Of a DNA stretch of 37,952 nt, positions 1-37,952 are shown in pieces. The stretch spans positions 1 through 37,952 of the forward strand of contig CAKQHU010000002.1 in assembly GCA_934234275.1 (NCBI GenBank), read 5' to 3'. This DNA comes from an uncultured Phascolarctobacterium sp. Its GTDB lineage: Bacteria; Bacillota; Negativicutes; Acidaminococcales; Acidaminococcaceae. Made by a program: the position numbers and the translations under genes. The notes below the pieces were generated by a model. It made no database searches. It worked only from the letters and a program-made list of their open reading frames with translations, and was not told the DNA's origin. Position 1 is the first letter of the stretch, and every line of letters starts with the position of its first letter.

Positions 1-2
1 GG

Positions 3-29
3 CTGGAAGCGGCCTGGGAGGATAGATAG
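3..29 (+). CDS. Possible 3' end of an upstream gene (partial)
   Basis: Reading frame 3 gives LEAAWEDR and then a TAG stop at 27-29, twelve bases before a strong terminator. A gene ending here would explain the terminator. Only eight codons are visible, so the product cannot be named, and another frame that stops at 23-25 is also possible. Confidence 0.3.
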   Translation: MEAAWEDR

Positions 30-40
30 CTGCCGGTTAG

Positions 41-77
41 AAAAAAAGAACCATACCAAAAGGTATGGTTCTTTTTT
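41..77. terminator. Rho-independent terminator, probably bidirectional
   Basis: AGAACCATACC and GGTATGGTTCT form an 11-bp perfect stem with a four-base AAAA loop. An A-run precedes it and a T-run follows it, so it can work on both strands. It separates the upstream gene from the hairpin-rich intergenic region. Confidence 0.9.
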
Positions 78-130
78 CTATCTGTGTAATTATACATACG
101 AGCAGGCCGCGGGCCTGGCTGCCCAGCCAC

Positions 131-416
131 CGCATTTGAAGGAGCAAAGCGACGAGCAAATGCGTTTGTGGCGAGGCGTGTCGCTTGCGATTGAGAAGCG
201 ACACCCGATTTGTCACGAGCTTTGCGACGTGAGAAATCGAAATGGTGGAGCTTTCTCCGAAAATGCGACCGAATAGGGAGTATTTTTGGAGGGATAGATT
301 CTACGATTATGCAGTTAAGTTGGCAGCGGCAACTTTTAAACGAAGTATTGGTACAGGGAGCATTTTTGGAGGGATAGATAGCCATGCTTGAAGGAGCGAA
401 GCGACGCACAAGCATG
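131..416. repeat. Cluster of four intergenic hairpins and a 25-bp direct repeat
   Basis: Hairpin 1 pairs CGCATTTG (131-138) with CAAATGCG (157-164). Hairpin 2 pairs GTGTCGCTT (178-186) with AAGCGACAC (196-204). Hairpin 3 pairs 206-217 with 228-239, 11 of 12 bases. Hairpin 4 pairs CATGCTTG (383-390) with CAAGCATG (409-416). Hairpins 1 and 4 have 18-nt loops that both begin AAGGAGCRAAGCGACG, although their stems differ, which looks like compensatory change around a conserved loop. The loop of hairpin 3 resembles the same motif on the opposite strand. Positions 275-299 and 355-379 are a near-identical direct repeat ending GGAGGGATAGAT. No convincing gene lies here. This is best read as a family of REP-like or RNA-forming elements. 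Confidence 0.7.
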
Positions 417-446
417 TGTCAGGCTTTTTACAGTACTTTCTATATT

Positions 447-777
447 CGCGAGGGATATATCATTCCAGTCAGCAGCAATTTCTTAACGCAAATATCGTGT
501 GGAATCAAGACGAAGTGTCGCAAAACTCGCGCTATGCTGAGAGATTTTACTATAGTAGATAGCTTAGCGCTCAGACAATGCGACACTTCTATGATTCCAG
601 ACACTCATTCGCTAAAATTGCTATTCCTTGCACGATATACCTCTCGCTCAATTTACCAGAGTTCTATGTGTGACAGTCAATCAGCATGAGCATGGTAGAT
701 GCGCCCGCATGTGATTCCGGACACTTATTTGCTAAAATTGCTATTCCTTACACGATAGTATCTCTCGCTCAATTTAC
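447..777. repeat. Long imperfect inverted repeat plus a direct copy of one arm
   Basis: The segment 447-522 is an imperfect reverse complement of 579-655. The inner part is an exact 11-bp pair, GAAGTGTCGCA (512-522) with TGCGACACTTC (579-589), and the outer arms match around GCGAG..TATATC. The right arm recurs as a direct, diverged copy at about 713-777, with the shared core GCTAAAATTGCTATTCCTT. The 101-codon ORF at 384-689 runs through the palindrome and looks non-coding. The region may be a decayed mobile element or a structured RNA; its function is unknown. Confidence 0.6.
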
Positions 778-882
778 TATAATAATCAATTAAATATCCA
801 TTCCCCATCCCTTTTTACAAATTATTAACACTTCTCAGACACTGCCCAAAGCCCATCTGTCGACGTTTAAGGGCATTTGTGT

Positions 883-888
883 TATAAT
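883..888 (+). promoter_or_regulatory. Putative -10 box for the trk operon
   Basis: A perfect TATAAT lies 60 bases before the trkA start. No clear -35 is seen 17 bases upstream. Downstream, AAAGGAG at about 935-941 is a good ribosome-binding site for the ATG at 949. Confidence 0.5.
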
Positions 889-948
889 ATAGAGCAGTAT
901 TTGAGTAATAGAGATTAACGGAATTCCCGTATAAAAGGAGTAACTAAA

Positions 949-2295
949 ATGCGTATTGTAATAGCTGGTGCAGGTAAACTTGGTTTTAGTATTGCACAGC
1001 TTTTAGCTGAAGATCAGTTTGATGTAGTAGTTGTAGAAATCGACCCTAAGCGCAAGGATGTCATTCAAAACACTTTGGACGTATTGGCGATTGAAGGCAA
1101 CTCCTGCAGCCCTACAACCTTTGCTGATCCTGATATCAGTGCCTCTGATGTGCTGATCGCCTGCACAGATAGTGATGAAGTAAATATGGTAACTTGCCTG
1201 ATGGCCAAGAATCACGGCATAAAGCATACCGTTGCCCGTATCCGCAACGTTGACTATGCTATCCATTCACCGGAAATGCTTAAGGATGATATGAAAATTG
1301 ACCTTGTAATCAATCCTGAGCGTATTACCGCAGGTGAAATCGACCATATCCTGATGACACCGTCTGCCTTGAACGTAGATGATTTTGCTGACGGCAAGGT
1401 GCGTATGTTTGAAGCTAAGGTGAAGGAGGATTCTCCTATCGTTAATATCCCGCTGAAGGATTTGAACATCCCTAAGGATATCCTGATGGCCATGGTATTC
1501 AGACGCCATCAGATGATTATTCCTCATGGTAATGATTACGTAATTCCGGGTGATAACGTTTACTTCGTAGGCAAGCACGAAGCAATCCGCGAATTTGAAA
1601 ATTCCTTCTCCAATACCTATGAAAAGCTGGAGAAGGTTCTCATCATCGGTGCAGGCCGCACCGGCCGTTTTTTGGCGCCCATGCTGGAAAAACAGGGCAT
1701 TCAGGTAAAGGTTATCGAAAAGGATAAGGACCGTTGCCAGCTTTTGGCTGCTAAGCTGAAGCGTGGTTTGGTTTTGTGCGGTGACGGTACCGATATCGAC
1801 CTTCTGATTGAAGAGGGCGTTTCGGAAGCAGATGTTGTTATCTGCCTGACTGAGGATGATAAGCTGAACCTGTTGTTGGCACAGCTTGCCAAGCATTTGG
1901 GTGCGCGCAAGACTATTGTACGTGTTGCACGCAACGAATATATCGAGCTGATGGAAAAGGTTGGCGTAGACATCGTACTGTCTTCGCGTCTTTTGAGTGC
2001 AGGCGAGGTGCTGCGTTTCGTCCGCAAGGGCGGTATTGTATCCGTATCCCTGCTGGAAGGCGCACAGGCCGAGGCTTTGGAAATCATCGTCGGTGAAAAC
2101 AGCGATGTAGACGGTGTGGCAGTACGTGATATGAACCTGCCGCCTGAATGCTTGCTGTGTGCTATTGTGCGTGGCAATGAAGCCTATATTCCTAATGGTA
2201 ATACTGTCTTGCATGCCAACGATCGCGTAATTCTCTTTATCAAAAGTGAATTTTCCAAAACTACAGTACCGTTATTTGAAGGCCGGGGCGCTTAA
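949..2295 (+). CDS. trkA: TrkA, Trk potassium uptake regulatory subunit
   Basis: This 448-residue protein is the cytoplasmic, nucleotide-binding regulator of Trk K+ channels. It has two tandem RCK units, as expected for full-length TrkA. Each starts with a Rossmann nucleotide-binding motif: GAGKLG near residues 7-12 and GAGRTG near 234-239. Each Rossmann fold is followed by a C-terminal RCK (TrkA_C) segment at about 140-220 and 365-445. The ATG has a strong AAAGGAG site upstream. The gene is followed after only two bases by trkH, so the two are one operon and the products should form one transporter. Length and motifs match the family well, and nothing is odd. Confidence 0.96.
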   Translation: MRIVIAGAGKLGFSIAQLLAEDQFDVVVVEIDPKRKDVIQNTLDVLAIEGNSCSPTTFADPDISASDVLIACTDSDEVNMVTCLMAKNHGIKHTVARIRNVDYAIHSPEMLKDDMKIDLVINPERITAGEIDHILMTPSALNVDDFADGKVRMFEAKVKEDSPIVNIPLKDLNIPKDILMAMVFRRHQMIIPHGNDYVIPGDNVYFVGKHEAIREFENSFSNTYEKLEKVLIIGAGRTGRFLAPMLEKQGIQVKVIEKDKDRCQLLAAKLKRGLVLCGDGTDIDLLIEEGVSEADVVICLTEDDKLNLLLAQLAKHLGARKTIVRVARNEYIELMEKVGVDIVLSSRLLSAGEVLRFVRKGGIVSVSLLEGAQAEALEIIVGENSDVDGVAVRDMNLPPECLLCAIVRGNEAYIPNGNTVLHANDRVILFIKSEFSKTTVPLFEGRGA

Positions 2296-2297
2296 TT

Positions 2298-3755
2298 ATG
2301 GATTCAAGGCTTGTTAACCGTTTATTAGCCAAGCTGACAATAGCATTTTCCTGTGTATTGCTGGTGCCACTGATTGCTGCGTTGCTTGCAGACAGGGACC
2401 ATGTATGGATTTTTATATTTACGCTTATTACAACCAGCACTATCGCTTCGCTTTTTAACCTCTTTGGCAGCAGAAGACCGCGTCAGCGTCTGCGCGTGCG
2501 TGAAGCCATTGCGGTCGTAGGCTGCGGTTGGCTGCTGGTCTGCCTAATGGGAGCACTGCCGTATTTGTTTTTAAATCCGGCGGATCCGATTGCGGCGGTT
2601 TTTGAAAGTGTTTCCGGTTTTTCTACTACCGGTGTTACTACCGCACTTTCTTTTAACGATTTTCCGCCAAGCATTCGTGTCTGGCGCTGCTTAACGCACT
2701 GGACCGGCGGTATAGGCGTTATCATGCTGTTTATTATCATTATGCCACAGATGAACAGCGGTACAAGCTACCTGTTTAACGCAGAGCTTCCGGGCGGTAC
2801 GGCTGAACGTACTCTGCCGAAGATCAAGGAATCTGCTATGATGATTCTCTTAATCTATGTTATTTTAACAGCAGTGGAAGTTGCTTTGCTGTTGCTTGCA
2901 GGCTTGCCTATATTTCAGGCATTGAATCTGGCGTTGGCAACTATGGCGACAGGTGGTTTTTCGTATTATCACGATAGCCTGATTTCCTTCAGGTCTGTTT
3001 ATGTCGAGATTATTGCTATTGTTTTTATGCTGATTGCCAGCATGAACTTTTCTTTGTATTATAAAATCTGGCGTGGTGACTGGGCGTCCGTGCGTCAGGA
3101 CAGCGAACACAGATATTATCTGCTGATACTCACAACAGCGGCTGCACTTATCTGTGGCAATCTGTATTTTTCCGGTTATATGGATTTTAACGGCGCTCTT
3201 CGTCACAGTATTTTCCAGGCTGTATCCATCGGCAGTACGACGGGTTATGCGTCTGATGACTATAACAACTGGCCCAGCTTCAGCCGCAGCGTTCTGCTGA
3301 TGCTGATGTTCATCGGCGGCTGCAGCGGTTCAACTGCAGGCGGCATCAAGATTACACGTCTGGTTATCCTGCTGAAGGCAGGCTGGGCGGAGCTGTTGCG
3401 TACCCTTCATCCGCGCATCGTTTATTCCATCAGGATGGGTGAGCGCGAAATCAACCCGATTATCGTCGGCAACATTACGCGTTTCTTCTTCCTGTATATT
3501 TTGGTATTTATTGTGCTGACTATCCTGATTTCCCTGTCGGGGATACCGATAATGGAATCAATGGGCTTGATTGCTGCTTGTATGAGCAGTGTAGGCCCGG
3601 CCTTCGGCATCGTCGGCCCTACATCTACCTATAACTGCCTTTCGGATTGGGCACGTTTTATCAGCATTTGGGCGATGATTTTAGGACGTCTGGAAATTTT
3701 TACGCTTTTGGTTATCATGCGTCCGGATTTTTGGCGCGATAAGCAGAACTGGTAA
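2298..3755 (+). CDS. trkH: TrkH family potassium channel subunit, copy 1
   Basis: This 485-residue integral membrane protein is the ion-conducting partner of TrkA. It shows the four pore-loop repeats of the SKT family, each with its filter glycine: FSTTGVTT (109-116), ATGGFSYY, GSTTGYAS and SVGPAFG. Hydrophobic membrane segments alternate along the whole length. It begins two bases after trkA and is followed 18 bases later by a second trkH, so translation is probably coupled. Family length is usually 450-490, so the protein is complete. The assignment is firm; substrate preference between K+ and Na+ is not visible. Confidence 0.95.
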   Translation: MDSRLVNRLLAKLTIAFSCVLLVPLIAALLADRDHVWIFIFTLITTSTIASLFNLFGSRRPRQRLRVREAIAVVGCGWLLVCLMGALPYLFLNPADPIAAVFESVSGFSTTGVTTALSFNDFPPSIRVWRCLTHWTGGIGVIMLFIIIMPQMNSGTSYLFNAELPGGTAERTLPKIKESAMMILLIYVILTAVEVALLLLAGLPIFQALNLALATMATGGFSYYHDSLISFRSVYVEIIAIVFMLIASMNFSLYYKIWRGDWASVRQDSEHRYYLLILTTAAALICGNLYFSGYMDFNGALRHSIFQAVSIGSTTGYASDDYNNWPSFSRSVLLMLMFIGGCSGSTAGGIKITRLVILLKAGWAELLRTLHPRIVYSIRMGEREINPIIVGNITRFFFLYILVFIVLTILISLSGIPIMESMGLIAACMSSVGPAFGIVGPTSTYNCLSDWARFISIWAMILGRLEIFTLLVIMRPDFWRDKQNW

Positions 3756-3773
3756 TTGCTGGAGGTATAGAAA

Positions 3774-5234
3774 ATGAATGCAAAGGTTATAATATATCTC
3801 CTGGGAAAAATCTCTGCCGGCCTGGCGATTGCTCAGCTGCTTCCGCTTTTGATGTCTGTTGTCTATGGCGAATATGCTTCGTCCAGAACCTTTATCTTTT
3901 CCATAGCGGTAGCTGTTATTTTGGCCGGAATCTTTGATTACTATGGTGACGGTAGAGAAGCACGCAACTTATCAGTGCGCGAGGGTATCGGCACGGTATT
4001 CTTTTCGTGGCTTTTGGCTGCAGCTTTGGGTGCGCTGCCTTATTGCTTTGACGGCATACTTAACCCTGCCGCTGCCTACTTTGAAAGTATGTCCGGACTG
4101 ACCACTACCGGCGCAACAGCGATTGCCAATCTTGATATAGTATCGCGCAGCCTGCTTTTGTGGCGCACGCTGACGCACTGGATTGGCGGTATCGGTATCA
4201 TCGTGCTGTTCGTAGCGTTGCTGCCGCAGATTGCCGGCGGTGCGGTGTATCTTTTCAACGCGGAGGTCAGCGGTTTTTCCAACAGCCGTATTCTGCCGCG
4301 TATCCGTACAACTGCAGTAGCTTTGTTTTATATCTATCTGCTGTTTACGATTATTCTTACCGGTATGCTGGCGATTTTGGGCATGAGCACCTATGACGCG
4401 GTAAATCATGCCTGCTCAGCGATTGCTACCGGTGGTTTTTCTACCTATAACGACAGCATCGCGCATTTTCACAGTGCGGGTATTGAGATTGTTACCGGTC
4501 TGTTCATGATTTTGGCGGCAGGCAACTTTGCTTTATATTATCAGGTTACGCAAATCGGCCTGAAGGTTTTGTGGCATGACCTGGAATTCAAAAGCTATAT
4601 TGTCTTGCTGACTATTTTCACAGCCTTAATCAGTATTAACATCATTATGGTGAATGGTTACAGTGTGGCGGATGGTGTGCGTGAAGCGTTCTTCCAAGTG
4701 GCTTCCTTCGGCAGTACGACGGGTTACGTTTCGGCTGACTACGACCAATGGCCTTCCTTCTCCAAACTCGTTTTGGCTGTAACCTTCCTGACAGGCGGCT
4801 GCGCTGGCTCTACTGCCGGCGGTATCAAGGTCTGCCGTTTTATTGTGCTGCTGAAAACTGTCATGGCGGAGCTGCGCCGTACTATGCATCCGCAGATGCT
4901 GCTCAACGTTTACTACGCTAAAAGACGTCTGCCGACAGAAACGATTATCAACGTCAGCCGTTTCTTTTTCGTTTATGTTCTGGTTATCGCTGTTTTGACT
5001 ATGCTGCTCTGCTTAAGCGGTGTAGATGTAGACGAGGCCGTTTTCGGCGTGGCCTCCTGTATTTCCAGTGTCGGTCCTGCGTTTGGCAGCATCGGCGCTA
5101 CTGGTAACTATTCTGGTGTCACCGGTATGGGACAGCTGACGCTGGCGTTGGCCATGCTCTTGGGACGTCTGGAGCTGTTTACCGTGTTGGCATTGCTTCG
5201 CGGTGAATACTGGCGTAGCAGCAAGAGATGGTAA
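3774..5234 (+). CDS. trkH: TrkH family potassium channel subunit, copy 2
   Basis: This 486-residue membrane protein is a paralogue of the preceding TrkH and has the same four pore motifs: LTTTGATA, ATGGFSTY, GSTTGYVS and SVGPAFG. A GGAGG ribosome-binding site at about 3760 precedes the ATG. The two TrkH proteins share one TrkA in the operon, so the cell may make two channels, or channels of different affinity, under one regulator. The operon ends at the terminator at 5264-5300. I see no truncation or missing filter residue. Confidence 0.95.
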   Translation: MNAKVIIYLLGKISAGLAIAQLLPLLMSVVYGEYASSRTFIFSIAVAVILAGIFDYYGDGREARNLSVREGIGTVFFSWLLAAALGALPYCFDGILNPAAAYFESMSGLTTTGATAIANLDIVSRSLLLWRTLTHWIGGIGIIVLFVALLPQIAGGAVYLFNAEVSGFSNSRILPRIRTTAVALFYIYLLFTIILTGMLAILGMSTYDAVNHACSAIATGGFSTYNDSIAHFHSAGIEIVTGLFMILAAGNFALYYQVTQIGLKVLWHDLEFKSYIVLLTIFTALISINIIMVNGYSVADGVREAFFQVASFGSTTGYVSADYDQWPSFSKLVLAVTFLTGGCAGSTAGGIKVCRFIVLLKTVMAELRRTMHPQMLLNVYYAKRRLPTETIINVSRFFFVYVLVIAVLTMLLCLSGVDVDEAVFGVASCISSVGPAFGSIGATGNYSGVTGMGQLTLALAMLLGRLELFTVLALLRGEYWRSSKRW

Positions 5235-5263
5235 AGTGAATATTGTGGTATGAATAAAGCAAG

Positions 5264-5300
5264 TCCGACGTGCTGTAGAAGCGGTGCGTCGGATTTTTTT
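5264..5300 (+). terminator. Terminator of the trk operon
   Basis: TCCGACG (5264-5270) pairs with CGTCGGA about 16 bases later and is followed by a run of seven T. It closes the trkA-trkH-trkH operon. From here to 5502 the DNA is AT-rich and I see no gene in it. Confidence 0.85.
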
Positions 5301-5502
5301 GTGGGGTGGGGGTGATTTAGGCGTTTTTTAGGTTATTAAGTTAATTTAATGTTATAATGAGTTCATCTGCTTTATTAATTACTCTGAAATAATTTGATAA
5401 AACGAAAAATAAGGTAGGATTTTTAGTAAATGGTGTCGAAATTTTTTAGTTAATTACTTCTTTTATTATTAGAAAGAGCATAGAATTAATAGGAGGATAA
5501 AA

Positions 5503-7485
5503 ATGGCTATTATATACCCTAATTACAATAAAATACAAAAAATGACTGTTGCACCAACTCCTGGAGAACAGGCTTTATTAGATTTTTTGGTTTCAAATTT
5601 CGATGATAACTTTGAAGTAGTTTTCCAACCTTCGCTGAATGGAGCAAATTTTGACTTTGCTATATTGCGCAAAGGTGGCGGTATAGTTATTATAGAGGTA
5701 AAAGATTGGCATCTTGAGTGTTATGAATATATTAGTAGAGAGAGATGGAATGTTAAAACAACACAAGGAATGTATCCTGTTTTATCGCCTTTTAAGCAGG
5801 TGAGAAACTACAAGGATGAATTAATAAATTATTATATGGAAAACTCTATTGAAACTATAGCGTTAGATGATAAGGTGTATGCTACTATTGAAACCTTTGT
5901 ATTCTTCTATAATGCTACTCACTCGGAAATAAACGAGTTTGTAAGAAACTCTGATATTGATGAATATGATAAATATATTGGAAGAGATGATTTAAATAAA
6001 GATTATTTTAGAAGAAAATTATCGGTATTCTTTATGAGAGGTATCTCAAGAAAATTTAATGATGATATGTATAATGATGCTAGAATGGCATTAATACCTC
6101 CTGATATTACTGATCGTTTAGATGGTGTAACAAGATATACAGATAAACAAGACAAGATTATAGGAAAATTTTCCAAGTTAAATAGAGTAAGGGTTAAAGG
6201 GGCTGCTGGTAGTGGTAAGAGCCAGGTGCTGGCAAAATTGGCAGTGGATAGATTAAGCCAAACAGGGAATAGGGTACTAATAATATGCTATAATATTACT
6301 TTGATTAATTTTTATCTAATTTTGTTAAGGAAAATTGATAGGAGAATGAATATTAAACGATCGGATATTCACATTCAAAACTATCATAAATTTATTAATG
6401 TTCAATGTTCAAATCTTAATATAGACCGCTCTGAAATAGATTTAAGGTTCTATGATCAGGACAATTCGGAGTTATTTAAGAAACTCCTAAAAGATCCCTC
6501 AAATATAAGATCAAAGTATGATACAATCTTAATTGATGAGATTCAGGATTTTAAGCCTAATTGGGTTAAGAATGTGCTTTCGTTTCTTGCTGACAATGGG
6601 AAAGTATTGTATTGCGGAGATATAAAACAAGATATTTATCAGCATCAGGATAAAGAAAAACTTAAGACAGATGATATAATTTATACAGAAGGCTGTAGAG
6701 GACGATGGAATGAATTGTCAGAGTCGTTTAGACTTCCAAGTGAGATGATTAATTTCGCAAATGCTTTCGCAAAGCGGTTCCTTTCTCATAAAAACGATAT
6801 CAACCTTGAAATAAATAAGGATTCCCAAGGAGTTTTGTTTAATTATGGCGAAATTGATTATCATGAAATAGAGTATTTTGATGATGAATATATATATAAT
6901 ATAGTCAATGCGCTTAGGGGTGCGGATACTTTTAATAATGAAACTCAAATATGTATCTTAGGACCTAGAATTTTAGAAATGCGCCATCTTGCAAATTATT
7001 TTAATATAAAATCTAATGGAACACGTAAGTTGGAAACAACTTTTGAGTCGATGGAGTTCTTCTGCAATTTATTAAGAAAACATGGTTTTAACGAATATGC
7101 TAGTAGAATTGAAAAAAAAGGTGGTGAATCTTTAGAACGTAGGATAGACAACCAAAATACATGTAAAGAATTGTTAAGCACTAAGGCAGATAGCTTTTAT
7201 AGGGAGCTTATTAAAATCAGACGAGCCAAGAAATGTGCTTTCCATATGGATAGTGGTTCATATAAGCTTAGCACAATACACAGTTTTAAGGGTTGGGAAT
7301 TAGACAATATTGTTTTAATTATTACGGAACCATCAGAAAATGCACAAATCGATGAAAGTTGTAATACCGATGAATTGATTTATACTGCTTTAACAAGGGC
7401 TAAACATCGTTTGTCTATAATTAATATTAATAATAAGAAATTTGCTGCATTTTGGAGAAATTACAAGAAAAATAATCCTGTTTAA
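5503..7485 (+). CDS. NERD-domain nuclease fused to a UvrD/PcrA-like SF1 helicase
   Basis: The 660-residue protein joins an N-terminal NERD nuclease domain to a superfamily 1 helicase. The NERD part (about 15-110) keeps the PD-(D/E)XK-type residues E22, D51 and the EVK triad at 65-67. The helicase part shows Walker A GAAGSGKS (233-240), Walker B DEIQD (345-349), a GDIKQDIY motif, SFRLPSEM, the STIHSFKGWE motif near 605 and the YTALTRAKHR motif near 640. Such proteins are known in DNA repair and phage defence; which applies here is inference. GGAGG lies just before the ATG. The gene is visibly more AT-rich than trk and cas genes on either side, suggesting recent transfer. It stands alone between the trk operon and the CRISPR region. 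Confidence 0.85.
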   Translation: MAIIYPNYNKIQKMTVAPTPGEQALLDFLVSNFDDNFEVVFQPSLNGANFDFAILRKGGGIVIIEVKDWHLECYEYISRERWNVKTTQGMYPVLSPFKQVRNYKDELINYYMENSIETIALDDKVYATIETFVFFYNATHSEINEFVRNSDIDEYDKYIGRDDLNKDYFRRKLSVFFMRGISRKFNDDMYNDARMALIPPDITDRLDGVTRYTDKQDKIIGKFSKLNRVRVKGAAGSGKSQVLAKLAVDRLSQTGNRVLIICYNITLINFYLILLRKIDRRMNIKRSDIHIQNYHKFINVQCSNLNIDRSEIDLRFYDQDNSELFKKLLKDPSNIRSKYDTILIDEIQDFKPNWVKNVLSFLADNGKVLYCGDIKQDIYQHQDKEKLKTDDIIYTEGCRGRWNELSESFRLPSEMINFANAFAKRFLSHKNDINLEINKDSQGVLFNYGEIDYHEIEYFDDEYIYNIVNALRGADTFNNETQICILGPRILEMRHLANYFNIKSNGTRKLETTFESMEFFCNLLRKHGFNEYASRIEKKGGESLERRIDNQNTCKELLSTKADSFYRELIKIRRAKKCAFHMDSGSYKLSTIHSFKGWELDNIVLIITEPSENAQIDESCNTDELIYTALTRAKHRLSIININNKKFAAFWRNYKKNNPV

Positions 7486-7655
7486 AATTTTAATGCCATG
7501 AGATATAGCATGAAGTTAGAATTCTTTGTTATGGAGCACTGCATCAGGTTAAGGATGTGTTGGAAGTTACAATCAAATTGCCGATAATTGCAATGCTGGT
7601 GATAGCTGATAATTAGTTTGCTCTAGAAAAAGAGAAAAAAATTTTTATTTCCTTG

Positions 7656-7680
7656 CCGTTCTGCAGAGTTTTTTGCAGAT
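7656..7680 (+). promoter_or_regulatory. Bipartite element CCG-N16-GCAGAT, copy 1 (before split CARF-HEPN gene)
   Basis: CCG at 7656-7658 and GCAGAT at 7675-7680 are separated by exactly 16 bases. The same pair with the same gap occurs in front of six other rightward units in this window. It lies about 100 bases before the ATG at 7777. It is either a promoter for an alternative sigma factor or an activator site. The rest of 7486-7776 shows no gene. Confidence 0.6.
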
Positions 7681-7776
7681 ATTAACAGTAGAAAGCAGGA
7701 TATTATTCTGCAATGCACAACAATCGCGTTAAAAACGAATTATGCATACTGTTAATTATGGAAGGGAGTTGAAAAT

Positions 7777-7974
7777 ATGCCTAATAATATTGTTATGTTG
7801 TCAATGGGCAGGGAGTGGCAAAGAGAAATCAAATATAAATGTACGAATATGGGAGAGCTATCATGCGTAAGCGGCAGGAGCCGGACGGAGCTTATTATAC
7901 ACTGCTTTTATGAGCTGCTGGCAAAGCAGGAGGTTATGCCGGTAAGATGTTATATCGCGGTGCATAATGCATAG
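7777..7974 (+). pseudogene. N-terminal fragment of a CARF-HEPN protein, cut off by an in-frame TAG
   Basis: The 65 codons begin MPNNIVMLSMG, like the first CARF strand of the two intact paralogues, and have a GGGAG ribosome-binding site. The TAG at 7972-7974 is in the same frame as the 523-codon ORF that follows: no stop lies between 7975 and 8026. The residues just after the TAG, EEEAFRNLKNRF, resemble EQDFLRLCKRFC of the 15077 paralogue. This supports one ancestral gene broken by a nonsense codon rather than two genes. An AGGAGG sequence overlaps the stop and could favour re-initiation. Readthrough or a sequencing error is also possible. Confidence 0.65.
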
Positions 7975-8025
7975 GAGGAAGAGGCCTTTCGTAATTTAAA
8001 AAACAGATTTATCGGTAAGCTCTGT

Positions 8026-9597
8026 TTGATAAGCGTTAAGCTGCAGGAAAGCAAAAATGCCGCGAATGACTATCAGAACGCAATCAGGCTTTTTGATGCA
8101 ATCAACCAAAATAAGGCTATTTATAATGATAATATGATCAGCATGGATATCAGCAGTGCGGATTATCGTCTGTTTATGGATGTCAGCGCTTTGCTCTATG
8201 GTATAGATATGAAAAAAGGCCTTTATATAACGGTTGACAACAAGAAAAGAGAGCTGAGCATAACTGACGGCAGCACAAATACAGCATATTTGCATTATAC
8301 AGTGCAGAAAATGCAGCGGTATCTTAACAGTGATGTTTTAGCGGAGTGTTCCCAAGAGCTGTTTGCGCAAAGTCCCTATATGATGGCCCTGGTTGATATT
8401 TCCAAGAGGCTGAATGATGAAATCAAGCACTGCTGCGCTTATGATAAGATTAAAAATACATTGCTGGAGTTAGGGGATTATTTGAAACAGCATAAGTCAG
8501 CTACTGCTGATAGAAGCTCAGTACCGGTAGTCCATGAGATTGAGAAAAGGTATATGGAGCGTTTGCGGAGGGAATATGCTCCTATTTTGAATACTCGACG
8601 CGGAAATGATAATATACCGGGACTGATCAGATGGTGTCTGAAAAATGATATGACCTTGCAGGCTGTGCTTTTTGCCATCGAGCTGCTGCCGGATTACATG
8701 TTTGCAAGCGGAAAGCTGCAAGTGGAACGGGAAAGAATTTCTGCTTACTGCCAGGCCAGAAACAAAAACTGGCGCAATTGGCGTATTTACTTTTTAAAAG
8801 CCTTTTCTGAGTATGATTATTATATGTCAGCTGTTAAAGCCGGCAATACTACCAAGCTAAGCGAAGCTAATTTCCAAATCATGCGTAAGGCAGGGAGAAA
8901 AAAGAGAATAGACAGACAATCGCGCTTTGATGTGAACCGAGAGGCTTTTAAGGGAATGACGCAGGAGGAGCTGCATTATTTTGCGGAAACAGGCCGTCAT
9001 ATCAGCTATATTGCCTGCAGAGTGCCGCAAGAGCAGACGGAGCTGAAATGTTTTTTAGAGGAGGCGAAAAAATTCATCCGTGCAAATAACAGCTTCAGCT
9101 TTGTAGAGGAGGTGATGGATTTGCCTGCAACAAGCAGCCTGCGTAAGGTTTTGTTATATGGTAATACCATAAACAGCTCGTGGTATTATCTGCAAAGCAA
9201 AATTTCCGAGGATGATTATTGCAACAGTGCCGACAGATTAGTGGTTAACTGCTTGGACGGATTGCCGTCATCCTTGAAACAGAAATGGTTTGGCCTGGAG
9301 CATGAGGTGAGGATTGAGCCGGAGGTTAAGAAAAACAAGGGCAAGCAACAGGAAAATAATGCTCCCATCAATTTACCGCCTGCTAAGGGAAACCGCAGCA
9401 AGCTGTTGCGGAAGCTGCTGGAGCAAGGAGATGTCAGCACGAATATGAATGTGAAAAAGCTGTTTGCGTTTGTTGAATGCTATCAGGAGCTTTTATGTAA
9501 GTATCGCAACCATATGGCCCATTGCGAGCTTGAAAATGCCGACGGCTGGGAGGTTGAGGGACTGCTGCATAAAATGCTGCGATATCTTGAATATTAG
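8026..9597 (+). CDS. CARF-HEPN (Csm6/Csx1-like) RNase, 5'-truncated, degenerate CARF
   Basis: This 523-codon ORF (TTG start at 8026; the frame is open back to 7975) is the body of the gene split at 7974. Its middle, from NIPGLIRWCLKND onward, parallels TIPTLLNWCLRKG in the 15077 protein and ITWCVKQGHLQQA in the 26485 protein. The C-terminus keeps the HEPN catalytic motif RNHMAH (R494, H499). The ligand motif of the CARF fold, DLTGGFR or DMTGGMR in the paralogues, is here MDISSADYR, so cyclic oligoadenylate binding is probably lost. The protein may be a decaying effector, a constitutively active or inhibited RNase, or a partner of the intact paralogues. It ends at the terminator at 9640. Confidence 0.75.
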   Translation: MISVKLQESKNAANDYQNAIRLFDAINQNKAIYNDNMISMDISSADYRLFMDVSALLYGIDMKKGLYITVDNKKRELSITDGSTNTAYLHYTVQKMQRYLNSDVLAECSQELFAQSPYMMALVDISKRLNDEIKHCCAYDKIKNTLLELGDYLKQHKSATADRSSVPVVHEIEKRYMERLRREYAPILNTRRGNDNIPGLIRWCLKNDMTLQAVLFAIELLPDYMFASGKLQVERERISAYCQARNKNWRNWRIYFLKAFSEYDYYMSAVKAGNTTKLSEANFQIMRKAGRKKRIDRQSRFDVNREAFKGMTQEELHYFAETGRHISYIACRVPQEQTELKCFLEEAKKFIRANNSFSFVEEVMDLPATSSLRKVLLYGNTINSSWYYLQSKISEDDYCNSADRLVVNCLDGLPSSLKQKWFGLEHEVRIEPEVKKNKGKQQENNAPINLPPAKGNRSKLLRKLLEQGDVSTNMNVKKLFAFVECYQELLCKYRNHMAHCELENADGWEVEGLLHKMLRYLEY

Positions 9598-9639
9598 AGA
9601 AGTAGGGCAGAGGCGCTGAAAGATGCTTTTGCGCAAACG

Positions 9640-9684
9640 AAAAGACCTGGCGTCCGGAGTAAAATCCGGATTTCAGGTTTTTTT
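9640..9684. terminator. Terminator of the GACCTG family, copy G
   Basis: AAAAGACCTG, GTCCGGA, TCCGGAT and CAGGTTTTTTT form a long hairpin with a T-run. Close relatives occur at 10869, 29071, 30847, 33097 and 36095, each at the leader-distal end of a CRISPR array or relic. It ends the split CARF-HEPN gene. Confidence 0.85.
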
Positions 9685-9714
9685 GCATACCGCAAGCGGT
9701 GTTTGAGCTTCAAC
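9685..9714 (-). CRISPR. Solo degenerate CRISPR repeat (relic)
   Basis: ACCGCAAGCGGT followed by TTTGAGCTTCAAC matches the palindrome and the TTTAAC end of the local CRISPR repeat with several changes. No spacer or intact repeat follows. It directly follows the terminator, as the distal repeats of arrays A-D do. The following stretch to 9750 resembles the decayed leader at 36250-36310. Confidence 0.5.
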
Positions 9715-9752
9715 AGGAAATTTTAACAATATACTAAATATTCATATTATTC

Positions 9753-9878
9753 TTGACATTATCACGATTATCTGATAATATAAGACCGTAAGATTTTGCA
9801 CGCCTGCCTGGAGTATGGTCGTCGCAGCGTCATTGAGAACGCCTTATGTATTATTTAAGTAGTACATAGGGCGTTTTT
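9753..9878 (+). promoter_or_regulatory. Promoter and 5'-UTR attenuator-like hairpin of the first Rpn gene
   Basis: TTGACA (9753-9758) and TAATAT (9776-9781) are 17 bases apart, a near-perfect housekeeping promoter. The predicted leader RNA contains a hairpin AACGCCTTATGTA with TACATAGGGCGTT ending in TTTTT (9838-9878), which is terminator-shaped and lies before the GGGAG ribosome-binding site. The same arrangement stands before the second Rpn copy. It suggests premature termination with regulated read-through, or a short separate RNA. Confidence 0.7.
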
Positions 9879-9899
9879 GTTAAGAAGGGAGTTGAAGTA

Positions 9900-10787
9900 A
9901 TGCAAACAAATGAAGCAAGTCAAGAAAGTGAAATCAAGCAGGTCATCCGTAGCCTATGTATGATGAACAACAGGTTTATGAATTTTATGCTTGATGACAA
10001 CAAAGAAGCAGCGCAGGTTTTCTTGCGCATTATTCTGGGAGATGATAAAATTAAGGTGAGGAATGTCAGGATACAAAGCTTTATCCAAAATATTTACGGA
10101 CATTCTTCGCAATTAGACATTCTTGCGCAGGATAGCGAAGGACGCTATTTTAACGTAGAGGTGCAGAGAAGCGATGAAGGCGCTCCGGCAAGACGTGCCA
10201 GATTTTACAGCAGTATTCTCGATACGCATTTCCTGCAGCCAAGTAAGCTTTACGAAGAGTTGCCGGATACTTATGTAATTTTTATCACCGAGAATGATGT
10301 ATTGCGTGACAATTTGCCGTTATATGACATAAGACGAACGATTAAGCAAAGCGCCAAAGATTTTGAAGATGGTTCGCATATCATTTATGTTAATAGTCAG
10401 CGTCGTGATGATACAGCGCTTGGTAAACTGATGCAGGATTTGTATTGCACAGAGCCTAAAAATTTGCATTACCGTGAATTTGCCGAGCGCATGGAGTTTT
10501 TGAAATACAGTAAGGAGGGCGAAGAAAAAATGACTGACGTAATTGAGGAATATGCTGCAAGAAAGGCTGAAGCAGCTGCAAAGGCAGTAGCAAAAGAAGT
10601 AGCAAAAGAGGCTGCAAAGGTAGCGGAAGAAAAAGCTGCGAAGAAAGCAGCTGAAGAAGCACAGAAAAATAGAATTGAACTTGCACAAGGCTTACTGGCA
10701 GATGGCATGAGTATCGAATTTACGGTCCGCCATTCCAAGCTTTCGGAAGCAGAGGTGCGCGAGCTGGCGTCCAAGCTGACAGCATAA
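9900..10787 (+). CDS. Rpn family PD-(D/E)XK nuclease/putative transposase, copy 1
   Basis: This 295-residue protein belongs to the Rpn/PDDEXK_2 family of recombination-promoting nucleases. The catalytic core is seen in LDILAQD followed by YFNVEVQ, the usual D..ExQ form, at about residues 79-98. The N-terminus, IRSLCMMNNRFMNFMLDD, is typical. Residues 220-265 are an Ala/Lys/Glu-rich coiled coil. A GGGAG site precedes the ATG. Copy 2 at 36460 is nearly identical over the first 215 residues and differs mainly in the length and order of the coiled coil. Family members act in DNA cleavage and recombination and some are phage-defence genes; the role here is not shown. It is flanked by CRISPR relics and array A. 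Confidence 0.85.
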   Translation: MQTNEASQESEIKQVIRSLCMMNNRFMNFMLDDNKEAAQVFLRIILGDDKIKVRNVRIQSFIQNIYGHSSQLDILAQDSEGRYFNVEVQRSDEGAPARRARFYSSILDTHFLQPSKLYEELPDTYVIFITENDVLRDNLPLYDIRRTIKQSAKDFEDGSHIIYVNSQRRDDTALGKLMQDLYCTEPKNLHYREFAERMEFLKYSKEGEEKMTDVIEEYAARKAEAAAKAVAKEVAKEAAKVAEEKAAKKAAEEAQKNRIELAQGLLADGMSIEFTVRHSKLSEAEVRELASKLTA

Positions 10788-10800
10788 GAGCATAGCGACA

Positions 10801-10839
10801 AAAGGCGTTCTACCCAAAGTACGGTAGAACGCCTTTTTT
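10801..10839. terminator. Terminator after first Rpn gene
   Basis: AAAGGCGTTCTACC pairs with GGTAGAACGCCTTTTTT, a 14-bp stem with T-run. A near copy stands at 34246-34280. Confidence 0.9.
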
Positions 10840-10868
10840 ATTGAAAACAATATATTTTTATGCAAACG

Positions 10869-10915
10869 AAAAGACCTGAGGTCCGGAGTAAAATCCGGAC
10901 TTCAGGTCTTTTTTT
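10869..10915. terminator. Terminator of the GACCTG family at the distal end of array A
   Basis: AAAAGACCTGA, GTCCGGA, TCCGGAC and TCAGGTCTTTTTTT form a perfect long hairpin flanked by an A-run and a T-run. It can stop both the rightward Rpn transcript and the leftward CRISPR transcript. Confidence 0.9.
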
Positions 10916-10939
10916 GCATACCGCAAGCGGTGGTTAGGC

Positions 10940-11057
10940 ACAACCCTTCCGTCTGCTCGCAAAGCTCGCATCCACCTCCTATTTCAGGGGAGATATAGAT
11001 TTTTATATGCTCCATGAAAGGGAGCTGGCATCGCCGAAGGCGATGACTGAGGGTTGT
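10940..11057. repeat. 118-bp MITE-like palindromic element, copy 1
   Basis: The element starts ACAACCCT and ends AGGGTTGT, so its ends are inverted repeats, with further internal hairpins (GGGAGCTGG..., CATCGCCGAAGGCGATG). It lies between two halves of degenerate CRISPR repeats: ACCGCAAGCGGT at 10919-10934 on the left and CGGTAATCAAGCCTTTAAC ending at 11083 on the right. Copies occur at 29291-29421 and 33166-33283 in the same setting. From memory, similar palindromes are abundant in gut Firmicutes. Confidence 0.8.
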
Positions 11058-11303
11058 TTTAAAACGGTAATCAAGCCTTTAACTTGCCTCGGCGCGGTCA
11101 TGGCAATACTGATCGTGAAGTTACAAAACCGCAAGCGGTAATCTAGGCCTTTAACCATGAGGACAGCCATTTATTAGTAAAGACTGCCATTAAGGCAGTT
11201 ACAAAACCGCAAGCGGTAATCTAGGCCTTTAACTGCAGCAACAAAGACCATTCCAACGTTTGACAAGGTTACAAAACCGCAAGCGGTAATCTAGGCCTTT
11301 AAC
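11058..11303 (-). CRISPR. CRISPR array A: three spacers, repeat about 36 nt
   Basis: Intact 36-nt repeats lie at 11120-11155, 11198-11233 and 11268-11303, with a 5'-eroded repeat ending at 11083. On this strand the repeat begins GTTACAAAACCGC and ends GGCCTTTAAC, with the central palindrome ACCGCAAGCGGT. Spacers are 11084-11119 (36 nt), 11156-11197 (42) and 11234-11267 (34). Erosion at the left and an intact repeat against the conserved leader at the right show that the array is read leftwards (minus strand) from the promoter at 11491-11519. cas2-cas1 stand just beyond the leader. The first spacer is homologous to spacers in arrays B and C. Confidence 0.95.
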
Positions 11304-11560
11304 CCTGTGGCTCGCACACGGCTCACAGAGCGGGCTTAAAGCCCTACAATGGAAAATCGAAACGCTGTTTATAGCAAAAACAGCCGATTTACTCACAACA
11401 GCGGTATTTTTCCGCCTCTGCAAAAGTAAAATGCGCTTGGCGCAAGGCTTGCAGGATTTTGGCAAATGATTTGCCTGTTGCGATAAATCTAATATAACAT
11501 ATCGAACAGCTTTTGACAAGTGCTTTCTTAAATTTATCCTATTCTATGCGCCTTACAAGG
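11304..11560 (-). promoter_or_regulatory. Leader of array A with leftward promoter
   Basis: The segment starting CCTGTGGCTCGCAC directly follows the last repeat and is nearly identical beside arrays B and D. On the minus strand TTGTCA (11519-11514) and TATATT (11496-11491) are exactly 17 bases apart, which would give a transcript with about 180 bases of leader before the first repeat. The leader contains hairpins such as GCTGTTT/AAACAGC. Minus-strand ORFs here start inside the promoter and are not genes. Confidence 0.85.
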
Positions 11561-11669
11561 CTTTTGTTAACTATATAAAAACATATTTGCAAACAAAAAG
11601 CGAGTTATCGCAAAATTGGCGCAACATTTGCCGTGGGTGTTTCCTAAAGAATTTTTTATCATTTTCGTG

Positions 11670-11694
11670 CCGGATTTTGCAGTGCGTTGCAGAT
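11670..11694 (+). promoter_or_regulatory. Bipartite element CCG-N16-GCAGAT, copy 2 (before cas2-cas1)
   Basis: CCG (11670-11672) and GCAGAT (11689-11694) are 16 bases apart, about 80 bases before cas2. The element is at the outer end of the conserved leader block and points rightwards, away from the array promoter. Confidence 0.65.
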
Positions 11695-11772
11695 GTATAT
11701 AGTGAGCAGGGAAAAACAAATCAGCGATGCTTGCAGTACAAAGACAAATAATGCAGAAAGAGGTGAGAATGT

Positions 11773-12036
11773 ATGCAGGTTGTAATTTGTTATGATACCG
11801 GCAATGATAAGCTGCGTTACCGACTGGTCAAATATTTGGAGCGCATGGCAGTGCGCATTCAGTACAGTGTTTTTTACGGCGATGTAGAAAAGGCGCAGAT
11901 AGAAAAGCTGCAGCAGTTTGCCGAAATGCTGTTTCAAAGCTACAAGGACGAAGGTGCCAGCCTGCTGGTGTTTCCCATCCGCAATTGCGACTGGAAGAAC
12001 AAACCTAATCTGTCTGCCGATTGTCTTTATATATAA
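11773..12036 (+). CDS. cas2: Cas2, CRISPR adaptation endonuclease
   Basis: The 87-residue protein has the Cas2 ferredoxin-like pattern: a first strand VVICYDTGNDK with the conserved Asp at position 8, then an arginine-rich helix (RYRLVKYLERMAVRIQYSVFYG) whose QYSVFYG strand is the family hallmark. Cas2 dimers bridge two Cas1 dimers to insert new spacers at the leader. AGAGGTG before the ATG is a good ribosome-binding site. It precedes cas1 by 27 bases, the reverse of the more common cas1-cas2 order. Length and motif agree with the family. The unit is probably started from the element at 11670. Confidence 0.93.
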   Translation: MQVVICYDTGNDKLRYRLVKYLERMAVRIQYSVFYGDVEKAQIEKLQQFAEMLFQSYKDEGASLLVFPIRNCDWKNKPNLSADCLYI

Positions 12037-12063
12037 GCTGATTAGTGAAAAAGGAGGAAGAAA

Positions 12064-13080
12064 ATGGCTAAATTGTATTTATCGCAGCCCGGCCTGAAGG
12101 TTAATCTTAATCATGGCAAGTTTATCGTCAGCCTGAACGGTGAAACGCTACATACCGTGCCGGAATTATATGTAGAAGGAATTATTGTTATGGCGCCGGT
12201 GCAGGTAACTTACGCAGTGACTGCGAGCGTGCTGGAGCGTGGCGGTACTATTACCTACCTGGCGCGTAACGGCGATGTGCAGGGCATTTTGGGACTTGAC
12301 GTACAGCAGGGCAGACAGGTGCTGCTGCAGGCCGCAGCACATCTTGATCCTGCAAAGAAGCTGCGGGTGGCACGCGGTATGCTGCAGCGTAAGCTGCAGG
12401 CGCAAAGACAGCTTTTGCTGCGCTATAATAAATCCTTGCATAGCGACGAGCTGACCGAAGCTGCCGAGCGTCTGCAAATGTATGCGGACAGGCTTACGGC
12501 CTGCACCAGCGTCAAAGCAATGCTAGGGGTTGAAGGTACTGCCTCCAAGGAATATTACGACTGCTTTCCGCTGCTGCTGAAAAACAGCGATTACACTTGG
12601 GAAGGACGCAGCCGCCGTCCGCCACGCGACCCGGTGAATTCTATGCTGAGCTTTGCTTACGGATTGGTGGAGCGTGCAGTACAGCTGGAGGTAATGCATG
12701 CAGGGCTCACCTGCGGCATTGGCTTTTTACATGGCGTCAACGATTATAAAAACGGCTTTGTTTACGACGTAATGGAGAGCTTCCGCACGCTGGCGGCAGA
12801 ACGCACCGTTTTCCGCTGTATCAACCGGCGTATTTTTTCGCCCGATGATTTTGACAGGGTGGGAGATGCCTGCTATTTAAGCAGCGATGCGCGCAAGCGT
12901 TTTATTATCCAGTTCAGTGAATGTGCCAGAGAAAAGGGCTTTTACGGCACTAATTTATCCGAAGCAATTAAAAAAGAGCTGCTGTTAATCCGCAAGGACT
13001 TTGGCGATGATACTGTTGATTTTAATGAAGAAAATTTATATGAAAAAGAAAAGGAAGTAGAAACACATGAAAATGCTTAA
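12064..13080 (+). CDS. cas1: Cas1, CRISPR integrase
   Basis: This 338-residue protein is the metal-dependent integrase of spacer acquisition. The catalytic set is present: E157 in GVEGTASKEYY, H223 in GFLHGVNDYK and E238 in DVMESFR. The N-terminal beta domain (1-85) and helical C-terminal domain are complete, and length is normal for Cas1. AGGAGG stands eight bases before the ATG. Its last 14 bases overlap the next gene, so the two are coupled. As the only Cas1 in the window it would serve all four arrays, whose leaders are alike. No fusion to reverse transcriptase or Cas6 is seen. Confidence 0.95.
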   Translation: MAKLYLSQPGLKVNLNHGKFIVSLNGETLHTVPELYVEGIIVMAPVQVTYAVTASVLERGGTITYLARNGDVQGILGLDVQQGRQVLLQAAAHLDPAKKLRVARGMLQRKLQAQRQLLLRYNKSLHSDELTEAAERLQMYADRLTACTSVKAMLGVEGTASKEYYDCFPLLLKNSDYTWEGRSRRPPRDPVNSMLSFAYGLVERAVQLEVMHAGLTCGIGFLHGVNDYKNGFVYDVMESFRTLAAERTVFRCINRRIFSPDDFDRVGDACYLSSDARKRFIIQFSECAREKGFYGTNLSEAIKKELLLIRKDFGDDTVDFNEENLYEKEKEVETHENA

Positions 13081-13399
13081 AAATCTTACACCGCATGAGG
13101 TGAAAATTATAACCGGAGAAGGAACTATTGTAGTAAAGCCATCCGGCGTAGTTGCACGCTGCAATGAGCACGAAGAGCTTGCGAAAGATCTTGCCGGTAT
13201 TCCTGTTATCAGGCTTGTTTTGGGCGAGGTTGTTGACCTGCCGCCGGAGGAGGAGGGTGTTACCCTGATTGTATCCCATATTGTGCTGCAGGCCTGCCCC
13301 AAGCGCAAGGACCTGGTGAAGCCGGGCAAGCCGGTGCGTAATGCCGCCGGTGAAATTATAGGCTGCCTTGGTTTGAGCGTTCTGGGAAACAACAGTTGA
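13067..13399 (+). CDS. Small uncharacterised protein with NLTPHEV start, coupled to cas1
   Basis: The 110-residue protein starts MKMLKNLTPHEVKII and continues with a predicted beta-rich body: VKPSGVVARC, GIPVIRLVLGEV, EGVTLIVSHIVLQAC and a closing AAGEIIGCLGL. I recognise this pattern (NLTPH...PSG.VAR...G.V.DLP...IVS..V) from small hypothetical proteins of phages and bacteria, but I know no function. It overlaps cas1 by 14 bases in another frame, which suggests translational coupling and a shared role. Possibilities are an adaptation accessory or a captured phage protein. It has no CARF, HEPN or nuclease motif that I can see. Confidence 0.7.
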   Translation: MKMLKNLTPHEVKIITGEGTIVVKPSGVVARCNEHEELAKDLAGIPVIRLVLGEVVDLPPEEEGVTLIVSHIVLQACPKRKDLVKPGKPVRNAAGEIIGCLGLSVLGNNS

Positions 13400-13540
13400 G
13401 ATATCTTTTATAAATGTTTAGCAGGAATTCACCTGTTTTTGTAGAATACTATAACAGTTAATTTATATTAAATGCGTCAATAAGAAACGCTATAGAATTT
13501 TATCAGGGATAATAAAGTATATTATTAAGGAGATGTTGAA

Positions 13541-14170
13541 ATGCGTAAGGTCTTTATGTCAAGTATGTTGTTGGGTAAAATTGAGCCTACAAAGTATATC
13601 AGCGAGGATTTTGTTATAAATGAAGAAAGCGCTTATGATTTCCCGCTGAGTTATCTTATCGAGAACGAGGTTGTCGATGGCGACACTGTAGAAATTATTA
13701 CTGCTGTAGAGCATGGTGAAGGCGATGCAAAAAATTCGGTTACCAATTATGCTTTATATGTGAAGGAAGTAAATAAGATTTTGCAAAACCGCAATATAGA
13801 GCTGCACTTTACTGAAGTGGAAACCAACAAAAAATTCGAGGATAAAACCTTTACCAAATTTTTTAAACGCATTGCGGGCCTGCTGCAGGAGGACGACGAG
13901 GTTTATGCAGACTTCACCTTTGGCATGAAGGCTTATTCCCTAAGCATGTTTATTGCTTTAGCTTATGTTGTTAAGGCGGCAGAAAATATTAATCTGCGTT
14001 GTCTGCTGTATTCCCAAAAATTTACCGGCACCGATAATGCTGAGAATAAAAAGACTTCTGAGCTGTGTGATATCACCTCGCTTTTCTATCTGGATGCCAT
14101 CGCCGGCAACGCCAAATCCGGTCAGAAGCAGGCCTTGGACGAGGTTATGGATATGATTATCAAGGAATAA
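13541..14170 (+). CDS. Stand-alone CARF-domain protein (DxTHG superfamily)
   Basis: This 209-residue protein is essentially one CARF (cyclic oligoadenylate-binding Rossmann-like) domain. The diagnostic motif is ADFTFGMK with D124-K130, in place of the DLTGGFR and DMTGGMR of the larger paralogues, followed by the usual hydrophobic helix and the NLRCLLYSQKF strand. No HEPN, nuclease or membrane domain follows, so the protein could be a ligand sensor for its neighbour, a regulator, or a ring nuclease that clears the messenger. AAGGAG precedes the ATG. The next gene starts 20 bases downstream. No copy of the bipartite element stands upstream, so this operon may be expressed constitutively. Confidence 0.8.
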   Translation: MRKVFMSSMLLGKIEPTKYISEDFVINEESAYDFPLSYLIENEVVDGDTVEIITAVEHGEGDAKNSVTNYALYVKEVNKILQNRNIELHFTEVETNKKFEDKTFTKFFKRIAGLLQEDDEVYADFTFGMKAYSLSMFIALAYVVKAAENINLRCLLYSQKFTGTDNAENKKTSELCDITSLFYLDAIAGNAKSGQKQALDEVMDMIIKE

Positions 14171-14190
14171 GCGGAAAGCAGGTGATTGGT

Positions 14191-15084
14191 ATGCGGGAAG
14201 CTGATAAGATAAGGACTGAGCAGCTGGCGGCAGAGATTGCAGCCGGCGGTCTGTCCAAAGAGCGTGAGGAACGAAAAAAGCTGGAGCTTGTAAATATATT
14301 GTGGAACAATCTGTATAAGCCTGCAGATGCTGAAATTGACGGAATTGCTGTTACGGAGGCTTATCAGTCGGCGTTGAATGAATATATGAAGCAAGCGCAG
14401 GCAGGTGCGGAGGATGTTTCCTTCTGCAAAATTTTCTTCGGGTATTATAAAATAAAAACAAGCGGCAATCTGGCAAATAAGCTGAATGAAGCTAATTATG
14501 AGCAGTTCAATGAGCGATTGGTAAAAATGAAGGAGCTTATCGAGCTGATTGGCAAAACAGAAGGTGTGGATTACCGATATTACAAAAATAATCTGCGCTA
14601 TCTTAACAAGGGAAAAATTTTGGCGAAGCTGCGTGAATGGGGCGTAGAAGCAAAATACATGGACGATGTAGAAGAGATTATGCAGTCAGGCGGTCCTGCG
14701 TCAATCGAGGTAATGCGGGAAAATAATCAGGATATAGCTTTGCCTTTCGAGGAGATCGTTTTTGAAAAGCAGGAATTAATTGCCGGCATTATCGGCAGAA
14801 GCTATGCTATCAGCAAGGAGTGCAAGCTTTTTTCCTTGAACCGCTGCGAATGGAGCGGTAATTTATATATAGCATATGACAGTATTATTCCGGAGCTTTT
14901 TGTTATTTATCTGGATGACGGCTATGTTGTATTTTATAAAAAACAGCAGCTTTTGGATATCCTGAATAACGCTTTATTGGGAAAATATCTGCATTTGGCT
15001 GCGGATACTGTGCGTAAAAAACGTAAGATTTTGGAGAAGATTAACCTCCAGGCCGCGAAAGAAGTGACAGAACAAAATGGCTAA
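14191..15084 (+). CDS. Uncharacterised protein, possibly sigma-factor-like DNA-binding regulator
   Basis: The protein has 297 residues from the ATG at 14191, which has AGGTGAT upstream; a GTG at 14182 is an alternative. It is mostly helical by eye. The C-terminus, GKYLHLAADTVRKKRKILEKI (last part near 264-284), resembles the helix-turn-helix of sigma region 4 (the DTVRKKR turn), and the acidic helical N-terminal 60-170 could correspond to region 2. This is motif resemblance only; no clear family match is known to me. It sits between a stand-alone CARF and a CARF-HEPN gene and overlaps the latter by 8 bases. If it is sigma-like, the seven shared CCG-N16-GCAGAT elements would be natural targets. 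A structural adaptor is an alternative. Confidence 0.5.
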   Translation: MREADKIRTEQLAAEIAAGGLSKEREERKKLELVNILWNNLYKPADAEIDGIAVTEAYQSALNEYMKQAQAGAEDVSFCKIFFGYYKIKTSGNLANKLNEANYEQFNERLVKMKELIELIGKTEGVDYRYYKNNLRYLNKGKILAKLREWGVEAKYMDDVEEIMQSGGPASIEVMRENNQDIALPFEEIVFEKQELIAGIIGRSYAISKECKLFSLNRCEWSGNLYIAYDSIIPELFVIYLDDGYVVFYKKQQLLDILNNALLGKYLHLAADTVRKKRKILEKINLQAAKEVTEQNG

Positions 15085-16774
15085 GCATATAGTGATATTT
15101 TTTGCCAGTACCTACCGAAAGGATGCCACAGTCAGCAGATATACCGATACGACGGGGAAATTTATTGCAGAGTGCGAGCAGACGAATGAAACAGCTTTGA
15201 AATATATAAAGTGGAAGCTGGCGCAGAATCAGGATGAGATAACTGCCGCTTATGCCTTTGCTACTCAAGCAGTACAGGAGCAGGATTTTCTGCGCCTGTG
15301 CAAGCGGTTTTGTAATGAATCGTATTTCATTAAACCGATATATTTTGATGAGCAGTCAACAATAGAAGGTTCGTTTAACAGCATCAACATCATGTTTGAT
15401 GTATTGCAGCAGGCATACGCTGCGGAGGAAGACGTAACCATACACATAGACCTGACCGGTGGCTTCAGGCATTCCACGGTGCTGATGCTGGCGCTGCTGC
15501 AGCTTTTGCAGTATGCGGGTTATCACCTGGGACTGGTGACCTACACTAATTTTAATGAAAAACGTATCGAAACAGTCAATGAGCTGTTGGGAATGTTTAA
15601 TCTGATCAGCGGTACGGCGGATTTTACTCATAACGGCAGTGTGCAGCAGCTGCAGCATTTTTTTGCTACAGCTGCTCCCTCACAGCAATTACAAAGCCTG
15701 CTCGTAAAAATGGCCTATTTTTCCGAGTGTATCAAAAGCTGCAGCCATCGCAGCACTTTGTTGGAGGCAGCGCAAAGCCTGCGGCAGGCACTGGAGGTTT
15801 ACAAAAACTCCCTGGCAGCCTTGGGAAGTGCGGTAGGCGAACAGGAGGCTTTTTTTGCCGGACTGTTGCCGGTAATCGAAAGAGATTACGCCGATATCTT
15901 TGCCTGCGATACCTCGGTCAAAACAATTCCGACGCTGCTGAACTGGTGCCTGCGCAAGGGCCTGCTGCAGCAGGCTGCTACCTATGCTACCGAGCTGCTG
16001 CCGGTGTATCTGGTGGACCGCGGTCTGGTGCGTATCCATAAGCAGGAGATTATTGATGAGTGTCGCAGCGGTCAGCTGCTGTGGTCAAACTGGCAGGTAC
16101 AGTTTATCAAGAACTATCGCTACAAGGAAGCTGCTGCTGCCAACACAGCGTCGGGTGATAATGTCACTTTGGATTACGCCAGACTGCGGGTGCTGCTTGA
16201 TAGAGAGCCTACGGCAAATGAAATGCTGAAGCTCATAGGTACACAGAATTTGCAGCTGACAAGGTTTATGCAGGAGGTTATGCAGCTCACTATGTTTTGC
16301 CAAAACAGTGCGGAAGTATTGGAGCGCAAAATCAATAGGCTGCCGACAGACAGCATGGTGCGCATCATTGTAGAGTCAGCCAAGCCTTCTAACTGCAGCC
16401 TGAGCAACTTCTTAGAAAAAAGACTTAAGGTGCTTCATAGTCTTGATAGAGTTATCATAGCTTGCATTAAGCAGGCAAGTAAAAAAATAATTACCGAGCT
16501 GTTCGCTTTTGAAGCTCATTCGGCTGATAAGGCTAATGCGCAAAAGAACCTTAGCCGTGCCGATTATCTGTTGTATTTACGCAGCAAGGGCATCATCAGC
16601 AGTAGCTTTGATGATGTTGCCTTGCGAGAGGTTATAGCTAATTATCTGGACATTGTCTCGTATCGCAATACCATCAGCCATGCTGACGGAAAAACGCAGG
16701 ACACGACAGGCAAAAAGGCTTCGTTGGCAGAGCTGATTACCAGAGAGCTAGAGCTTTTGCAGACAGCAAAATAA
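15077..16774 (+). CDS. CARF-HEPN ribonuclease (Csm6/Csx1-like, DxTHG superfamily), intact
   Basis: The 565-residue protein has an N-terminal CARF domain with DLTGGFR at 125-131, followed by a hydrophobic helix and the VTYTNFNEKRIET strand, a long helical middle, and a C-terminal HEPN motif RNTISH (R530, H535) matching R-x4-H. Proteins of this build are RNases switched on by cyclic oligoadenylate from Cas10, degrading cell and phage RNA. It shares its layout with the 8026 and 26485 proteins, but the three are quite diverged. It overlaps the preceding gene by 8 bases and closes the CARF operon. Both key motifs are intact, so I expect activity; the ring size recognised is not visible. Confidence 0.85.
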   Translation: MAKHIVIFFASTYRKDATVSRYTDTTGKFIAECEQTNETALKYIKWKLAQNQDEITAAYAFATQAVQEQDFLRLCKRFCNESYFIKPIYFDEQSTIEGSFNSINIMFDVLQQAYAAEEDVTIHIDLTGGFRHSTVLMLALLQLLQYAGYHLGLVTYTNFNEKRIETVNELLGMFNLISGTADFTHNGSVQQLQHFFATAAPSQQLQSLLVKMAYFSECIKSCSHRSTLLEAAQSLRQALEVYKNSLAALGSAVGEQEAFFAGLLPVIERDYADIFACDTSVKTIPTLLNWCLRKGLLQQAATYATELLPVYLVDRGLVRIHKQEIIDECRSGQLLWSNWQVQFIKNYRYKEAAAANTASGDNVTLDYARLRVLLDREPTANEMLKLIGTQNLQLTRFMQEVMQLTMFCQNSAEVLERKINRLPTDSMVRIIVESAKPSNCSLSNFLEKRLKVLHSLDRVIIACIKQASKKIITELFAFEAHSADKANAQKNLSRADYLLYLRSKGIISSSFDDVALREVIANYLDIVSYRNTISHADGKTQDTTGKKASLAELITRELELLQTAK

Positions 16775-16792
16775 AATAATGATGTTAAAATA

Positions 16793-16817
16793 CCGTTTGA
16801 GGATATTTTTCGCAGAT
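16793..16817 (+). promoter_or_regulatory. Bipartite element CCG-N16-GCAGAT, copy 3 (before the cas10 operon)
   Basis: CCG (16793-16795) and GCAGAT (16812-16817) are 16 bases apart. The element lies 38 bases before the start of the 18-codon ORF and is followed by ATATATAGTGAAAG. There is no CRISPR leader here, so the element exists independently of leaders. Confidence 0.65.
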
Positions 16818-16854
16818 ATATATAGTGAAAGTGCTATATAAGGAGGTGCGTAAA

Positions 16855-16911
16855 ATGTCTGAACAGACTCTTTTAGAGTTTTATGTAGAATGGTTAAATA
16901 AGTATTTGTAA
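16855..16911 (+). CDS. 18-codon ORF upstream of cas10
   Basis: The peptide MSEQTLLEFYVEWLNKYL starts with ATG eight bases after a perfect AGGAGGTG ribosome-binding site, better than most sites in the window. It ends 36 bases before cas10. It is the first ORF of the effector operon. It may be a leader peptide that tunes cas10 translation, or a small subunit; it is predicted helical and amphipathic. It is too short for comparison by eye, so the coding call rests on the ribosome-binding site and position. Confidence 0.5.
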   Translation: MSEQTLLEFYVEWLNKYL

Positions 16912-16947
16912 AAGAATGCTAATAATTGATGCAAAGGAGAGATTAGA

Positions 16948-18558
16948 ATGACCGCAAAGGTTGGAGCCATCCTGTTGGACACCCGCTCAATTCAAAAGTA
17001 TGTATTTGGCTGTAACAGGCTGAAAACAAATACGGGTGCATCCTATCTGGTAGATGGAATCTTTACTGAAGCTATGGTGAATGTGCTGAAGCAGTCGGGG
17101 CTGAAAATGCCGGACCAAGACTGGAAAGAGGCAAAAGAGCTGGAGATGAGTGAAAAAGCAGCCATTGAATGTGAAATTGCTTACATCGGCGGCGGCAATA
17201 TGCTGGTGCTGGTGCGCAAGGGTGATGAATCCTTAAGCATCTGCTGCGAGCTGGTACAAAAGTGGAGTCTGAAGGTATTGCTTGAAGCTCCCGGTCTGAA
17301 AACCGGTGTTGCTATCGGTGAAATTGACTTATCTAAAGAAAATTTCCAGGCTTCTTTGAATGCGCTTTATAAGCAGCTGAAGGAGAACCAGAATAATGTT
17401 CTGCCACAGGTTGATTTGCCGTATACAGGATTTAGCGTAGAATGTGATTACAGCGGCAAGGCTGCCAATGTATATAATAAGGAATATAAGCGTCTTGTAT
17501 CCGCAGAGGTTGCAGCCAAGACTGCAGCCTATGATGTTGCCGACAAAAAAATCAAAAAGAATTTTTCTGAGCTGCTCGGCAATGAATATGATTTCTGCAG
17601 TGAACTGGAAAGCATTGGCTATAAGGATGGCGAAAGCTATATCAGCGTAATTCATATTGACGGCAACAACATGGGTGTTAAATTCAGCAACTGCCGTGAT
17701 ATGCAGGAGCGTAAGAATCTGTCCCGAAAGGTTCAGGAAACAGTTGAGCATGCCTTTGGCTACCTCGTTGAGAAAATAGTTACCGAATATGATTCCTACG
17801 CCGATGTTTTGGATATGCGTGTACTGAAGCAGGGCAACAAGCGCCTGTTGCCGTTGCGTCCGATTATTATCGGCGGTGATGATATTACCTTCATCTGCCC
17901 CGGCCGCATGGGACTGCAATATGCGCAGGCTTTTATAGAATACGTAAACAGCGAAGATTTGCTGGATAAGGATTTATATAATCATATCAAGAATGAAACC
18001 GGTAAGCAAATCAGCAAGAGCCTGAGCTGCTGCGCCGGCGTAGCCATCGTGCCGGCAAAATATCCTTTCTTCCGTGCTTATGAGCTGGCAGAGCAGCTTT
18101 GCGATGAAGCAAAGGCTTTGTCCCGCAAGGATGACGGCAACTATCTTGATTTTGCAATCCTGCATGGTGAAAAATACGGTGATATCCAAATGCTGCGCAA
18201 GGAGCAGTATGCATCTGCCAACGGCAACCTGCATTACGGTCCGTATAATGTATTGGGCGATAAAACAGATAAGCACAGCATCAAAGGTCTGCTGGCTTTG
18301 AGTGAAAAGCTGGCTGCCGACAAAATGCCGCGCAACAAGGTTAAGGACCTGCGCCGTGTGCTGCATGAGGACAAACACAGCATGAGTATCTTCCTGGAGA
18401 ACTGCCCGGAAATTTGCGAGCTGGTGAAGAAGGAAAACAAGCTTGCAGCTGTTACAGCAGACGACATGTGGGATAAGGATGCCGCTGCTACGAGATACAT
18501 TGATGCAATCGAGGTTATTGATTTTAATTATCCTGATGAGAAAACGGGGGCGAAATAA
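16948..18558 (+). CDS. cas10: Cas10 (HD-less, GGDD cyclase), type III-D-like
   Basis: The 536-residue protein is the large signalling subunit of a type III complex. The start ILLDTRSIQKYVFG resembles the first palm strand of Cas10/Csx11 proteins, HIDGNNMGV belongs to the palm, and GGDD at 309-312 (IIIGGDDITF) is the cyclic oligoadenylate synthase site. No HD nuclease domain is visible and the protein is far shorter than HD-bearing Cas10 (700-1000). The complex should therefore signal but lack Cas10 DNase activity. AAAGGAG precedes the ATG. Its stop overlaps the next start (TAATG), the first of several coupled junctions. With several CARF proteins nearby, immunity probably depends on the second messenger. 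Confidence 0.9.
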   Translation: MTAKVGAILLDTRSIQKYVFGCNRLKTNTGASYLVDGIFTEAMVNVLKQSGLKMPDQDWKEAKELEMSEKAAIECEIAYIGGGNMLVLVRKGDESLSICCELVQKWSLKVLLEAPGLKTGVAIGEIDLSKENFQASLNALYKQLKENQNNVLPQVDLPYTGFSVECDYSGKAANVYNKEYKRLVSAEVAAKTAAYDVADKKIKKNFSELLGNEYDFCSELESIGYKDGESYISVIHIDGNNMGVKFSNCRDMQERKNLSRKVQETVEHAFGYLVEKIVTEYDSYADVLDMRVLKQGNKRLLPLRPIIIGGDDITFICPGRMGLQYAQAFIEYVNSEDLLDKDLYNHIKNETGKQISKSLSCCAGVAIVPAKYPFFRAYELAEQLCDEAKALSRKDDGNYLDFAILHGEKYGDIQMLRKEQYASANGNLHYGPYNVLGDKTDKHSIKGLLALSEKLAADKMPRNKVKDLRRVLHEDKHSMSIFLENCPEICELVKKENKLAAVTADDMWDKDAAATRYIDAIEVIDFNYPDEKTGAK

Positions 18559-19163
18559 TGAAATCATTACAAGTTGAGGTGACCTTGCTTTCGCCGCTGC
18601 AGCTTGGTAGTGGCAAGGCAGATGTTATTTTAGATAGCGAAGCCGTTCACGACAGATATGGTTTACCGTATTTTCCCGGCAAACGCTTTAAGGGACTTTT
18701 GTACGAAAGCGCGTTAGAGCTTGCGGAAATGAGCAACGGTGCCTGGTTTACGGCGGAAGAGGTTGATGCTCTGTTCGGTCATGGCAGCAGTGATACAGTT
18801 GCTATGCGTATCGATAATCTTACGCTGAATGACTACGAGAAAAAGCAGGAGCAATGGAAGTATCTGCAGACGAGCTTCCCAGAGCTTTTTGATAAGGATG
18901 CGCTGTGGGAAAGCTACACCTCTGTCCGTTATCAGACGGCGATAGACGAAAACGGTATTGCGGATGAAGGCAGCCTGCATAATATGCGTGTTGTGGATGC
19001 CGGTCTTAAGTTTACAGGCAGCATCTGCCTGCTGCAGGATGTGCCCAAGGCGCAGGAAATCTTGAAGAAGGCGCTTATGAATCTGCGTTATGCCGGAGCA
19101 AAGCGTAACCGTGGCTGCGGTCATATCCGCTGCCGTCTGGTGGATGTAAGCAAAGGGAAGTGA
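18558..19163 (+). CDS. Csm3-like RAMP (Cas7 group) backbone subunit
   Basis: The 201-residue RAMP starts with the ferredoxin-like strand SLQVEVTLLSPLQLGSG and has the Csm3-type segment DSEAVHDRYGLPYFPGKRFKG at 26-46. The loop Asp D26 (or D32) is a candidate for target-RNA cleavage, by analogy with Csm3. The C-terminus has the basic Gly-rich stretch AGAKRNRGCGHIRC. Such subunits line the crRNA and cut bound target RNA every six bases. The ATG overlaps the cas10 stop, and the stop overlaps the next start. The length is typical of a single Cas7 unit. Confidence 0.8.
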   Translation: MKSLQVEVTLLSPLQLGSGKADVILDSEAVHDRYGLPYFPGKRFKGLLYESALELAEMSNGAWFTAEEVDALFGHGSSDTVAMRIDNLTLNDYEKKQEQWKYLQTSFPELFDKDALWESYTSVRYQTAIDENGIADEGSLHNMRVVDAGLKFTGSICLLQDVPKAQEILKKALMNLRYAGAKRNRGCGHIRCRLVDVSKGK

Positions 19164-20725
19164 TGAGTTTGAAAAAGCTGGAATTTGTTTTAGAAAATAT
19201 AGATCCGTTGCTGTTTGCGGAGCGCGGTGCCGATAACATTCTGGTGACAACCAAGCGTTATATTCCGGGCAGCGCCATCCGCGGAGCTTTGGCTCATTTA
19301 TATATCAATGCGCACAAGCTGCAGAATGCTTATGAGGATGCAACCTTTTTTGATTTGTTCCTGTCCGGTAAGGTCCGTTTTTTGCCGGCTTATCCGATTG
19401 GCTGCCGTGAGCTGGAGCAGGGTGACGCCTTTGTGATGCCATTATCCTTAATGCGCAGCAAGGACAAAACACAGACTGTTGATTTGACTGCCGCTGCAGA
19501 AAATAAGGCAGGCTTCAAAAAGCTGCAGGGCTTTGCAGTTAAGAAAGATAACAAGCTGTATCAGATTGATACCGATGTTAAGATTGAGCTGCACATGTCG
19601 CGCAGCGGTGCCGGTGAACGTATTACCGGCAGCAGCAGAGAGGGCAACGTGTTCAACTATGAATATCTGGAACCCGGACAGCTGTTTAAGGGTGCTTATC
19701 TTGCCAACGATGATGCAGTAGAGCTTTTGGAAAAGGTTTTGCGTGAACTTAACGTAGAAGCGCTGCATTTGGGACGCTCCAAGAGCGCACAGTACGGCAA
19801 ATGTCTGTATGCAGCAATACCTGCCAAGGAAGCACAGCAGGCAGCTTTGGGCGAAAAGCTTTATTTGCTGGCGCAGACGCCGTATATCGCTTTTGGCAGC
19901 TGGCAGCGTGTGGAGCAGGCAGCGGCTGAGCTGTTGGGTGAGCTGGCAGCGCGCCTGGACTGCGAGATTGCTAAGGAAGGACTGCAGATTTTTGCCGCAG
20001 CGGAAAGCATTGACGGCTATGTCGGCGTATGGCAGGCGAAAAAGCAGGCGGAGCGTGCTTTGAGCGCCGGTACCTTGATTGAGCTGCGCCTGAACGGTGC
20101 TGTTGACAGTGCCGAATTGCAGGCTGCTCTGCAGCAGGGCCTGGGCAAAGGAACAGAAGATGGCTTTGGTCAGTTCGTTATTTGGCAGCCGTTGGCTAAG
20201 CCGGAATTTGTTGAAAAGCTGCCGCATAAGCAGCAGAAGAACATTGTTTTGAGCAACGAAGTTAAAAAGACTGCGAAAAATGTTATCCGCGAGCGCTTGC
20301 TGCAAGAGGTTCGCCAGCAGGCTGCCCAGGATGCGCAAAGCAAGGATCTGAAAATCAATGCTGCTAATGCGCATAATATCCTGAAGCGTGTTGAAGGCTT
20401 GATGTATAGCGGCAAGACTAAGAGAGAGATCCAGATGATTATCAGCATGGACTTTAAGGATGCTGCCAAAAATAATCTTACTGCTATTAAATATAAGGGT
20501 GATGCTCTGTACGATATCTTAATCGAAGGTCCCGGTCACAAGCTTCCTTATAGCGGTATGGACTGGACGCGCAAGGTTAAACTGCCTAAGGGCGGCCTGA
20601 AGGAATTACAGAAACTTATCGGTAGCAATGCGTTCGAGCTTGATGCTGATGAGGTTTACCGTGAATACTGGCTGTGGTTTATGCGCCATGCCGTTAAGCT
20701 GAGCAAGAAGGAGGGCGAACAGTAA
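19163..20725 (+). CDS. csx10: Csx10-like RAMP subunit, type III-D
   Basis: The 520-residue protein (ATG at 19163, with the previous stop overlapping as TGATG; a GTG at 19160 is an alternative) contains two RAMP folds. Motifs are RYIPGSAIRGALAHLY near residues 30-45, ALHLGRSKSAQYGKCLY in the middle, and LGKGTEDGFGQFV near 335. This pattern and the operon position match Csx10, the 5'-handle or Cas5-like subunit characteristic of type III-D. The helical C-terminal 120 residues are longer than the RAMP core needs and may hold the small-subunit function. The stop overlaps the next ATG (TAATG). I am confident of RAMP, less so of the exact Csx10 label. Confidence 0.7.
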   Translation: MSLKKLEFVLENIDPLLFAERGADNILVTTKRYIPGSAIRGALAHLYINAHKLQNAYEDATFFDLFLSGKVRFLPAYPIGCRELEQGDAFVMPLSLMRSKDKTQTVDLTAAAENKAGFKKLQGFAVKKDNKLYQIDTDVKIELHMSRSGAGERITGSSREGNVFNYEYLEPGQLFKGAYLANDDAVELLEKVLRELNVEALHLGRSKSAQYGKCLYAAIPAKEAQQAALGEKLYLLAQTPYIAFGSWQRVEQAAAELLGELAARLDCEIAKEGLQIFAAAESIDGYVGVWQAKKQAERALSAGTLIELRLNGAVDSAELQAALQQGLGKGTEDGFGQFVIWQPLAKPEFVEKLPHKQQKNIVLSNEVKKTAKNVIRERLLQEVRQQAAQDAQSKDLKINAANAHNILKRVEGLMYSGKTKREIQMIISMDFKDAAKNNLTAIKYKGDALYDILIEGPGHKLPYSGMDWTRKVKLPKGGLKELQKLIGSNAFELDADEVYREYWLWFMRHAVKLSKKEGEQ

Positions 20726-22143
20726 TGAGTGGAGCAAAGCTTGTAAGAAAAATTGTTATCCAAAGCAGACTGAAAACGCAATCTCCTCTGCGTATCGGTT
20801 CCGGTGCGAACGAAGGTCTGACCGATATTCTGATTCTGAAGGATAAGCAGGGACAGCCTTTCATTCCCGGAACCTCCCTCGCAGGCGTGCTGCGCGGCGA
20901 AATTGCCGCAATTTACGGTGAGGCAGCTGCAGACAAGCTGTTCGGTTCGATTGACGGACGCAATGCCAACCAAAGTATGCTGATTATCAGCGATGTTGTG
21001 CTGACCTCTAAGGGAATCGTGGTGCGCGACGGCGTAGCGATTGATGAGCTGACGGGCGTAGCCAAGACTGGTGCCAAATTTGATTTTGAAGCGCTAGAGC
21101 GCGGAGCTGTGGGCGATGTTTTGCTGGAGCTTACCGTGCGTGAGTGCGATGAGGCCAAGCCATTGGAAATCAGCTATCAGCATAATGCATACAGCGTAAA
21201 GGGTGACTGCTACGGCGAAATGGCAGCAACCATTGCTGATTTGCTGACCGGCGGTATCAGCGTAGGTTCGCTTACTACCAAGGGTTACGGCAAAATTGCC
21301 GGTGCGGAAGCAGTTGCTGTATATGATTTTGATTTTGCCCAAGCTAAGAGTGCCGAGCAATGGCTGGCCTATATCAGCGATGAAAAGCTGCCGAAGGCTG
21401 CCTATACCGGTAAGGCCGAAGCAGCCAAGGCAGCGGAAAACTTCTATCTGGAGGTTGGCTGTGCGCTGCAGGGTGCGCTGCTGGTCCGCAACTTTGATGT
21501 TGATGAGAGCAAGCAGGATAAGGAGGAAGCAACTCTTTCTGCCGTACAGCTTAAGAGCGGTGAGGATTATGTCATCCCCGGCACCAGCTGGAAGGGCGTT
21601 CTGCGCAGCAGAGCATTCAAAATTCTGCTGGCGCTCACAGGCAACGATTTGCAGGCAGCACAGCGCAAACTGCAGGAGATTTTCGGCTTTGCCAATGACG
21701 GTGAAAAGCAAAGCGGTAAGCGCAGCAAGCTGCTGGTGGATGAAACCTATATTTCTACCAAGAAATTGTCCGCTATGCGCCAGACACGCAACCGTATTGA
21801 CCGCTTTACCGGCAGCACGATTGACAGTGCGCTTTTCTGCGAAGAGCCTGTATGGCAGCAAAAGCTAGATGAAAAGACGGTTACTCTCAAAGCCTGCCTG
21901 AAAAACTGCAGCAAGGCCGAGGCCGGCCTGATGCTGCTTCTGCTGAAGGATTTGTGGCTTGGCAATATGAACATCGGCAGCGGCAGAGGCGTTGGCCGCG
22001 GTGTGCTGCGCGGAGTGCATTGCCAGATTGATTATGCAGGCAATACTTATACGATGGAAAACAAGAACGGCTTTACGCTGACAGGTAATAAAGACGAGCT
22101 GGAGGCTTGTGTACAGGCATTGGTAGGTGAGCTGAATGGATAA
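20725..22143 (+). CDS. Double RAMP protein (two fused Csm3-like units)
   Basis: The 472-residue protein carries two Cas7-type units. Unit 1 shows LRIGSGANEGLTD, FIPGTSLAGVLRGEI and a loop Asp in TDILILKD. Unit 2 begins near residue 235 and shows DVDESKQDKE and VIPGTSWKGVLRSRA. The C-terminal Gly-rich loop is MNIGSGRGVGRGVLRG. Fused Csm3-like subunits are typical of III-D complexes and foreshadow the all-in-one III-E protein. Each unit has acidic residues where target cleavage would occur, but which are catalytic cannot be told. Both ends overlap neighbouring genes. Confidence 0.8.
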   Translation: MSGAKLVRKIVIQSRLKTQSPLRIGSGANEGLTDILILKDKQGQPFIPGTSLAGVLRGEIAAIYGEAAADKLFGSIDGRNANQSMLIISDVVLTSKGIVVRDGVAIDELTGVAKTGAKFDFEALERGAVGDVLLELTVRECDEAKPLEISYQHNAYSVKGDCYGEMAATIADLLTGGISVGSLTTKGYGKIAGAEAVAVYDFDFAQAKSAEQWLAYISDEKLPKAAYTGKAEAAKAAENFYLEVGCALQGALLVRNFDVDESKQDKEEATLSAVQLKSGEDYVIPGTSWKGVLRSRAFKILLALTGNDLQAAQRKLQEIFGFANDGEKQSGKRSKLLVDETYISTKKLSAMRQTRNRIDRFTGSTIDSALFCEEPVWQQKLDEKTVTLKACLKNCSKAEAGLMLLLLKDLWLGNMNIGSGRGVGRGVLRGVHCQIDYAGNTYTMENKNGFTLTGNKDELEACVQALVGELNG

Positions 22144-22702
22144 GGAAAAGATTTTTGGTGTGGAAAAGGCGTTGGGTGAACGCAACGCTGCTATTGCAAT
22201 CAAGCAGCATGTTCAGCCAGCAGAGGCGCTGAAGCTGCTGCAGGGCGCTAAATATAAGGTTGTTGCACATTTCGTCAACTGCGTGCGCTTCGGTTATTAT
22301 GAGGCAGGCAAATTTACTTTTGCCGATGGTGCGGTGTTGGAGGAAAAATATCTTGTGCAGCTGCGTGTGTTCAATGCGGAGGAAGAGGTTTACCTGCAAA
22401 AGCAGGGCGCAGGCTTTTATCTGCAATATATCAATGATGTTGCAGGCAGTGAAAAGCTGACGACAGTAGACAGTGCTTCGCAGTTTTTCGGTCATAGGGT
22501 AGCAGGCGCTGCACCCCAAGGCTTTGCAGAGCTGTGGGAAGCAGGCCGCAAAATCCGCCTGGTGCTGCCGGTAGCAGAGCAGGCCGACGAATACAAGCTG
22601 CTCACACGCAGCTATGTACAGTTCGACGAAAAAACTGGGCAGGCAGGCTATGCGTATTACCGCTGGCTTGATATTGTGCCGGCAGATGGGAGGGATGAGT
22701 GA
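22136..22702 (+). CDS. Csx19-like III-D accessory protein
   Basis: The 188-residue protein has no RAMP glycine loop. It has ERNAAIAIKQHV near the start, central beta strands (KYLVQLRVFNAEEEVYLQ), a DSASQFFGHR stretch and a C-terminal YAYYRWLDIVPAD motif. Its position between a double RAMP and a large RAMP, and the terminal aromatic RW-x-D motif, recall Csx19 (TIGR03984) of type III-D operons. The biochemical role of that family is poorly known; in this operon it may be a structural subunit. It overlaps the previous gene by 8 bases and the next by 1. The label is tentative. Confidence 0.55.
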   Translation: MDKEKIFGVEKALGERNAAIAIKQHVQPAEALKLLQGAKYKVVAHFVNCVRFGYYEAGKFTFADGAVLEEKYLVQLRVFNAEEEVYLQKQGAGFYLQYINDVAGSEKLTTVDSASQFFGHRVAGAAPQGFAELWEAGRKIRLVLPVAEQADEYKLLTRSYVQFDEKTGQAGYAYYRWLDIVPADGRDE

Positions 22703-24612
22703 TGGGTTTTAATCCATTATTAGCAGCGAAAAAGAAAGCTGAGCAATCCGGAACTGATATGAAAACGGAACTGAAAGCACAAGCGCCCAGACCGACTCAA
22801 CGTGCAAGCATCAGTCCGAGCGGCAGAGGCAATACTTCTGCCGGCAGCAGAGGATTTGGCAATAATCGTCAATCGCTTAATGCTCCTAAAGTTCCGAAAG
22901 GAACTCCGACAGCTCCTTATAACTTTGTTAAGCTTAATGATGTTGTTGTCAGCTCTCCGTTCAGTGAAAAACTTAACACAGGTGAAGAGCAACAGGCTTA
23001 CAAAGAATTCCTTACAGGTGAGGAAGCAAAATATAGCGGTTATTTTGAAATTAAAGTGGAAAATATTACACCTTTCTTCATTAATAATGGCAAGGATAAA
23101 TTCTTCTCGGATGGTGTTAATTATCTGATTCCCGGCAGCAGCCTGCGTGGTGCAATCAAAAACTATTTTAAGATTCTTACCAATGGTACGATGCGTACAG
23201 GTGATGACGGCGATGTGACGGATAAGTATTTATACTACAGAACCTTTGCTTCACCGTTTAAGCCTTTGAGCGAAGCCTATAAAAAAGAAATGACTGCTAA
23301 GGATCCCGAAAGGAATATTGATGTTCCCAGCAGTAAGCCCGGTTTTCTTGTGCGTCAGGGTAAAAATTACTATATTTGTCCTGCAACCTTTAAACGTATT
23401 AAGGACGAAAGAGAAGCCAAGCGCACAGTAAGTACTATTGAATGGAATAATACAACAGTAGATGTGTTTACAGGCACTATGAACAGCAAAAAGCATTATT
23501 ATCAGTTTACCGGTGCACAATGGTCTGTAAGGCTGGAAGTACCGGAGAAGATTTTGCTGAGCTATTATGCTGATAAGAACGGTAATAAGACTAATCCGGA
23601 GTTCAGACTGTTTGATGAATTTGGCAATATCAATAAGAGTTTGTGGAAAGCCGGAGACAGTAAAGCCAAAATCCTTGAAGGTGCTGCACGTTATGATTTT
23701 GTTGTACCCTGCTTTTATGTAGCTGACGACAATATCGTAAGACATTTTGGCTCAGGTCCGTTGTATAGAATTCCCTATAAAAAGAGTATCGGTGAGCATA
23801 TTCCTGTCAAAGTGAATAGTGCAGTTGTAGATTTTACGGCAGCTATGTTTGGCAACAAGGATAGCTGGGGCAGCAGAGTATTCTTTGAAAATCTTTATTT
23901 GCAGGATAAGGCAAGCTTCGATAACAAAGACAGAGCCATTCCTTTATTGGGCGCCAATCCGACCTCTTTCCAAAACTATCTGGAAACGCAGAATGGTAAA
24001 GCTGCGTTTTGGAATTCTTCAAGCAAAATTCGTGGCTATAAGCTGTATTGGCATAAAACATGTGACTGGCGCAAGAGTAAGACTGATAAGAATCAAAATA
24101 TCAATGTAACCAAAGAAATTGCTCCGTTAAAGCCTGGACATACCTTTATAGGCAGAATCCGTTTTGAAAAGCTTTCGGCAGTAGAGCTTGGTGCTTTAGC
24201 TCAGGTGCTGTCTTTGGGTGATGACGGTAAATCTGCTTATAAGCTGGGCATGGGCAAATCTATCGGTTTGGGCAGCGTACATCTTAAGGCAGAGCTGCAT
24301 CTGCAGAACGATGCTTACTATACCAGCTTGTTTTCGGAAGCAGGTTTTGACAGTGGCATGGAGCAGAAGGAAAAGCAGGAATATATTAATGTTTTCCAAA
24401 AATATATGCAGAAAATGCTTACATCTGCATCCTTTAAGCTTTATAAAGAAAGAATGGAAGAGCTGTCCATGATTATGGACGAAGGACATCTTAAGGATAC
24501 CGAATGGGAAAAGAAAACTGCTTATATGAATATCAACGAACCTAAAGATAAAACTCTGGCTAATTATCGCATTCCGCTTCCGAGCATTGCCGAAGTGGTG
24601 AAGAAGCCATGA
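22702..24612 (+). CDS. Large RAMP protein (TIGR03986-like)
   Basis: The 636-residue protein (ATG at 22702 overlapping the previous stop; GTG at 22699 possible) has a disordered Gly/Ser/Arg-rich first 60 residues, then the family signature APYNFVKLNDVV. RAMP motifs follow: YLIPGSSLRGAIKNYF near 140-155 and the C-terminal Gly-rich loop KLGMGKSIGLGSVHLK near 515. This agrees with the large RAMP family TIGR03986 found in type III-D operons, a multi-domain Cas7-type subunit. Its codon use is slightly more AT-rich than the neighbouring cas genes. The last bases overlap cas6 (ATGA). Confidence 0.75.
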   Translation: MGFNPLLAAKKKAEQSGTDMKTELKAQAPRPTQRASISPSGRGNTSAGSRGFGNNRQSLNAPKVPKGTPTAPYNFVKLNDVVVSSPFSEKLNTGEEQQAYKEFLTGEEAKYSGYFEIKVENITPFFINNGKDKFFSDGVNYLIPGSSLRGAIKNYFKILTNGTMRTGDDGDVTDKYLYYRTFASPFKPLSEAYKKEMTAKDPERNIDVPSSKPGFLVRQGKNYYICPATFKRIKDEREAKRTVSTIEWNNTTVDVFTGTMNSKKHYYQFTGAQWSVRLEVPEKILLSYYADKNGNKTNPEFRLFDEFGNINKSLWKAGDSKAKILEGAARYDFVVPCFYVADDNIVRHFGSGPLYRIPYKKSIGEHIPVKVNSAVVDFTAAMFGNKDSWGSRVFFENLYLQDKASFDNKDRAIPLLGANPTSFQNYLETQNGKAAFWNSSSKIRGYKLYWHKTCDWRKSKTDKNQNINVTKEIAPLKPGHTFIGRIRFEKLSAVELGALAQVLSLGDDGKSAYKLGMGKSIGLGSVHLKAELHLQNDAYYTSLFSEAGFDSGMEQKEKQEYINVFQKYMQKMLTSASFKLYKERMEELSMIMDEGHLKDTEWEKKTAYMNINEPKDKTLANYRIPLPSIAEVVKKP

Positions 24613-25418
24613 TTCTTGTCGCCGTTGTTCTTGATTTACAGGCACAAAATGCAGGCAGACTGCCCGTGAGTCACGGGCGTCTGCTGCATGCAGCCTTTCT
24701 TAACAGCATCCGTTCGCTGGATTCCGAGCTGAGCGCGAGAATGCACGATGCTGCCAATAAATGCTTTTCCTTAGGGCATTTGCAGCTGGAGCAGTCCGCA
24801 CAGAAAATGACATACCAGCTGCAGGCGGGCACGCAGGCAAGATGGCGCATCTGCCTTATGGGCGACAGCGCAAAAGCTGTTTTACAGCTTTTGCAGCTCG
24901 GCTTCCGTTTGCAGATAGGCAGCGTTGCCTTTGTGGTTAAGGATGTGTACCGCACGCAAAGAGAGCATTCGCAGGCAGGCCTGACGACTACGGAATATTT
25001 GGAAAGCCAATGCGCAGAGTTGCCGCCTGTTTCGCAGCTGACCATGGATTTTTTGTCGCCGACAACCTTCCGCTATTTTGAGCATGATTACCCTTGGCCG
25101 AAGCCGGAGCTTGTTTTCGGCTCGCTGGCAGAACGTTGGAACAAAATTAGCGGTGAAGATCATTTTGCCGTAGACAAGGTCAAGGAAATTGCTGCTGCTT
25201 ATTTACTGCCGGAGCGTTGGCATGGCAATAGCAAAAGGGTGAATGTTTCGCTGCAGCATGGTGTAACCGGCTTTGTGGGCAGCTTTACCTATAAGCTGAC
25301 GCTGCTGCCGCCGGAATTCAGAGCGATGTTCATCAGCCTGGGCGAGTTCGCAGTCTTTGCAGGCGTGGGACGCCTGACGGGACAGGGACTGGGGCAGGTG
25401 AAAATAAAATACGAGTAA
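24609..25418 (+). CDS. cas6: Cas6, crRNA-processing endoribonuclease
   Basis: The 269-residue protein ends with the Cas6 glycine-rich loop GVGRLTGQGLGQVK (about 250-263), and has two ferredoxin-like halves. The N-terminus (LPVSHGRLLHAAFLNSI) contains H22 and H27, candidate general-base histidines, as in many Cas6 proteins. Cas6 cuts the long CRISPR transcript within repeats; the central palindrome ACCGCAAGCGGT of the local repeat is a plausible recognition hairpin. The ATG overlaps the previous stop. It is the last gene of the effector operon and is followed by a terminator. Confidence 0.85.
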   Translation: MILVAVVLDLQAQNAGRLPVSHGRLLHAAFLNSIRSLDSELSARMHDAANKCFSLGHLQLEQSAQKMTYQLQAGTQARWRICLMGDSAKAVLQLLQLGFRLQIGSVAFVVKDVYRTQREHSQAGLTTTEYLESQCAELPPVSQLTMDFLSPTTFRYFEHDYPWPKPELVFGSLAERWNKISGEDHFAVDKVKEIAAAYLLPERWHGNSKRVNVSLQHGVTGFVGSFTYKLTLLPPEFRAMFISLGEFAVFAGVGRLTGQGLGQVKIKYE

Positions 25419-25426
25419 ATATGCTG

Positions 25427-25461
25427 AAAAGGCACTTGCAAATAATTGCGGGTGCCTTTTT
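25427..25461 (+). terminator. Terminator of the cas10-cas6 operon
   Basis: AAAAGGCAC pairs with GTGCCTTTTT across a 16-base loop, just after the cas6 stop. Confidence 0.8.
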
Positions 25462-25484
25462 CAATCAGTAAAATATTGTTTAAA

Positions 25485-25513
25485 CAGACAACGGAAAGTC
25501 TGTGTGATATAAT
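25485..25513 (+). promoter_or_regulatory. Promoter of the ADP-ribosylglycohydrolase operon, with inverted repeat
   Basis: CAGACA (25485-25490) and TATAAT (25508-25513) are 17 bases apart. CAGAC and GTCTG form an inverted repeat between the boxes (25485-25502), a possible operator. No CCG-N16-GCAGAT element is here, so this unit seems to be controlled separately. Confidence 0.6.
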
Positions 25514-25588
25514 TAAAGATAAGTTGTTTATATATAAATAATATAACAGGAGCTTGTTTTATAGCTATCTATCGACAGGAGGCTGGAA

Positions 25589-26446
25589 ATGTTAGGTGCA
25601 ATTGTTGGTGATATCGTCGGTTCAAGATTTGAATGGAATAATCTTAAGAGCAAGGACTTTGATTTGTTTACTGCTGCTGATCACATTACCGATGACAGCG
25701 TAATGACGCTGGCGGTGGCGGCGGCGCTGATGAATTGCGACAGCAGCAGGCTGCGCAATCAGCTGCAGAGCAGTGCGGTTTATTATATGCGTAAATTTGG
25801 CAATGCCTTTCCACATGCGGGCTATGGCGGACGCTTTCGTAAATGGCTGTTTGATGTAAACATGCATGCCTACGGTAGCTTTGGCAATGGTTCCGCAATG
25901 CGCGTAAGTGCCTGCGGTTGGGTAGGCAATGATTTGGCGGAGGTAAAGGCATTGAGCAATGATGTTACCTGCGTTACCCATAATCATCCTGAAGGACTGA
26001 AGGGAGCAGAGGCGACTGCGGTTGCTGTTTTCTTAGCTCGCAGCGGCGCAAGCAAGGAAGAAATAAAGAAGCATCTCGAAGCAAATTATTACAAGCTGGA
26101 TTTTACTATAGATGAAATTCGCGACAGCTACAGCTTTGATGGATCTTGCCAGGGCACTGTGCCGCAGGCTTTGGAGGCCTTTTTGGAGGCAACTGATTTT
26201 GAGGATGCTATCCGTAATGTTATTTCTATAGGCGGTGACAGCGATACACTTGCTGCAATTACCGGTGCGGTGGCAGAAGCCTACTTTGGCTTACCGCCAG
26301 TCTTCCGTCAAAAGGCCTATGAATATTTGTGGGAGGCGGACAGATGCCATAGCACTAATGGCCTGTTGACCTATAGTGCGCAGATGTTTGAAAAGAATTA
26401 TTATTTGCGTACCTTTTTCCCTCGTGAACAAATGCCAGTGTTTTAA
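25589..26446 (+). CDS. ADP-ribosylglycohydrolase family protein
   Basis: The 285-residue protein has the DraG/ARH pattern: the N-terminal LGAIVGDIVGSRFEW, the metal ligand motif TDDSVM (34-39), GNGSAMRVS in the middle, and GGDSDTLAAITGAVAEAYFG (215 onward) with the C-terminal metal-binding aspartates. The family removes ADP-ribose from proteins or nucleic acids, or cleaves related nucleotides. An AGGAGG site precedes the ATG. It lies between cas6 and a CARF-HEPN gene, and the latter begins 38 bases later, so the two are probably co-transcribed. A role in reversing phage or toxin ADP-ribosylation, or in nucleotide clearance, is possible but is inference. Confidence 0.88.
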   Translation: MLGAIVGDIVGSRFEWNNLKSKDFDLFTAADHITDDSVMTLAVAAALMNCDSSRLRNQLQSSAVYYMRKFGNAFPHAGYGGRFRKWLFDVNMHAYGSFGNGSAMRVSACGWVGNDLAEVKALSNDVTCVTHNHPEGLKGAEATAVAVFLARSGASKEEIKKHLEANYYKLDFTIDEIRDSYSFDGSCQGTVPQALEAFLEATDFEDAIRNVISIGGDSDTLAAITGAVAEAYFGLPPVFRQKAYEYLWEADRCHSTNGLLTYSAQMFEKNYYLRTFFPREQMPVF

Positions 26447-26484
26447 GGATTGAAGAAAATCCTTGACCGATAAGGAGGTTACCG

Positions 26485-28290
26485 ATGAACGCCTTAGAAA
26501 CGAATTTTTTATTACTTTTTTTGAGCAATGGCAGCAAAAAGGCAAGCTGTTATCGGATAAATGATGCAGATGTTATGACCGAGCACAGTAATGAATCGGC
26601 AGTGCGTGAGCTGGCTGCATATTTGCAGGAGCGCTCACAGAAGATAGACAAAATCTTTCTCTTTTCCTCACAGGATACCAAAAAGCAGTTAACAGGCACC
26701 GATATGACAACAGTGGATTTTTTTGCGAGCAGAATTAAAGAAATTGTGCCGGCGGAAAATATAATCATTGTTGATTATGATGAAAACAATTCTATTGATA
26801 GATCTTTGTCTGATATCGGTAATATGGGCACAATCATTCTGTCTGAGGCAAAAAAAATCCAAAGGGAACAAGGTACTGCCGGTAATATAACTATTCATGC
26901 GGATATGACCGGCGGTATGCGTAATGCCAGCATGATGATGCTGGGAGTTATGCGTTTGTTGAACTTTAGCGGCCTGCAGATGGGCAGGATTTTGTATTCG
27001 AATTTTTCATTTAACAGAAAGATAAATTTTGTAGAGGATTCGCAGGATGTATACCGCTTTTTTGATTTGGTTGCGGGTGCTACGGAATTTGCCAAATATG
27101 GCAGTGTTGAAAAGCTGGCTGATTATTATAATATTGATATTTATGAGCAAAAGCCTTATACAGCCGAATGCGGTCTGAACCGCGAGCTGTATGAGCTGGT
27201 GAACGCTATGGGATATTTTGCCCAAAGCATCAAGCTGTGCCGTTATGGTGAGCTGCAGGATGCCTGTGCGTTGCTGGCTGAAAAAATGCAGGCGTTTACC
27301 AATCAGGAGCGTTGGAATTATGATGCTAATGACAAGCTTTTTGAAGTGTTATTGCCTACAATCAAGGAATCATACAAAACTGTATTATCTGCACATGATG
27401 ATCTGGATATTATAACCTGGTGCGTTAAGCAAGGGCATTTGCAGCAGGCGATGACGCTTTATACCGAACGTGTGCCGGAATTTATTGCCAAGCAAGGCTT
27501 TTATACTCTGGATGCAGCAACCGCCAAGGAAATAAACAAAAAGGTGAAGAACGAGGAGATTTCTGCTGCCAATTATCTTTTATGTGTTTGGGGTAAGGAC
27601 GTAGATAAAAGAGAGGATATACAGGTATTTTTTAAGCGCGCACTGAAGCAGCCTCTTGCTCTTCTGAAGCAATATAAAACTGCAGATGATGCGGAAGTAG
27701 AGCAACAGCTGGAGAATTTGCAAAAGGATATCGATGCTCAAAACTACTTTATTACCTTTGATAAGGATGATTTTAGAAAGGCATTGAGCGAGCTTAAGCA
27801 GATTTTTGCCAATGAGATAACCTATCAGGATATAATCGCCAATAACGATGGCCTTGCAGGACTGTTGAAAAGATATCTTGCTATGGATGAAGAGGACGAT
27901 GCATGGAGAAATGTTGACCTGACGCAGCATATAGCCGGTAATAAACAATTTAAGGCACTTTTGAATAAGCTGTTCAATAGTGCCAAGGAGGAGCAATTAT
28001 ACAGGCTCTTTAATATTGATAAGTTGCCTTATAGGCAGCTTTCGCGCGGGTATCTTTTGCAGTGCGGTATGAAAGCAGGCAAGCTTACAAGCAATTTACA
28101 GGATGATGAAGCGCTGGCAGATATTATCAACAGCTATACTGTTATCCGCATGGCGCGCAATAGCAGTAACCATGCACGTCACGAAAAAGGTGATTCTCCC
28201 AGGGAGATTGAAGAAAAAATTTTGAGCGGTATTTGTGAATTGCGCAAGCAAGCTGCTTACTTAAAAAGTAAGCAGGCAGCAAAGGCGTGA
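26485..28290 (+). CDS. CARF-HEPN ribonuclease (Csm6/Csx1-like), second intact copy
   Basis: The 601-residue protein has a CARF domain with DMTGGMRNASM at 140-150, followed by the LNFSGLQMGRILYSNFS strand, a helical middle that includes IITWCVKQGHLQQAM, and a C-terminal HEPN motif RNSSNH (R558, H563; R-x4-H). It would be an RNase gated by cyclic oligoadenylate. Sequence is well diverged from the 15077 protein, so the two may recognise different ring sizes or RNAs. TAAGGAGG precedes the ATG. It follows the ADP-ribosylglycohydrolase and ends before the terminator at 28337. Confidence 0.85.
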   Translation: MNALETNFLLLFLSNGSKKASCYRINDADVMTEHSNESAVRELAAYLQERSQKIDKIFLFSSQDTKKQLTGTDMTTVDFFASRIKEIVPAENIIIVDYDENNSIDRSLSDIGNMGTIILSEAKKIQREQGTAGNITIHADMTGGMRNASMMMLGVMRLLNFSGLQMGRILYSNFSFNRKINFVEDSQDVYRFFDLVAGATEFAKYGSVEKLADYYNIDIYEQKPYTAECGLNRELYELVNAMGYFAQSIKLCRYGELQDACALLAEKMQAFTNQERWNYDANDKLFEVLLPTIKESYKTVLSAHDDLDIITWCVKQGHLQQAMTLYTERVPEFIAKQGFYTLDAATAKEINKKVKNEEISAANYLLCVWGKDVDKREDIQVFFKRALKQPLALLKQYKTADDAEVEQQLENLQKDIDAQNYFITFDKDDFRKALSELKQIFANEITYQDIIANNDGLAGLLKRYLAMDEEDDAWRNVDLTQHIAGNKQFKALLNKLFNSAKEEQLYRLFNIDKLPYRQLSRGYLLQCGMKAGKLTSNLQDDEALADIINSYTVIRMARNSSNHARHEKGDSPREIEEKILSGICELRKQAAYLKSKQAAKA

Positions 28291-28336
28291 GCATGCGCAG
28301 TAAAGAGAGCGCAGCCGTTTTATAATTGAAAATGAC

Positions 28337-28387
28337 AACAGCAGCCCGGCAGAGGTGTTATATGCTTCTGCAGGACTGCTGTTTTTT
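28337..28387 (+). terminator. Terminator after the second intact CARF-HEPN gene
   Basis: AACAGCAG pairs with CTGCTGTT, with a further inner stem GCAGA/TCTGC, and a T-run follows. Confidence 0.8.
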
Positions 28388-28409
28388 GTTGCTTTTTTCG
28401 GATTATGTG

Positions 28410-28434
28410 CCGTTAGGATATATTTTTTGCAGAT
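28410..28434 (+). promoter_or_regulatory. Bipartite element CCG-N16-GCAGAT, copy 4
   Basis: CCG (28410-28412) and GCAGAT (28429-28434) are 16 bases apart, about 108 bases before the gene at 28542. No leader sequence is present here. The intervening sequence, GGATATATTTTTT, resembles GGATATTTTTC of copy 3. Confidence 0.6.
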
Positions 28435-28541
28435 ATATTTATTAAAGGAGGCTTGCAGGCTGAAGCACAAAATTTTGCAATAGTGTTTGGCGCCTAATTC
28501 ATTGATTATAAGACTGATACAAAGAAAGGATGTTGATATTG

Positions 28542-29039
28542 ATGAGAATTGATTTTTACGAGAAGATGAGCAAAAAGCTGGAAGAGGAATTAAACAAGGT
28601 AAGCAGCGGTATTTTAACAGATGAATTTAATGTCGCAGTTGATGAAGCTACGTCACAAAGCGGGGATGAACTTATAGAGAAAATAGCAACGAAGGTGTGG
28701 CATATGGAAGATAAGGAACGTGTGATTGAAGATGATATGAAGCGTCCTGAAAAAATCTCGAATTATAAAGCACAGATATATGCCAATCATTTTGCGCGTG
28801 AAGAAATGGAGGCTATGGAAAAATACCTGCAAATTATGGAAATGCAGATGCGCAGCAGGTTTTTGTTTAAGGATATGGACATGGATATGGTAAGACAAGC
28901 GATTTACAATCCTGTCAAGGGTATCTATTTTGACAAGAATGATGATGTGAAGCCTGAATATGTTGATATTATTATCAATGACTATGCGCAAAGGCTGGAG
29001 GCGGAGACGCTGCTGGGGGAGGAAATGCATTTAATCTGA
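28542..29039 (+). CDS. Uncharacterised acidic protein, paralogue of the gene at 30281
   Basis: I do not recognise the family. The protein has 165 residues from the ATG at 28542; an upstream ATG at 28530 adds MLIL, but the paralogue at 30281 begins MRIDFHEKM, which favours MRIDFYEKM here. It is charged and helical, with a conserved C-terminal block YFDKNDDVKPEYVDIIINDYA and a middle block YANHFAREEMEAMEKYLQI shared with the paralogue. No signal peptide or membrane segment is seen. The gene sits behind a bipartite element like the cas operons, and before array B. This suggests a CRISPR-linked accessory role, but function is unknown. Confidence 0.75.
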   Translation: MRIDFYEKMSKKLEEELNKVSSGILTDEFNVAVDEATSQSGDELIEKIATKVWHMEDKERVIEDDMKRPEKISNYKAQIYANHFAREEMEAMEKYLQIMEMQMRSRFLFKDMDMDMVRQAIYNPVKGIYFDKNDDVKPEYVDIIINDYAQRLEAETLLGEEMHLI

Positions 29040-29070
29040 GGGTGACTATGAAAATTTGATATTGGGCAAC

Positions 29071-29118
29071 AAAAAAGACCTGAGGTCCGGAGTAAAATCC
29101 GGGCTTCAGGTCTTTTTT
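29071..29118. terminator. Terminator of the GACCTG family at the distal end of array B
   Basis: AAAAAAGACCTGA, GTCCGGA, TCCGGGC and TCAGGTCTTTTTT form the hairpin. It separates the convergent gene at 28542 and CRISPR array B. Confidence 0.9.
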
Positions 29119-29761
29119 AATACCGTAAACGGTGGTCAGAGGCTTTAACGTCTTAATGGAGTTGCTTCCGCTATCGGTTCTTGCCTAGCATTACAAAACC
29201 GCAAGCGGTAATCTAGGCCTTTAACTGCCTGGGCGCGGTTATAGTGGCGATGATCGTTAGAAGTTACAAAACCGCAAGCGGTAATCAAGCACAACCCTTC
29301 CGTCTGCTCGCAAAGCTCGCATCCACCTCCCCTTTCAGGGGAGATATAGTAAAAGTTCGCTTAACTTTATATGCTCCCTGCAAGGGAGCTGGCATCGCCG
29401 CAGGCGATGACTGAGGGTTGTTTTTAGCGGTAATTAAGCTTTTAACGTTCGACGGCAACTTCAACTAACTTGCGAACGTTGCGGTGACATCTTCTGGCGT
29501 GAGTTACAAAACCGCAAGCGGTAATCTAGACCTTTAACCAGCAAACCATCTTTATGGTACTATAATCCGGACAGTAACAAAACCGCAAGCGGTAATCTAG
29601 ACCTTTAACGATAAAGGTGTATTCGCCGCCAACAGCAAAGGCAGCAAGATGGTAACAAAACCGCAAGCGGTAATCTAGACCTTTAACAGTCTTCCCAATA
29701 TTTCCAGTTTATCTATTTCTCTCATGTAACAAAACCGCAAGCGGTAATCTAGACCTTTAAC
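29119..29761 (-). CRISPR. CRISPR array B: six spacers, interrupted by a MITE-like element
   Basis: A degenerate distal repeat lies at 29119-29149. Further repeats lie at 29190-29225, 29263-29290 (cut by the element 29291-29421 and resumed at 29422-29446), 29503-29538, 29574-29609, 29652-29687 and 29726-29761. Spacers are 29150-29189 (40 nt), 29226-29262 (37), 29447-29502 (56, unusually long), 29539-29573 (35), 29610-29651 (42) and 29688-29725 (38). Distal repeats begin GTTAC and carry TAGGCC; the three leader-side repeats begin GTAAC and carry TAGACC, so the newer repeats are a variant. The array is read leftwards from the leader at 29762. Confidence 0.95.
29291..29421. repeat. MITE-like palindromic element, copy 2 (131 bp), inside array B
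   Basis: The ends are ACAACCCT and AGGGTTGT as in copy 1, with about 13 extra bases in the middle. The flanks AGCGGTAATCAAGC (left) and AGCGGTAATTAAGC (right) are the same part of the CRISPR repeat, so it either duplicated 14 bases on insertion or was captured between two repeats. Confidence 0.8.
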
Positions 29762-30010
29762 CCTGTGGCTCGCACACGGCTCACAGAGCGGGCTTAAAGC
29801 CCTACAATGGAAAATCGAAACGCTGTTTATAGCAAAAACAGCCGATTTGCTCACAACAGCGGTATTTTCCGCCTCTGCAAAAAGCAAAATGCGCTTGGCG
29901 CAAGGCTTGCAGACTTTTGGCAAATGATTTGCCTGTTGTGATAAATCTACTATAACATATCGAACAGCTTTTGACAAGTGCTTTCTTGAAATTATCCTAT
30001 TCTATGCGTC
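29762..30010 (-). promoter_or_regulatory. Leader of array B with leftward promoter
   Basis: It is nearly identical to leader A. On the minus strand TTGTCA (29977-29972) and TATAGT (29954-29949) are 17 bases apart. Conservation with A and D continues rightwards to the bipartite element. Confidence 0.85.
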
Positions 30011-30126
30011 TTACAAGGATTTTATTCAGCATATAAAAATACATTTGCAAACAAAAAGCAAGTTATCGTAAAATTAGCGCAACATTTGCCGAGGGTGTTT
30101 CCTAAAGATTTTTTTGCCGTTTTGTG

Positions 30127-30151
30127 CCGGATTTTGTTTTGCCTTGCAGAT
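30127..30151 (+). promoter_or_regulatory. Bipartite element CCG-N16-GCAGAT, copy 5
   Basis: CCG (30127-30129) and GCAGAT (30146-30151) are 16 bases apart, followed by GTATAGTGTG. It lies at the outer end of the leader B block, about 130 bases before the gene at 30281. Confidence 0.6.
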
Positions 30152-30280
30152 GTATAGTGTGTAGAAGAAAACAGCAAAGGCAATCGTGTACGCACCATTT
30201 TTACCATGATGATTGCCAATAGGCAGGGTATAATTTAATGGTAAAGTATAAAGAGTGAGAAAAAAAGGGAGTTAATAGTA

Positions 30281-30814
30281 ATGAGAATTGATTTTCACGA
30301 GAAGATGAACCAAAAGCTGGAAGAGGATTTCAATAAGGCTTTGGAAGAAATGTGTGTAGAATGTCATTCAATGGAGGAGTTTGAGTCAGGTGTGGATAAG
30401 GCATTTGCCCAAATGGCAGCTGAAGACAAGGAAGAAATCCAAACGGAAGTATGGCAGATGCCTAGAAGGGAAACAGTAATCAAGGAAGACATGAAGCATC
30501 CGGAAAAGCTGTCGGAGAGCAAGGCGCAGGCTTACGCAAATCACTTCGCACATGAGGAACTGGATGATATGGAAAACTATCTGCAGATTTTGGAGCTGCA
30601 GGCGTGCCGCAGCTTTTTGTTCTGTAATATTGATATGGATGCGGTGAGAAAGGCAATTTTCAATCCTGTTAAGGCTGCGTATTTCGATAAGCATGATTGC
30701 ATAAAGCCGGAATATGTTGACCTTATTATTAATGACTATGCAAAAAAATATGAGATGGAGGAGCTGTTTGATTCGATGGATGACATCGATCCTGATGACT
30801 GTGATAATTATTAA
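30281..30814 (+). CDS. Uncharacterised acidic protein, paralogue of the gene at 28542
   Basis: The 177-residue protein starts MRIDFHEKMNQKLEEDF and shares the YANHFAHEELDDMENYLQI and YFDKHDCIKPEYVDLIINDYA blocks with the 28542 protein. It has a longer acidic tail (DSMDDIDPDDCDNY). GGGAG precedes the ATG. I know no family. It is separated from its paralogue by array B and its leader, so a gene plus array duplication is likely. The bipartite element lies upstream and a GACCTG-family terminator lies 32 bases downstream. The acidic character recalls DNA-mimic or toxin-neutralising proteins, but that is speculation. Confidence 0.75.
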   Translation: MRIDFHEKMNQKLEEDFNKALEEMCVECHSMEEFESGVDKAFAQMAAEDKEEIQTEVWQMPRRETVIKEDMKHPEKLSESKAQAYANHFAHEELDDMENYLQILELQACRSFLFCNIDMDAVRKAIFNPVKAAYFDKHDCIKPEYVDLIINDYAKKYEMEELFDSMDDIDPDDCDNY

Positions 30815-30846
30815 TCTTTAAATCGAAGAAAGAAGCTCTGCAACGC

Positions 30847-30889
30847 AAAAGACCTGAGGTCCGGAGAAAACCGGGCTTCAGGTCTTTTT
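30847..30889. terminator. Terminator of the GACCTG family at the distal end of array C
   Basis: AAAAGACCTGA, GTCCGGA, CCGGGC and TCAGGTCTTTTT form the hairpin between the convergent gene 30281 and array C. Confidence 0.9.
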
Positions 30890-31063
30890 AAATACCGTAA
30901 ACGGTAATCAGGCTTTAACGTTCTTGCCTAGCCATAGTGGTAATGGCAATGATTTTAAGAAAGTAACAAAACCGCAAGCGGTAGTCTGGCCTTTAACTTT
31001 AAGTCCCTTGCGTCTGCCGGTTCCGCCACATCGGGTAACAAAACCGCAAGCGGTAATCAGGTC
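30890..31063 (-). CRISPR. CRISPR array C: two spacers, last repeat truncated
   Basis: A degenerate distal repeat lies at 30890-30919, a 35-nt repeat at 30963-30997 and a shortened one at 31035-31063. Spacers are 30920-30962 (43 nt) and 30998-31034 (37). The distal repeat has ACCGTAAACGGT in place of ACCGCAAGCGGT, which keeps the stem paired by a double change. The leader-side repeat loses its CTTTAAC end where the leader is deleted, so new insertion here is doubtful. The first spacer overlaps in content with spacers of A and B. Confidence 0.9.
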
Positions 31064-31190
31064 ATTTGCCCTTGTAGCAAAGCTTACAGAGCTTTGGCAA
31101 ATTATTTGCCTGTTGCGATAAATTTACTATAGCATATCGAACAGCTTTTGACAAGTGCTTTCCTTAAGTCATATCATTCTATACGCATTG
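31064..31190 (-). promoter_or_regulatory. Shortened leader of array C, promoter kept
   Basis: The part next to the repeats (CCTGTGGCTCG... in the others) is missing and conservation resumes at GGCAAATTATTTGCCTG. The promoter is intact: on the minus strand TTGTCA (31154-31149), 17 bases, TATAGT (31131-31126). Confidence 0.8.
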
Positions 31191-31302
31191 CGGGGATTTT
31201 GTTGACTATATATAAATATATTTTCAAACAGAAAGAGCGTTGCTGCAAAATTAGTGCAGCAATTGCCAAGGGTGTTTCCTGAAATTTTTTTCCCGTGTTG
31301 TG

Positions 31303-31327
31303 CCGGATTTTGTTTTGCGTCGCAGAT
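31303..31327 (+). promoter_or_regulatory. Bipartite element CCG-N16-GCAGAT, copy 6
   Basis: CCG (31303-31305) and GCAGAT (31322-31327) are 16 bases apart, followed by TTATAAAGTGAAGGGG. It stands about 140 bases before the gene at 31470. Confidence 0.6.
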
Positions 31328-31469
31328 TTATAAAGTGAAGGGGAAAGCAAGGCAGTTGCAAGGCACTGCGCACCTTTTTCTCCATGCCGGGTTTAACCTG
31401 ACAGTTTATAATTAGTTTAACAGTTAAGAAAAAAGTAAACTTAGAAGAAGCGAAAGGATGTTGAACATT

Positions 31470-31793
31470 ATGGGAAAATACTATATTGCTGACGAAGAAT
31501 TAAAGGAATTAAGACTTTTAGTCGCTGATTGCAGAAATCGCGGATTCAAGACGAGCTACCAGGTTTCAAAATACATAGTGGATAACAGATTGGGTTACAG
31601 ATACAGTCATATTGCAGGTGATCTTCACTTAAGAAAATCCCATGATAAATGGGTATACAATGGTGGCATTGCTCCGAAGTACTACAGAATGCTCTGCATT
31701 GAATTGGGACTGGGTAATAGACGCAGTAATGCGGAGGTAGAAAAGTTCCGCTCTTATGCGGAGATGGGTCTGTTCGATAATTATGCTGCATAA
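31470..31793 (+). CDS. Uncharacterised small protein, paralogue of the gene at 33839
   Basis: The protein has 107 residues from the ATG at 31470; an ATG at 31458 adds MLNI, but alignment with the paralogue (MAISKYYI) favours MGKYYIADEEL. Conserved blocks are SYQVSKYIVDNRLGY, HIAGDLHLR and GIAPKYYRMLCIELGLGN, and the two proteins end identically (FRSYAEMGLFDNYAA). The middle could be a winged-helix or HTH-like fold (YQVSKYIV..RLGY.Y.HIAGDLHL), which is only a guess. I know no family. It is first in an operon with a membrane protein and a DUF2325-like protein, behind a bipartite element. Confidence 0.75.
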   Translation: MGKYYIADEELKELRLLVADCRNRGFKTSYQVSKYIVDNRLGYRYSHIAGDLHLRKSHDKWVYNGGIAPKYYRMLCIELGLGNRRSNAEVEKFRSYAEMGLFDNYAA

Positions 31794-31822
31794 GCAGCTT
31801 GAATAAATAGGGAGGTGGTGTT

Positions 31823-32203
31823 ATGTTTGGATTTCTTACATTTTTGGGTATTGCCTTTTGCGTTTATAAAATCATTGAAATATGTGAGGCGGATAAGGCA
31901 TACAAAAGAGAGCTGGAAAGAACCAGACCGAGTTGGTATGTGATTGAGAAAAGGCAGAAGCAATTAAAGGAGGCTGAGCGGACAAGACGATACAATAATA
32001 ATGAAATGAATAAGCTTGAGGCTACAAAATACGAATATACGCATGGAGATATTTGGATAAAATTGCCAATAATTGCTTTCGTTCTTGTTATAGCTTATTT
32101 CTGCGCTCCGTTGATTGTGTGCGGACTTATGATTTTGGTTATTATTCTGATAATCAACACTTTTGATATCGGCGGTAGCGGAGGAAGGAAAGGAAGAGGA
32201 TAA
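31823..32203 (+). CDS. Small membrane protein with coiled-coil middle
   Basis: The 126-residue protein has an N-terminal membrane segment (2-20), a highly charged helical stretch (22-75) and a second hydrophobic region (79-113) long enough for two short or one long membrane pass. It ends with a Gly/Arg tail. GGAGGTG precedes the ATG. No family is recognised. It begins 29 bases after the previous gene and 75 bases before the DUF2325-like gene, so an operon is likely. Membrane proteins in type III loci can be messenger-gated effectors, but no CARF or SAVED domain is visible here. Confidence 0.65.
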   Translation: MFGFLTFLGIAFCVYKIIEICEADKAYKRELERTRPSWYVIEKRQKQLKEAERTRRYNNNEMNKLEATKYEYTHGDIWIKLPIIAFVLVIAYFCAPLIVCGLMILVIILIINTFDIGGSGGRKGRG

Positions 32204-32278
32204 AAGCAACTCTGCGTCCGGAGAAAATTCTCCCGAAACCCCGGTTTTTATGAAAAATACAAGAAAGGTTGTGTAATT

Positions 32279-33010
32279 ATGATTACAGCAAAAGAAACTT
32301 ATATGAAGAAAATGGATGGCAAAGAAAACATGCCTGTGTTGGAAATAAGCTATATTGTTAACACCGGCGGAGGCTTTGCCGACGGAAAGCAGGAAGCGCA
32401 GCGCGATGAAGCAATACGCATGCTGAAGGCCAAGAATGCGGATTTGAGCGGCATCATAGACCAGAAGCAGAGTGAGCTTACTACGCTGCATGCTGAATAT
32501 GAGCATTTGCAGTATGCTTCGGCAAAGGAAATTGATGCGCTACAGGCAGAATTAGAGGAGCAAAAACAGCTGGTGGAGGAAATATTGCAAGACAACGAGA
32601 TGCTGCGGCAGCTTAACGCAAGATCGGAGGAAAGAATGGATGCGTTGGATACTGCCGAAGAGGAGGTAGAGGAGAGTGCGGCTCTTCCCAACAGCTACGT
32701 TCAGGGAAGGCTGAAAAACCTCAATGTACTGATTATGGGCGGACATCAGGTGTGGCAGAACAGGCTTAAGGAGCTATATCCCGATTTTAAATATCTTGAT
32801 TCTGATAACGTCAATTATGATATCAATATAACGAGAAATGCCGACATTGTTTTCTTCAACACCCTGCATTGCTCGCACACGCTGTATTACAGGATGAAGA
32901 ATAATATCAATAACGGCAGGGATGAAAGGAAGAATAAGGTTGTATATATCAGCAGCAATAACCTGGAGTATTTTAAAGAGATGGTAAGCAAGGCAGCGCT
33001 GGGGAAATAG
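32279..33010 (+). CDS. Coiled-coil protein with C-terminal DUF2325-like domain
   Basis: The 243-residue protein has a long acidic coiled coil at about 40-125 and a C-terminal Rossmann-like segment: LNVLIMGGHQVWQNRLKE, then YLDSDNVNYDINITRNADIVFFNT and KVVYISSNNLEYF. The GGH start followed by an aspartate-bearing strand is typical of DUF2325. That family has no well-established function; binding of a nucleotide-like ligand has been supposed because of the fold. It closes the three-gene operon behind array C and ends before the terminator at 33097. AAAGG lies before the ATG. Confidence 0.7.
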   Translation: MITAKETYMKKMDGKENMPVLEISYIVNTGGGFADGKQEAQRDEAIRMLKAKNADLSGIIDQKQSELTTLHAEYEHLQYASAKEIDALQAELEEQKQLVEEILQDNEMLRQLNARSEERMDALDTAEEEVEESAALPNSYVQGRLKNLNVLIMGGHQVWQNRLKELYPDFKYLDSDNVNYDINITRNADIVFFNTLHCSHTLYYRMKNNINNGRDERKNKVVYISSNNLEYFKEMVSKAALGK

Positions 33011-33096
33011 GATTAACGCTTGGAAAATTATAATTAAATGTAACCGGCGCTTTAGCTGACAGCATAAGAACATAACAATATAATTTTACGCAAACG

Positions 33097-33141
33097 AAAA
33101 TACCTGAGGTCCGGAGTAAAATCCGGGCTTCAGGTATTTTT
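33097..33141. terminator. Terminator of the GACCTG family, with a compensated stem change
   Basis: Here the stem reads AAAATACCTGA...TCAGGTATTTT where the others have AAAAGACC...GGTCTTTT. The G-C pair became T-A on both arms at once, so the pairing is under selection. Confidence 0.9.
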
Positions 33142-33309
33142 GCATACCGAAAACGGTGGTCAGGCACAACCCTTCCGTCTGCTCGCAAAGCTCGCATCCA
33201 CCTCCCCTTTCAGGGGAGATATAGACTTTTATATGCTCCCTGCAAGGGAGCTGGCATCGCCGAAGGCGATGACTGAGGGTTGTTTTTAGCGGTAATCTAG
33301 GCCTTTAAC
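33142..33309 (-). CRISPR. Array D: collapsed array without phage-type spacers
   Basis: A degenerate repeat (ACCGAAAACGGT, 33142-33165), the MITE-like element (33166-33283) and a partial repeat with an intact TAGGCCTTTAAC end (33284-33309) abut a full-length leader. The element occupies the place of a spacer. No ordinary spacer remains. With an intact leader the locus might still accept spacers. Confidence 0.7.
33166..33283. repeat. MITE-like palindromic element, copy 3 (118 bp)
   Basis: It has the same ends and length as copy 1. It is flanked on both sides by pieces of CRISPR repeat. Confidence 0.8.
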
Positions 33310-33560
33310 CCTGTGGCTCGCACACGGCTCACAGAGCGGGCTTAAAGCCCTACAATGGAAAATCGAAACGCTGTTTATAGCAAAAACAGCCGATTTACTC
33401 ACAACAGCGGTATTTTTCCGCCTCTGCAAAAAGCAAAATGCGCTTGGCGCAAGGCTTGCAGGCTTTTGGCAAATGATTTGCCTGTTGCGATAAGTCTACT
33501 ATAACATATCGAACAGCTTTTGACAAGTGCTTTCTTGAAATTATCCTATTCTATGCGTCT
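33310..33560 (-). promoter_or_regulatory. Leader of array D with leftward promoter
   Basis: It is full length and nearly identical to leaders A and B. On the minus strand TTGTCA (33526-33521) and TATAGT (33503-33498) are 17 bases apart. Confidence 0.85.
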
Positions 33561-33673
33561 TGCGGAGCTTTTATTTAGCATATGAAAACTTATTTGCAAA
33601 CAGAAAGCAAGTTATCGCAAAATTAGCGCAACATTTGCCGGGGGTGTTTCATAAAAATTTTTGCCGTTTCGTG

Positions 33674-33698
33674 CCGGATTTTGTATTTCGTTGCAGAT
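33674..33698 (+). promoter_or_regulatory. Bipartite element CCG-N16-GCAGAT, copy 7
   Basis: CCG (33674-33676) and GCAGAT (33693-33698) are 16 bases apart, followed by TTATAAAGTGAAGGGG exactly as in copy 6. It lies about 140 bases before the gene at 33839. Confidence 0.6.
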
Positions 33699-33838
33699 TT
33701 ATAAAGTGAAGGGGTTAGCGAACCAGACGGCAAGTCAAAGCGCACCTTTTTTACCATGTCGGTTTTAATCTGACAGATTATAATTAATTTAACAGTTGAG
33801 AAACTGAAACGTCGAAAGTTTGAAAGGAAGTAGATAAC

Positions 33839-34168
33839 ATGGCAATTTCTAAATACTATATTACAGGTGCAGAATTAAACGAATTTAAGCTTTTAGTCGC
33901 TGAATGCAAGGATCGCGGCTTCACAATGAGCTATCAGGTTTCCAGATATATAGTGAATAACAGATTGGGTTATAAATACAGACATATTGCAGGTGATCTT
34001 CACTTAAGAAACTCTTATGACCAATGGATATATAAGGGTGGTATTGCTCCCAAGTACTACAGAATGCTCTGCATTGAATTGGGACTTGGCAATAAACACA
34101 GTGACGCTGAGGTGGAAAAGTTCCGCTCTTATGCGGAGATGGGCCTGTTCGATAATTATGCTGCATAA
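33839..34168 (+). CDS. Uncharacterised small protein, paralogue of the gene at 31470
   Basis: The 109-residue protein (MAISKYYITGAEL...) is very similar to the 31470 protein, especially YIVNNRLGYKYRHIAGDLHLR, and the last 15 residues are the same. GAAAGGAAG precedes the ATG. Unlike its paralogue it has no downstream partner genes and ends before a terminator. It stands behind leader D and a bipartite element, so the unit leader-element-gene seems to have been copied from unit C or the reverse. Function is unknown. Confidence 0.75.
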   Translation: MAISKYYITGAELNEFKLLVAECKDRGFTMSYQVSRYIVNNRLGYKYRHIAGDLHLRNSYDQWIYKGGIAPKYYRMLCIELGLGNKHSDAEVEKFRSYAEMGLFDNYAA

Positions 34169-34245
34169 GCAGCTTGAATAAATAGGAAAGGAAGATGATA
34201 AGAGCAAAATAGCATACCGGTTTTATAGCAATAGCAGTTTTTTCT

Positions 34246-34280
34246 AAGGCGTTCTACCAAACTACGGTAGAACGCTTTTT
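34246..34280. terminator. Terminator, near copy of that at 10801
   Basis: AAGGCGTTCTACC and GGTAGAACGC form the stem, followed by TTTTT. Confidence 0.85.
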
Positions 34281-34320
34281 GCATACCGCAAGCGGTGGTT
34301 AGCACAACTATTCGTCTGCT
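34281..34320 (-). CRISPR. CRISPR relic with truncated MITE-like end
   Basis: ACCGCAAGCGGTGGTTAGC at 34285-34303 matches the degenerate distal repeat next to array A. It is followed by ACAACTATTCGTCTGCT, the first bases of the MITE-like element in eroded form. No leader remains. The relic directly follows a terminator. Confidence 0.5.
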
Positions 34321-34342
34321 GGTATTTATTGTTTTAAAATGA

Positions 34343-34348
34343 TATAAT
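34343..34348 (+). promoter_or_regulatory. Putative -10 box for the AAA-ATPase-like gene
   Basis: A perfect TATAAT lies 57 bases before the GTG start. The -35 region is not clear. Confidence 0.45.
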
Positions 34349-34404
34349 AGCATTAGATTTAATGAACGATAGGACTTTATTACTTTAGCGTAGGGGGGAC
34401 AAAG

Positions 34405-36087
34405 GTGGAGAAACGCAGATTGCCATTAGGCGTAGAATTTTTTGATACAATTCGCAAGGAGCAGTATTATTATATTGATAAGACCGGTCTTATCAGCGAT
34501 TTGGAAAAGCGCATGGGCAAGGTTAATCTGTTTACACGCCCCAGACGCTTTGGTAAAACCTTGAATATGAGTATGCTGCAATGCTTTTATGAGCTGGGAG
34601 CAGACAGCGGTCTGTTCGACGGACTCAGGATTGCGCAGGATAAGGCCTTGTGCGAGCAATGCCAGGGGCAGTTCCCTGTAATCTTTTTGACATTGAAGGA
34701 TGTGGAGGGGCTTGCCTACAGCAATGCAGAGGCTAATTTGTCACGCCTGATGCAGCAGGAGGCTTTGCGACATAAGGAGCTTAAGACCAGTGACAAGCTG
34801 CTGCCGGAGGAGCTGGCTGCCTACGCTGCATTGTGCAGCGGACTGCAGGGAGAAGCATTGGCGGATAGCTTGCGCCTTTTGACACAGCTTTTGGCAAAGC
34901 ATTACGAGCGAGAGGTTGTTGTGCTGATTGATGAATATGATGTGCCGCTGGCGAAGGCCTATCATGCAGGCTATTATAAGGAAATGGCAGCACTTTTGCG
35001 TACTTTTTTGGGCAAGGCGCTGAAGACTAACAGTTATTTATACAGGGCGGTGCTTACAGGCTGCTTGCGTGTGTCTAAGGAAAGTATTTTTACAGGATTG
35101 AACAACTTCATTATCAATACAATAGTTGATGAGGGAGCAGAGGAATATTTTGGCTTTACACCGGATGAGGTTGACAGGATGATGCATTACTATGCTATCG
35201 AGAAACATGCCACCGTTATGAGGGAATGGTATGATGGTTATCGCTTTGGCAAGGCAGAGATTTACTGTCCCTGGGATGTGATAAATTATGCCAATAAGCT
35301 GCGTTTTAATGCTGCTGCTCAACCGGAGGCTTTTTGGGTTAATACCAGCGGTAATGAGCTGGTGCAGCATTTTGTCCATAAGGCAGATAAAAACACTAAG
35401 AATGAATTGGAGCAGCTGTTGGATGGCGAATGTATAGAAAAGAGCCTGCGCCTTGATTTGACATATGATGAGCTCGACCGCTCGATTGATAATTTGTGGA
35501 GCGTGCTTTTTACTACAGGTTATCTGACAACAAGCGGCAAATCTGTTGACGGCGTATATAAGCTGAAGCTCCCGAACAGAGAGGTGCGCGAGGTTTTTCT
35601 GCATAAGATTAAGGAATGGTTTGATAATGAGCTGGTGCGTAAATCTTCTGTGACAGGTGAGCTGCACCGGGCACTTGCGGGTGGTGAGGCTGCAGCGGTA
35701 GAGAAGAAGCTGAATTTGATCATGAGCAGAATGATCAGCATTTTAGACACCAAGGCTAAGGCAGCGCAAAAGGAGAATTTTTATCATGGTCTGCTTTTGG
35801 GGTTGCTGCGCAGTGAGCCGGAATGGCTTGTTTTGTCTAATGCGGAATCCGGTGACGGCTTTAGCGATATTCTTGTGGAAACGGATGAGCCTGATACCGG
35901 AATTGTGGTAGAGGTGAAGTATGCAGCTGCCTTCGGCGAACTGGATGGTGCTTGCCAAAAGGCGTTGGAACAGATAAGGGTGCGCCGTTATGACGAACGC
36001 TTACGCAATGAGGGAAGAACGCATATCTATGCTTATGCGATAGCCTTTCATAAAAAGCGTTGCAGGGTTGCGGTAGAACGGTTGTAG
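34405..36087 (+). CDS. AAA-ATPase-like protein with C-terminal PD-(D/E)XK nuclease domain
   Basis: The 560-residue protein starts with the signature LPLGVEFFDTIRKEQYYYIDKT and continues with VNLFTRPRRFGKTLNMSML, in which RRFGKT (47-52) is the modified Walker A of the AAA-ATPase-like family (PF09820). VVVLIDEYDVPL near 172-183 is Walker B. The C-terminus has SDILVETDEPDTGIVVEVKYA (D...ExK), a PD-(D/E)XK nuclease core (PF08011). Start is GTG after AGGGGGG. These genes are common, often multi-copy, in gut anaerobes and are suspected mobile or defence-related proteins; the role is not established. It stands alone between two CRISPR relics. Confidence 0.88.
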   Translation: MEKRRLPLGVEFFDTIRKEQYYYIDKTGLISDLEKRMGKVNLFTRPRRFGKTLNMSMLQCFYELGADSGLFDGLRIAQDKALCEQCQGQFPVIFLTLKDVEGLAYSNAEANLSRLMQQEALRHKELKTSDKLLPEELAAYAALCSGLQGEALADSLRLLTQLLAKHYEREVVVLIDEYDVPLAKAYHAGYYKEMAALLRTFLGKALKTNSYLYRAVLTGCLRVSKESIFTGLNNFIINTIVDEGAEEYFGFTPDEVDRMMHYYAIEKHATVMREWYDGYRFGKAEIYCPWDVINYANKLRFNAAAQPEAFWVNTSGNELVQHFVHKADKNTKNELEQLLDGECIEKSLRLDLTYDELDRSIDNLWSVLFTTGYLTTSGKSVDGVYKLKLPNREVREVFLHKIKEWFDNELVRKSSVTGELHRALAGGEAAAVEKKLNLIMSRMISILDTKAKAAQKENFYHGLLLGLLRSEPEWLVLSNAESGDGFSDILVETDEPDTGIVVEVKYAAAFGELDGACQKALEQIRVRRYDERLRNEGRTHIYAYAIAFHKKRCRVAVERL

Positions 36088-36094
36088 AATTAAG

Positions 36095-36135
36095 GACCTG
36101 AAGTACGGAGTAATCTGTGCTTCAGGTCTTTTTTT
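36095..36135. terminator. Terminator of the GACCTG family, diverged copy
   Basis: GACCTGAAG pairs with CTTCAGGTC, followed by a long T-run. The inner stem is weaker than in other copies. Confidence 0.85.
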
Positions 36136-36310
36136 GCATACCGTAAGCGGTGGCCGAGCTTCAACAGAAAGAGTTCGCGGCGCGAACTGTTAGGAGTATA
36201 ATAGTCAACAAAACGCAAGCAGTTGGCAGGCTGTTTACAAGGCGCTTAATCATAATATATGGGACGGTTTTTAATAAGTGCTTTCATAATATACTAAATC
36301 TTCATACTAT
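36136..36310 (-). CRISPR. Relic CRISPR unit: two eroded repeats, one spacer-length gap, decayed leader
   Basis: An eroded repeat at 36136-36165 (ACCGTAAGCGGT..TTCAAC) and another at 36204-36238 (GTCAACAAAACGCAAGC...TGTTTAC) enclose a 38-base gap, which is within the 34-43 range of the real spacers. The gap contains a perfect palindrome, AGTTCGCG-G-CGCGAACT (36172-36188). Further right TTTTTAATAAGTGCTTTC recalls TTTTGACAAGTGCTTTC of the live leaders, with the -35 box lost. Confidence 0.55.
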
Positions 36311-36312
36311 TC

Positions 36313-36438
36313 TTGACATTATCACGATTATCTGATAATATAAGACCATAAGATTTTGCACGCCTGCCCAGAGTACGGTCGTCGCAGCGTCATTGAGAAC
36401 GCCTTATGTATTATTGAGTAGTACATAGGGCGTTTTTT
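36313..36438 (+). promoter_or_regulatory. Promoter and attenuator-like 5'-UTR of the second Rpn gene
   Basis: TTGACA (36313-36318), 17 bases, TATAAT-like TAATAT (36336-36341), then the terminator-shaped hairpin at 36398-36438, almost identical to 9753-9878. Confidence 0.7.
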
Positions 36439-36459
36439 GTTAAGAAGGGAGTTGAAGTA

Positions 36460-37332
36460 ATGCAAACAAAAGAAGCAAGTCAAGAAAGTGAAATCAAGCA
36501 GGTCATACGCAGCCTATGTATGATGAACAACAGGTTTATGAATTTTATGCTTGATGACAACAAAGAAGCAGCGCAGGTTTTCTTGCGCATTATTCTGGGA
36601 GATGATAAAATTAAGGTGAGGAATGTCAGGATACAAAGCTTTATCCAAAATATTTACGGACATTCTTCGCAATTAGACATCCTTGCACAGGATAGCAAAG
36701 GACGTTATTTTAATGTAGAGGTGCAGAGAAGCGATGAAGGCGCTCCGGCAAGACGTGCCAGATTTTACAGCAGTATCCTTGATACGCATTTTCTGCAGCC
36801 AAGTAAGCTCTATGAAGAACTACCAGATACCTACGTGATTTTTATCACCGAGAATGATGTCTTGCGCGACAATTTGCCGCTATATGATATAAGACGAATG
36901 ATTAAGCAAAGTGCTAGGGATTTTGAAGATGGTTCGCATATTATTTATGTCAACAGTCAGCGCCGTGATGATACAGCGCTGGGCAAGCTCATGCAGGACT
37001 TATACTGCACAGAACCTAAAAATTTACATTACCAAGAATTTGCCGAGCGCATGGAATTTTTGAAATACAGTAAGGAGGGCGAAGAAAAAATGACTGACGT
37101 AATTGAGGAATATGCTGCAAGAAAGGCAGAAGCAGCAGCGAAGGCAGTTGAAGAATATGCTGCCAAAAAGGCTGAAGCAGTGGCAAAAGAAGCTGAGAAA
37201 AAAGAGCAGGCAAACAGAATAGAACTTGCCAAAGGCCTCCTGGCTGACGGCATGAGCATCGAATTCACCGTACGCCACTCCAAGCTCTCGGAAGCAGAGG
37301 TACGTGAGCTTGCCTCCAAGCTGACAGCATAA
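36460..37332 (+). CDS. Rpn family PD-(D/E)XK nuclease/putative transposase, copy 2
   Basis: The 290-residue protein is almost the same as the 9900 copy up to residue 215, including the LDILAQD and YFNVEVQ catalytic strands. The Ala/Lys/Glu-rich tail differs: it repeats EYAAKKAEA units where copy 1 has VAKEVAKEAAK, then the last 35 residues agree again. Such in-frame repeat exchange is expected from slippage. Synonymous differences are scattered through the shared part, so the duplication is not very recent. The upstream leader and CRISPR relic are duplicated with it. Confidence 0.85.
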   Translation: MQTKEASQESEIKQVIRSLCMMNNRFMNFMLDDNKEAAQVFLRIILGDDKIKVRNVRIQSFIQNIYGHSSQLDILAQDSKGRYFNVEVQRSDEGAPARRARFYSSILDTHFLQPSKLYEELPDTYVIFITENDVLRDNLPLYDIRRMIKQSARDFEDGSHIIYVNSQRRDDTALGKLMQDLYCTEPKNLHYQEFAERMEFLKYSKEGEEKMTDVIEEYAARKAEAAAKAVEEYAAKKAEAVAKEAEKKEQANRIELAKGLLADGMSIEFTVRHSKLSEAEVRELASKLTA

Positions 37333-37374
37333 CAATTTTATTCCATATATATTATAAATTTCACCCGTTCTTCA

Positions 37375-37411
37375 CAGCAGCTTGTGCCTTGCACTTCGCT
37401 GCTGTTTTTTT
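37375..37411 (+). terminator. Terminator after second Rpn gene
   Basis: CAGCAGC pairs with GCTGCTG across a 16-base loop, followed by a run of T. It marks the right edge of the defence region. Confidence 0.8.
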
Positions 37412-37538
37412 ATGCGCCCCGATATGCTATAATATATAGTGTATAATTAGCTTTACTGCGATGAGCGTTACAGCCTGCGCGGAGTAAATTCCGCTTCGGC
37501 CGGGTGCGCTTGTTTGCAAGCAATAAGGAGTGATAAGC

Positions 37539-37952
37539 ATGGAGATAAAATCTGTCGCACTTTTGGGAGCAGGAGCCGTAGGCTCTTATATAATCTGGGG
37601 ACTGAGCAAGCTCCCCGATATCAGATTCGGCATTATCGCCGAAGGCAGCCGTGCTGCTCGTTTGCGTGACGAGGGCTGCAGCATCAACAACGTAACCTAC
37701 CATCCGCAGGTGTGGAGCCCGCAGGAGGCCAAGGGCGTAGACCTTTTGATTGTCGCTTTAAAATACGGCGCTCTACCCGGCGCACTGGCAAGCATCCGCG
37801 AGGCAGTTGGCCCTAATACCACTGTCATGAGCCTGATGAACGGCGTGGACAGTGAGGAAATTATTGCCGGCGCTATCGACAGCAAGCAGATTCTGCCTGC
37901 ACTGATCAAGATTGCGTCGCGTCACGAGGGCAAGGGCGTGCGCTTCAACCCG
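37539..37952 (+). CDS. Ketopantoate reductase family protein (5' part, runs off the window)
   Basis: The 138 visible codons start MEIKSVALLGAGAVGSYI, the Rossmann GxGxxG of the ApbA/PanE family, and continue with VDLLIVALKYGALPGAL and VMSLMNGVDSEEII, both typical of 2-dehydropantoate 2-reductase. The family uses NADPH to make pantoate for coenzyme A, although many paralogues have other substrates. AAGGAGTG precedes the ATG. TATAAT-like sequence near 37428 may be its promoter. The gene is not defence-related and marks the return to housekeeping DNA. Confidence 0.88.
   Translation, partial: MEIKSVALLGAGAVGSYIIWGLSKLPDIRFGIIAEGSRAARLRDEGCSINNVTYHPQVWSPQEAKGVDLLIVALKYGALPGALASIREAVGPNTTVMSLMNGVDSEEIIAGAIDSKQILPALIKIASRHEGKGVRFNP

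Follow-up and report, generated by a model that had tools for sequence, protein, structure and literature searches.

How could the separate transcription units of a type III CRISPR locus be switched on together? The question is raised by the window analysed here, a stretch of 37,952 nucleotides from an uncultured Phascolarctobacterium sp. (contig CAKQHU010000002.1), in which a first-pass annotation had pointed out seven CCG-N16-GCAGAT pairs and read them as the -35/-10 boxes of an alternative sigma factor or as an activator site, defining a locus-wide regulon. We infer that this proposal is supported, and it is still standing after the tests described below. In our opinion the seven elements are fairly probably promoters recognised by a dedicated sigma-like factor, designated X, which is highly divergent and encoded in the same locus.

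Organisation of the type III locus

The cas locus (Table 1) appears closest to type III-D, Cas10 having PADLOC Cas10d as its best profile (5e-114) and RAMP genes and Cas6 being present; the subtype is that of the best profile only. The GGDD motif of Cas10 (residues 309-312) is invariant in 15 sequences, and the CARF effectors comprise a single CARF protein and three CARF-HEPN frames, one of which contains a stop. Cyclic-oligoadenylate signalling is predicted from the cyclase motif together with these effectors. No relatives of this Cas10 were found in viral contigs. The first CARF-HEPN gene had been described as split; the CARF-HEPN assignment holds, but the gene is one frame with an in-frame stop at 7972. 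Mini-array 1 is presumably read leftward, because its leader lies to the right.

Table 1. Coordinates of the elements, genes and CRISPR features in the window
Feature	Coordinates	Strand	Remarks
Element 1	7654..7688	+	CCG 7656 / GCAGAT 7675; 2 mismatches; before CARF-HEPN frame 7777-9597
CARF-HEPN with stop	7777..9597	+	ORFs 7777-7974 and 8026-9597, same frame; PADLOC CARF2--CARF_HEPN 2e-17 for 8026-9597
CRISPR mini-array 1	11120..11303	-	three perfect 36-base repeats; leader on right
Leader block copy 1	11282..11722	.	D4, D1, D7; element 2 at right end
Element 2	11668..11702	+	CCG 11670 / GCAGAT 11689; 0 mismatches; before cas2-cas1, possibly CARF-X operon
cas2	11773..12036	+	PF09827 4e-15
cas1	12064..13080	+	PF01867 6e-70
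Unk_01, small protein	13067..13399	+	PADLOC PDLC01138 3e-23; CARF-fused in some cases
Stand-alone CARF protein, 209 aa	13541..14170	+	PADLOC PDLC01823 CARF2--CARF 9e-66
X, sigma-factor-like, 297 aa	14191..15084	+	ATG 14191 (GTG 14182 alternative)
CARF-HEPN (Csx1/Csm6-like)	15077..16774	+	PADLOC 7e-76
Element 3	16791..16825	+	CCG 16793 / GCAGAT 16812; TACCG, 1 mismatch; before short ORF and cas10...cas6
Short ORF, 18 codons	16855..16911	+	AGGAGG precedes; between element 3 and cas10
cas10, four RAMP genes, cas6	16948..25418	+	also 22136-22702, without Pfam match
ADP-ribosylglycohydrolase-like gene and third CARF-HEPN	25589..28290	+	without element of their own
Element 4	28408..28442	+	CCG 28410 / GCAGAT 28429; 2 mismatches; before 169-aa gene
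169-aa protein	28530..29039	+	paralogue of 30281-30814, 55% identity over 163 aa
CRISPR mini-array 2, interrupted	29190..29761	-	leader on right
Leader block copy 2	29740..30179	.	
Element 5	30125..30159	+	CCG 30127 / GCAGAT 30146; 1 mismatch; before 177-aa gene
177-aa protein	30281..30814	+	marginal Pfam Cytochrom_C 4e-4 only; no PADLOC match
Leader block copy 3	31042..31355	.	array remnant 30963-31070 to left
Element 6	31301..31335	+	CCG 31303 / GCAGAT 31322; 0 mismatches; before three small genes
Three small genes	31458..33010	+	111 aa, 126 aa, 243 aa
Leader block copy 4	33288..33726	.	
Element 7	33672..33706	+	CCG 33674 / GCAGAT 33693; 0 mismatches; before 109-aa gene
109-aa protein	33839..34168	+	paralogue of 111-aa 31458-31793, 77% identity over 107 aa

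The repeated element

All seven pairs were recovered on the + strand with the 16-base gap and at the positions originally given, and each stands upstream of a rightward unit, as had been claimed, the next rightward gene beginning 78-140 bases after the last base of GCAGAT. On both strands of the window CCG-N16-GCAGAT occurs eight times, against a mean of 0.32 in 100 shuffles (maximum 2). The spacing is specific: a gap of 16 bases gives eight + strand matches, whereas every other spacing from 8 to 25 gives 0-1 on either strand, and three matches at a spacing of 26 stem, by eye, from a second CCG within the leader copies. The extended motif, TGCCG-N16-GCAGAT-N-TATA-N-AG, is matched with 0, 0, 0, 1, 1, 2 and 2 mismatches across the seven sites and was absent at two mismatches or fewer from 200 Markov-1 simulations. 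The eighth match, at 37867, falls in the coding frame of the gene that begins at 37539 (ketopantoate-reductase-like, as we read its sequence); because it is coding and has no TATA after it, it is probably due to chance. Rfam gave no match, and a sigma-54 (-24/-12) reading was rejected by eye, GG-N10-GC being present in just three of the seven sites.

Four of the sites (11670, 30127, 31303 and 33674) lie in copies of one duplicated CRISPR-leader block (repeat families D1, D4 and D7), so that four independent origins should be counted and not seven; against 0.32 expected, these four give a Poisson probability of about 3e-4 by our own arithmetic, with the extended positions left uncounted. The other three (7656, 16793 and 28410) had been placed in unrelated sequence. 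They are indeed outside the leader families, but a 37-base stretch is 78% alike between 16793 and 28410 (D19). Chance copies of CCG-N16-GCAGAT alone do turn up elsewhere, for the most part in DNA that looks coding; nevertheless, the shuffles already disfavour the set of seven, and together with the Markov simulations and the cross-genome comparison below they make chance or shared background composition a hardly credible explanation.

The duplicated blocks suggest another reading, in which the element belongs to the leader or to a mobile cassette and serves as an adaptation or insertion signal, and its position upstream of genes is a by-product of block duplication. Four of the seven sites end such a block, and in the related genome G002 two sites adjoin leader copies with 85% similarity across 436 bases. 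Against this stand the three window sites outside the leader block families, the site in G037, beside which no leader block is seen by eye, and the fact that seven sites out of seven point into genes at the distances given above. We regard this reading as very improbable.

In their resemblance to sigma-A promoters the sites do not surpass random stretches, and their sigma-A -35 boxes are poor. Poor -35 boxes are also a feature of activated promoters, and TGCCG and TGCAGAT might be bound, beside a weak sigma-A -10, by another regulator or by X acting as a simple helix-turn-helix protein; the boxes would then be a direct repeat, though a partial one, spaced by about two turns of the helix, with the -10 (TATAWA) one base downstream. 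This agrees with the repetition of GC(C/A)G 20 bases apart in seven of the eight aligned sites and with the presence of TATA, or something close to it, 26-29 bases downstream of where CCG begins. The boxes, however, are not an inverted repeat and do not make up a full direct repeat, the altered spacing and AG distance in G002 are better explained by a polymerase of changed specificity than by a sigma-A -10 that stays fixed, and the two AlphaFold models described below appear to favour sigma factors. An activator site therefore seems to us unlikely.

The sigma-like protein X

The gene for X sits between the stand-alone CARF gene and a CARF-HEPN gene. X has no sequence-family match; in 24 members no match to a Sigma70 family was obtained at E values up to 1, and hhalign of X against eight sigma factors gave a probability of 0.2%. 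Neither a region 2 nor a region 4 profile places it in the sigma-70 family, and because the sequence profiles fail we call X sigma-like and not a sigma-70 member. With the AlphaFold model of X, sigma factors filled 48 of 50 aligner rows; for a homologue of 23% identity, likewise modelled, they filled at least 49 of 50. Scores were modest in both cases, and by its predicted fold only, X would resemble sigma factors. X has 44 close homologues; no relatives of X were found in phages and plasmids. The first-pass annotation had not singled X out.

Distribution of the motif and of X

Among 59 related genomes the extended motif is matched perfectly once, upstream of a homologous CARF-X-CARF-HEPN operon, in a genome in which the Cas10 profile found nothing. 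Genes for X are present in four of the 59, including this one. In G002, an N15 variant of the motif precedes the CARF-X-cas operon and other small units, so that the element keeps company with X in two other genomes. Three patterned G002 sites have a box spacing of 15 and a distance of 9 instead of 6 from the second box to AG; a fourth, looser site keeps the shorter of these distances. The X loci L001, L100 and L101 yielded no window-type or L002-type motif, by eye or by pattern. In the five other X loci the CARF gene beside X again has PADLOC PDLC01823 as its best match, and the pairing is found at a Cas10a-type locus in G041 as well as at the Cas10d-type locus of the window.

In 78 Cas10 loci, trimmed to 10-kb flanks and totalling 1.27 Mb, no window-type match was obtained at two mismatches or fewer. 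It is gene X that the motif accompanies, not type III systems at large. The scan of the 59 genomes gave 33 motif matches in all, and locus inspection covered 30 of them. The three two-mismatch matches outside long ORFs (G031, G052 and G057) are in genomes without X. Two other matches, in G034 and G042, lie within ORFs of 911 and 601 aa, and two CCG-N16-GCAGAT sites in L002 were not counted, one (10345) falling in a gap of 30 bases immediately ahead of a start codon and the other (6796) being inside an ORF.

The lack of a sigma profile for X, whose binding to the elements is putative, leaves room for a reader encoded elsewhere in the genome, sigma factor or regulator, with X as an unrelated effector of the CARF operon. 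Yet the five relatives tested have 2-3 Sigma70_r2 genes each and the perfect motif occurs in one of 59 genomes; this genome is among the four with X, and in G002 a divergent X accompanies a divergent motif. A reader elsewhere is improbable from this point of view.

Proposed mechanism and known systems

If X is the reader, the promoters would consist of a -35 TGCCG, a 16-base spacer, a -10 GCAGAT and an A+T-rich stretch, with a purine start near the conserved AG. The type III-D complex would detect foreign RNA, whereupon Cas10 would make cyclic oligoadenylate; its binding by the stand-alone CARF protein, the proposed ligand-sensing partner of X, would change the activity or availability of X, which would recruit RNA polymerase at the elements. 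A joint rise of cas2-cas1, the cas10 operon, one CARF-HEPN and small genes of no known family would follow, and the operon of X itself may sit behind element 2, providing positive feedback. More tentatively, and at present rather doubtfully, the CARF protein may bind X directly, holding or arming it, as a protease-free switch gated by cyclic oligoadenylate. One second messenger would then activate a dedicated holoenzyme for cas2-cas1, interference and small defence genes, the regulon would expand by copying of the leader-plus-promoter block before new genes, and the CARF-X pair would move between type III subtypes.

Csa3 has a CARF-HTH architecture, whereas here separate genes encode the CARF protein and the protein of DNA-binding type, and X appears to resemble a sigma factor. 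Csa3 regulates transcription of cas genes, with CARF as a proposed sensing domain, according to PMC10013973 and PMC4012209.

Closer parallels are offered by systems with sigma-factor output. CASP-sigma of the type III-E system of Desulfonema ishimotonii (PMC10028731) is recognised by profile as a clear ECF sigma; the inhibitor Csx30 holds it, and the Csx29 protease together with Cas7-11 sets it free. Infection-triggered transcription would be common to both, but X has no profile match and its constant neighbour is a stand-alone CARF protein. No genes for Csx30, Csx29 or Cas7-11 were seen among the ORFs scanned (without dedicated Csx29/Csx30 models), and with separate RAMP genes and Cas10 in place of a Cas7-11 fusion the locus does not belong to the type III-E CASP systems. 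The locus also resembles CalpL-CalpT-CalpS in combining cyclic-oligoadenylate type III signalling with a sigma-factor output; there CalpL, a SAVED-Lon protease, cleaves the anti-sigma CalpT (PMC11417357 and PMC11229360). SAVED, Lon and anti-sigma families were absent from 30 window ORFs (Pfam) and from ten (PADLOC), the region 3774-5234 standing outside both sets, and with no SAVED-Lon protease and anti-sigma factor in the ORFs scanned the locus is not a CalpLTS system.

Sigma factors are already known as type III CRISPR outputs, CalpS and CASP-sigma both being protease-released. The best reading of X is a divergent CRISPR-linked sigma-like factor akin to these two but without their proteases. 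If this is true, X represents a third sigma-like family, missed by sequence profiles, in gut Phascolarctobacterium-type bacteria, and its tie to a stand-alone CARF protein together with a readable motif makes the action of stand-alone CARF proteins testable. Among the listed matches of searches in open-licence PMC, no title or abstract opening described X or the motif.

Small genes behind the elements

The motif marks small genes of no known family as likely infection-induced defence genes. The 169-aa protein has no match in Pfam, PADLOC or NCBIfam, and its 177-aa paralogue has none in the 59 related genomes, a search of little weight as it had no positive control. In the three-gene unit behind element 6, the 126-aa protein looks membrane-like by eye and the 243-aa protein coiled-coil-like.

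The element and its relatives

All seven CCG-N16-GCAGAT sites reported by the first-pass annotation are present in the window, and their exact 16-base gap stands out: among the spacings from 8 to 25, none of the others is nearly as well represented. When these sites were aligned with one external site, conservation was found to extend 5' of CCG (T in 8/8 sites, G in 7/8) and 3' of GCAGAT, with T at offset 26 in all eight, mostly A-T-A after it, and further on AG at offsets 31-32 (7/8 for each base). The extended pattern, TGCCG-N16-GCAGAT-N-TATA-N-AG, is matched perfectly by three window sites, with one mismatch by two and with two mismatches by two, and it had no matches in 200 simulated windows. 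Scored as sigma-A promoters, the elements are unremarkable. Four of them share one duplicated block, so the count is four independent origins, not seven.

Related sequences were sought in 59 genomes from the family of G002, the genome containing L002, a contig of an uncultured Phascolarctobacterium. TGCCG-N16-GCAGAT-N-TAT occurs there three times, twice within long ORFs. The longer pattern with up to two mismatches gave 33 matches (one perfect, 32 with two mismatches) against 5 for the reversed pattern, and 26 of the 30 examined lie inside ORFs of at least 129 aa. The sole perfect match, in genome G037, stands some 200 bases before a CARF gene, behind which come the gene for X, the sigma-factor-like protein, and then a CARF-HEPN gene; a Cas10 profile search of this genome gave no match, with a profile that may miss other Cas10 types. 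By its TrkA-like gene (80% identity) G037 is the closest of the 59 and thus not a distant witness. Two-mismatch matches outside long ORFs were seen in L121, L128 and L131, and no X was found in their genomes (G031, G052 and G057).

The CARF-X-HEPN-cas10 operon of G002 is preceded by a variant, TGCCG-N15-GCGGAT-ATTTATAAAAG, and two more L002 sites of the same build stand before a 146-aa gene and before a short-ORF/199-aa unit. The pattern CCG-N15-RCRGAT-N9-AG was composed after its sites were seen, so that enrichment alone counts as a test: it has 7 matches in G002 (reversed control, 2), 3 of them in the 21-kb contig L002, and 3 to 5 in each of the five sister genomes that were scanned. Those G002 matches that lie outside L002, four in all, are found again in these sisters; an ORF of at least 166 aa covers three of the four, but not the remaining one. 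A fourth, looser L002 site, TGCCG-N15-GAAGAT-ATATATAG, precedes a 49-aa ORF and lies beside the second leader copy.

Across 78 Cas10 loci (1.27 Mb, including L001 and L002) the window-type motif was absent at up to two mismatches, and the N15 variant was confined to L002 (three matches) and L014 (one match). The element is therefore not a general type III feature. In genome G003 the Cas10 match is split into two frames, the second with two stops.

A possible sigma-dependent output

The element is co-distributed with the CARF-X pair in three lineages; in three further X loci no motif was recognised. We suggest that the element would serve as a -35/-10 pair, that X would bring polymerase to it, and that the CARF protein would connect X to the Cas10 signal, the last step being proposed because the genes are paired in 6/6 X loci and because of the general role of the CARF family. 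The stand-alone CARF protein could be a ring nuclease instead of such a link, and it has a weak Crn1 match (E 0.0035). In G037 and G002 the motif stands directly upstream of CARF-X, an arrangement that would produce positive feedback; in the window, element 2 precedes cas2-cas1, with CARF-X 1.9 kb further on, on the same strand. The CARF-X pair accompanies different type III subtypes: in G041 it stands behind a Cas10a-type Cas10 of 789 aa, together with other RAMP-like genes. By eye, proteins encoded near X in L001, L002 and L100 are glycine/alanine-rich and of membrane type; they are possible effectors, but their upstream sequences showed no recognisable motif.

Among described systems, type III-E CASP-sigma comes closest. 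According to PMC10028731, this factor has three motif matches, at cas1 and two unknown locus genes, and is held by Csx30 and set free through Csx29; in PMC11417357 and PMC11229360, CalpT holds CalpS and is itself cut by CalpL, a protease activated by cA4. The window arrangement has the same output logic. Unlike in both systems, neither a protease nor an anti-sigma family was found in the ORFs that were scanned, and the sigma-like X is unrecognised by profiles.

Composition of the locus

The type III CRISPR locus of the window has TrkA/TrkH-type potassium-transport genes on its left flank and, on its right, a gene that reads like a ketopantoate reductase. The window Cas10 shares 88% identity with a Cas10 listed under the name Phascolarctobacterium succinatutens, and has Cas10d as its best PADLOC fit; from its GGDD, invariant across 15 aligned Cas10s, cyclic-oligoadenylate synthesis would be expected. 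Three frames in the locus are of the CARF-HEPN type, and one of them has an in-frame stop. The single stand-alone CARF protein is encoded here too, along with cas2-cas1 and a number of small genes whose family matches are absent or marginal.

Coordinates of features in the window and in the compared loci
Feature	Position	Context
Leader-block copies, four	11282-11722, 29740-30179, 31042-31355, 33288-33726	before cas2-cas1 and small-gene units
PD-(D/E)XK genes, two	9900-10787, 36460-37332	bracket most of the locus
Hairpin	9615-9706, 10844-10935, 29048-29139, 30839-30911, 33072-33163	3' of several units
Ketopantoate reductase-like gene	37539	right flank
L002 leader copies, two	about 3887-4313, 17580-18003	candidate site after each
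L002 looser site	18053	
Glycine/alanine-rich proteins	L001 1624-2454, L002 804-1994, L100 2097-3377	near X
CARF-X with Cas10a-type Cas10	L101 226-10188	G041
Split Cas10 match	G003:C22:6330-7935	L181, L182

Short CRISPR arrays or remnants lie at the left side of the leader-block copies; judging from the leader side and the degenerate left ends, reading probably proceeds leftward in the arrays and rightward in the elements. The leader-plus-promoter block stands four times before cas2-cas1 or small-gene units, as though genes entered the regulon with this block as the unit of gain; two of those small-gene units start with paralogues. The two leader copies of L002 are 85% alike over 436 bases.

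The two closely similar PD-(D/E)XK transposase-family genes are 94-97% alike in stretches upstream and at the gene starts. The recurrent hairpin (GACCTGAGGTCCGGAGTAAAATCCGGGCTTCAGGTC and a T run) is probably a terminator common to several units of the locus.
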